In this document: positions 1 to 39,480 of the stretch, one piece after another
How the letters are laid out: each line of letters starts with the position of its first letter
Numbering within the stretch: the stretch's first letter is position 1
Source: a virus
Strand: one strand, 5' to 3'
Virus record (IMG/VR): IMGVR_UViG_3300024346_004143
Location: 1-39,480 of that record
Length of the DNA: 39,480 nucleotides
Translations under genes and position numbers: made by a program
The notes under the pieces: generated by a model
Databases searched by the model: none
What the model saw: only the letters and a program-made list of their open reading frames with translations
Told to the model about the DNA's origin: nothing

Positions 1-1
1 T

Positions 2-895
2 TTATGCAATAAAGCACCATGGGCCAAACGTGTACACGGAGTTAAAGGCTTTGACGCGGCACACAAAGCCGCCGCCGCCGCCGCTGAAACAGATAGATTC
101 ATTACAGTCGATGCTGACAATATAGTTCGCGATGACTTTCTAACCATTGAATTAGACATGACAAAGATTAACAGACATGATGTTATATCATGGGCGGGCA
201 AAAATGCTGTCAATGGATTAGTCTATGGCAATGGCGGTTTAAAACTATGGCCCAAGCATGTTGTAGAACAAATGCGTACACATGAAGCCGCAGAGGATCC
301 TAAGGCACAGGTAGATTTTTGTTGGGACATTTATTATCATCAGATGAATAACATCTACAGTGATGTTCATAATAACGCCAGTGCTTATCAAGCATATAGA
401 GCAGGCTTTCGTGAAGGTGTCAAACTAGCCTTAGAAGGCGGCGGACTTGTTGATCCACGCAGACTTAAACAACGTGTACATGATAGAAACTACAAACGTT
501 TGTTAGTATGGGCCAGTGTAGGTTCAGATATTGACAACGGACTGTGGGCAATGTACGGCACTAGACTGGGATGCTATATGTCAAATATTGCCAGACAAGA
601 TTTTGATTTTACACTAGTTCGTGACTTTGAATGGCATGATGCATTCTGGAAAGACAGTGTACAACCACAATTTGAAGGTGGCAATGAAAGATGTATGACT
701 TCAGGTTGGACATATGACAAGAAAAAACTACAAGATGAGATTTTTAAACTAGGCGAAGCTCTACGCACTAATCTAGGATTAGAAGTAGCAGAATTGGACT
801 ACAACGGTAGCAAGATGTTTAAAGAAAGTTGGATTAACCCTCCGCGCCTCGGAGCACAAGTTAAAGAAAATCAAGTAGATAACTCAATAAATTAA
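2..895 (+). CDS. GT-A-like glycosyltransferase-type protein, 5' end cut by window
   Basis: The frame is open from base 2, so the gene begins outside the window; the ATG at 158 is internal. In-window residues 18-20 onwards read HGVKGFDAAHKAA, followed by a TVDAD segment (a DxD-like metal/nucleotide-sugar site typical of GT-A folds), then NGLVYGNGGLKLW and FRAGFREGVKL-type motifs (here YRAGFREGVKL). The same ordered motifs occur in the genes at 13934, 14649 and 15661, and the 14649 product is the closest relative. The likely role is a nucleotide-sugar-dependent transferase, but this rests on the DxD motif and the glycan-gene context only. A run of five GCC codons plus GCT codes for six alanines right after the HK of the first motif. 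It ends two bases before the radical SAM gene at 898. Confidence 0.7.
   Translation, partial: LCNKAPWAKRVHGVKGFDAAHKAAAAAAETDRFITVDADNIVRDDFLTIELDMTKINRHDVISWAGKNAVNGLVYGNGGLKLWPKHVVEQMRTHEAAEDPKAQVDFCWDIYYHQMNNIYSDVHNNASAYQAYRAGFREGVKLALEGGGLVDPRRLKQRVHDRNYKRLLVWASVGSDIDNGLWAMYGTRLGCYMSNIARQDFDFTLVRDFEWHDAFWKDSVQPQFEGGNERCMTSGWTYDKKKLQDEIFKLGEALRTNLGLEVAELDYNGSKMFKESWINPPRLGAQVKENQVDNSIN
68..85 (+). repeat. GCC trinucleotide run coding for six alanines
   Basis: Five GCC codons plus GCT in a row, in frame, inside the DxD-motif protein at the left edge. The paralogue at 14649 has only three alanines here and then diverges. The tract is GC-rich in an AT-rich genome and could vary in length by slippage. 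Confidence 0.75.
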
Positions 896-897
896 TT

Positions 898-2298
898 ATG
901 GAACACAATAAAGATATCATTGCATTTCAAAAAAAGATTAACGATGTTAGTCCTAGTTTTTGCATTGCCAAATGGAAGCAAGTAACCTTGCATTTACAAA
1001 CAGGTCACAACCACAGTTGCCACCACCCTACTACGCATAAAATTCCTTTAGATGAATTGGCTGCCAATCCCAGCGCATTACATAATACGAACTTTAAAAA
1101 AGAACAACGTAAAAAAATGCTGGAAGGCGAGCGTCCAAAAGAATGCGACTATTGTTGGAAAGTAGAAGACAGCGCACCAGATGCACTCAGCGATAGAATC
1201 TACAAGAGCTATGACGTATGGGCAAAGCCTCACTTCGATGAAGTTCGTAATTTGCCTTGGGACAGTAACGTTGTTCCTAGTTATTTAGAAGTTAGTTTTA
1301 GTAATGTCTGTAATTTTAAATGTAGCTATTGCAGTCCACAGGTCAGCAGTCTATGGATGGAAGAAGTCAAGCAACATGGTCCTTATCCAACACACGGTAA
1401 ATTTAATGACATTGCCGGACTTAAACAAATTGATCAAATGCCAATTCCGCATAATCAATACAATCCTTATGTGGAAGCATTTTGGAAATGGTGGCCCAGT
1501 GTTTATAAAGAGCTACAGCATTTTAGAGTAACAGGCGGAGAGCCGCTGTTAAGTAAAGATACGTTTAAGGTTTTAGATTATGTAATCGAAAATCCCAATC
1601 CTGATATACATCTAAGTATTAACAGCAACTTGTGTGTGCCACCACAGTTGTTTGATAGATTTCTTGAAAAGGTTAAAATCATCTGCGAAGAAAAGAAAGT
1701 TAAAAAGTTTAAAATTTTTACAAGTTGTGATGCACACGGAGCCGCCGCAGAATACATTCGCGATGGTTTGAATTACGAACTATGGCTAAGTAACATTCGC
1801 AGAGTGTTAAAAGAAATTCCCGAATGTACGATTACCATTATGAGTACCTACAATGTTTTAAGTGTACCTACATATTCGTTGTTCTTACAAGATGTGTTAG
1901 ACATTAAAAATGAGTTTGGAGGACACGATGCAGTTCATGCTCCGTTAATTTTAGATGCCCCGTTCTTAAGACATCCTGCACATCAAAGCATCTTTCATGT
2001 CATGCCTTCAGCATGGGCCAATGAATATATTTTCGACCAAGTAACAATGATGTATCGTAATTTAGAAAACGGAGAATGGTACGGAAGTGCTAATCAAGGA
2101 TTCTTTAAATGGGAAGCTGAAAAGTTTAAACGTATATATGAATTAACAATGAATCAAACAGATCCCGAAGAAGTAACTGTATACCAAAAAGACTTGGTGG
2201 CATTTGTTGATGAGCATGATAAACGTCGTGGCACTAACTTCTTAGCTACATTTCCAGAGTTTGAACCTTACTATACTAAGTGGAAAAATGCAAAATGA
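898..2298 (+). CDS. Radical SAM protein with N-terminal twitch-like cysteine cluster (SCH subgroup)
   Basis: 466 aa. Predicted to bind a [4Fe-4S] cluster and S-adenosylmethionine through CNFKCSYC (C138, C142, C145), followed by SPxxSSLW and the SAM-binding TGGEP motif (G213-P216). The N-terminal region carries C22, the SCHH element at C41 and a CDYC pair (C83, C86). These resemble the half-SPASM ('twitch') auxiliary cluster site placed ahead of the rSAM barrel in the N-twitch rSAM family. The C-terminus carries RRGTNF..TFPEF, a tail shared with most rSAM proteins in this window. Closest in-window relatives by N-terminal signature (KW, SCH, HNT, SDR) are the genes at 19543 (minus) and 33345. 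It overlaps the next gene by ATGA, which suggests translational coupling to the glycosyltransferase-like genes. The substrate is unknown. Confidence 0.9.
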   Translation: MEHNKDIIAFQKKINDVSPSFCIAKWKQVTLHLQTGHNHSCHHPTTHKIPLDELAANPSALHNTNFKKEQRKKMLEGERPKECDYCWKVEDSAPDALSDRIYKSYDVWAKPHFDEVRNLPWDSNVVPSYLEVSFSNVCNFKCSYCSPQVSSLWMEEVKQHGPYPTHGKFNDIAGLKQIDQMPIPHNQYNPYVEAFWKWWPSVYKELQHFRVTGGEPLLSKDTFKVLDYVIENPNPDIHLSINSNLCVPPQLFDRFLEKVKIICEEKKVKKFKIFTSCDAHGAAAEYIRDGLNYELWLSNIRRVLKEIPECTITIMSTYNVLSVPTYSLFLQDVLDIKNEFGGHDAVHAPLILDAPFLRHPAHQSIFHVMPSAWANEYIFDQVTMMYRNLENGEWYGSANQGFFKWEAEKFKRIYELTMNQTDPEEVTVYQKDLVAFVDEHDKRRGTNFLATFPEFEPYYTKWKNAK

Positions 2299-3140
2299 GA
2301 GTGGCTATTTGTCTAAGTGGTCAGCCACGTACCTGGGAAAAATGTTATCACACGTGGATTAAACTGATAGATACAATTAAACAAACGTATCAAGTAGATG
2401 ATGTTGATATTTTCTGTCATTTATGGGATTTTAATACCCCGCCTCATAGATTATTAATGTATGAAGGTTGGGATTACGCCACAGTTCCTGGAGAGCCTAT
2501 ATCAGAAGAAGAAAAAATTAGACTAATCAATGCCTTAAATCCAAAAAAATATTTATTTGAAAATGAACGTTCAAATAAAAACAAAATTGAAGAAACTCGC
2601 AGTCGAAATATGCCGCATATCAACGAGCACGGACAGACTAATCTAGAATGGGTATCAGGCCAGTTTTATAGTATAATGTACGCTTGTCATTTGAAAAAAA
2701 TGTATGAATTTGAAAATGATTTTAGATATGATGTTTGTATACGTATGCGAACAGATATGTTTTTTGAAGACTATCAAGTAAAGCATTTCGTCTCTTACGA
2801 TTTAGTTTACCCGGAAGTCAACACATTTTATAGCTGTCATACTACTAAAGATGCTATACAGTTTCCTTTTCATAGATTAGGTGACGTATTTTGGTATGCT
2901 GACTCTGTTACATTTAACAGGATCTGCGATTTTTATAGATGGTTGCCTATTATAGGTAAAAAAAGCTTCAATAATAATTTAGTAGGTACTGAACATTCTT
3001 TATATTTTTATTCTAAAATGTTAAACATAGAAATATCGCCGTTGACTTTTGACCCTAAAATTTATAGAGGCCGAGACTATTTAAATAGAAAAATAAAATC
3101 AGGATTAGAAGGAGAGTTGGGAGACCATGAGCTTATTTAA
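2295..3140 (+). CDS. Glycosyltransferase-like protein, SGQ-R-W family, copy 1
   Basis: 281 aa. The ATG at 2295 is chosen over an in-frame GTG at 2280 because it gives the family N-terminus MRVAICLSGQ and a 4-nt ATGA overlap with the upstream stop. Motifs are SGQPRTW (residues 8-14), HLWD (42-45) and YDVCIRMRTD (residues 145-154; R150, R152, D154). The last segment resembles the YDx(I/V)IRxRxD signature seen in several glycosyltransferase-type families, where the aspartate is expected near the donor sugar. Paralogues in this window are at 3127, 5776 and 6374. No signal peptide or membrane segment is seen. The role as a sugar transferase is an inference; a different nucleotide-dependent transferase is possible. 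Confidence 0.75.
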   Translation: MRVAICLSGQPRTWEKCYHTWIKLIDTIKQTYQVDDVDIFCHLWDFNTPPHRLLMYEGWDYATVPGEPISEEEKIRLINALNPKKYLFENERSNKNKIEETRSRNMPHINEHGQTNLEWVSGQFYSIMYACHLKKMYEFENDFRYDVCIRMRTDMFFEDYQVKHFVSYDLVYPEVNTFYSCHTTKDAIQFPFHRLGDVFWYADSVTFNRICDFYRWLPIIGKKSFNNNLVGTEHSLYFYSKMLNIEISPLTFDPKIYRGRDYLNRKIKSGLEGELGDHELI

Positions 3141-4053
3141 TATAGAAATAGATTCTCTTACCGGTGATATAGATTCAATTACCGATCGTGTTGTAAATAA
3201 CGTTATTATTCCGCAGCCACCGCCCCCACCACCTACAGTTAAGTTTAGAATTGCAGTATGCTTTAGCGGCCAAGCAAGGTACTGGAAAGAAAGCGTTGCA
3301 AATATTAAAAGATTTTTTGAATTTGAATATCAACATCCTGAAACTGGTTTAGAAGTAGAAACCGATTATTTTATACACACATGGGATACAAATACATGGA
3401 GACTACCTAAAACTGATCACAATGTATTTGAAGATGTAAAACACAGCGACGACGATGCTATTAAAGAAGCATATAGTCCCAAAGGTATTATAATAGAAGA
3501 ATACAACAAAGACAGATTTATACCTAGAGCATTTGATCCAATGTTTTATAGCTTTGCGAGAAGCATGATGCTTAAACGTGATTACGAATTAACACATAGT
3601 TTTCAATATGATTTAGTTATTAAGGCACGTATGGATGTTGTATATAGTCCGGCAAGGCAATTTCCATTACAACGAGTATGGCCGGGAATTTGTTATACTA
3701 CAACACCAATAAGTAAATTTGCAAGTGAATTTAATTACAACAACTTTGATGATGTTTTATTTTATGGCGACAGTCCTACCATGGATCTAATGGGAGACTT
3801 ATATACTTCACATACCATTACACGCCCATTAGAATATCAATATAAAAATCAAAAAGAGTTAAACCTAGACCCTGTATTATATTATGGACCAGGATGTTTA
3901 TTATACAAGTACATGACAACATTAGGAATACATCCCGACGGCAATCGTGTGTTTGAATACGCTGTGATGAGAAGCACAGCAGTTGAAGCAAAATTAGATT
4001 CAATTTATCAATATGAAGAAATTAGGAGAAAATGGTTTGAGTGGTATATCTAA
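3127..4053 (+). CDS. Glycosyltransferase-like protein, SGQ-R-W family, copy 2, with proline-rich N-terminal extension
   Basis: 308 aa. The ATG at 3127 overlaps the upstream stop by 14 nt and is preceded by the purine-rich GGAGAG / GGGAG. The first 30 residues are an extension not found in copies 1 and 3, followed by six prolines (31-36) that look like a hinge. The core then begins with FRIAVCFSGQARYW (SGQ at 47-49), HTWD (84-87) and YDLVIKARMD (K166, R168, D170). The C-terminal half, including NNFDDVLFYGDS, is very like the copy at 6374 (NNFDEAIFFGES), so these two are the closest pair. Both end in W-Y-I. It probably acts in the same glycan pathway as its neighbours; donor and acceptor are unknown. 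Confidence 0.75.
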   Translation: MSLFNIEIDSLTGDIDSITDRVVNNVIIPQPPPPPPTVKFRIAVCFSGQARYWKESVANIKRFFEFEYQHPETGLEVETDYFIHTWDTNTWRLPKTDHNVFEDVKHSDDDAIKEAYSPKGIIIEEYNKDRFIPRAFDPMFYSFARSMMLKRDYELTHSFQYDLVIKARMDVVYSPARQFPLQRVWPGICYTTTPISKFASEFNYNNFDDVLFYGDSPTMDLMGDLYTSHTITRPLEYQYKNQKELNLDPVLYYGPGCLLYKYMTTLGIHPDGNRVFEYAVMRSTAVEAKLDSIYQYEEIRRKWFEWYI

Positions 4054-4057
4054 AAGA

Positions 4058-4966
4058 ATGATTGATATAGTCGATAATAAGATAGCGTCAGAAATTATCT
4101 GCGATGGTGATAGTTGGGTGTTCGGTTGTGAAATTGCAGATCCTAATATTGCAAATAGATATCCTCCGGATACACATCCCGGAGTTTATGATTTTATAGA
4201 AGAAAATGATAGTTATAGGACTACTAAGATTTTTCCAACGCATCTAGCAAAGCTATTAAATGTGCCAGTGACAAATCTTAGTTGGCCAGCAGATGACAAT
4301 GGAACTATTTTACGTAGAACTATAAATTACATCTCTCAAAAGTATCTAGCAAATAATATTCCCACTGATAATTTATTTGTTATAATTGGCTGGAGCAGTC
4401 CAGAACGAAATAGCTTTTGGTATAAAGACGATAATTTATCACATCTATTTAGACTATGGCCGCAGGTTCCGCATTTCGAATCTAAGGAACAAGAAAAATT
4501 TTGGGAACTATACGTTTCGTACTTATGGCATGCTGAAGAATATATTCCTAGATATGTGTTGAATGTGTTACAACTTCAAAATTTCTGCCAAGCTAATAAT
4601 ATTAAATGGATGTGCTTTAATGCGTTTTATCAGACTCCGAATGAATCTCCAAAAGGTTGGAATGATTTAGAGATTAAAAATGAAATTAAAAAAATAAAGC
4701 ATAGAATTGGCGACCATGTCTATCAACAATCTACTAATACTTTAAAACGTATTACACATGTAAATGACTATTCTGCATTGTGGGATAGCATTGATCCAAT
4801 TAGATTCTACAAAAAAGATCAGCCAAACACTACTTTTAAAAGTTACATAGAGGATCCTGCAAATAACGTTAGTATTCCTTTAACAGGTTGGCACCCTAGC
4901 CCCGAAGGCCACGAAGCTTGGGCGAAAGAATTAGCTAGATATATAAAAGTAAACAATCTGTTATGA
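4058..4966 (+). CDS. SGNH/GDSL-hydrolase-like protein
   Basis: 302 aa from the ATG at 4058, which lies four bases after the preceding stop; an in-frame ATG at 4013, inside the upstream gene, is also possible. The nucleophile block ICDGDSW (S19) and the C-terminal block WHPSPEGHEAWA, which would supply the catalytic histidine, are the first and last blocks of SGNH-type esterases and acyltransferases. Members remove or add acyl groups on sugars, lipids or polysaccharides. No signal peptide is evident, so a cytoplasmic role in glycan or acyl tailoring fits better than secretion. It sits between SGQ-family glycosyltransferase-like genes and overlaps the next SGNH gene by ATGA. Confidence 0.7.
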   Translation: MIDIVDNKIASEIICDGDSWVFGCEIADPNIANRYPPDTHPGVYDFIEENDSYRTTKIFPTHLAKLLNVPVTNLSWPADDNGTILRRTINYISQKYLANNIPTDNLFVIIGWSSPERNSFWYKDDNLSHLFRLWPQVPHFESKEQEKFWELYVSYLWHAEEYIPRYVLNVLQLQNFCQANNIKWMCFNAFYQTPNESPKGWNDLEIKNEIKKIKHRIGDHVYQQSTNTLKRITHVNDYSALWDSIDPIRFYKKDQPNTTFKSYIEDPANNVSIPLTGWHPSPEGHEAWAKELARYIKVNNLL

Positions 4967-5775
4967 ACAAGCAATTAATAGTATGTGGCGATAGTTTTAG
5001 TATTGGAATTGGTTGCCATGATTTAATTAATGAACCTTATGGTAGCCTATTGAGTAAAGAGTTAGACAAGCCCTTACTCAATTTTGCCAAAGGCAGTAGC
5101 ACTAACATGAGTATATACCTACAGGCAAAATATGTCTCTGAAAACTTTGCAGAGTCTGCCGATCTAGTTATAGTATCTAATACAAGTTATGATAGAGTAG
5201 AATGGTTTCCTTGGGATCACAAACATCCCACTGGAGATTTAACTAACACCGATGTCAACTATCACGAATATCCCCCCTACGGAGAACACACATATCATGT
5301 AATAGATCAACAAGTAATGTTAGAAAATCCAATGAAGGATGATTCTAGATATAACGGTAAATTATTCACAGATAACTATATGGGAGTAATAGACTATTGG
5401 GAAACTTATGGCAAAGAAGACCTAAACTCGGGTTACTATAAACGTTTTATCAATGAACCAAAAGCAAGAATGAAAACACTTTATGATTTTGCAACAACTA
5501 TACATGATCCAATTATTAATAGAATATACAGCATTGGAGTTTTGACATTGGCACATCAACTACTAAAACGAGCAGGATTGAAACACTTAATTTTAACTCA
5601 TGAAGTTGATGAGTATTGTAAATACATTGATGAAGAAAATCTATGTAATCTATCGTGGGGACAATTAAGCATAGATTATCCAGATGATTTAAAAACATGG
5701 CATACTAGTGCTCAAGGACATAAAGTGGCAGCAGCCACAGTGATGGAAAAATTAAAAGAGAACACGTGGTATTAA
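4963..5775 (+). CDS. SGNH/GDSL-hydrolase-like protein
   Basis: 270 aa, with its ATG overlapping the previous stop by 4 nt. It opens with IVCGDSFSIG (GDS at 9-11, nucleophile S11), has a GSSTNMS segment that could form the oxyanion glycine/asparagine region, and ends with WHTSAQGHKVAA, the histidine block. This is the normal SGNH order. It is related to the preceding gene only in these blocks, so the two probably act on different acyl substrates or acceptors. The next gene starts immediately after its stop (TAA-ATG). A role in acylation or deacylation of a phage-directed glycan is inferred from context. Confidence 0.7.
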   Translation: MNKQLIVCGDSFSIGIGCHDLINEPYGSLLSKELDKPLLNFAKGSSTNMSIYLQAKYVSENFAESADLVIVSNTSYDRVEWFPWDHKHPTGDLTNTDVNYHEYPPYGEHTYHVIDQQVMLENPMKDDSRYNGKLFTDNYMGVIDYWETYGKEDLNSGYYKRFINEPKARMKTLYDFATTIHDPIINRIYSIGVLTLAHQLLKRAGLKHLILTHEVDEYCKYIDEENLCNLSWGQLSIDYPDDLKTWHTSAQGHKVAAATVMEKLKENTWY

Positions 5776-6387
5776 ATGAAAATAGCAGTTTGCATTTCAG
5801 GTTACTCTAAAGAATTAACGCCACACGCAGAAACATGGATTGAACTTTTTAATTCATTAAACTGCGAAGTTAATTATTTTGCTCATATGTGGGATAATAA
5901 TGCCGACGTTATTAATAGCGTATTGAAAATTAAACCACATAAATTTATAATTGAACCCGATGCAAAACGTAAACAAGTTAGTGTGATATTACCTGAAGAT
6001 GATACGTTATATAGTTTTATGCGTTCAGCAAATTTAAAAAGACAAGATGAAATAAACAACCATTATTTCTATGACGTATGCTTTAATGTAAACCTTAATG
6101 TTAAATTTCATGAAGAAACTGTTGAACAGTTTAGAGATATATTTGTTAAACCTAAAAATAATTTTATATACACGTTTAATTCAGAACACGTAGAATACTT
6201 TCCATTTTTTACATTAAGAAATGATTTTTTCTTTAGTAACAGTTTAACATTTGACAAGTTGGCACAATTTAATAGATTTTTGCCTGTTATTAAAAATGCC
6301 GCACCCGTTCCTGCATTATGGGGATACTATATTAAAATGTTAAATATCAGAAATAAAAACAACATACTACCATATGAAAAATTTTAG
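5776..6387 (+). CDS. Short, divergent SGQ-family glycosyltransferase-like protein (candidate inactive copy)
   Basis: 203 aa, about 80-100 residues shorter than its three paralogues. The family start MKIAVCISG and HMWD (37-40) are kept, but SGQ-R-W has become SGY-SKEL. In the segment aligned with YDVCIRMRTD of copy 1 it reads YDVCFNVNLN, so both arginines and the aspartate are asparagines (N104, N106, N108). The reading frame is intact and translation signals are tight (it follows a stop directly and overlaps the next gene by 14 nt), so it is not an obvious pseudogene. It may be a regulatory or scaffold subunit, or have lost sugar-donor binding. Function is unassigned. Confidence 0.65.
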   Translation: MKIAVCISGYSKELTPHAETWIELFNSLNCEVNYFAHMWDNNADVINSVLKIKPHKFIIEPDAKRKQVSVILPEDDTLYSFMRSANLKRQDEINNHYFYDVCFNVNLNVKFHEETVEQFRDIFVKPKNNFIYTFNSEHVEYFPFFTLRNDFFFSNSLTFDKLAQFNRFLPVIKNAAPVPALWGYYIKMLNIRNKNNILPYEKF

Positions 6388-7216
6388 AATTGCAGTTTGC
6401 ATAAGCGGACAATCTCGTACTTGGGAATATTGTAAAGATAATATTCTTCATTTCTATGACATAACTGAACATGCTCAGGACCACGTAGAAGTTGATTATT
6501 TTTTGCATACATGGGATATTAATTCGTATAGGGATCATGTATCTGGAATCGAGTATACTAATTTCAGAGATGAGCCGTTCAACGATGGTAACAGACTAAT
6601 TGAAGCATTCAGTCCGAAAATAGCGGAAGTAGAAAGTTACAGCGACTTTATTGCTAATAGAAATTTACAATATCCCAATTCCCCGTTTACTGCATGGGAA
6701 TCAATGTATCATAGTATCAAGAAGAGTATAAATTTTAAAAGACAATACGAGTTAGACAACAATTTTGAATACGACTTAGTTATTAAAACAAGATTTGATT
6801 GTATATATGATCCTAGTACAAAGTTTATTGCATATATTCCCGAAGTTATGAAAGCATATACTTCATATAATATTTCAAGGATACTAAACGAGTTTAATTC
6901 TAATAATTTTGATGAAGCAATATTTTTTGGAGAAAGCAGAACTGTTGATTTGATATCTGCGGCTGGAGATTTGCATATGTTAAATCGATCTACAAAAGAA
7001 CATCAATCAACAATAGAATTTGATATTTTGCCTGAAGTGTTCTATGGACCCGGTGCATTGATATATAAGCATATGACTGATATGAATGTATGTCCCAGTC
7101 ATCACTTTGTTCCGTTTATATATGTGGTTGCAAGATTGCACACAGTTAGTTCTGGATTAAATCCTATGACTGATTGGCCACAGGTTGTGCAATCTTGTAA
7201 GGATTGGTATATATGA
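6374..7216 (+). CDS. Glycosyltransferase-like protein, SGQ-R-W family, copy 4
   Basis: 280 aa, ATG overlapping the previous stop by 14 nt. Motifs are FRIAVCISGQSRTW (SGQ at 11-13), HTWD (45-48), YDLVIKTRFD (K138, R140, D142) and NNFDEAIFFGES. It is the closest relative of the product of 3127 but lacks its N-terminal extension and proline hinge. Both share a C-terminal PGALIYKHMT / PGCLLYKYMT stretch. The reading frame ends in D-W-Y-I and its stop overlaps the start of the methyltransferase gene (ATGA). Likely a nucleotide-sugar-using transferase; acceptor unknown. Confidence 0.75.
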   Translation: MKNFRIAVCISGQSRTWEYCKDNILHFYDITEHAQDHVEVDYFLHTWDINSYRDHVSGIEYTNFRDEPFNDGNRLIEAFSPKIAEVESYSDFIANRNLQYPNSPFTAWESMYHSIKKSINFKRQYELDNNFEYDLVIKTRFDCIYDPSTKFIAYIPEVMKAYTSYNISRILNEFNSNNFDEAIFFGESRTVDLISAAGDLHMLNRSTKEHQSTIEFDILPEVFYGPGALIYKHMTDMNVCPSHHFVPFIYVVARLHTVSSGLNPMTDWPQVVQSCKDWYI

Positions 7217-8346
7217 ATATAATTACTAGAACAACTGATGCTATTACCAATGCCTACGATTTAGAAAATCTACATATAATAAAAAATTTTCCAATTTTAA
7301 TGAGTTGTGTTAGTCATGATAAAGATGTTGACGTAGTTTCAGATTTAATATGGCAGATTAGTCCAAGCTCGGGACTTATACAACTTAAAGAATTAATTCC
7401 TTTGGATATTTTGTATAGGGAACAGCACAGCGGGACAACCGGTGATTTATGGTTAAAACATCATCAGTCTTTTTCAAAGTTTTTACAAAAGTATAAACCT
7501 AAGGCAGTATTAGAAATAGGTGGCGGACATGGTATACTTTCCACTGACTACGTTCAATATGATTCTATTCCATGGACAATAGTAGAGCCAAGTCCCGCGC
7601 CAGTCGATGGGTGCCCGGCAAAGATTATCGTAGCATTGTTTGATGAACATTTTGAATTTCAAGGAGATTTTGATACAATAGTTCATAGCCATGTATTTGA
7701 ACACTTGTATCAACCCAATGCATTTGTTAAACATTTAGCCAACATAATGAAAGATGGAAATCAACTTATCTTTACATTGCCTAACATGGAAAAAATGTTA
7801 AAAAACAATCAAACTAACTGTATTAATTTTGAACATACCGTATTTTTAACAGAGCCATATGTAGAATATTTGTTGGCAAAACACGGGTTTAGAATTATTG
7901 AAAAAGAATACTTCACAGAATGCCATAGTATATTTTACGCAACCGTTAAAGATAGCACAGTTGTTACAATTGAACTATCTAAAGAGTTGTACAACACCAA
8001 CAAACAAATATACATAGATTACATTGACTATCATAATAAACTGATCAATGATTTAAATAATAAAGTGCAAGAAATTGATGGACCTGTTTACTTATTTGGA
8101 GCACATATCTTTTCACAATATCTTTTGGTATGCGGTTTAGACGGTTCAAAAATTACAAGTATTCTTGATAATGATCCGAAGAAACAAAGTAAGAGATTGT
8201 ATGGAACAGATTTGAAAGTAGAATCTCCAATTTTATTAAAAGACATAAAAAATCCAGTTGTTATACTTAAGGCTGGATTTTATAACGAAGAAATTAAAAA
8301 AGATATTCTTAGTAATATCAACGCAGGTACAATATTTTTAGAATGA
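7213..8346 (+). CDS. SAM-dependent sugar C-methyltransferase-like protein
   Basis: 377 aa from the ATG at 7213 (ATGA overlap); an upstream in-frame TTG at 7204 is less likely. The SAM-binding motif VLEIGGGHG lies at residues 99-107, with VHSHVFEHL further on as the usual post-motif. The C-terminal part has LFGAHIFSQYLL and SILDNDPKKQ, matching the C-methyltransferase C-terminal domain that follows the methyltransferase core in NDP-sugar C-methyltransferases of the NovU/TylCIII type. The N-terminal zinc-finger cysteines of that family are mostly missing. The likely reaction is methyl transfer to a carbon of an activated keto-sugar. It is followed after a GAGG-type ribosome site by the cupin gene and heads the sugar-metabolism run. 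Confidence 0.8.
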   Translation: MNIITRTTDAITNAYDLENLHIIKNFPILMSCVSHDKDVDVVSDLIWQISPSSGLIQLKELIPLDILYREQHSGTTGDLWLKHHQSFSKFLQKYKPKAVLEIGGGHGILSTDYVQYDSIPWTIVEPSPAPVDGCPAKIIVALFDEHFEFQGDFDTIVHSHVFEHLYQPNAFVKHLANIMKDGNQLIFTLPNMEKMLKNNQTNCINFEHTVFLTEPYVEYLLAKHGFRIIEKEYFTECHSIFYATVKDSTVVTIELSKELYNTNKQIYIDYIDYHNKLINDLNNKVQEIDGPVYLFGAHIFSQYLLVCGLDGSKITSILDNDPKKQSKRLYGTDLKVESPILLKDIKNPVVILKAGFYNEEIKKDILSNINAGTIFLE

Positions 8347-8352
8347 GGATAT

Positions 8353-8793
8353 ATGGAAATTAAAAAAGTAACCAAGCATTGGGGTCACGAACTTTGGATC
8401 GCAGACGGCTCTGCTACTCCATATGCAAGTAAACGCATTCTATTCAAAGCCGGTAATAGAACTAGTTTACAAGTACACGAATACAAAATAGAAACTAATT
8501 ATGTACTAAGCGGCACAGGTATTTTACATCGTAGTCGAGAACCACTAGACATTGTCAAGTTTTTAGAACAAGGTATGACAAGTAAACAAGTAGAAGAGTA
8601 TGAAACAACATTTGATGTTATAGAACTCGAGGAAGGCGTTGTATTTAATGTTACACCTGGATATGTGCATAGGGTAATAGCAACTACTGACCTAGAGTTC
8701 ATGGAAACTAGTACCACTGAACTCGATGATGTAATTAGACTACAAGATGATGGCGGAAGAACACACGGAAGAATTAGCTACGAACATGAGTAA
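8353..8793 (+). CDS. Cupin, mannose-6-phosphate isomerase type II-like
   Basis: 146 aa, preceded by GAGG about six bases upstream of the ATG. The protein is a single cupin barrel: the W-G-HELW start, QVHEYKIETNYVLSG as first cupin motif and VTPGYVHRV as second. This is the pattern of the C-terminal isomerase domain of mannose-1-P guanylyltransferase/phosphomannose isomerases and of stand-alone cupins in sugar loci. Metal-dependent sugar-phosphate isomerisation or epimerisation is plausible. It overlaps the nucleotidyltransferase/kinase gene by 8 nt (ATGAGTAA), which supports joint expression in a sugar-activation pathway. Confidence 0.75.
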   Translation: MEIKKVTKHWGHELWIADGSATPYASKRILFKAGNRTSLQVHEYKIETNYVLSGTGILHRSREPLDIVKFLEQGMTSKQVEEYETTFDVIELEEGVVFNVTPGYVHRVIATTDLEFMETSTTELDDVIRLQDDGGRTHGRISYEHE

Positions 8794-10318
8794 TACTGTT
8801 ATTATCCCAACTGCTGGAACTGGCAGTAGAATGGGCAACTACACTAAAAATCTTAATAAAGCATTGTTGCCTTATAAAGACAAACCCGTGTTAGCACATA
8901 TTATTGATAGCTTTCCCAAAGACAGCAAATTTATTGTTCCCGTTGGATATTTAAAAGAACAAATTATAGACTTTTGTAAGGTAGCATACAGCGATAGGAA
9001 CATAGAATTCATAGACATTGATGATTGGACTAGTGCAAAGTCTGGTACTGGATATACTTTATTACAATGTCGAGATTTAATTAATACAGCCTTTTGGTAT
9101 GTACCCTGCGATACATACTTTGACGAACAGGTAGTAAGTAAAGTCAATAACAATGATTGCTATTTTGTCAAGCAAGTGCCCGAGCAAGACACCCATCTAT
9201 ATACAATGTTTAACACTGGAAATAGTTTCCATATCACAGATATTAGATTTAAACAACCTGCTCCTAAGTTTTGGACTGCATTCACAGGACTGATGTACAT
9301 CAACGATTACACAAGTTTCTTTGATAAACTGGAAGCTAGTAATAGTAACGAGTTTATTGGTATTATTAAAGTAGGCAGTGACACCGCTGGCCTTAACACT
9401 TGGTTAGACTTTGGCAGCCCGTCTGTGTATCAAACTGAACTCAGCAAGAGTCAAAAGTTTGACTTCACTAAAAAGGACGAAGTAACTTACATATGTAACA
9501 ACCGTGTAGTTAAATGGTGGCTAGATGACAGCATAGCAAAAAAGAAATACGATAAAGTATTGGCCAATCCTTATGTATTCCCTGCCAATTGTACATACAG
9601 CGGTAACTATATGGCCTATGATTTCTTTCCTGGCAAGACCCTCTATGAATTCAATAACCCTGTAGCGTTTGGTGAACTGTTAAATTGGTTAGAAACTAAT
9701 GTATGGAAAGACTGTGATGCTGATATACATGATGCAAGTATGGAGTTTTATAAAACAAAAAGCCTTGCACGTATTAATAAGTTCTTAGAAAAGTATCCTA
9801 ACATAAAAAATGTTACTAACATTGACAATGTTACAGTTAAAGATTATAGTTACTATCTAAATAAGATAGATTGGGAATATTTAGCCACTGTGACTCGCCC
9901 TGGCTTTCTGCATGGCGATTTGCAGTTTGATAATATTGTCGTCAGCGACAGTGGAGAGTTTAAGATCATAGACTGGCGTCACGAGTTTGCAGGCCTAGTT
10001 GAATACGGTGATATATACTACGACTTGGCTAAGATGGCCGGAGGTTTGATTATTAACTATGCCAATATTAAGAATCATAACTTTAACATTGAAATTGACA
10101 ACGACAGCGTTACGCTGAGTATTCCCAGCGTCGAGCATATTACAGTATATCAAGAACGTTTAAAGAAATATATTTTAGCCAACAATTTAGATTATAATAA
10201 AGTACAACAACTAATACCAATTATTTTTTGGAACATGAGTCCTTTGCATACTGCACCATTTGATATATTCTTATGGTACTTGGGCATTAAATTATTTGCG
10301 GAGTTAGACAATGAGTAA
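8786..10318 (+). CDS. Bifunctional nucleotidyltransferase / aminoglycoside- or choline-kinase-like phosphotransferase
   Basis: 510 aa from the ATG at 8786, chosen over 8747 because it places the NTP-transferase start MSNTVIIPTAGTGSRMG at the N-terminus. Residues 1 to about 225 form a MobA/GlmU-like nucleotidyltransferase: GTGSRMG loop, K25/K-P region NKALLP, and a CDTYFD metal-binding segment. The C-terminal half is an APH/choline-kinase fold with LHGDLQFDN (H376-G-D378 catalytic loop) and IDWR (D396, metal binding). The fusion would phosphorylate a small alcohol or sugar and then activate it as an NDP derivative. Similar pairings occur in phosphocholine and sugar-phosphoramidate loci, but the substrate cannot be told. 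Both junctions are 8-nt ATGAGTAA overlaps. Confidence 0.82.
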   Translation: MSNTVIIPTAGTGSRMGNYTKNLNKALLPYKDKPVLAHIIDSFPKDSKFIVPVGYLKEQIIDFCKVAYSDRNIEFIDIDDWTSAKSGTGYTLLQCRDLINTAFWYVPCDTYFDEQVVSKVNNNDCYFVKQVPEQDTHLYTMFNTGNSFHITDIRFKQPAPKFWTAFTGLMYINDYTSFFDKLEASNSNEFIGIIKVGSDTAGLNTWLDFGSPSVYQTELSKSQKFDFTKKDEVTYICNNRVVKWWLDDSIAKKKYDKVLANPYVFPANCTYSGNYMAYDFFPGKTLYEFNNPVAFGELLNWLETNVWKDCDADIHDASMEFYKTKSLARINKFLEKYPNIKNVTNIDNVTVKDYSYYLNKIDWEYLATVTRPGFLHGDLQFDNIVVSDSGEFKIIDWRHEFAGLVEYGDIYYDLAKMAGGLIINYANIKNHNFNIEIDNDSVTLSIPSVEHITVYQERLKKYILANNLDYNKVQQLIPIIFWNMSPLHTAPFDIFLWYLGIKLFAELDNE

Positions 10319-10649
10319 TCCGACACAGAGCCAAATAGCATTAATGTACTTTCAAAGTTTCTGCAAGAAAGATACTGCAAGTTTAGAAGTATTGTTCAGC
10401 GACAGTATTGTATTAACAGACTGGGAAGTTCAAATAGTAGGTAAAGATAATATTTTAAAATTTAATCAAAACTTCTTTAATTCAGTTAACGATATTAGAA
10501 TTGATGTTGATAAAATTGCTGTGGGATTAGACACGGTCATTGCAGAAATAAAAGTAATAATTAACAATGCAATAGTAGCACAGGTAGTAGATGTTATTGA
10601 GTTTGATCAAGATAATAAAATAAAACAGATAAGAGCATACAAACGATGA
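10311..10649 (+). CDS. NTF2-like / SnoaL-like small protein
   Basis: 112 aa. One alpha-beta cone domain: an N-terminal helix SQIALMYFQSFCKKD, LEVLFSDSIVLTDW, a G-K-D-I turn and alternating beta strands ending in IKQIRAYKR, matching the usual length and pattern of NTF2/SnoaL-like proteins. Members isomerise, dehydrate or simply bind small polar ligands. The start ATG lies in an 8-nt overlap with the kinase fusion and the end overlaps the AroE-like gene by ATGA, so it should be made in step with both. A role as isomerase or cyclase on the pathway intermediate is possible but unsupported by catalytic residues. Confidence 0.7.
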   Translation: MSNPTQSQIALMYFQSFCKKDTASLEVLFSDSIVLTDWEVQIVGKDNILKFNQNFFNSVNDIRIDVDKIAVGLDTVIAEIKVIINNAIVAQVVDVIEFDQDNKIKQIRAYKR

Positions 10650-11386
10650 AAAAATTTATAAGCCTAAGTCAGTATCCAGGAAAGACTGGGGAATACTTTT
10701 ATACAGAATTCTTTAAGCATTACAATATAGATGCAACATATACTCCGCTGGCCTGTGATAATGTTGAACAAAGTATTAAAGATGCAATCGAAACTGGTGT
10801 TAGTGGTATTAGTGTAAGCATGCCATTTAAACGAGCAGTAATGCCATTATTAAACAACCGTCACCCGTATGTCGATATGTATAATAGTTGTAACACTATA
10901 AAAATAGACAAAGGTGTAACGTATGGTTACAATGCAGACTTGGCAGGGGTGGAATATGTGTGTAAAGAAGTAAAACTCGGAGATAAAATTACTATTTTGG
11001 GCGGCGGCGCCATTGGCAGTATGTTTGTTAAATATCTAGAAGAACAACATTACGGTAATCTAAACGTCTGCACCAAAAATGCAGGGACATGGAACAATAG
11101 ATATTCTTATAGTGACGTTGTGATTAACTGTACTGCATTAGGCACTAGCACATTCGACAGTCCATACAAATTAGGGCAAATACCTCCAGATGCCAGAGTA
11201 GTAGTTGACTTGGCAATTAAAGACAACGAATTACAAGAACAATGTAAGATTGCTAGAGTTAAATATATTTCTGGACGAGAGTTTTATCGAGCGCAGTTTT
11301 TAAAACAATTTGAAATTTATACCGGCATAAAACCAAACATCGATGTTTACAACGAAATTGAAAGCAGACAATATGAAACAGTTTAA
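10646..11386 (+). CDS. Shikimate dehydrogenase-family (AroE-like) oxidoreductase
   Basis: 246 aa, slightly shorter than bacterial AroE. The N-terminal substrate domain keeps GISVSMPFKR (catalytic Lys at K62), the SCNTI segment (N83) and GYNADLAG (catalytic Asp at D98). The Rossmann domain has ILGGGAIGSM (G119-G124 loop), and a C-terminal FL-Q segment is also present. These are the hallmarks of NAD(P)-dependent reduction of a cyclic or open keto-polyol such as 3-dehydroshikimate. The divergent sequence and the setting, between an NTF2-like gene and an aldolase-family gene rather than aromatic-pathway genes, suggest another substrate, perhaps a keto-sugar acid or carbasugar. It overlaps the next gene by 14 nt. 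Confidence 0.78.
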   Translation: MKKFISLSQYPGKTGEYFYTEFFKHYNIDATYTPLACDNVEQSIKDAIETGVSGISVSMPFKRAVMPLLNNRHPYVDMYNSCNTIKIDKGVTYGYNADLAGVEYVCKEVKLGDKITILGGGAIGSMFVKYLEEQHYGNLNVCTKNAGTWNNRYSYSDVVINCTALGTSTFDSPYKLGQIPPDARVVVDLAIKDNELQEQCKIARVKYISGREFYRAQFLKQFEIYTGIKPNIDVYNEIESRQYETV

Positions 11387-12440
11387 ATTAGGTTTTGGAC
11401 CAATGAGCAAAGAAATAATAGAAATACTTGCTCGACATACAAAAGAAAATAATTATCCGTTAATGATTATTGCTAGTCGCAATCAAGTAGACTATGTTAC
11501 TGGATATGTTTGCACAGCCGCAGAATTAGCAGAACAAATTAAACCTTATAAAAATCCTAATTTATTATTATGCAGAGATCACTGCGGACCATACTTCAGC
11601 GATTTAGATCGTGGGTTAACCATCGAAGACGCCATGGATCGTTGTATGAAAACTATATCAGCCGACATTGCCGCAGGATTTGATTTAATACACATTGATG
11701 TTAGCCGTATTAAAGACAATCAGCTACACCATGCAAAAAGTTTAATTGAATATGCATTAAACTTAAATCCTGATATAATGTTAGAGTTTGGCAGTGAAGA
11801 TAACACTGGCATCGATATTAACAGCAGTCTTGCTAGAATAGATGTCCAGTTGGGATTTTTAAATCCTTACAAGAACAATATTAAATTCTTTGTTACGCAA
11901 ACAGGCAGTCTGACTAAAGATGGACAAGTAGGTACATTTGACATCGAACGTAATAGAGTAATAGGTGAACAAATTCGTGCCGCAGGATTCCTATTTAAAG
12001 AACATAATGCAGATTATTTTACCGCCGATGATATAACACAGAGAATAGACGCAGGCGTAGATAGTTTAAACATTGCGCCGCAGTTAGGTAAAGTACAAAC
12101 AGATTTGTTGAAAGAATTTGCGCCTACAGATTTATGGGCGACATTCTCTGATTTAGTTTACAGTCAAAACTATTGGCAGCGATGGGTGCCAGAAGGTGTA
12201 ACTGATCGAGATATTGCAGTGAGTGTCAGTGGACATTATTGCTTTAACAGCAATGAATACAGAGATATTATTTTAAGCATTGATTCTGATAGATTTAAAT
12301 TGACGTTAGAGAAAAAGATTACAGCATTGTTAGATCATTACAAAACATTTGATTATACTCATCCAGAGGTACAATTTCAAGCTAGATTAAAAAAACGCTT
12401 AGAAGAACTACGCCAACGAGATCCATTTATATACCGATGA
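11373..12440 (+). CDS. GatZ/KbaZ-like protein (tagatose-bisphosphate aldolase subunit family)
   Basis: 355 aa from the ATG at 11373, which gives MKQFKLGFGPMSK and a 14-nt overlap; an in-frame ATG at 11343 is less likely. The motifs IIASRNQVDYVTGY and LLCRDHCGPY match the family patterns around SNQVN..GGYTG and GGDHLGPN. Later, LIHIDVSR and LEFGSED fit the TIM-barrel core. Cellular GatZ/KbaZ proteins act with the catalytic class II aldolase GatY/KbaY; no such partner is visible here, so this phage protein may work alone or with a host partner. It suggests aldol formation or cleavage of a ketose phosphate beside the AroE-like dehydrogenase. Confidence 0.78.
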   Translation: MKQFKLGFGPMSKEIIEILARHTKENNYPLMIIASRNQVDYVTGYVCTAAELAEQIKPYKNPNLLLCRDHCGPYFSDLDRGLTIEDAMDRCMKTISADIAAGFDLIHIDVSRIKDNQLHHAKSLIEYALNLNPDIMLEFGSEDNTGIDINSSLARIDVQLGFLNPYKNNIKFFVTQTGSLTKDGQVGTFDIERNRVIGEQIRAAGFLFKEHNADYFTADDITQRIDAGVDSLNIAPQLGKVQTDLLKEFAPTDLWATFSDLVYSQNYWQRWVPEGVTDRDIAVSVSGHYCFNSNEYRDIILSIDSDRFKLTLEKKITALLDHYKTFDYTHPEVQFQARLKKRLEELRQRDPFIYR

Positions 12441-13909
12441 ACATTTGGGGAATTAGTGCCAACAGTCATGACGCCGCTGTCAGTGTTTGGCATGATAAAC
12501 AATTACAATTTGCGGCACACAGCGAACGCTACTCTGGCATTAAAAATGACGGAGACTTATGTGCTGGCATTATAGAAGATGCTGAACAATACGGCCGGCC
12601 AGATTTAATCGTTTGGTATGAAAATCCAGATTTAAAAACAGCCCGTCAATATACAGCAGGGCAAGGCGATAGAACTAAAGAAAATGATGTTAAAACTTAT
12701 CTTGCAAAATATAATTTAACACAACCTTTACACATTGGCGAGCATCATAGAAGTCATGCTGCCGCAGGATACTATACAAGTGGATTAATAGATGCTACAG
12801 TTGTCGTTATCGACAGTATCGGTGAGTTTGAAACACTTACAGTTTGGCAAGGACAAGGTAACGACTTAAAGAAAGTGTACACACAAGGTTATCCGGATAG
12901 CCTAGGATTATGGTTCAGTGCCATGACACAACGCATTGGATTAAAGCCCAATGAAGAAGAATATATTCTCATGGGAATGGCTGCTTATGGTAATCCCAAC
13001 AAATATAAAACCGCCATATACGAAGATTTCTTTGCTGTTATTAACGGACCAGAAGTTAAGTTCAAACGTAACTTACATCGTGGCTGTCCTGATTGGCGCT
13101 TAGATTTATTAAGAGAACAAGATACTTTTGACTTAGCTGCCGCAGTCCAACAAGTGTATACTGAAATATTACAAGGTATTAGTCGTTGGGCAAGAGCAAA
13201 CTTACCCAGCAAGAACATTGTATTAATGGGCGGCTGTGCTCTTAACTGTGTGGCCAACAGTGAGATCACAGGTGACTGGGATCGAGTATGGATTATGCCA
13301 AACCCAGGAGATGCTGGAAGTAGTGTTGGCGCAGTCGCCGCTTTCTTCGGCGAGCAAGTTAATTGGCCAGGAGCATATCTTGGCACAAACATGGGAAAGG
13401 AATATCCAGTCGATGAAACTATTAGCATACTTACAAGAGATAAAATTGTGGGGGTGGCTAGCGGCAAGGCTGAGTTCGGACCACGTGCTCTTGGGCACCG
13501 AAGCCTACTGGCAGATCCTAGAGGTTCCGAAATCAAAGACACTGTCAACGCAATCAAGCGAAGACAGCAGTTCAGACCATTTGCACCAGCAATCCTAGAA
13601 GAACATGTGCATGACTATTTCGACATGCCCACAAACATAACAGCTAGTCCGTTTATGCAGTTTGTTGCTAAATGTACTAAGCCCGATGAGTTCCCTGCTA
13701 TTATACACAAAGATGGAACAAGTCGTGTGCAAACAGTATCTAAGAATGATAGCCCTGGATTTAGAAAGCTATTAGAAAATTGGCACAGCCTAACAGGTTG
13801 TCCAATGTTACTAAACACTAGTTTGAACATCAAAGGTCAACCAATGGTTAATAATATTGAACATGCCCAAGACTTTTATTTAAAGTACAATGTGCCTGTA
13901 GTAACGTGA
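12437..13909 (+). CDS. NodU/CmcH-type carbamoyltransferase
   Basis: 490 aa, start in an ATGA overlap. The N-terminal ASKHA-like domain has GISANSHDAAV, HIGEHHRSHAAAGYY (H103, H104, H107, metal-binding type) and VIDSIGE. Later come MGGCALNCVANS, and the C-terminal domain has AEFGPRALGHRSLLADPR and FRPFAPAIL, all standard for carbamoyltransferases that move a carbamoyl group from carbamoyl phosphate to a hydroxyl via carbamoyl-adenylate. It is somewhat shorter than many family members but intact to the VP-VVT end. It closes the sugar operon, so O-carbamoylation of the glycan or sugar built upstream is the natural reading. Host carbamoyl phosphate would be the donor. Confidence 0.92.
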   Translation: MNIWGISANSHDAAVSVWHDKQLQFAAHSERYSGIKNDGDLCAGIIEDAEQYGRPDLIVWYENPDLKTARQYTAGQGDRTKENDVKTYLAKYNLTQPLHIGEHHRSHAAAGYYTSGLIDATVVVIDSIGEFETLTVWQGQGNDLKKVYTQGYPDSLGLWFSAMTQRIGLKPNEEEYILMGMAAYGNPNKYKTAIYEDFFAVINGPEVKFKRNLHRGCPDWRLDLLREQDTFDLAAAVQQVYTEILQGISRWARANLPSKNIVLMGGCALNCVANSEITGDWDRVWIMPNPGDAGSSVGAVAAFFGEQVNWPGAYLGTNMGKEYPVDETISILTRDKIVGVASGKAEFGPRALGHRSLLADPRGSEIKDTVNAIKRRQQFRPFAPAILEEHVHDYFDMPTNITASPFMQFVAKCTKPDEFPAIIHKDGTSRVQTVSKNDSPGFRKLLENWHSLTGCPMLLNTSLNIKGQPMVNNIEHAQDFYLKYNVPVVT

Positions 13910-13918
13910 GTAAAAATA

Positions 13919-13926
13919 TTAAATAC
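13919..13926 (+). promoter_or_regulatory. T4-late-like promoter element TTAAATAC
   Basis: In the 24-base gap 13910-13933. TTAAATAC ends seven bases before the ATG at 13934. It resembles the T4 late -10 element TATAAATA and recurs at other operon heads in this window (23511, 31261 on the minus strand, 31294 as CTAAATAC). Spacing would place the transcript start at or next to the ATG. Confidence 0.5.
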
Positions 13927-13933
13927 TAGTATA

Positions 13934-14671
13934 ATGCTAGATGTTTTTTTCCTTAGTTACAATGAGCCATACGCAGATGAAAATTATGCCAAACTTAAAG
14001 AGCTTGTTCCCAATGCTCGTAGAGTCAATGGTGTAAAAGGATTTGCGGCAGCGCATCAAGAATGTGCTAGACGCAGTTTCACTAATAATTTCTATGTAGT
14101 AGACAGTGATGCAATATTAGTCGATGATTTTGATTTCAGTTTCACTCCATCTAAATATTTAGATCTTTGGGGTAAAGCCGAAAGCGAACGAATTTATATT
14201 TGGCATAGTATTAACCCAATAAATAACTTGACTTATGGGCACGGAGGTGTTAAAATACTACCTAAGCAGCCGTTATTATGTGACAATAAAGATGTTATTG
14301 ATTTCACTACAGGGTTTGGTTTAAGTACAAAAGTATTCAGTGCAATAAGTAACATCACAGCGTTCAATTACGATGAGTTTAATACATTTAGAAGTGCATA
14401 TCGTGAATGTGCAAAACTAGCGTCAAATATAACTAATAGAGAAATACTAGACGAGATTGATTATGATGAATCGATAAAACTTCGAAAAGAAGTAGAATAT
14501 AGATTGCAAGTATGGACTACCGTTGGTAGTGACAAGAATTTTGGCTTATATTGCATAAAAGGTGCAATACAAGGTAAGAAGTATGGAGAGAGTTTTAAAG
14601 ATGATGAAGACTCTTTAAAGTTAATTAATGATTATGAATGGATGAAAAATGAGTTTAATAAATTCTTTTGA
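13934..14671 (+). CDS. GT-A-like glycosyltransferase-type protein, VKGF/DxD family
   Basis: 245 aa, first gene after a short gap with a late-type promoter element. It begins MLDVFFLSYNEPYADENY, then has NGVKGFAAAHQECA, a VVDSD segment (DxD-like), NPINNLTYGHGGVK, and FRSAYRECAKLAS. This is the same family as the gene at the left edge and the next two genes, making a run of three tandem members here. The DxD segment suggests a divalent-metal-bound nucleotide-sugar donor; donor and acceptor are unknown. Its 3' end overlaps the next gene by 23 nt, a longer overlap than elsewhere in the window. Confidence 0.72.
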   Translation: MLDVFFLSYNEPYADENYAKLKELVPNARRVNGVKGFAAAHQECARRSFTNNFYVVDSDAILVDDFDFSFTPSKYLDLWGKAESERIYIWHSINPINNLTYGHGGVKILPKQPLLCDNKDVIDFTTGFGLSTKVFSAISNITAFNYDEFNTFRSAYRECAKLASNITNREILDEIDYDESIKLRKEVEYRLQVWTTVGSDKNFGLYCIKGAIQGKKYGESFKDDEDSLKLINDYEWMKNEFNKFF

Positions 14672-15659
14672 CAGTGGTTTAAATAGAAAAAAACAAACAA
14701 TACAATTAAAAACACCACCTGTTGTGTTTTTAAGTTTTGATGAGCCTAATGCTGATGACAATTTTAATCACTTAAAAAATAATCATCCTAATTCTACATT
14801 AGTACACCGGGTACACGGAGTTAAAGGATTTGATGCGGCACATAAGGCAGCGGCAGATGTTGCAGGCACGGATAGATTTTTCACAGTTGATGCTGATTGT
14901 TTTGTAGATCATGAGATATGGAAAAAAAGTATCGATATTACGCCTGATATTGCAAAAGCTACATTAAGCTGGAGTAGTCGTAATATTGTTAATGGTCTAG
15001 TTTATGGCAATGGCGGAATTAAATTGTGGTATGCAGAACATGTAAAAAATATGAAAAGCCACGAAGCAGCCGAAAAAAGTGACAGCACTCATAATGTTGA
15101 TTTTTGTTGGGATCCTGAGCAATATAAACAAATGAACAATACGTATGGTGTTGTATATAATAATGCAACTCCTAAGCAGGCCTTTAGAGCAGGCTTTAGA
15201 GAAGGTATTAAAATGGGCCTAGATCAAGGTAACAAAGTATTACCAGAAGACTTTAAACATAAAATGTACCCAGCTAACTTTGCCCGCTGGCTAATATGGA
15301 TGACAGTTGGTCGCGATGTTGAAAACGGTGATTGGGTTATTTATGGCGCACGTCTTGCTGCCTATAAGCTATATATAGAATCATTTGATCATACTGTGAT
15401 TTCAGACTATGCTTGGTTTGATAAATTTTGGGATGAACAGATTGCCCAGTTAAATCATGGAGAATATATTAATGAACGCAGTCATAAATTAATGATTGAT
15501 TTAATCTCAATATTAAATATTCCGTTAGTTGAACTCGATGCCGATCAAAGTGTATGGTTCAAACATGTACATATCAGTCCAGGAAAAGGATTGGGATGGC
15601 CGGCATTATTAAATCAAAGTGCGTTACCGTTGTTTGGTTTTGAATTGCCTAAATATTAA
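14649..15659 (+). CDS. GT-A-like glycosyltransferase-type protein, VKGF/DxD family
   Basis: 336 aa, the longest of the tandem three. The first 24 residues precede the family start VVFLSFDEPNADDNF. Motifs are HGVKGFDAAHKAA, TVDADCFVD, NGLVYGNGGIKLW, HEAAE, FRAGFREGIKM and a C-terminal 80-residue region absent from its short neighbours. It is the closest relative of the gene at 2-895, which shares HEAAE, DFCWD and QMNN. Likely a nucleotide-sugar-dependent transferase. Separated by one base from the next member. Confidence 0.74.
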   Translation: MSLINSFDSGLNRKKQTIQLKTPPVVFLSFDEPNADDNFNHLKNNHPNSTLVHRVHGVKGFDAAHKAAADVAGTDRFFTVDADCFVDHEIWKKSIDITPDIAKATLSWSSRNIVNGLVYGNGGIKLWYAEHVKNMKSHEAAEKSDSTHNVDFCWDPEQYKQMNNTYGVVYNNATPKQAFRAGFREGIKMGLDQGNKVLPEDFKHKMYPANFARWLIWMTVGRDVENGDWVIYGARLAAYKLYIESFDHTVISDYAWFDKFWDEQIAQLNHGEYINERSHKLMIDLISILNIPLVELDADQSVWFKHVHISPGKGLGWPALLNQSALPLFGFELPKY

Positions 15660-15660
15660 A

Positions 15661-16335
15661 ATGATACCTATTTATTTTTTGTACACTGATGAAGACAATC
15701 TTAATGAAAATTGGGAACGTCTTCAGTCTAAAACTGACAATGCAGTTGCAGTTGCATCAGTGGGTAACATATTTGAAAGTCATAAACATATTGCCGGTCT
15801 ATGCGATGGTGATAGATTCTATGTAATAGATGCTGATTCTTGGATAGTGGATAGTTTTGATTTTAACAAGACTATAGAACTAACCCCAAAGAGTGTAGCA
15901 GTATTCCGTAGTAAGAATCCTGTTAATGGATTAATATATGGCCATGGCGGGATCAAGTTGTTTTCTAAAGATTGTTTTAGTGTAGAAAGACTTAGTGGTC
16001 CAGATATGACAACTAGCCTAGCAGATAGTTATATTAAACTAAACATACTAGCTACTGAGCATAGATTTAATTATAATCCTTATAGTACCTGGCGAACAGC
16101 ATTCCGTGAAGCAGTTAAACTAAGTGCAGGCATTAATAAAAATAACAATGATCAAGAAAGTCAAGAGAGACTGGCTATGTGGTGCGAAGCAGGCATTGAA
16201 ACCAAATACGGATACTTTGCAATACATGGGGCTAGACAAGGTTGCCAATGGGCATTAGAAGATTATGATGCAATGAAAGTAAATGATTTCAAATGGTTAA
16301 AAAATAAATTTACAGAATGGTGCGGGATACAATGA
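15661..16335 (+). CDS. GT-A-like glycosyltransferase-type protein, VKGF/DxD family, short copy
   Basis: 224 aa from the ATG at 15661, one base after the previous stop; this gives MIPIYFLYTDEDNLNENW, aligned with the family start. An in-frame ATG at 15619 would only add residues read from inside the upstream gene. The VKGF element is weak (ASVGNIFESHKHIA), but VIDADSW (DxD-like), NPVNGLIYGHGGIKL and WRTAFREAVKLS are clear. It overlaps the next gene by ATGA. Same presumed transferase role as its neighbours, with a divergent acceptor-side segment. Confidence 0.72.
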   Translation: MIPIYFLYTDEDNLNENWERLQSKTDNAVAVASVGNIFESHKHIAGLCDGDRFYVIDADSWIVDSFDFNKTIELTPKSVAVFRSKNPVNGLIYGHGGIKLFSKDCFSVERLSGPDMTTSLADSYIKLNILATEHRFNYNPYSTWRTAFREAVKLSAGINKNNNDQESQERLAMWCEAGIETKYGYFAIHGARQGCQWALEDYDAMKVNDFKWLKNKFTEWCGIQ

Positions 16336-17186
16336 ATAATCAACGTCAAATAATATATGGATTGGAAAAATATTTTAATTTTGACAATGACAATATAAAA
16401 GAAAGTTTTGTAAAATATTTAATTAATATACAGCATCATATTGAATCTGATAAGCCTTGGGCATTAAAAGAACTAATAGCATTTGATTATGATAACTTAA
16501 TAGATACGAACCGAATAGATAGATTGAATACATACACGTCTGTTTGTATAAGTCAAAATTTAAATATTGAAACTACTGTATTCCTTTTAAATTCTGCATT
16601 TCCCGAAGATAAATTTTGTAATATATTATCAATGATATTATCAAGAGGTAAAGAAAATTTATTAGCTTCTATTTTTAGCAGAACACAAATACTTAGTAAA
16701 ATGTGGATAGGAGAAACAATATCTAAATTTCACAATAAATTTGAAAATGTATTGTTAATTGGTGGGTGGACTTCTCACCATACATTATTTTTTAATAATA
16801 TTAAAATTAATAATCTAGTATCGGTCGATATCGACAATAGTATTAATGATGAATCTAAATTGTTTAATCCTGCTTTGATTATAGATAACAGCAATGCCAA
16901 TGATATTTTTGATTCCAGCGGGGATATAAAAATAAACGGAATTGTGCAAAAATTTGATTTGATAATTAACACAAGTGCTGAACACATGGATTTAAACTGG
17001 TATGAAAAACTGCCGAATGGATCATTAGTGCTGATACAAAGTAATAATATGAGTGATAGTGATCACATTAATAAAGCAATAGATCTAGGTGATTTTTTAA
17101 TGAAATACTCTATGTCAAAAACGTTATACAGGGGCGAGTTTAATTTTGATAGTTACAGTAGATTTATGTTATATGGTATCAAGTAA
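16332..17186 (+). CDS. Methyltransferase-like Rossmann protein
   Basis: 284 aa from the ATG at 16332 (ATGA overlap; an in-frame ATG at 16317 is less likely). The N-terminal half is helical and unrecognised. The C-terminal half looks like a class I SAM-dependent methyltransferase core: VLLIGGWTSHHTLF at the motif I position, VSVDID for the acidic strand 2 end, FDLIINTSAEHM at motif IV, and NGSLVLIQSNNM for strand 5. The glycine loop is unusual (GGW rather than GxGxG), so SAM binding is not certain. The gene is visibly richer in A/T runs than the carbamoyltransferase operon. Its stop shares one base with the next start (TAATG). Confidence 0.6.
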   Translation: MNNQRQIIYGLEKYFNFDNDNIKESFVKYLINIQHHIESDKPWALKELIAFDYDNLIDTNRIDRLNTYTSVCISQNLNIETTVFLLNSAFPEDKFCNILSMILSRGKENLLASIFSRTQILSKMWIGETISKFHNKFENVLLIGGWTSHHTLFFNNIKINNLVSVDIDNSINDESKLFNPALIIDNSNANDIFDSSGDIKINGIVQKFDLIINTSAEHMDLNWYEKLPNGSLVLIQSNNMSDSDHINKAIDLGDFLMKYSMSKTLYRGEFNFDSYSRFMLYGIK

Positions 17187-18358
17187 TGTATAAAGCCAAT
17201 GAAATTACCACAGTTCATTTAGAAGTCACTGAACGCTGTAATGCAAGCTGTCCCCAGTGTGCCCGTAACATCAACGGAGGCGAAGTAAATCCTCAGTTAC
17301 ACAATGCCGAACTGAGTTTAAATGATGTTCGAACAATTCTGAAGCCTGAATTTATCAAGCAATTGAAACGGTTATACATGTGCGGCAACTATGGCGATCC
17401 TATCAGCGCCAGCGATACCTTGGAAATATTTGAATACATTCGCAGTCACAATGCTAAAATGCAACTCAGCTTTCATACAAATGCCAGTGCTAAAACTCCT
17501 GAATGGTGGAGTAGGTTGCCCGCAGCCATGGGCAAAAGTCATTATGTTGTATTCAGTGTGGACGGCTTAGAAGATACCAATCATTTGTATCGTCAAGGCA
17601 CAGTATGGAAAAAGATAATGGAAAATGCTAGAGCTTTTATACAAGCTGGAGGACGAGCACGTTGGGACTACATCGTATTCGGACACAATGAACATCAAGT
17701 AGAAGAAGCCAGAGCATTGGCAACTAGCATGGGCTTTGAAAAGTTTAATGTTAAAAAGTCCAATAGGTTCTTTAGTAATACACGTGGCGCGGTTAAAGCA
17801 GAACACCAAGCAGGCAATAGAAAAGGCGCAGAAACACAAATGTTAAGTATGCCCAAGAATCCCGAATATCAAAATGCCGCACTAAAACAATTAGAAAGTC
17901 TAAGCAAAGACAAAGACGAAGTTAAAATTGATTTCATAACAACTGTAGCAGAGTTAAAAGGTAGAATAGGACAACAAAAATTCAATGCGGATCCTGCTAA
18001 GAAAAAAGACATGGAAAAGTACTGGGATAGTGTAGAAGTTAAATGCAAAGTCGCAGAAGAGAAAAGCATTTACATCACAGCAGAAGGATATTTACAACCA
18101 TGTTGCTGGACTGCGGGACAAATGTATGTTTGGTACTGGAAAGAACGTGGCGGCCAAATATGGGATGCTATTAACAAAGCTGGCTTAGATAGTTTAGATC
18201 TACGTGTTAATGATTTAAATGACGTTATCAACGGCAAATTTATTCAAGAAATAATTCCAGATTCGTGGAATAAATCTAGTTGTGCTGAAGGCAAGTTAGC
18301 AGTTTGCGCTAAAACTTGCGGCAATAAATACGATGCCTTTAAGGAACAATTTAAATGA
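17186..18358 (+). CDS. Radical SAM / SPASM-like protein with GDP-motif variant
   Basis: 390 aa. The rSAM site CNASCPQC (C18, C22, C25) sits near the N-terminus with no twitch region ahead of it. Where GGEP is usual it reads CGNYGDP (66-72). SVDGLEDTNHLYRQG is shared almost exactly with the 21593 product. C-terminal cysteines C287, C306-C307, C366, C374 and C378 form a SPASM-type auxiliary cluster site (AEGYLQPCCW then CAKTCG). SPASM proteins often act on peptides or on small substrates needing extra electron transfer; the substrate here is unknown. It overlaps by ATGA a twitch-type rSAM gene, the same order seen at 26902/27971. Confidence 0.9.
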   Translation: MYKANEITTVHLEVTERCNASCPQCARNINGGEVNPQLHNAELSLNDVRTILKPEFIKQLKRLYMCGNYGDPISASDTLEIFEYIRSHNAKMQLSFHTNASAKTPEWWSRLPAAMGKSHYVVFSVDGLEDTNHLYRQGTVWKKIMENARAFIQAGGRARWDYIVFGHNEHQVEEARALATSMGFEKFNVKKSNRFFSNTRGAVKAEHQAGNRKGAETQMLSMPKNPEYQNAALKQLESLSKDKDEVKIDFITTVAELKGRIGQQKFNADPAKKKDMEKYWDSVEVKCKVAEEKSIYITAEGYLQPCCWTAGQMYVWYWKERGGQIWDAINKAGLDSLDLRVNDLNDVINGKFIQEIIPDSWNKSSCAEGKLAVCAKTCGNKYDAFKEQFK

Positions 18359-19566
18359 ACCAACCTATTATTTGTAAAGAATTAGAAAGTGGATATGACA
18401 TCAACTTAGTTTCAGGAACTCTAAGTCACTGCTGTAAATTTGAATATATACCGCCTAATCAAGAAGAAATTGATTCCTTAGGTTACAAATATTTAGATTT
18501 TAATAAAGAAACTATGTTAGCAAGACAAGAACTTGCACAAGGCATACAAACAAAACGCTGTAAAGACTGCTGGAATTACGAAAATAAAAATCAACCAAGT
18601 TGGAGAATTCAACAAAACACAATACCGAGAGATTATAAGAAAAATGTGCATCTCAATTTGCAAATTTCTTCATTGTGTAATCAATCGTGTTTTTATTGTG
18701 TCCCTGATTTAAGTAGTTCTATTAATAAGTTTGATTCTTGGATTAATCCTGGCACAGCATTATTAAGCAAAGTTGAACAGAAGAAAACTAAAATTGCTTT
18801 TGATTTTAATCATATTATTGACTTTGTAAAAAACTTACCCAAAGACACAGAACATTTTGATCTTAGTCTAACTGGTGGCGAACCATTTATTGTTGATAAA
18901 TTTAATGAAAATATAAAATATATATTCAAATCATTTTTTGCTACACATCCGAATCAATCTGCAACATTAAACATTTCTACTAATACTAATATTGATGTAG
19001 AAAACTTATTTTCTTTTTATGAAATGATCAATATTCTCAAAGAAAAATATCGTTTAAGAATGATAATAACTTCTAGTGTTGAAAATTTAGAAGAACGTGC
19101 TGAGTATGTTAGAGGCGGATTAGTTTGGTCAAACTTTTTAGAAAATTTTAAAATACATAATACTAATGCCGACGGTCATGAAATACGTATGACTATTAAT
19201 CCATTTACCATAGTCAATATTTCAGACTTTTTTAAATATTTCAGCGACTACCCTAAAATACATTTCCTTTACAACTATCCGTTTCAAAAGTTTTGGAGAT
19301 TAGAATCAATGGATAACCGATTTGACAAAGAATTAATTAAGTTAGAAGACTATGTTATTAAAACTAATTTTGAACATAAGTTCTTTCCTGATCCGTGGTA
19401 TAAAACACTAAATCAGTTTATGCTTGATGACAAGAAGAATGCCCAACTATTCAAACAAGCAATAACCGGAATCGATGAAGTCAGGAAAACAAATTGGCGA
19501 AATGTTTTCCCTGAGTACATTGATTGGATTGATTCTATTAAGTCAAATGTCAATGACAGGAACTAA
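18355..19566 (+). CDS. Radical SAM protein with N-terminal twitch-like cluster (CCK subgroup)
   Basis: 403 aa. The N-terminal cluster region has SHCCK (C26, C27) and CKDCW (C69, C72). The rSAM site CNQSCFYC is at C108, C112 and C115, and SLTGGEP at 171-177. The C-terminal tail reads RKTNWRNVFPEY. The signatures match the genes at 32081 and 34571. It directly follows the SPASM-type gene at 17186. The last 24 bases overlap, tail to tail, the minus-strand rSAM gene, and a hairpin with a T-run lies just past its stop. Function presumed to be radical-based tailoring; substrate unknown. Confidence 0.88.
   Translation: MNQPIICKELESGYDINLVSGTLSHCCKFEYIPPNQEEIDSLGYKYLDFNKETMLARQELAQGIQTKRCKDCWNYENKNQPSWRIQQNTIPRDYKKNVHLNLQISSLCNQSCFYCVPDLSSSINKFDSWINPGTALLSKVEQKKTKIAFDFNHIIDFVKNLPKDTEHFDLSLTGGEPFIVDKFNENIKYIFKSFFATHPNQSATLNISTNTNIDVENLFSFYEMINILKEKYRLRMIITSSVENLEERAEYVRGGLVWSNFLENFKIHNTNADGHEIRMTINPFTIVNISDFFKYFSDYPKIHFLYNYPFQKFWRLESMDNRFDKELIKLEDYVIKTNFEHKFFPDPWYKTLNQFMLDDKKNAQLFKQAITGIDEVRKTNWRNVFPEYIDWIDSIKSNVNDRN
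19481..19514. other. Inverted repeat inside converging rSAM gene end
   Basis: TCAGGAAAACA (19481-19491) pairs with TGTTTTCC-CTGA (19503-19514), giving 11 base pairs with one bulged C and an 11-base loop. It lies in the coding sequence for the shared RKTNWRNVFPE tail, 29 bases before the minus-strand gene's stop. No T-run follows on either strand. It could attenuate minus-strand readthrough or be chance. Confidence 0.4.
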
Positions 19567-20847
19567 CCAAGGAAAAGTTTCTCTCCAGTTGGTCTTTTTA
19601 CGTGTATCCATCTTATCTAAAAATACTTTAAATGCCTTTAACTTTATTGGATTAAACGGCTGACTATTATTAATACTCTTGACCACACCTTCTAGATAGT
19701 CATACAGCGAATCAACCCATTGATCTCCCCGCGGCATCAAAGATAGTACAGTTTTCAAATCTTCATCAAAGAACCCAGTAGGAAAAATACTGGGATTCAT
19801 TTCGCTAGGAGCTGTTAATAAATTGAAACTATTAGTAATAGGATGTATTAATCGCCATTCGTTTAGTTTGCGAACTAATTCTGGCATGGCTTTAATCGAC
19901 AACGAACTAATAGTACTATTAACTATTATTTCTAGCCACGGGCATTCATTGACCATGTAAGAGAAGTTCTTATCAAATTGTGCTAGATTTAATCCACTGC
20001 GAATATATTCTGCTTCTGGACCCCAGCAATCTAAACTGGCAATAATACCTACTCTCATTTGTTTTTCATCTTGTAGTCTTTTCATTTTAGTAATTAGTCT
20101 AGTGAACTTTTCAAAGTTTACTTTTAAGTTACTAAAAAATTTAATTTGTATACCCGGCTCAATATCGCTGGCTAACAAAAAGTCTATCATCTGTTCAGTT
20201 TCGTCTTGATAAAACGGTTCACCGCCTAGTATATGAAGTACTTGTAATGTTTTGTAATTATTTTTAAACCAGTCCCAAAATTCTGCTAGTCTAGAATCAT
20301 ATAATTGATCTGCTGATTCTGCGTGACTGACTAAGAATCGTTTATCTGGTTTAGGATTATTTGGATTAAATGTATAATCCCAAAATTCACCATGGACTTT
20401 ATTCTCCTGTACCCATAAACTACTCAGTGTCGGGCTACAATATATACAGCTCATATTACATTTGTTACTAAAATAAATTTCCAGCATCGTCGGAGTCGTA
20501 ACAATAGCTCTGTCATTTATTTTTAGTTCCGGAGAAACTAGTAAATGTGCAGAGCCATTAGACTCGTCTACTAATTTTATCTGTGTAAGTCTATCACTCA
20601 TGCCGCCGCTGGCTTCGATATCTTTGCAATATTCACAGCCGTGTCCTGGCCATTCGTTGTTAAGCATTTTTGTTCTAGCTTCTAGTTTTTCCGGAGTATT
20701 ATGAAATGTATGGAATTCTCCAGGTTTCATGTACGAGTGACCAGTTCTATGACATGAATTAGTTGATGATTGGTATACATAAACCGTACTCCAACTCCAT
20801 TTTAGTAAACAACCGAGGTCTGATTTAATAGGAAATATTTTTTGCAT
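19543..20847 (-). CDS. Radical SAM protein with N-terminal twitch-like cluster (SCH subgroup)
   Basis: 434 aa from the ATG at 20847. An open extension to 20940 would overlap the divergent gene and lacks family similarity, so it is rejected. MQKIFPIKSDLGCLLKWSW aligns with the start of the 33345 product. N-terminal cysteines are C13, C32 (SCHR), C71 and C74 (CEYC). The rSAM site CNMSCIYC is at C130, C134 and C137, followed by SPTLSSLW, and LGGEP lies further on. ASLDCWGPEAEYIRSGL is nearly the same in 33345. The tail is TNWRETFPWL. It faces away from the SGNH-like gene at 20862 across a 14-base gap with a perfect palindrome, and converges on the rSAM gene at 18355. Confidence 0.9.
   Translation of the reverse strand: MQKIFPIKSDLGCLLKWSWSTVYVYQSSTNSCHRTGHSYMKPGEFHTFHNTPEKLEARTKMLNNEWPGHGCEYCKDIEASGGMSDRLTQIKLVDESNGSAHLLVSPELKINDRAIVTTPTMLEIYFSNKCNMSCIYCSPTLSSLWVQENKVHGEFWDYTFNPNNPKPDKRFLVSHAESADQLYDSRLAEFWDWFKNNYKTLQVLHILGGEPFYQDETEQMIDFLLASDIEPGIQIKFFSNLKVNFEKFTRLITKMKRLQDEKQMRVGIIASLDCWGPEAEYIRSGLNLAQFDKNFSYMVNECPWLEIIVNSTISSLSIKAMPELVRKLNEWRLIHPITNSFNLLTAPSEMNPSIFPTGFFDEDLKTVLSLMPRGDQWVDSLYDYLEGVVKSINNSQPFNPIKLKAFKVFLDKMDTRKKTNWRETFPWLVPVIDI
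19566..19599 (+). terminator. Candidate rho-independent terminator of the 13934-19566 operon
   Basis: ACCAA (19566-19570) pairs with TTGGT (19589-19593), extended by GGA/TCC (19571-19573 with 19584-19586) after a two-base bulge, then CTTTTT (19594-19599). It starts at the stop codon of the plus-strand gene and lies inside the 3' coding end of the minus-strand rSAM gene. The stem is short. Confidence 0.45.
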
Positions 20848-20864
20848 ATAAATATATTTATATG
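20845..20864. promoter_or_regulatory. Perfect palindrome with two opposed TATAAATA elements between divergent starts
   Basis: CATATAAATATATTTATATG is its own reverse complement; its two ends are the start codons of the divergent genes (minus ATG at 20847-20845, plus ATG at 20862-20864). TATAAATA, identical to the T4 late promoter element, is at 20847-20854 on the plus strand and 20862-20855 on the minus strand. Each ends seven bases before the start codon it would serve, so transcripts would be almost or fully leaderless. Confidence 0.6.
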
Positions 20865-21596
20865 ATAAGAACACATTATTTTTATGGTTGTAGCATGACC
20901 GCAGGCGATGAACTAAGTGATGGTGATCTCGAGTATCCATTTAAAATGGGAGTAACACCTAATTACATAGACGTAAAAACTAGGATATTAAATACTCCTC
21001 TAAAAGAGCAAGAATATTTCAAAGCAAATAAAAAGGCAGCATACCCTGCTATTTTAGGTAAAAAATGTAATATCCTTACAACAAACATTGCAGAAAATGG
21101 AATGAGTCTTAGACAGAATATTCTTAAAATTCTTTCACTAGCAACAAACTCAGAAGAATTAATTGCAAGTATATTCTTGCAAATACCAATATTAGGCAGG
21201 GAACTTTTTTTAACAGCAACTTCAGAAGAATCTATTCAGTTAGCTAATAAACTATATTTTAACAATGAATTAGAAGCGTACAGAATTGCAAAACTGATGT
21301 CACACTCTGATATACAATCGTGTGTAGAAGATATAACTGATTTAGTATTGCTAGATGGATTTTTAAAATTAAAAAATATTAAATTTACAATAATTGATAT
21401 TAATAATAGTTTAAACTCTAGATTTCATTTATTAATTCCTACTAATTATCAATGGATGTATCATCTTCAAAGACATTTACCCATACTAAAAGTTATCACA
21501 GAAGAAGACTGGTGTTTTCCAAGTTGGCACATGAATCCATATGGACATGAAAAAATGGCAGACTTGATAAAAACAAACATAATAGATAAATTATGA
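20862..21596 (+). CDS. SGNH-hydrolase-like protein, GCS-TAGDEL type
   Basis: 244 aa. It starts MIRTHYFYGCSMTAGDELSD, where GCS takes the place of the usual GDS nucleophile block (S11). Near the end it has WHMNPYGHEKMA, matching the histidine block of SGNH enzymes. The gene at 22663 is a paralogue with the same GCSxTAGDELSD start. The two flank an rSAM/SPASM gene, and all three overlap by ATGA, pointing to a functional unit. A hydrolase or acyl-transfer role is likely, but the changed first block leaves activity uncertain. The promoter palindrome abuts its start codon and no ribosome site is visible upstream. Confidence 0.65.
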   Translation: MIRTHYFYGCSMTAGDELSDGDLEYPFKMGVTPNYIDVKTRILNTPLKEQEYFKANKKAAYPAILGKKCNILTTNIAENGMSLRQNILKILSLATNSEELIASIFLQIPILGRELFLTATSEESIQLANKLYFNNELEAYRIAKLMSHSDIQSCVEDITDLVLLDGFLKLKNIKFTIIDINNSLNSRFHLLIPTNYQWMYHLQRHLPILKVITEEDWCFPSWHMNPYGHEKMADLIKTNIIDKL

Positions 21597-22666
21597 GTGC
21601 GTATTTAACGTCAGTTAAAAAAATACAATTTGAGTTAAGCTCTACCTGTAATCTACTTTGCCTTGGTTGTGTTAGAACGGATCCTGTTAACTTTAATCAA
21701 AAAAAAGAATTCATTGATCATAAACAATATCTATCAAAAAAGACTTTTTTAAAAATTGTTTCATCAAAAGAATTTGAATCAGCAACACATTTAGAATTTT
21801 GCGGCACTATAGATGATCCATTAATGCATCCTGAATTTTTAGAAATGTTAAAACTAGCACAACAAGTTAAAAAATTCACTGTTAACATACATTCTAATGC
21901 AAGTCTGCGTAGACCAGAGTATTGGACTAAGTTAGCAGAAACTTTACTTTTACATAAAAGTCATCAAGTTAACTTTAGCATTGATGGCTTAGAAGATACT
22001 AATCACGTATATAGACAGGGCAGTAACTGGGATAAGATAATAAAAAATGCATCTGCTTTTATACAAGCAGGTGGATATGCAGTGTGGCAATATCTTATAT
22101 TTCCTTGGAATGCTGATCAAATAGACGAAGCCAGAGAGTTAAGTAAAAAAATGGGCTTTGCTGAATTTCATCAAAGAATAGATCGTAGTATTGCCACACA
22201 GTTGGGTTTAGAAAAAATCAATCAACGAAAACAGTCTACTAATATTATTAAATCTAATTATTCGTCGTTAAAGGATATTACTATTGAATTAAAAGAAAAA
22301 ACCAACGATAGTATTGAATGTAATAATCAAAAGAATGAAATGTATTTTGTAAGCTACGAAGGAAAATTATGGCCTTGTTGTTTTATTCAAAATGGATTAT
22401 TATCAGCTGATGCGGGCAAGCGTGAATTGCTAAAAGATAGAACAGAATATAGAGATTCTGCATGGAATGATTGCAATATAAACAGCATCGGGGATATATT
22501 AAAGCATAGTTTTTTTGCGGAAGATTTAGTAGATAGTTGGAAGTCACTTGATTACGGCTTGGGAAACAAGCACAGGATACACAGATGTACCGAAGTCTGT
22601 AGTAAGAAAAAAATAAAAGAACTTCCAATTGGTCAACATAAAATTACAGAATTTATAATAGTATGA
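21593..22666 (+). CDS. Radical SAM / SPASM-like protein with DDP-motif variant
   Basis: 357 aa. The rSAM site CNLLCLGC is at C19, C23 and C26. The GGEP position reads CGTIDDP (70-76). SIDGLEDTNHVYRQG and FIQAGG match the product of 17186 closely. C-terminal cysteines C243, C262-C263, C294, C332 and C336 (YEGKLWPCCF, then CTEVC) form a SPASM-like site. The gene lies between two SGNH-like paralogues with ATGA overlaps on both sides, unlike its relatives, which are followed by twitch-type rSAM genes. Substrate unknown. Confidence 0.88.
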   Translation: MSAYLTSVKKIQFELSSTCNLLCLGCVRTDPVNFNQKKEFIDHKQYLSKKTFLKIVSSKEFESATHLEFCGTIDDPLMHPEFLEMLKLAQQVKKFTVNIHSNASLRRPEYWTKLAETLLLHKSHQVNFSIDGLEDTNHVYRQGSNWDKIIKNASAFIQAGGYAVWQYLIFPWNADQIDEARELSKKMGFAEFHQRIDRSIATQLGLEKINQRKQSTNIIKSNYSSLKDITIELKEKTNDSIECNNQKNEMYFVSYEGKLWPCCFIQNGLLSADAGKRELLKDRTEYRDSAWNDCNINSIGDILKHSFFAEDLVDSWKSLDYGLGNKHRIHRCTEVCSKKKIKELPIGQHKITEFIIV

Positions 22667-23475
22667 AAAAAAATATACATTTTCTTGGCTGTAGTTTAAC
22701 AGCAGGGGATGAATTAAGCGACGATATTTGGTTTCCGTGGAAGACAGAATGTAAGACTATTGAAGAATTTATTGAACGTAGGCATAAATTTTTAATCAAC
22801 TATACCCCAGATCAGATTATTAAATATAGGCAAAATAATAAAGATCTTGCCTATCCCTCATTGGTTGCCGTAGACGATTGTGAAATTTTTAATCACGCTG
22901 AAAATGGCAACAGTTTAAGATCAGTTATATTTTTAGCATTACAATTAATTTATACAAAACAAGTAGATATATTGTTTGTACAAATCCCACCAGCTGGAAG
23001 AGAGATGTATATGAAATTTAATAATAATGTTGATCTACAATCTTTAACTCTAGATAATCTACAATCTTTAACTTTGGCACAACCAGATAATTATGAAGAC
23101 GCTGATATTAAAAACTATATTATTGCTAAAAATATGTCACACATTTACATTCACCATTCGTTGGATGATATGATCGACTTATTAATGTTAGTAAATGTAG
23201 CAAAACAGAAAAAAATTCTACTAGGAATAATAGTATTTGGCAACGAATTAGAACATAGGTTATCAGATTTAAGACTTTCGACAGAATTTAATTTCATTAG
23301 GAATAATTTCTATGACGAAGTTGATAACTTAATTAATTTTTCCTCAATTAAGGAACGTTATACATTATTATTGGGTTCCCATCCTCCTAAAGAAGCTCAT
23401 ATAGAAATGGCTTATGAAATTAAAAAAATATTACTTAAACTTTTAAATTCGGTAAATGATTCAGAATTTAAATAA
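22663..23475 (+). CDS. SGNH-hydrolase-like protein, GCS-TAGDEL type, with internal duplication
   Basis: 270 aa. IHFLGCSLTAGDELSD at the N-terminus parallels the product of 20862; the C-terminal histidine block is altered to LLGSHPPKEAH. The segment LQSLTLDN-LQSLTLAQ (about residues 125-140) is an 8-residue tandem repeat caused by a 24-base duplication. Many A/T runs suggest a composition more AT-rich than the flanking large rSAM genes. It ends the short operon begun at 20862; the next 47 bases hold a promoter-like element. Role presumed similar to its paralogue, possibly with relaxed catalysis. Confidence 0.62.
   Translation: MKKNIHFLGCSLTAGDELSDDIWFPWKTECKTIEEFIERRHKFLINYTPDQIIKYRQNNKDLAYPSLVAVDDCEIFNHAENGNSLRSVIFLALQLIYTKQVDILFVQIPPAGREMYMKFNNNVDLQSLTLDNLQSLTLAQPDNYEDADIKNYIIAKNMSHIYIHHSLDDMIDLLMLVNVAKQKKILLGIIVFGNELEHRLSDLRLSTEFNFIRNNFYDEVDNLINFSSIKERYTLLLGSHPPKEAHIEMAYEIKKILLKLLNSVNDSEFK
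23033..23080 (+). repeat. 24-base tandem duplication inside SGNH-like gene
   Basis: The 17-mer ATCTACAATCTTTAACT occurs at 23033-23049 and again at 23057-23073, period 24, in frame, giving LQSLTL twice. The identical codons indicate a recent event. Confidence 0.85.
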
Positions 23476-23510
23476 AGTCTTAAACTTGTTGATATTTTAA
23501 TGTTAGTTTG

Positions 23511-23518
23511 TTAAATAC
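23511..23518 (+). promoter_or_regulatory. T4-late-like promoter element TTAAATAC
   Basis: In the 47-base gap 23476-23522. TTAAATAC ends four bases before the ATG at 23523. Same element as at 13919 and on the minus strand at 31261. No Shine-Dalgarno sequence is seen, so a leaderless or near-leaderless message is suggested. Confidence 0.5.
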
Positions 23519-23522
23519 TACT

Positions 23523-24926
23523 ATGACAACAGAAATAAGTAAAACCTTTTGTATCCTACCATGGGTACACCTAAGCACACGACCTAATGGACATATGAGA
23601 GTATGTTGTACTGCTAATGCAAGTTCAGTGGGTCCAACAAACGATAAAGAACACGGCGGTGAAGTAGGCATTCTTAAAAATGCTGACGGCAAACCTGCTA
23701 ACTTGAATCACACAGATTTTTTAAGTAGTTGGAACAATGACTACATGAAAAACACTAGGCTTAAAATGCTGGCAGGTGAAGAACCCGCTAGTTGTACCAA
23801 GTGTTATAAAGAAGAACGTGAAGGGCACAAAAGTAAACGTGAATGGGAAACCAAATACTGGAGCGAACGTGTTGATCTCGACAAGCTATTAGCTGACACA
23901 CAAGAAGACGGTGCAGTTCCTCCGCACATTGCTTATATTGATATGAGATTTGGTACTAAATGTAACTTGGCCTGTGTTATGTGTAGTCCACATGATAGTA
24001 GTCTATGGGTTCCAGAATGGAATAAAATGTATCCAGAAATTAAAAATGAAACTCTCAAAGATACAATGCAATGGGGAAGCAAAGGCAAAGAAAATGGTGC
24101 CAGTTATAACTGGCATAAAAACAATCCTGAATTCTGGACTCAATTGTGGGAACAAATTCCTAACATGAAACAGCTTTACTTTGCAGGCGGCGAACCACTA
24201 ATCATCGAAGAACATTACATGATTCTTGAAGAATGTATTAAGCGTGGCTATGCCAAAGACATGGAAATTCGTTATAACAGCAATGGTGTAGAATGGCGTG
24301 AAGACTTGTTTGAACTATGGAGTCATTTTAAACTAGTTCGTTATCACTACAGCGTTGATGCCATCGAAGATCGAAATGACTATATTCGTTATCCAAGTGT
24401 ATGGGAAAGAAACTTGGAAGCATTTAGACAATTAGACAACGAAACAGGAAAAAATGTAGAAGTATCCATAGCATGTGCCGTACAAGCATTAAACATTTAT
24501 TATATTCCAGAGTTTCTAAAATGGAAACTACAACATGGATTTAAGAAAATTAATATGTGGCCATTTGGCGCAGGCGGCATTAACTATCACTTTGTTTATC
24601 ATCCACCGCATTTAAATGTTAAGATATTACCAGCATGGTTTAAAGATGAAATCGAACGTAAGTACGAAGAGTTTATCCCTTGGTGGACTGCTAACTGGCA
24701 AAAAGGTGTGCCAAAATGGCATGAAGGTCGAGTCACAGAAGAACAGTGGCTAAACGCTGACTACGGTATTAGTAGACTACGTGGTATGGTTAAATTTGCT
24801 AAAAGTGAAGACTGGAGTAATCGATTGCCAGAGATGAAAGAGTATATAGAGTTGTTAGACAAACAACGTGGCACTGATTTTTATACCACGTTTCCTGAGA
24901 TGAAAGATATCTTTAAAGATGTATGA
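23523..24926 (+). CDS. Radical SAM protein with N-terminal twitch-like cluster (FCIxPW subgroup)
   Basis: 467 aa from the ATG at 23523; an in-frame TTG at 23508 overlaps the promoter element and is rejected. N-terminal signature TFCILPWVHLSTRPNG (C10), VCC (C28, C29) and CTKC (C91, C94). The rSAM site CNLACVMC is at C147, C151 and C154, followed by SPHDSSLW, and AGGEP has G222-P225. The tail is QRGTDFYTTFPEM. It is closest in layout to the genes at 37167 and 24919. First gene of the 23523-29227 operon, behind a late-type promoter element. Substrate unknown; the second cluster site suggests substrate binding or electron transfer. Confidence 0.9.
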   Translation: MTTEISKTFCILPWVHLSTRPNGHMRVCCTANASSVGPTNDKEHGGEVGILKNADGKPANLNHTDFLSSWNNDYMKNTRLKMLAGEEPASCTKCYKEEREGHKSKREWETKYWSERVDLDKLLADTQEDGAVPPHIAYIDMRFGTKCNLACVMCSPHDSSLWVPEWNKMYPEIKNETLKDTMQWGSKGKENGASYNWHKNNPEFWTQLWEQIPNMKQLYFAGGEPLIIEEHYMILEECIKRGYAKDMEIRYNSNGVEWREDLFELWSHFKLVRYHYSVDAIEDRNDYIRYPSVWERNLEAFRQLDNETGKNVEVSIACAVQALNIYYIPEFLKWKLQHGFKKINMWPFGAGGINYHFVYHPPHLNVKILPAWFKDEIERKYEEFIPWWTANWQKGVPKWHEGRVTEEQWLNADYGISRLRGMVKFAKSEDWSNRLPEMKEYIELLDKQRGTDFYTTFPEMKDIFKDV

Positions 24927-26088
24927 AGATTTATTAAATTCTAAAAACTTTTGTATACTTCCGTTTGTTCACGCCCATGTATCGACAACTGGGAATAGTC
25001 ATCCGTGTTGTTTAAATTTTGATGTAACTTTTGGCAATGTTAAAGAACTTGGTATTGAGAACGTATATTCAAAAAATAATACTACTCTAATTAACTTTAG
25101 GCAAGATATGTTAGATAACGGTTTGCCAAAGAGTTGTAAAAAATGTAGTAGGCCTGAATCATATGGTGATACTAGCCATAGAATTACTAGTAATGAAATG
25201 TTTGGTCATGTGTTAAATGAGATAGATGATCTAGTAAACAATGAAGATATGTTTCTTTGGGACGTTCGTTTCAGTAACTTATGTAATTTAAAATGTCGTA
25301 TGTGCAGTCGGGGTTCTAGCACTAGGATAGCAGAAGAAGAAGGCGCAGACGATGTACTGGTTAAGCCGTTTAATGAGTATGAAGAATTTTTTGATTTCTT
25401 TATTAAAAACATAGATCACGTAACAGAGTTTTATTTTTGTGGCGGTGAACCATTGATGATGGAAGAACACTATAAGGTATTAGATTTATTGGTTGAATAT
25501 AAAAAGTTTAATGTAGTGCTACGTTATAATTCAAACTTAACTGTATTAAAATTAAAAGATAAGAACGTTATCGACTATTGGCGGCAATTTAAAAAGGTTA
25601 AAGTATCGGCTAGCATTGATGCTGGATGGGAACAGTTAAGTTATATTCGTCATGGAGCGGATTGGGATATTGTCCTTAAAAATCTATTAAACATTCGCCA
25701 TAATGCAAGTCACGTGAGACTTGCAGTAGGAGCAACCGTGAATATATTCAACGCTTTTCATGTTTTTAAAATGTACAAGTATTTGCTCAATCAAGATCTA
25801 ATAGAACCTGATAGGATGTATTTTATTCCGGTTTTTGGTAATACAAGTTTATCTTGTTTACCACTCGATATGAAAAGAAAAGTCAACGACTATTGGCTTG
25901 CTGAATTAGATGAAGTTACTGAACAAAATGTCATTGATTCTGGAATGGCGTTATTACAAGAAATGAATAACATAGATAAAAGTTATATGCTGCCAAAATT
26001 CATTGAAGATGTAAAAGAATTAGATCGAAAACGTAATGAAAACTTTGTAGAAGTTTTCCCTGAATTAAAGGAATTATTAAATGGCTAA
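24919..26088 (+). CDS. Radical SAM protein with N-terminal twitch-like cluster (FCIxPW subgroup)
   Basis: 389 aa, start overlapping the upstream stop by 8 nt (ATGTATGA). FCILPFVHAHVSTTGN (C12), PCC (C30, C31) and CKKC (C73, C76) form the N-terminal cluster region. The rSAM site CNLKCRMC is at C122, C126 and C129, followed by SRGSSTR in place of the usual SPxxSSLW, then CGGEP. The tail reads KRNENFVEVFPEL. The SRGSS variation next to the cluster, and the following EEEGADD stretch, resemble the gene at 34571 (SSFSSSKIAQEEG). It lies directly before the 2OG oxygenase-like gene with an 8-nt overlap. Confidence 0.9.
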   Translation: MYEDLLNSKNFCILPFVHAHVSTTGNSHPCCLNFDVTFGNVKELGIENVYSKNNTTLINFRQDMLDNGLPKSCKKCSRPESYGDTSHRITSNEMFGHVLNEIDDLVNNEDMFLWDVRFSNLCNLKCRMCSRGSSTRIAEEEGADDVLVKPFNEYEEFFDFFIKNIDHVTEFYFCGGEPLMMEEHYKVLDLLVEYKKFNVVLRYNSNLTVLKLKDKNVIDYWRQFKKVKVSASIDAGWEQLSYIRHGADWDIVLKNLLNIRHNASHVRLAVGATVNIFNAFHVFKMYKYLLNQDLIEPDRMYFIPVFGNTSLSCLPLDMKRKVNDYWLAELDEVTEQNVIDSGMALLQEMNNIDKSYMLPKFIEDVKELDRKRNENFVEVFPELKELLNG

Positions 26089-26905
26089 AGATTTAGAATG
26101 GGTTCCTGGTGATCCACTTAAAAAAGAATATATACCAGTAGATAACGTTGAACATCCTCGTTGGGCGTCTACCTGGGGTGATAGCTATGCCGTTGATAAT
26201 CTATTTGACGATGACGAGTTAGATTGGTTAGAAGATCTAATGCACAGACAACATCGTAGTCGCAGAGTCAAACGCAGCGGGACATTGCACTTTAATGTAG
26301 ATAATCAATTAATACAAAATAAATTTTACGAAAAACTTAAAAGCGTTATACCTGAACTAACCAACGAAACAATATGGGAAGGTAATTTTTTAATTACTGC
26401 TACTCCATATAACTTGCACATCGATACCGGAAACCCTGCTACATTAAAAAACACAGATAGTATTCCTGGTAAACAATTTATTATTCCACTTTGGATCTGT
26501 GATAAACATAAAGAGGAAGGTCTAGAACTAGATTGTGGTACAGCAATCTTTAAAAATAGATTTCTAATGTATGGAACAAACTTTGCCAAAGGTGATGCCA
26601 AGTATGACACAAACGTATTCTTCACTGTGCGTAACTATGATGATTTGGTATGTTATCGTAAAGACGGTTCAATGTGGGATGTAGATTGGAACAAGCAAAC
26701 TGTCAGTGACAGTGACTATAATAGATATTTTCGACATTATAATAAACAATGGTTACAGGGTTTTGAATTAGAAGCTGTATATAATTGGAAGCGTGGCGGT
26801 ATTATTGTATTTGATCGTTGCCAAGCACACAGCGGAGTTAACTTCCCCGACAATGGCGTAACTATGAAATGTGGATTATCAATGATGTCTACTATTAAAA
26901 AATGA
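26081..26905 (+). CDS. 2-oxoglutarate/Fe(II) oxygenase-like protein
   Basis: 274 aa. After an N-terminal FDDDELDWLEDLM helix typical of prolyl-4-hydroxylase-like oxygenases, it has YNLHIDTGNP (H113, D115) and CQAHSGVNFP (H250). Together these give the HxD...H facial triad; K263 could hold the 2-oxoglutarate carboxylate. The length between the motifs is larger than usual, with an insertion of about 60 residues containing RHYNKQW. The likely reaction is hydroxylation or another oxidation of a macromolecule-linked or small substrate. It is embedded between rSAM genes with 8-nt and ATGA overlaps, so it probably works on the same product. Confidence 0.75.
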   Translation: MAKDLEWVPGDPLKKEYIPVDNVEHPRWASTWGDSYAVDNLFDDDELDWLEDLMHRQHRSRRVKRSGTLHFNVDNQLIQNKFYEKLKSVIPELTNETIWEGNFLITATPYNLHIDTGNPATLKNTDSIPGKQFIIPLWICDKHKEEGLELDCGTAIFKNRFLMYGTNFAKGDAKYDTNVFFTVRNYDDLVCYRKDGSMWDVDWNKQTVSDSDYNRYFRHYNKQWLQGFELEAVYNWKRGGIIVFDRCQAHSGVNFPDNGVTMKCGLSMMSTIKK

Positions 26906-27966
26906 TAGAAAAAGAAAACGTTAGGATAGTTCACGTTGAGGCAAGTAGCAGATGTAATAGTCAATGTCCTATGTGTAGCAGATATACAGGACATGGATTT
27001 GTTCAGCCAGATTTAATCGAGGGCGATTTAACGGCAGATGTATTTTATAAGTTATTCACTACAGATTTTGCTGGTCAATTGGATCATGTATACTTTAGCG
27101 GTGTGTACGGAGATCCTTGCTTGAACAAATTATTGCCAGAGTTTGTTAACTACTTAATAGACAGCGGTGTTAAAAGTGTTAGCATAGATACCAATGGTGG
27201 CTATCGCAGTGAAGATTGGTGGGCAAGCATGGCTCGTCCCAACGTATTAATTAACTTTGCATTAGACGGCACTGACAATGAAGCATTAGAAAAATATAGA
27301 ATAGGTGTTAAGTATGATAAAGTATATTCTAACTTACAAGCATATGTAGCCGCCGGCGGACAAGCACAATGGAACTTTATTGCATTTAAACACAATGAAC
27401 ATCAAGTTGAAACTGCTAAACAATTAGCCAAAGACTTGGGTGTCAAGTTTAGACTTAAAGTTACTCAAAAATTTAGAGGTAAAAAAGACTTTAAAGTTAT
27501 GGTAGAAGGCAAACATGTGTTTACATTAGAGCCACCGGAACAAGAACAGTTTAGACACACTAATATAGGTAAAGAAGAACACGTACCAATTACATTATTT
27601 AAGTTTGATCTCAAGCATTATTCTAAATTAAATAACAATAAGATAAACTGTAAGAGCTTAGAACGACAGGAAGTATATTTGGCAGCAAATGGTATGCTCA
27701 TGCCATGCTGTTATTTGGGTACACATACACATGACAGTCCGGGCGCATGGAATCTCAACGAAAATTATAATTTAAAAGATTTTGATTTGAATATACAGTC
27801 AGTAGACTATGCGCTTAAAAAACAGTATAATATAAGTTCAAAATGGAATGAAACAATAGAAAACGGAAATCTTATTACTTGCCTGCATACCTGTGGCAAT
27901 CAAGAAAATACAACCCTGTATATAAACGATAAGATGGAAAAAGAAAGTATATTAAAGTCAAAGTAA
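26902..27966 (+). CDS. Radical SAM / SPASM-like protein with GDP-motif variant
   Basis: 354 aa. The rSAM site CNSQCPMC is at C18, C22 and C25. SGVYGDP (66-72) replaces GGEP, as CGNYGDP does in the 17186 product. ALDGTDNEALEKYRIG and QAYVAAGGQAQWNFIAFKHNEHQVE align with the same regions of 17186. SPASM-like cysteines are C250, C269-C270 (ANGMLMPCCY), C327 and C331 (CLHTCG). It is followed after four bases by a twitch-type rSAM gene, repeating the 17186/18355 order. Substrate unknown. Confidence 0.9.
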   Translation: MIEKENVRIVHVEASSRCNSQCPMCSRYTGHGFVQPDLIEGDLTADVFYKLFTTDFAGQLDHVYFSGVYGDPCLNKLLPEFVNYLIDSGVKSVSIDTNGGYRSEDWWASMARPNVLINFALDGTDNEALEKYRIGVKYDKVYSNLQAYVAAGGQAQWNFIAFKHNEHQVETAKQLAKDLGVKFRLKVTQKFRGKKDFKVMVEGKHVFTLEPPEQEQFRHTNIGKEEHVPITLFKFDLKHYSKLNNNKINCKSLERQEVYLAANGMLMPCCYLGTHTHDSPGAWNLNENYNLKDFDLNIQSVDYALKKQYNISSKWNETIENGNLITCLHTCGNQENTTLYINDKMEKESILKSK

Positions 27967-27970
27967 GCAT

Positions 27971-29227
27971 ATGACAACAAGTAAAACATTCTGTATAATG
28001 CCTTTTATACATCAAAATATCAAGCACGAAGGCAAAGTTGGTGCTTGCTGGAGATATCCTGATCGTATCGGAGACTATCGTAGTCAAACATTAAGTGAAA
28101 TTTGGAACAGTACAGAAACAAAAGAATTGCGTCGTGCAGTATTAAATGATGAGCGTCCTACAGGATGTCGTAGTTGCTGGGACTTTGAAGACAGCGGTGT
28201 TGCAAGTACACGGCAGACATGTAATGAAACATACAAAGACAGCTACAATATAGACTTTGACGAAGTTATTAGTAAAGTCAATAAAGAAGACTATTCAATG
28301 CCATATGAGCCACAAAGCATTGAAATACGTTTTGATAATACGTGTAATCTACGTTGCAGGCATTGCAGTCCCACTTACAGTAGTCAATGGGAAGTATTAG
28401 CATTTAAAGACGACGAAGTTAAAAAGTTCTTTACCAAGCATGGTGCCGGCAGACTTGAAAAGAAACATATCAGTTTACCGGAACGTAGCTTTGAAGAGTT
28501 TAAAAATGCTATACCCCACTTACGTGAAGTATTAATTGCTGGCGGCGAGCCGTTACAACAAAAGCGTCATTGGGAAATGATTGATGCTATGGCAGGACAT
28601 GAACAAAATATAACACTAAGTTATAACAGTAATCTAGTAGCATTGGGCTTGGGTTATTACAACGTATTAGATCACTGGCCTAAGTTCAAGAAGATTATTC
28701 TACGTGTGAGTATTGACGGAGATGACACTACATTTAGTTACTTTAGAACTTATGGTGATATCAATAAGATTGTAGCCAATGTGCAAAAATTGCACGAACT
28801 TAAAAATATTGAAATGAGTTTGACTACAACTGTTAGCATTTATAATATAACTAGATTAGTTGATATTGTTAAGTTTGTTAATGCCGCTGGCGGATTATTT
28901 CATACAAGTATGGTCCAATATCCCAAAGCTATCAATCCCAAAGTATTGCCTGCAAATATCAAATCAAAAGTTACTGCTGATTGGACAGCGTTCAAATTAA
29001 CATTAGATGATTCTGCATTATGGAATCATAGTCAATGGAGCAATGAAAAACGTAAACAACAACAAAAGAAACGTATTGTTCGTTACGGTGATCATGCAGT
29101 TAATTATATGAATGCCGATGACTATACGTCAGAACTAGGCGAAACTGCTGAGTATATTAACTTCATGGACAAACACAATAACACTAGTTTTGTTACTGTG
29201 TATCCAGAGTTAGCAAGTATTCTTTAA
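27971..29227 (+). CDS. Radical SAM protein with N-terminal twitch-like cluster (FCIxPW subgroup)
   Basis: 418 aa. TFCIMPFIHQNIKHEG (C8), ACW (C26; the second Cys of the usual CC is Trp) and CRSCW (C66, C69) make the N-terminal cluster region. The rSAM site CNLRCRHC is at C125, C129 and C132, followed by SPTYSSQW, and AGGEP comes later. The tail is NNTSFVTVYPEL. Its last 35 bases overlap the end of the converging minus-strand rSAM gene, and a hairpin lies 14 bases past the stop. It is the last gene of the 23523-29227 operon. Confidence 0.9.
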   Translation: MTTSKTFCIMPFIHQNIKHEGKVGACWRYPDRIGDYRSQTLSEIWNSTETKELRRAVLNDERPTGCRSCWDFEDSGVASTRQTCNETYKDSYNIDFDEVISKVNKEDYSMPYEPQSIEIRFDNTCNLRCRHCSPTYSSQWEVLAFKDDEVKKFFTKHGAGRLEKKHISLPERSFEEFKNAIPHLREVLIAGGEPLQQKRHWEMIDAMAGHEQNITLSYNSNLVALGLGYYNVLDHWPKFKKIILRVSIDGDDTTFSYFRTYGDINKIVANVQKLHELKNIEMSLTTTVSIYNITRLVDIVKFVNAAGGLFHTSMVQYPKAINPKVLPANIKSKVTADWTAFKLTLDDSALWNHSQWSNEKRKQQQKKRIVRYGDHAVNYMNADDYTSELGETAEYINFMDKHNNTSFVTVYPELASIL

Positions 29228-31256
29228 CGCGATTAAGGATCTCAGGAACAATAGATTGTCCTGAATTCTTTCTAACTTTATCCATAGAATCTATATAATT
29301 AATAAAGTCCCTAGAAGAATCTTTACTGCCTTCGGCTTTACTAATTAGTTGTTCTAATTTAAGTAAGCTAGCACCTATACACTCTGGAATGCCACCTAAA
29401 TCTGCGTATTTTACAACAAACTCTTCTCGATAGGCATTAACCCATGTTAGCACATCTGAATAGTATTCTTTTGGCAATATATTTAGATTGATATAGCTAG
29501 GATCATGCGCCGGCTGTAATTTAAAGAATCCATCATATTCAGTTGCCAGCAAGCTGGATCTAAAAACAGTAATTTTATTACCCGAATCTTTATATTTGTC
29601 CATCCACCATGTCATCAGTTTAGGTATTTCTAATATGCTTAATACACTCAATGTTGTTGACATAATAATACTAATATTTTCATGTTGTTTGCCAAATGCC
29701 AGCCAATGATCAATGGCATTACTAACAGTTTGTTTAGCATCACCTTCCCAAATACTTCCATAACGAATATAGTCATTGGCTTGACCAAACGCATCAATGC
29801 TTAGATTTAACTGTACAGCTTCAAACTTAGCTAGATTTTCTAATAACTTGGGACTAGGGATATAACTGCAATTGGTATATATTTCTAAGCTAATCTGTGC
29901 TGGTCTGCCTTTTTCACAGATTAAGTCAATGAATTTAATGAACTCTGGATTTATCATAGGCTCGCCGCCAGTGAATTTAATAACACGCAAAGTCTTTAGT
30001 GTTTCTTCATTGGGAACAAATTTTAAGTTATCTAATTTTTGAAATACTTGACGTTTAATATTTTTATTTACAATTTGATTTAATTCTAATTCATCGTTAT
30101 GCCATGTCGTACTCAGTGAGCTGTTGCAAGTTAAACAAGCTAGATTGCAATAGTTACCAAAGCCTACTTCTAAAAATTCTAATTTTGGTTCTGCATATTT
30201 GGGTCGCTTGTGTAGAAAGCCTTCATTATATAAGATAGCAGAACCTAAACGCATACTTTGTTGTACTTCGCCTTTAGTTCCCTGTTCTTCTTTATAACAT
30301 TTGTAACATCCTACTAAAGGAGTCTTGTCTACAGTATAATCTCTTGCGGCACTCCAGTAATCTCCAAAGAAGCTTTCTTCCATGGTATTAGTTTGTATTG
30401 TGGATTTTTCTCTGTTTGGACTAAGTTTTAATAGCATGTCGGTGCTATTTGGTTCTTTGGAAGCTCTGTGGGCTTCGTCACCAATATCATACCGACAACA
30501 AAGTTTACTTTGTCCAGTTGGCTTGTACTGAATGTGCATCCATGGAAGTATGCAGGAGCTAGGATTACGTTTAGTATATAGTTTGCCTGAAAAGTCTTCT
30601 TCACTTAAATTATCAGTTGTGGCAATCTGGGTCACACTGGGATACAACTTAATATTTTTAAGCCACAGATTATGTAATATATTATCAATGGCATCTTGAT
30701 ATTTTGCAGAATCATAGCCTTCTGGATTAACATCAATCTTTACAAACTGACTTAGTTTTTTTCTTAGATGCGGTAAACGGTCCAAGAATGTAATAAACTG
30801 TGTATTATTTTCTATGATGTCAATGTTCAAATAAGTAAAATGACAGTTCTTGAAGCTATTCCACGATTCTGTAAAATTATCGTAGTCGTATCTTATAGTT
30901 TTGTCTAATGGAGAATTCTTTTTATATCGTAGCACAAAAGGTGCGCCTTCGAGGTTAAACTTAGTTAATCCTTGTTCAATGTAATTAAGTAGTCCAGAAT
31001 AATCATATTCTTGATTGGTTTCTACTTTACCATCCCATGCTAGTAGATACTTGAACATTTCAATATGTGTGGGATTCTTATCGTAAATGATAAAGTGCAA
31101 AGGCTCATTATCTCTATTTTCTTTTCGTTGGCCAATACTTCTAACCAGCATATTAAAAATGCTGTCAGCTGGACCTATAAATCTAGTAAATGTATTATTT
31201 AATACGCCCTTACCGTGGCTTGCTTCGTGTTCTTTTATAATTGAAAATGGCTTCAT
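29193..31256 (-). CDS. Large radical SAM protein with extra N-terminal domain (FCIxPW subgroup)
   Basis: 687 aa from the ATG at 31256; the open frame upstream to 31505 would overlap the nitroreductase and has no family support. Residues 1 to about 230 are an additional region not seen in the other rSAM proteins; it contains LHFIIYDKNPTHIEMFKYLL and a FVKIDVNPEG segment and is unrecognised. Then follow SCILPWMHIQYKPTG (C235), LCC (C253, C254), CYKC (C317, C320), the rSAM site CNLACLTC (C370, C374, C377) and TGGEP. The tail is RKNSGQSIVPEI plus 13 residues. A minus-strand TTAAATAC element lies four bases upstream of the start. The extra domain may bind the substrate. Confidence 0.88.
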   Translation of the reverse strand: MKPFSIIKEHEASHGKGVLNNTFTRFIGPADSIFNMLVRSIGQRKENRDNEPLHFIIYDKNPTHIEMFKYLLAWDGKVETNQEYDYSGLLNYIEQGLTKFNLEGAPFVLRYKKNSPLDKTIRYDYDNFTESWNSFKNCHFTYLNIDIIENNTQFITFLDRLPHLRKKLSQFVKIDVNPEGYDSAKYQDAIDNILHNLWLKNIKLYPSVTQIATTDNLSEEDFSGKLYTKRNPSSCILPWMHIQYKPTGQSKLCCRYDIGDEAHRASKEPNSTDMLLKLSPNREKSTIQTNTMEESFFGDYWSAARDYTVDKTPLVGCYKCYKEEQGTKGEVQQSMRLGSAILYNEGFLHKRPKYAEPKLEFLEVGFGNYCNLACLTCNSSLSTTWHNDELELNQIVNKNIKRQVFQKLDNLKFVPNEETLKTLRVIKFTGGEPMINPEFIKFIDLICEKGRPAQISLEIYTNCSYIPSPKLLENLAKFEAVQLNLSIDAFGQANDYIRYGSIWEGDAKQTVSNAIDHWLAFGKQHENISIIMSTTLSVLSILEIPKLMTWWMDKYKDSGNKITVFRSSLLATEYDGFFKLQPAHDPSYINLNILPKEYYSDVLTWVNAYREEFVVKYADLGGIPECIGASLLKLEQLISKAEGSKDSSRDFINYIDSMDKVRKNSGQSIVPEILNRVKEYLLTLDTQ
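29242..29273 (+). terminator. Candidate terminator hairpin of the 23523-29227 operon
   Basis: TCAGG-A-ACAA (29242-29251) pairs with TTGTCCTGA (29256-29264): nine base pairs with one bulged A and loop TAGA, followed by ATTCTTTCT. It lies 14 bases past the plus-strand stop, inside the minus-strand rSAM gene. The T-run is broken, so strength is uncertain. Confidence 0.4.
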
Positions 31257-31260
31257 GTAT

Positions 31261-31268
31261 GTATTTAA
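31261..31268 (-). promoter_or_regulatory. T4-late-like promoter element TTAAATAC, minus strand
   Basis: In the 84-base divergent gap 31257-31340. Read on the minus strand, TTAAATAC ends four bases before the ATG at 31256, the same arrangement as at 23511. Confidence 0.5.
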
Positions 31269-31293
31269 CGCTTGTAAATTAAATTTGTAGGCA

Positions 31294-31301
31294 CTAAATA
31301 C
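31294..31301 (+). promoter_or_regulatory. T4-late-like promoter element CTAAATAC
   Basis: Plus-strand copy in the same divergent gap, 39 bases ahead of the nitroreductase ATG. Unlike the other operon heads, this one leaves room for a normal leader of about 30 bases that includes a Shine-Dalgarno sequence. Confidence 0.45.
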
Positions 31302-31328
31302 TGATAACAATATTAATTGTTTCGATTT

Positions 31329-31333
31329 AAGGA
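31329..31333 (+). promoter_or_regulatory. Shine-Dalgarno sequence AAGGA
   Basis: AAGGA seven bases before the ATG at 31341. It decides this start over the in-frame upstream start at 31317. Confidence 0.7.
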
Positions 31334-31340
31334 AAATATT

Positions 31341-32084
31341 ATGAGCAGAGTTCATGAACTTATTAAGAATAGACATACAACTCGTTTGATGACTGATGCA
31401 ATCAAACCAGAAGATGTCCAAACTATTATGGAATCGGCACGCCGAGCCCCTAGTAAAAATAAAATTTACGGATACAAAGTAATAGCATTGACAAACAGCG
31501 AGCAAGGTAAAAAACTAAAGCAAGTATTGTGCGATGATATCACTTTGTATGAAGAAGACGACAGCCGTATCATTTATTTAAAACAAACTTTGGCACCGCT
31601 GGTTTTGATATATGTTGCTAACCCAGCACCAGAACATCAAATGGTAAATGTTAAAGAAGAACACGGCGAAGAAGTATTCGACAGTTGTTACAGCGATGTA
31701 AAAGGTGAAGCTGATCGTTATGCTATGATTAAAAGTAGCGTTCGCGATGCTATGATCAGTGCAACTTACGCACAACTTACAGCAGAAGATTTAGGCTATG
31801 GTACAGCATTTGTAGCCTGCGGTTTAGAAAGTGTTATGAGTAATCGTCAATTTCACGATCTCTGGGTCAAAGAATTTGGCGCAGATTATAAACAACAACC
31901 CGTTGAATCTGTGGTATTAATGTGCATTGGTCCTAAACATGAAAAGATCACAAACTTATACAATGGCACAGATACTGAACGTAAGGAGGCTTATCTAAAT
32001 GGTGAGACTCACTATCGTCGTGCAGGCCGTGAAGAAAGTTTTTTTGTAAATAAAAAACAAGAAGCGATGTTCACTGAAGTATGA
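31341..32084 (+). CDS. Nitroreductase-family FMN oxidoreductase
   Basis: 247 aa from the ATG at 31341, placed by AAGGA upstream. The N-terminal HELIKNRHTTRLMTD and MESARRAPSKNK are the FMN phosphate-binding Arg/Ser region of the nitroreductase fold. AMISATYAQLTAEDLGYGTAFV is the central helix with the usual A..LGxG pattern, and a late VVLMCIGPKHEK strand follows. Members use NAD(P)H-reduced FMN to reduce nitro, quinone or enone groups, dehalogenate, or make other redox changes. It heads the operon 31341-39031 and overlaps an rSAM gene by ATGA, so it might reduce an intermediate or supply electrons; this last point is speculative. Confidence 0.85.
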   Translation: MSRVHELIKNRHTTRLMTDAIKPEDVQTIMESARRAPSKNKIYGYKVIALTNSEQGKKLKQVLCDDITLYEEDDSRIIYLKQTLAPLVLIYVANPAPEHQMVNVKEEHGEEVFDSCYSDVKGEADRYAMIKSSVRDAMISATYAQLTAEDLGYGTAFVACGLESVMSNRQFHDLWVKEFGADYKQQPVESVVLMCIGPKHEKITNLYNGTDTERKEAYLNGETHYRRAGREESFFVNKKQEAMFTEV

Positions 32085-33352
32085 GCAAAAAATGTTGGGT
32101 ACCTTATAATGAGGTAAACATTCTAGTTGGTCAAGGCACATTAAATTATTGCTGTAAAGTAAGCAATGAATGGATGAGTCTTGACCACGATATTTCTCAT
32201 GGCTCGGAAATTGTTTCCAACAATAAACTAACTGCTTTCCGTCAAGGATTATACATAAAAGGTATGCCGATGGCATGTATGGCTTGCAGAGTATCCGAAC
32301 TAGAAGGTAGTTTGAGTTGGAGACAGCAAGAAGGTATTGTGCCTCCACAATTTGATAATCAAACAGACTTAATGTCTAACTCTGCATATTTTAATCAAAT
32401 CAACATTTATTTTGACAATCATTGTGATAGTGCCTGTTTATACTGTAATGAAGATTATAGTAGCAAATGGGAAGCTGAAAAGATACGCAATGGTGAAACT
32501 TGGTTAGAAGATAGAAGTAATACTAGAAAAACAAACTATCAATCTAGAATACAAAAAATTCATGAGTTTTTAATAAAAGCAGGTGAAGAGATTCCTAAAA
32601 AAATACCAGGACAACTTTTATACGAGATCGGCGTAAACCTAACTTTTTTAGGCGGCGAACCCTTATTAAGTCCCGAACTTCGAGATGGAAAGTTAGAAAC
32701 ATTTATTGATGATTTTTATACTCATGCTCCAAAAGATTATAATGTCACAGTGACTATACATACTAATGCAAATTCAAATAAGTATGTATTAGATAGATTT
32801 TTTCAATCAATTGAAAATTTAAAAAATAAATATCCTAGATTAAATATTAAAATAGTAATGAGTATCGAGTCTATTGGAAAAGCGTTAGATTATATTCGTT
32901 ATGGAAGTACATGGCATCAGGTAGAAGAAAATGTTCATAGATATATGTCTAACAAATCTATTTTCATAGTTTCATTTAATCCAACATTTAATATTTTAAG
33001 TTTACCAAACAGTCCTGAATACTTCAAGTGGCTAGTTGGTATTAAAGAACAATACAATGATAGAGAGTTATTTGTTTCTTCTAATGTAGTATTCAGTCCA
33101 ATGTACCTTAATCCTTATAATGCCAGCGAATATTTTAAACCACAAGTACTCGAATCTTTAGAAATAATTAAAAATAACAAAGACAAGTTTGAACTTGGTT
33201 CATACAATAACTTAGTCAATAGATTTGAAGATTTGCACAAAAATATGCAAAAACGTTTGCTTCCTGAATTTGTCGAAATGATCGAGTACGTTAAAAAAAA
33301 TCGTAACATGGACATTGCCGATTATATCCCAGACTGGGAGAAAAATGTCTGA
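32081..33352 (+). CDS. Radical SAM protein with N-terminal twitch-like cluster (CCK subgroup)
   Basis: 423 aa. N-terminal NYCCK (C24, C25) and CMAC (C66, C69), then SLSWRQQEG, as in the 18355 product (PSWRIQQ). The rSAM site CDSACLYC is at C115, C119 and C122, followed by NEDYSSKWE and LGGEP. The tail is weaker, reading KKNRNMDIADYIPDW. It is coupled to the nitroreductase by ATGA and to the next rSAM gene by an 8-nt overlap (ATGTCTGA). Substrate unknown. Confidence 0.88.
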   Translation: MSKKCWVPYNEVNILVGQGTLNYCCKVSNEWMSLDHDISHGSEIVSNNKLTAFRQGLYIKGMPMACMACRVSELEGSLSWRQQEGIVPPQFDNQTDLMSNSAYFNQINIYFDNHCDSACLYCNEDYSSKWEAEKIRNGETWLEDRSNTRKTNYQSRIQKIHEFLIKAGEEIPKKIPGQLLYEIGVNLTFLGGEPLLSPELRDGKLETFIDDFYTHAPKDYNVTVTIHTNANSNKYVLDRFFQSIENLKNKYPRLNIKIVMSIESIGKALDYIRYGSTWHQVEENVHRYMSNKSIFIVSFNPTFNILSLPNSPEYFKWLVGIKEQYNDRELFVSSNVVFSPMYLNPYNASEYFKPQVLESLEIIKNNKDKFELGSYNNLVNRFEDLHKNMQKRLLPEFVEMIEYVKKNRNMDIADYIPDWEKNV

Positions 33353-34571
33353 TCATTGGTTTCCTGTTCCTTCTAATAATGCGTGTTTATTAAAGTGGAG
33401 TTGGAGCAGTTTATATCTTTGGACTGGTACTAGTAGCAGTTGTCATAGAGTACAAAATGTCAAAGTGCATGATATAGAACAATTTCATAATACTCCTGAA
33501 GTTATAGAAGATCGTCGTAGAATGTTAGCCGGGCAATGGCCAGGAAGAGGTTGTGAAAGTTGCAGAGATCAAGAACAATACAGCGGCTTTAGTGATAGAA
33601 AGAAATGGTTGTCATCTGAAAATAATAAAAAATATGTGCCAATGGAGTTGTATCAAAATCCAACTCAGCTAGTAACTAATCCTACTATGGTAGAGATTTA
33701 TTTTAATAATAAATGCAATCTAAAATGTTTGTATTGCGGACCATTTTTAAGTAGTGCTTGGCAACTTGAGGAACAACAATTTTCAAACATACAATATAAA
33801 GAACAAAATAATGCGTTATATAATCAAAATTTAACAGGCTTTTATCGCTGGATGGAAAACAACTACGCTAAAGTTAAGGAGTTTCATATATTAGGTGGTG
33901 AACCTTTTATACAAAAAGAAACATTTGACTGTATAGATTGGATGTTGGAACATCCTAATATGGATTTAGATTTTGAAATATTTTCTAATATGCAGATCAA
34001 GCCCGAATTGTTTAAAAGAAATATGGAAAAAATTAAACAACTAACCAAGGTTACTAACAGCGTTGAAATAACAGCAAGTATAGATTGTTGGGGACCCGAA
34101 GCAGAATATATTAGAACTGGACTAGACTTGGTAGTATTTAAAGAGAATATGGAATATTTAATTTATGAATGTCCAGAAGTCATACCAACCATGAACTGGA
34201 CAGTTTCATCATTATCTATTCCTACTACTGCTGAACTTGTCGAGCAAGTTATTCATTGGAACAAAACAAAGCCCAATCCCGAACAAAGAATAGCTGTTAA
34301 CTATAACAAATGTATTGAACCCGAATTAATGGATCCGCATATAATGCCGCCGGGAACGTTTGCTAAAGAATTTTCTAATCTAATAGAATTAAATAAAGAG
34401 ATGATAGACAATGATTTATATAGGGAATACGTAAAGTCTATTTTTACAGAAATAGATAGTAGTCCGTCTAAACCTGATAAGATTACTGAACTAAAGAAGT
34501 TTTTAGATAAAATGGACTCAAGGCGTGGAACAAATTGGCATATAATGTTTCCTTGGCTTGATGGTATATAA
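33345..34571 (+). CDS. Radical SAM protein with N-terminal twitch-like cluster (SCH subgroup)
   Basis: 408 aa from the ATG at 33345 (8-nt overlap); an earlier in-frame ATG at 33315 adds residues without family similarity. CLLKWSWSSLYLW (C14), SCHR (C33), FHNTPE and CESC (C70, C73) mark the N-terminal cluster. The rSAM site CNLKCLYC is at C124, C128 and C131, followed by GPFLSSAW and LGGEP. ASIDCWGPEAEYIRTGL and the tail RRGTNWHIMFPWL match the minus-strand gene at 19543 very closely, so the two are recent paralogues on opposite strands. Confidence 0.9.
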   Translation: MSDHWFPVPSNNACLLKWSWSSLYLWTGTSSSCHRVQNVKVHDIEQFHNTPEVIEDRRRMLAGQWPGRGCESCRDQEQYSGFSDRKKWLSSENNKKYVPMELYQNPTQLVTNPTMVEIYFNNKCNLKCLYCGPFLSSAWQLEEQQFSNIQYKEQNNALYNQNLTGFYRWMENNYAKVKEFHILGGEPFIQKETFDCIDWMLEHPNMDLDFEIFSNMQIKPELFKRNMEKIKQLTKVTNSVEITASIDCWGPEAEYIRTGLDLVVFKENMEYLIYECPEVIPTMNWTVSSLSIPTTAELVEQVIHWNKTKPNPEQRIAVNYNKCIEPELMDPHIMPPGTFAKEFSNLIELNKEMIDNDLYREYVKSIFTEIDSSPSKPDKITELKKFLDKMDSRRGTNWHIMFPWLDGI

Positions 34572-35785
34572 TGACACAACATACAACTTATTGTTCAAAA
34601 TCGTGGACTGACATAAACATTGATTTTGAAACACGCAGTCTTCGACATTGCTGTAAGGCGCAGCCAGAAACGTTTCCAATTAAATTGGATTTAAAATTTA
34701 TTAATAATAGTGATAATATACAACAACGACGTTTAGACAGTCTTAATAACATAGAGCATCCTGATTGCTCTGATTGTTGGGACAATTATAGAGATACAAA
34801 TAGTGCTTATAAAGATTGGGTCAACAAGTGGGACGATGACTATATAAGTAAAAATCGCAGTTTATTAGAACAGAAAAATTCAGATCAGTTTACACATTAC
34901 ATAGAAATAAAAACTGATAAAACTTGTGACATGAGTTGTATATATTGCTCATCTTTTAGCAGTAGTAAAATAGCGCAGGAGGAAGGAATTGAAATACTAG
35001 ATTCTACAAATAAAAATGATTATGATGTATTTAAACAATGGATCTATCAACATATTACTCAAGAAGAAATAAAATCAAAGGTTGTTGTTTTTATGTTTTT
35101 AGGCGGCGAGCCGACTGCCAGTGAAAACTTTTACGACTTGGTTGATTATATAGAATCATTGGCTAGCAAAACAGATAAAATTATTAGAGTAGAAATATGC
35201 ACCAATGCTAATAGCAAAAAGTATCTAATGGATAAAATTATTAATAAAATGGACACTAGTAAACTATCTTGGGGAATTGGCATAAGCAATGAAAGTTATG
35301 GTGAAGTATCTGAGTTAATACGACATGGCCTAGACTGGCAACGATTTGAAGAAAACTTTAGAAGGTATATTCAACATGCAAAAACAGATGTAATTGTGTT
35401 AAGTCCTAGTGTTAACATTTTTAACTTAAAACATTTTTACAAATATGTTAAATGGGTGTATGAACAATTTAAAGTGTATGCTCCGGAAAAAGAATTTATT
35501 TGGTATGGCAACTTTATTAATCGCCCCGGAGCGATGGACATAGCAAATCTTCCGGCTTCATACATTAAATATGTAGAGTTAGCAAGAAATGTTGCATTAG
35601 AAAATACCAGTTCTAAACAAACATATCAAGATGAATTCTTTAAATATTTTGATAGCATGGCGTCTCGAATTAATTCATCATATGATCCAAATTATAAAAT
35701 ACTTGCAGAACAATTCTTACTTAAAAAACAAGCAGTAAAGAAAACAGACAAACTAATCAAACTAATGGAAAATTTAGACCTATGA
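34571..35785 (+). CDS. Radical SAM protein with N-terminal twitch-like cluster (CCK subgroup)
   Basis: 404 aa, start sharing one base with the upstream stop (TAATG). RHCCK (C27, C28) and CSDCW (C66, C69) form the N-terminal cluster region. The rSAM site CDMSCIYC is at C119, C123 and C126, followed by SSFSSSKIAQEEG and LGGEPTA. The family FPEL tail is absent; the protein ends in a lysine-rich helix VKKTDKLIKLMENL. It overlaps the 77-residue orphan gene by ATGA. Substrate unknown. Confidence 0.87.
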   Translation: MTQHTTYCSKSWTDINIDFETRSLRHCCKAQPETFPIKLDLKFINNSDNIQQRRLDSLNNIEHPDCSDCWDNYRDTNSAYKDWVNKWDDDYISKNRSLLEQKNSDQFTHYIEIKTDKTCDMSCIYCSSFSSSKIAQEEGIEILDSTNKNDYDVFKQWIYQHITQEEIKSKVVVFMFLGGEPTASENFYDLVDYIESLASKTDKIIRVEICTNANSKKYLMDKIINKMDTSKLSWGIGISNESYGEVSELIRHGLDWQRFEENFRRYIQHAKTDVIVLSPSVNIFNLKHFYKYVKWVYEQFKVYAPEKEFIWYGNFINRPGAMDIANLPASYIKYVELARNVALENTSSKQTYQDEFFKYFDSMASRINSSYDPNYKILAEQFLLKKQAVKKTDKLIKLMENLDL

Positions 35786-36015
35786 TAGACCTTGACATAA
35801 TGCCATTAAGAGTGTTACAATTAGAAGCCGCTAGAATTATTAGTAGCATGGAAGCTACTAATGATAACATATACAAGTTTAACAAAGAAAGCAGACACGA
35901 TAGTACAGGCTGGTACAAGGCTGCTATTAAATGGTATATTGCAGAATACGGCGGATTACCCAGTGAAGCAGGCCCCGGAAAAGAAGTAAAATTTATATAC
36001 GAACAAAATGAGTGA
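35782..36015 (+). CDS. Small unrecognised protein between rSAM genes
   Basis: 77 aa, ATGA overlap with the upstream rSAM gene and 8-nt overlap with the downstream one, so it is almost certainly translated. The first half is helical (MPLRVLQLEAARIISSME); the second half has GWYKAAIKWYIAEYGG followed by a Gly/Pro-rich turn LPSEAGPGKEV. No cysteines, signal peptide or membrane segment. I do not recognise a family. Its place between two rSAM genes allows a role as a partner or carrier protein, or less likely as a modified peptide substrate (it has W, Y and K residues near the end), but nothing proves either. Confidence 0.7.
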   Translation: MIDLDIMPLRVLQLEAARIISSMEATNDNIYKFNKESRHDSTGWYKAAIKWYIAEYGGLPSEAGPGKEVKFIYEQNE

Positions 36016-37174
36016 TTTAAAAACCAGTGAATACGACTTTACTAAGATACCTTACAGTGACTTAGTTAGGGTTGGACAAAGAACAATGCTATATCGTGAC
36101 ATGTTTACAGTGTCTTGGCTATTGGGACGCTACTGTAACTATCGTTGTAGTTACTGTTGGCCGTATGCCCGCAGTGATACAAAAGATCACCGTCCTACTC
36201 CTTTAATGTTACACACAGTAGATGAAATCAAACGTCAAGCTAGAGCAAATGGATTCAATAGTTTTCACTTTAGTCTAAGTGGCGGTGAACCAACATTCCA
36301 TCCTGCTTATATTGACATCCTTAATCATCTAAATAACGATGCTGTCAATACAAACTATACCAGCGTACATATGACCAGTAATATGAGTCGCCCTATGAAA
36401 TGGTTTGAAGAACAGTATGTGCCAGCAGTCAAAAACTTTCATCGTGCTAGTATTACAGCCAGTTGCCATCGTGAACATGTCGACACAGATAAGAAAGTAG
36501 AAGATTTTGCAGACAAACTAGTGTTATGTCAAGAATATGACACACAAATAACTATCAACATGGTTATGGTACCCGAGCAGTTTAATGAGATATATGACTT
36601 ATCGTTGTACTTCCATAACAGAGGTATTAATGTAACACTCAAGCCACAAAGCGATCCCACTGCTAGCAGAGTTGTAGATGGTTACACTCCTGAGATGTTA
36701 GCAAAATTACACAATGGCATGCCGCAACGTGCTTATACTGAAGAGAAAGCATTAAAGTCAGGACTTGTACAACGACCCAAGCCGACATTTATGATTGACA
36801 AGGCAGATACACAGCGTAAGAAACAAGTAGACATTGATCCACATTATCAAATCGAATTTATTGATAAAGAAGGCAAGCCCTGGTTCATGGACCAAGCAGA
36901 ACGTTTTAACGCATTTAACTTTAATAACTTTAATAAGTGGGAATGTAGCAGTGGCTTTCGCAGTATTATTATTAGAGAACCTGATGGTACAGTAAAACGT
37001 AGTTATAGCTGTAGCGAAGTTCCTTTAGGACATATTGAAACCGGCTTTAAGTTATACGATAAGCCTATGCCCTGTGGTGGCACAAGTTGTGTAAGTAGTG
37101 CAGATAGTAAGATTCCAAAACGTGCTCCTGGTACTAAGTTGCCGTTGTTTCCGGGAGATAAAAGTTATGAGTAA
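36008..37174 (+). CDS. Radical SAM protein of a separate type with C-terminal cysteine cluster
   Basis: 388 aa. No twitch region: the rSAM site CNYRCSYC (C43, C47, C50) follows a 40-residue lead with VSWLLGRYCN, then FSLSGGEPTFHP (GGEP 92-95). The C-terminal part has C313, C335, C356 and C361 (WECSSGF, SYSCSE, CGGTSC), a SPASM-like arrangement with shorter spacing than in the 17186 type. HVDTDKKVEDFADKL and NMVMVPEQFNEIYDL resemble general rSAM barrels of the MoaA/SPASM kind. It shows richer GC codon use than the two genes before it. Its start lies 8 nt before the orphan's stop, and its own end overlaps the next rSAM gene by ATGAGTAA. Substrate unknown. Confidence 0.88.
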   Translation: MSDLKTSEYDFTKIPYSDLVRVGQRTMLYRDMFTVSWLLGRYCNYRCSYCWPYARSDTKDHRPTPLMLHTVDEIKRQARANGFNSFHFSLSGGEPTFHPAYIDILNHLNNDAVNTNYTSVHMTSNMSRPMKWFEEQYVPAVKNFHRASITASCHREHVDTDKKVEDFADKLVLCQEYDTQITINMVMVPEQFNEIYDLSLYFHNRGINVTLKPQSDPTASRVVDGYTPEMLAKLHNGMPQRAYTEEKALKSGLVQRPKPTFMIDKADTQRKKQVDIDPHYQIEFIDKEGKPWFMDQAERFNAFNFNNFNKWECSSGFRSIIIREPDGTVKRSYSCSEVPLGHIETGFKLYDKPMPCGGTSCVSSADSKIPKRAPGTKLPLFPGDKSYE

Positions 37175-38480
37175 TACGTTTTGTCCTATCCCGTGGAACT
37201 TCCAAGCAGTTCGTAACAATGGTGATATCCGTGTATGCTGTCAAGCAAACGTAACAGAGAATCAAGGAGTGGTTAGACACGAAGATGGAACTCCTTATAA
37301 TGCTGGCCGAGACAATATGGAACTAGCCCGTAATGCCACTTTAATGAAAGAAGTTCGTAAGAACATGTTAGTGGGTGAGTGGAGTCAAGAGTGCGGTCGT
37401 TGCCAAAGTGAAGAATCTAGTGGACTTAACAGTCGTAGACAATACGAATTAGATAACTGGAAATTCAGCATTGATGATGCTCGTTATATAACAGACGAAG
37501 ATGGTAGTATTAAAGATAGAAACTTAGAATATTATGATCTACGTTTTGGTAATTTGTGTAATCTAGCTTGTCGTATGTGCGGACCCACCGACAGCCATAC
37601 TTGGTATGAACAGTGGACTGAATATCACGGCAGCGACGAATACAAAGATACACACGGAACAGTTAAACTAGAACGTAATGAGAATGGTAGATTGTCTACC
37701 ACAGATTATGATTGGCATAACAGCGAGTCTTTTTGGACACAGATAGAAGCCAACATTCCAAACATCAAGCATGTTTATATGGCAGGCGGCGAGCCTATGA
37801 TGATTGAACGTCACTACGAGTTTCTACAAAAATGTATTGATGCCGGTCAAAGTAAGAAGATGATCATAGAATACAATACTAATATGAGTAACTTACCCAA
37901 ACGTGTATTAGATATGTGGACACAGTTTAAACAAGTACGAGTAGGCGCCAGCATGGATGGCATGGGCGAAACAGTTGAATATCAGCGTTGGCCTTTAAAG
38001 TGGAGTCAAGCATACAAGAACTTGCAGAAACTAGATGAATACGCAGAAAAGAATCCAAACATACTTGCTTGGTTGGCATGTACAGTAACGGCTTATAACA
38101 TTTGGCACGTGCCTCGTTTTATGAAGTGGAAGTTACAAGACAGCGGCTTTACTAAAATTAACAGTACTAAGAAGCGTCCTATTATAACACATCACGTAGC
38201 ACACGGACCAAAGCGTGTTAATGTACGTGTATTACCCACAGATATGAAACAAGAGATTGTTGAATACTATGCTAAATGTATCTCAGAGTTTAAAGCTGAG
38301 TATCCAGAAGACATTGCTAAGAATGCAGAAAACATATTAAACAGTATTACAAAATATATGCTAGGTGCAGACTACAGTGATAAGTTACCAGAGTTCGTTA
38401 AGTTTACAAAGTACTTGGATCAAGCCCGTGAGCATAGCATATTAGACATTGCACCAGAATATAAGAGGTTGTTTGAATGA
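37167..38480 (+). CDS. Radical SAM protein with N-terminal twitch-like cluster (FCIxPW subgroup)
   Basis: 437 aa from the ATG at 37167, with GGGAG upstream and an 8-nt ATGAGTAA overlap; an open frame from 37098 is rejected. TFCPIPWNFQAVRNNG (C6), VCC (C24, C25) and CGRC (C76, C79) form the N-terminal cluster region. The rSAM site CNLACRMC is at C131, C135 and C138, followed by GPTDSHTW and AGGEPMM. The tail reads REHSILDIAPEYKRLF. Its layout and internal motifs (YYDLRFGNLCN, YDWHNSESFWTQ) are closest to the 23523 product (YIDMRFGTKCN, YNWHKNNPEFWTQ). Overlaps the SDR-like gene by ATGA. Confidence 0.9.
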   Translation: MSNTFCPIPWNFQAVRNNGDIRVCCQANVTENQGVVRHEDGTPYNAGRDNMELARNATLMKEVRKNMLVGEWSQECGRCQSEESSGLNSRRQYELDNWKFSIDDARYITDEDGSIKDRNLEYYDLRFGNLCNLACRMCGPTDSHTWYEQWTEYHGSDEYKDTHGTVKLERNENGRLSTTDYDWHNSESFWTQIEANIPNIKHVYMAGGEPMMIERHYEFLQKCIDAGQSKKMIIEYNTNMSNLPKRVLDMWTQFKQVRVGASMDGMGETVEYQRWPLKWSQAYKNLQKLDEYAEKNPNILAWLACTVTAYNIWHVPRFMKWKLQDSGFTKINSTKKRPIITHHVAHGPKRVNVRVLPTDMKQEIVEYYAKCISEFKAEYPEDIAKNAENILNSITKYMLGADYSDKLPEFVKFTKYLDQAREHSILDIAPEYKRLFE

Positions 38481-39031
38481 AAATATTAATATCGGGCAAT
38501 TCTGCTTATGGTTTGGCAGAAGCTCTTAATACAGAACTAACAGGACACGAACTTACTTTTGTCAGCAGAACAACGCATAAGTTGGATTTAACTAAAGCAG
38601 AAAATCAACAAGTATTTGCTGATATGAGTGTTAATTACGATATAGTTATTATTAACAGCGCATTGTGGAAGTTTAATCAAACACTATTGTTAGAAGCAGT
38701 ATACAAAAAACTTAAAACAGAGAACAAACAAACTTTAATTATTTGTATTGGAAGTACAACTGACAGAGTCATGAAAGCAACTGATTGGTTATATAATGCT
38801 GAAAAGAAAGCTCTTCGTGATTATGCTAACAGTTTGGGTATGACAGGTGTGTGGGCAAACAATCCTAAAGTTACTTTAATTAGTTTTGGTACATTATCTA
38901 ATAATCAAACCAAACATCCTGACAGGAAAACAATGTCAACAAAACAGGCTGCTGATTACATTAAATGGATAATCTCGCAGCCTGCGGGAGTTCACATTAA
39001 TGAACTCAGTGTAGATCCTTTACAGACCTAA
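38477..39031 (+). CDS. Short-chain dehydrogenase/reductase-like protein
   Basis: 184 aa, shorter than the usual 240-250. It starts with a beta strand and glycine turn KILISGNSAYGLAEAL (a modified TGxxxGxG), then KLDLT (acidic strand end), IVIINSA (NAG-like, N60), IGSTTD (catalytic Ser region, S93) and WLYNAEKKAL (YxxxK, Y106 and K110). The order is that of SDR enzymes using NAD(P)H. It lacks much of the C-terminal substrate part but ends with a plausible INELSVDP strand. Last plus-strand gene, 12-base tail overlap with thyX, followed by a clear terminator. Confidence 0.75.
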   Translation: MKILISGNSAYGLAEALNTELTGHELTFVSRTTHKLDLTKAENQQVFADMSVNYDIVIINSALWKFNQTLLLEAVYKKLKTENKQTLIICIGSTTDRVMKATDWLYNAEKKALRDYANSLGMTGVWANNPKVTLISFGTLSNNQTKHPDRKTMSTKQAADYIKWIISQPAGVHINELSVDPLQT

Positions 39032-39480
39032 TTTATCTTTGAACTCTCGCAACTCTCTAATGCCAAGCCCTGCGTCTAGACCCAGGGCTTTTTCGTCATT
39101 GCCATATTGCTCAACTAGTAAAGCCCATTTTTCTTTGCTGATTAAGTTTTTAACTAAGTCATACTCTCCTGCACTTAGCTTAACTGAGTTAACTGAATAG
39201 TCTTCAAATGCCGAGCAGGCTTCTGGAAACAATGGTTTAACTAAGTCATACATAGCACCTGCAAACTCTCGGATCTCCCATTGTGCATGTGGATCCATAC
39301 GCAAGCGAGCCATGTGCAGAAAGTTTTTCAAGTTAGATTTCCAATACAATTCTGTATATCCGCCTACTGGAAGCACACTTCTAGCTAATTCACGTGCAAG
39401 TCCAGCATCTTCCTTGCCCAGTAAACTTGCATATTCTTTGTATGCATTATGAAAACTGCGTTGGAAGGCATGTTGTACGC
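39020..39480 (-). CDS. thyX: Flavin-dependent thymidylate synthase, C-terminal part (5' end outside window)
   Basis: At least 152 residues, open to the window edge; the start and the RHRxxSxNExSxR motif lie outside. The visible part has the family order: helix AYKEYASLLG, GLARELARSVLPVGGYTE, WKSNLKNFLHMARLR, and MDPHAQWEIREFA, which holds the conserved R..H-A-Q-x-E-I-R residues for dUMP and FAD binding. ThyX makes dTMP from dUMP with methylene-tetrahydrofolate and NADPH, and is common in marine T4-like phages for nucleotide supply. It is convergent with the SDR-like gene; its 3' coding end carries the terminator of the other strand. Confidence 0.93.
   Translation of the reverse strand, partial: VQHAFQRSFHNAYKEYASLLGKEDAGLARELARSVLPVGGYTELYWKSNLKNFLHMARLRMDPHAQWEIREFAGAMYDLVKPLFPEACSAFEDYSVNSVKLSAGEYDLVKNLISKEKWALLVEQYGNDEKALGLDAGLGIRELREFKDKLGL
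39065..39093 (+). terminator. Rho-independent terminator of the 31341-39031 operon
   Basis: AAGCCCTG (39065-39072) pairs exactly with CAGGGCTT (39083-39090); inside, GTC (39074-39076) can face GAC (39079-39081). The T-run is TTTTT (39089-39093). It sits 33 bases past the plus-strand stop, in the antisense of thyX coding sequence. No T-run follows on the minus strand, so it should act on plus-strand transcripts only. Confidence 0.8.

Follow-up and report, generated by a model that had tools for sequence, protein, structure and literature searches.

A viral stretch of 39,480 nucleotides (IMG/VR record IMGVR_UViG_3300024346_004143; hereafter the window) contains 15 radical SAM (rSAM) genes, which together occupy 50.1% of its length. 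They form part of a conserved backbone of five families with exchangeable rSAM cassettes lying between the backbone genes, an arrangement that is new here. The backbone includes the rSAMs 17186, 23508 and 36008, a GT-A glycosyltransferase family (13934, 14649 and 15619) and the SAM-binding-like protein 16317; the cassettes hold the remaining rSAMs, partnered by SGNH-like, 2OG-oxygenase-like and nitroreductase proteins (genes are named by their first coordinate and lie on the + strand unless marked −). Because the rSAMs are interspersed with enzymes that transfer sugars, and predatory bacteria have the core of the set on their chromosomes, what the virus carries is probably an exchangeable kit to build or alter unusual surface sugars.

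The 15 rSAM genes proposed in an earlier note are all real open frames with exactly one CX3CX2C motif each, for about 0.055 expected by chance in a shuffled proteome of equal size. GGEP is present in 12 of them, and the variants GNYGDP, GTIDDP and GVYGDP occur in 17186, 21593 and 26902. Searches against rSAM family models upheld the identity of all 15 by PF04055 or NF033640. Pfam Radical_SAM (PF04055) matches 14, of which ten exceed the curated cut-off, 37098 is borderline and the rest match weakly; the fifteenth, 18355, matches NF033640 at 2.6e-39. The coordinates of the note were also correct, except for alternative starts (23508/23523, 33315/33345 and 37098/37167) that differ only by upstream TTG/GTG codons. 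The true start of 29193 (−) is probably near 31256, at residue 84, where its orthologues begin.

The expected mixture of types with a second Cys-rich site was found as three classes, each with an extra set of four cysteines: 11 N-terminal-twitch rSAMs of the NF033640 type, three with a C-terminal SPASM-like site and one of a third class. These conserved cysteines define a candidate auxiliary-cluster site in 15/15 proteins, N-terminal to the barrel in the 11 N-twitch proteins and C-terminal in 17186, 21593, 26902 and 36008. Nine proteins exceed the curated NF033640 cut-off of 170 bits: 898..2298 (340.5 bits; Cys 22/41/83/86 plus CNFKCSYC), the backbone gene and island anchor 23508..24926 (424.9; present on 127 IMG/VR contigs), 37098..38480 (382; frequent near the backbone and best match of a gene in 61/80 loci) and the cassette genes 19543..20940 (−; 241), 24919..26088 (315.8; N-terminal SPASM PF13186, 1.7e-7), 27971..29227 (320.5; N-terminal SPASM, 1.6e-9), 29193..31505 (−; 238.8; long N-terminal extension), 32081..33352 (173.4) and 33315..34571 (234.1). 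Two N-twitch cassette genes fall under it, 34571..35785 slightly (167.5) and 18355..19566 at 135.5 with a complete Cys set, and four proteins are clearly not NF033640. The latter are the backbone gene 17186..18358 (PF04055; invariant C287/C306/C307/C374; in nearly all relatives), the cassette genes 21593..22666 (PF04055 4.3e-8; alignment A2) and 26902..27966 (5.3e-11), all with C-terminal SPASM-like sites, and the third-class backbone gene 36008..37174 (1.4e-13), whose C-terminal four-Cys site (C313/C335/C356/C361) is invariant.

The partial TIM-barrel fold was modelled for 23508 and assigned by sequence for the other rSAMs. The AlphaFold2 model of 23508 (pLDDT 88) matches, by Foldseek, PDB rSAM barrels including BlsE, anSME, viperin, MoaA and SkfB, with Z of 11-12. 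In profile searches, the N-twitch rSAMs resemble BtrN through their N-terminal domain, which matches its twitch domain (6e-7, a weak match over one small domain); this N-terminal domain also matches the C-terminal one of 17186-type rSAMs (92.6%, E 4e-7; controls nil). The N-twitch type is a circular permutation of SPASM/BtrN-type proteins. BtrN is a carbohydrate (2-deoxy-scyllo-inosamine) dehydrogenase, and domain similarity is the basis on which a BtrN-type carbohydrate oxidation may be suggested for the island. The closest solved structures also include the peptide-modifying SkfB, anSME and SuiB, and the chemistry cannot be read from the common twitch and barrel folds.

The order of the backbone genes is conserved over 80 phage loci, while the cassettes turn over fast between close relatives. 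The three backbone glycosyltransferases (13934..16335; family A3) have an invariant DxD, and three to four paralogues occur per island. An AlphaFold2 model of A3 matches GT-A enzymes with Z up to 10.7, so that a predicted GT-A fold accompanies the DxD motif; GT2 Pfam matches are found in 7/34 members. The backbone protein 16317..17186 (A4), kept in 59/80 loci, is possibly a SAM-binding, spermidine-synthase-like protein without a secure family (Spermine_synth matches in 2/29 members). PDB profile searches returned nothing usable for alignments A3, A6 and A7 and, for A4, only designed armadillo repeats over the helical N-terminal part. Cassette partners are the paralogous SGNH-like proteins 20862..21596 (without Pfam match) and 22663..23475 (35% identity), a nitroreductase-family protein (31317..32084; PF00881 1.7e-8) and a 2OG-Fe(II) oxygenase-like protein (26081..26905), recognised by its motif only, an invariant HxD...H...K in alignment A7.

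Upstream of the backbone lie four paralogous putative transferases (2280, 3127, 5776 and 6374, with weak DUF7796 matches) and two SGNH-like/DUF6071 genes (4013 and 4963; weak DUF6071, SGNH from GDS-type motifs only), all within 2280..7216. A SAM-dependent methyltransferase (7204..8346; PF13489 2.3e-15), a cupin (8353..8793; weak PF07883/PF01050), a TIGR03992/AglF-like fusion of sugar nucleotidyltransferase and APH-type kinase (8747..10318; PF12804, PF01636), SnoaL-like, shikimate-dehydrogenase-N-like and GatZ/KbaZ-like aldolase genes (10311..12440; PF12680, PF08501, PF08013) and a NolO/NodU-type carbamoyltransferase (12437..13909; PF16861 1.3e-53; phrog_1601 3e-102) follow. The operon coupling previously noticed is borne out. 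The NDP-sugar-type nucleotidyltransferase/kinase and the carbamoyltransferase lie inside one operon-like run. Downstream, a short-chain-dehydrogenase-like gene (38477..39031) has a homologue, L106:6922-7500, that matches PF13561/PF00106. The window showed no Wzx/Wzy-type genes for polymer export. PHROG searches returned little for most non-rSAM genes.

The virus is large, T4-like and has a bacterial host, and the window covers the greater part of a hypervariable island in its host-recognition region. The viral origin follows from close syntenic relatives that carry T4 capsid and portal genes (Gp23 in 9/16 records and portal in 11/16; the window fragment carries neither), which rules out a cellular contig. 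As read from relatives, the island is flanked by baseplate/tail-fibre genes at one end and by the ThyX/DNA side at the other, and it adjoins genes for a baseplate wedge, a giant virion protein and tail-fibre-like proteins. A hypervariable region with glycosyltransferases beside tail-fibre genes is seen in relatives G003, G018 and G006 rather than in the window fragment itself. A partial ThyX gene (39020..39478, −; PF02511 1.2e-23) marks the DNA-metabolism border, the same in G001, G003, G004 and G006. At the other end, a 5'-truncated A3 glycosyltransferase (2..895; 44% identity to 14649) is syntenic with 898-like genes in G001/G003; judged from relatives, it is the tail-proximal end of the island. 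A nucleotide search with the window matched no known phage, and protein searches of the phage collection gave no homologue for 14649, 35782 or 36008; the sole match there for 23508 was in Vibrio phages K566/K567, at 22% identity.

The density of rSAM genes, presented earlier as exceptional, is not so within this phage group, where the mean is 4.4 per 10 kb against 3.8 in the window, related records have 5-22 N-twitch rSAMs each and some loci contain 14 rSAMs within 21 kb. The N-twitch pool amounts to 112 representatives at 55% identity from the 80 loci. The idea of a dedicated tailoring system is supported in that the genes, with a backbone conserved over 80 loci, belong to a coherent system and are not stray; its uniqueness and its list of substrates are not supported.

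All five backbone families also cluster on Bdellovibrionota chromosomes, where the rSAM orthologues show 43-65% identity and GT2 glycosyltransferases are joined to the same rSAMs. Among 144 Bdellovibrionota genomes, 16317 is found in 7/7 with 23508 and in 12 overall (Fisher p 3.6e-9). Prophage or mis-binned phage DNA was ruled out as the source for ten checked genomes: T4 portal occurs in 0/10 and the neighbours are ordinary chromosomal genes. Nine of these ten have a single 36008 orthologue, and G056 has two matches. Contigs L118 and L120 carry a T4 portal, and the 23508 tree places L103, L105, L116 and L121 among phages; these six are therefore probably phage contigs in MAGs. In the 23508 tree phages are nested inside Bdellovibrionota, whereas for 17186 and 36008 the phage and Bdellovibrionota sequences are separated.

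From rSAM identity, the extra Cys sites, the GT-A fold, synteny, the common backbone and viral location, we infer reactions, a product, a sugar substrate, a surface target and a benefit. We give about an even chance to an island whose enzymes build an unusual sugar-based group and attach it to a surface, probably that of the host. The aldolase-like, shikimate-dehydrogenase-like and nucleotidyltransferase-kinase enzymes would supply a sugar or cyclitol in activated form, and the rSAMs would act on its unactivated C-H positions by oxidation, epimerisation or deoxygenation. Glycosyltransferases would transfer the modified sugar and carbamoyl/methyl transferases would finish the group, changing the envelope of the infected cell, for example against superinfection. 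More tentatively, the island could be a combinatorial biosynthesis locus, whose fixed rSAM/glycosyltransferase backbone, which T4-like phages and predatory Bdellovibrionota would have exchanged, would build a previously unknown sugar/cyclitol surface group; swapped rSAM cassettes would diversify it as O-antigen loci do glycans, and viruses would thereby use radical chemistry in a cell-surface arms race.

It is unlikely that the product of the backbone is instead a diffusible small molecule, a metabolite or cofactor (of aminocyclitol, nucleoside or redox-cofactor type) used by the predator and the phage-infected cell. BtrN, BlsE and MoaA are small-molecule enzymes, the window has aldolase-, shikimate-dehydrogenase- and SnoaL-like genes, and Campylobacter phage rSAM clusters include an inosamine-phosphate amidinotransferase; however, the 3-4 GT-A paralogues per island and the bacterial GT2 neighbours suggest transfer to a glycan. 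Somewhat less probable still is a system that alters host range by modifying virion proteins (tail fibres or the giant protein next to the tail), either through glycosylation or through backbone rSAM chemistry. Although tail-fibre and virion structural genes adjoin the island in relatives, the five-family backbone is present in Bdellovibrionota genomes without T4 portal, so that the ancestral substrate was probably not a phage virion. Of the substrates first listed (glycans, lipids or proteins), glycans are favoured by the GT-A fold, and a substrate confined to the virion is less likely. An assortment of unrelated auxiliary genes at a loose hot spot, without a joint pathway, would account for the high cassette turnover among close relatives and for rSAM paralogues mostly 21-30% identical, but is improbable, as the backbone families recur in the same order from phage to phage and are found together in bacteria.

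A RiPP-like system, in which the rSAMs would modify the small protein 35782 (35782..36015), is very improbable. This conserved phage-specific protein of 77 aa, with 17 invariant residues among 21 homologues, adjoins rSAM 36008, and the rSAMs resemble SkfB/SuiB-type maturases. Yet it is found in only 40/80 phage loci, no RRE, protease or exporter genes were recognised, and its absence from the Bdellovibrionota clusters rules it out as an obligatory substrate of the bacterial system. A DNA hypermodification pathway, to which ThyX and the carbamoyltransferase might point, is scarcely credible, as TET/JBP, hydroxymethylase and DNA glucosyltransferase were not found, the ThyX gene at the border of the island is one that phages ordinarily carry, and the backbone resides on bacterial chromosomes.

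Phage rSAM expansions have been on record since 2010 without a substrate. Thanks to the recurring backbone and its GT-A partners, the 15 enzymes are no longer an anonymous list but part of a pathway of five families open to expression, knock-out and assay. If the product is an envelope glycan, the island would represent a phage-borne, radical-chemistry route to host-surface remodelling and a large pool of unexplored enzymes.

Among known families, NF033640 (N_Twi_rSAM, NCBIfam; the entry gives no function) aligns over most or all of its length with 11/15 window rSAMs, which share its N-terminal FC...PW...G...CC...CxxC followed by CX3CX2C and GGEP; 17186, 21593, 26902 and 36008 belong to other classes. 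Profile searches relate the N-twitch rSAMs to BtrN (twitch auxiliary domain) and BlsE (rSAM barrel), but the domain order is permuted, the auxiliary site being C-terminal in BtrN and N-terminal in the window. The view that rSAM-rich phages are unknown is not supported, given three precedents. The T4-related Campylobacter phages CP220/CPt10/F379 have 11-12 rSAM genes in one phage, in exchangeable five-gene modules that have a nucleotide-diphospho-sugar transferase and an amidinotransferase as neighbours (PMC2853527); their rSAM density is lower and no similarity to backbone gene 23508 was found. The marine T4-like genome TARA_ERS488813_N000010 has 12 rSAM genes (PMC5332604), and pelagimyophage host-recognition clusters combine rSAM cassettes and glycosyltransferases in a hypervariable region beside tail fibres (PMC7029224); as far as consulted, neither paper describes the conserved five-family backbone or its occurrence in Bdellovibrionota. 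The isolated Pelagibacter phage Mosig EXVC030M has a smaller analogous module near tail-fibre genes, next to VrlC, composed of three MoaA-like genes, an aminotransferase, a carbamoyltransferase, a methyltransferase and two nitroreductases.

The window, a linear fragment of an island-bearing genome (39,480 bases, a single IMG/VR virus record), carries about 40 closely spaced genes, almost all of them on the + strand, and 50.1% of its DNA encodes radical SAM (rSAM) proteins. The 15 genes assigned to this superfamily in the earlier note all belong to it, as confirmed by Pfam and NCBIfam combined: each contains CX3CX2C once (0.055 expected from shuffled proteins), with GGEP in 12 and a variant in three. 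The number itself, presented there as exceptional for a phage, is not. Per 10 kb, related loci of more than 20 kb carry a mean of 4.4 rSAM genes and the window 3.8, some 21-kb related loci hold 14, and related records carry 5-22 genes of the N-terminal twitch (N-twitch) type in a sample picked via gene 23508 (numbers denote gene starts). Since phages with 11-12 rSAM genes have also been reported (PMC2853527; PMC5332604), the count is not new in kind.

The enzyme classes of these proteins are established. Eleven (898, 18355, 19543, 23508, 24919, 27971, 29193, 32081, 33315, 34571 and 37098) align with NF033640, nine of them above its cut-off. Among 63 aligned N-twitch proteins the three cluster cysteines never vary. 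Nor do C15, C96 and C99, which together with the almost invariant C33 form a four-cysteine auxiliary site preceding the barrel. The N-twitch profile matches both the BtrN twitch domain (positions 6-79 against 164-240, 6e-7) and the domain at the C terminus of 17186-class proteins (92.6%, E 4e-7, with no match in the controls), which identifies a circular permutation of SPASM/twitch enzymes, as the name of the known NF033640 twitch class already implies. The auxiliary site is C-terminal in 17186, 21593 and 26902, while 36008 belongs to a third class, in whose C-terminal part four cysteines are invariant; the second cysteine site is established. The AlphaFold2 model of 23508 (pLDDT 88) resembles rSAM barrels, with Z scores of 11-12. 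In some phage lineages (L024, L032, L040, L078 and L080) the 23508 orthologue has GGES or GGEA instead of GGEP. The listed ORF 29193-31505 is overlong: its orthologues begin at residue 84 (about 31256) and share a conserved N-terminal extension of ~230 aa before the N-twitch rSAM.

Synteny is likewise established. The order recurring across 80 phage loci is carbamoyltransferase, GT-A glycosyltransferase genes (in 70/80), 16317 (59/80), 17186, cassettes, 23508, further cassettes, 35782/36008 (36008 class, 64/80), 37098, the dehydrogenase-like 38477 and ThyX; in part of the loci 35782 lies between 16317 and 17186 instead. Genes 18355, 19543, 24919, 32081, 33315 and the SGNH-like genes are variably present, even among relatives with >84% identical 23508. 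The GT-A fold of the A3 family, in which DxD is invariant, is established from a model whose best Foldseek match is a PBCV-1 glycosyltransferase (9.6e-4; VIA Z up to 10.7 across 142-144 residues). The small protein 35782-36015 (77 aa, 17 invariant residues, motif ATNNNI..FN..A.H.S..WY) occurs in 40/80 phage loci, at one or the other of two backbone positions; it matches no known family and is absent from the bacterial counterpart clusters. Region 2280-7216 contains four diverged paralogues (2280, 3127, 5776 and 6374) with weak DUF7796 matches, interleaved with SGNH-like genes; they are likely a second transferase family. An HxD...H...K pattern marks 26081-26905 as a probable 2OG-Fe(II) oxygenase, a putative oxygen-dependent enzyme amid oxygen-sensitive rSAM genes.

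The backbone has an established cellular counterpart; a search of open-access papers found no account of a backbone shared in this way. Among the matches listed from 84,980 scanned prokaryote genomes, the closest cellular homologues of 23508 (57-64%) are almost only from Bdellovibrionota. Ten Bdellovibrionota genomes carry 23508 and 36008 orthologues adjoining 17186, 16317 and/or GT-A genes, and backbone neighbours include GT2 glycosyltransferases; a T4 portal was looked for in these ten and found in none. In a 144-genome Bdellovibrionota sample, 23508 is present in seven and 16317 in 12, including all seven (Fisher p 3.6e-9, counting genomes as independent despite their relatedness). One Bdellovibrionota protein (L110:14153-15658) joins an N-terminal part containing CX3CX2C to a Pfam GT2 domain; a same-size homologue with N-terminal CX3CX2C (L112:13684-15186) lies beside the same rSAM backbone.

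In the 23508 tree the phage group falls inside a Bdellovibrionota grade, adjoining Bacteriovoracaceae/Halobacteriovoraceae (99/96; long outgroup branch), and in the 17186 and 36008 trees phages separate from Bdellovibrionota. The module is thus old and common to both. Mis-binning is possible in MAG contigs. Six of the bacterial hits that cluster with phages in the 23508 tree (L103, L105, L116, L118, L120 and L121), assigned to MAGs of Neisseriaceae, Planctomycetota, Rickettsiales, Gammaproteobacteria, Chloroflexi and Acidimicrobiaceae, are probably mis-binned phage DNA; L118 and L120 carry a T4 portal.

The BtrN-type domain, together with nucleotidyltransferase-kinase, carbamoyltransferase, aldolase-like and shikimate-dehydrogenase-like neighbours, suggests sugar carbons as the site of rSAM chemistry. 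The GT-A enzymes would transfer the product, and the target may be the envelope of the infected cell. We give this carbohydrate reading an even chance. Its two main rivals are that the island serves small-molecule chemistry and that it modifies the virion; the cellular home of the backbone speaks against a purely virion substrate.

Homologues of 23508 occur in at least 127 IMG/VR contigs, and T4 Gp23 and portal are found in large relatives, which reach 343 kb. As in the window, the island ends at ThyX in four relatives (G001, G003, G004 and G006). The opposite border in G003 has tail-fibre-like genes alongside the gene for a virion protein of 2910 aa (phrog_10938, 1.6e-180) and one for a baseplate wedge protein (phrog_10646, 7e-266), and a similar giant gene with small tail genes of the same kind lies on that side in G006 and G018, establishing a tail-side location in relatives. 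The host recognition cluster of pelagimyophages (PMC7029224) occupies the same genome place, and Mosig EXVC030M carries a smaller analogue of the island at that position.
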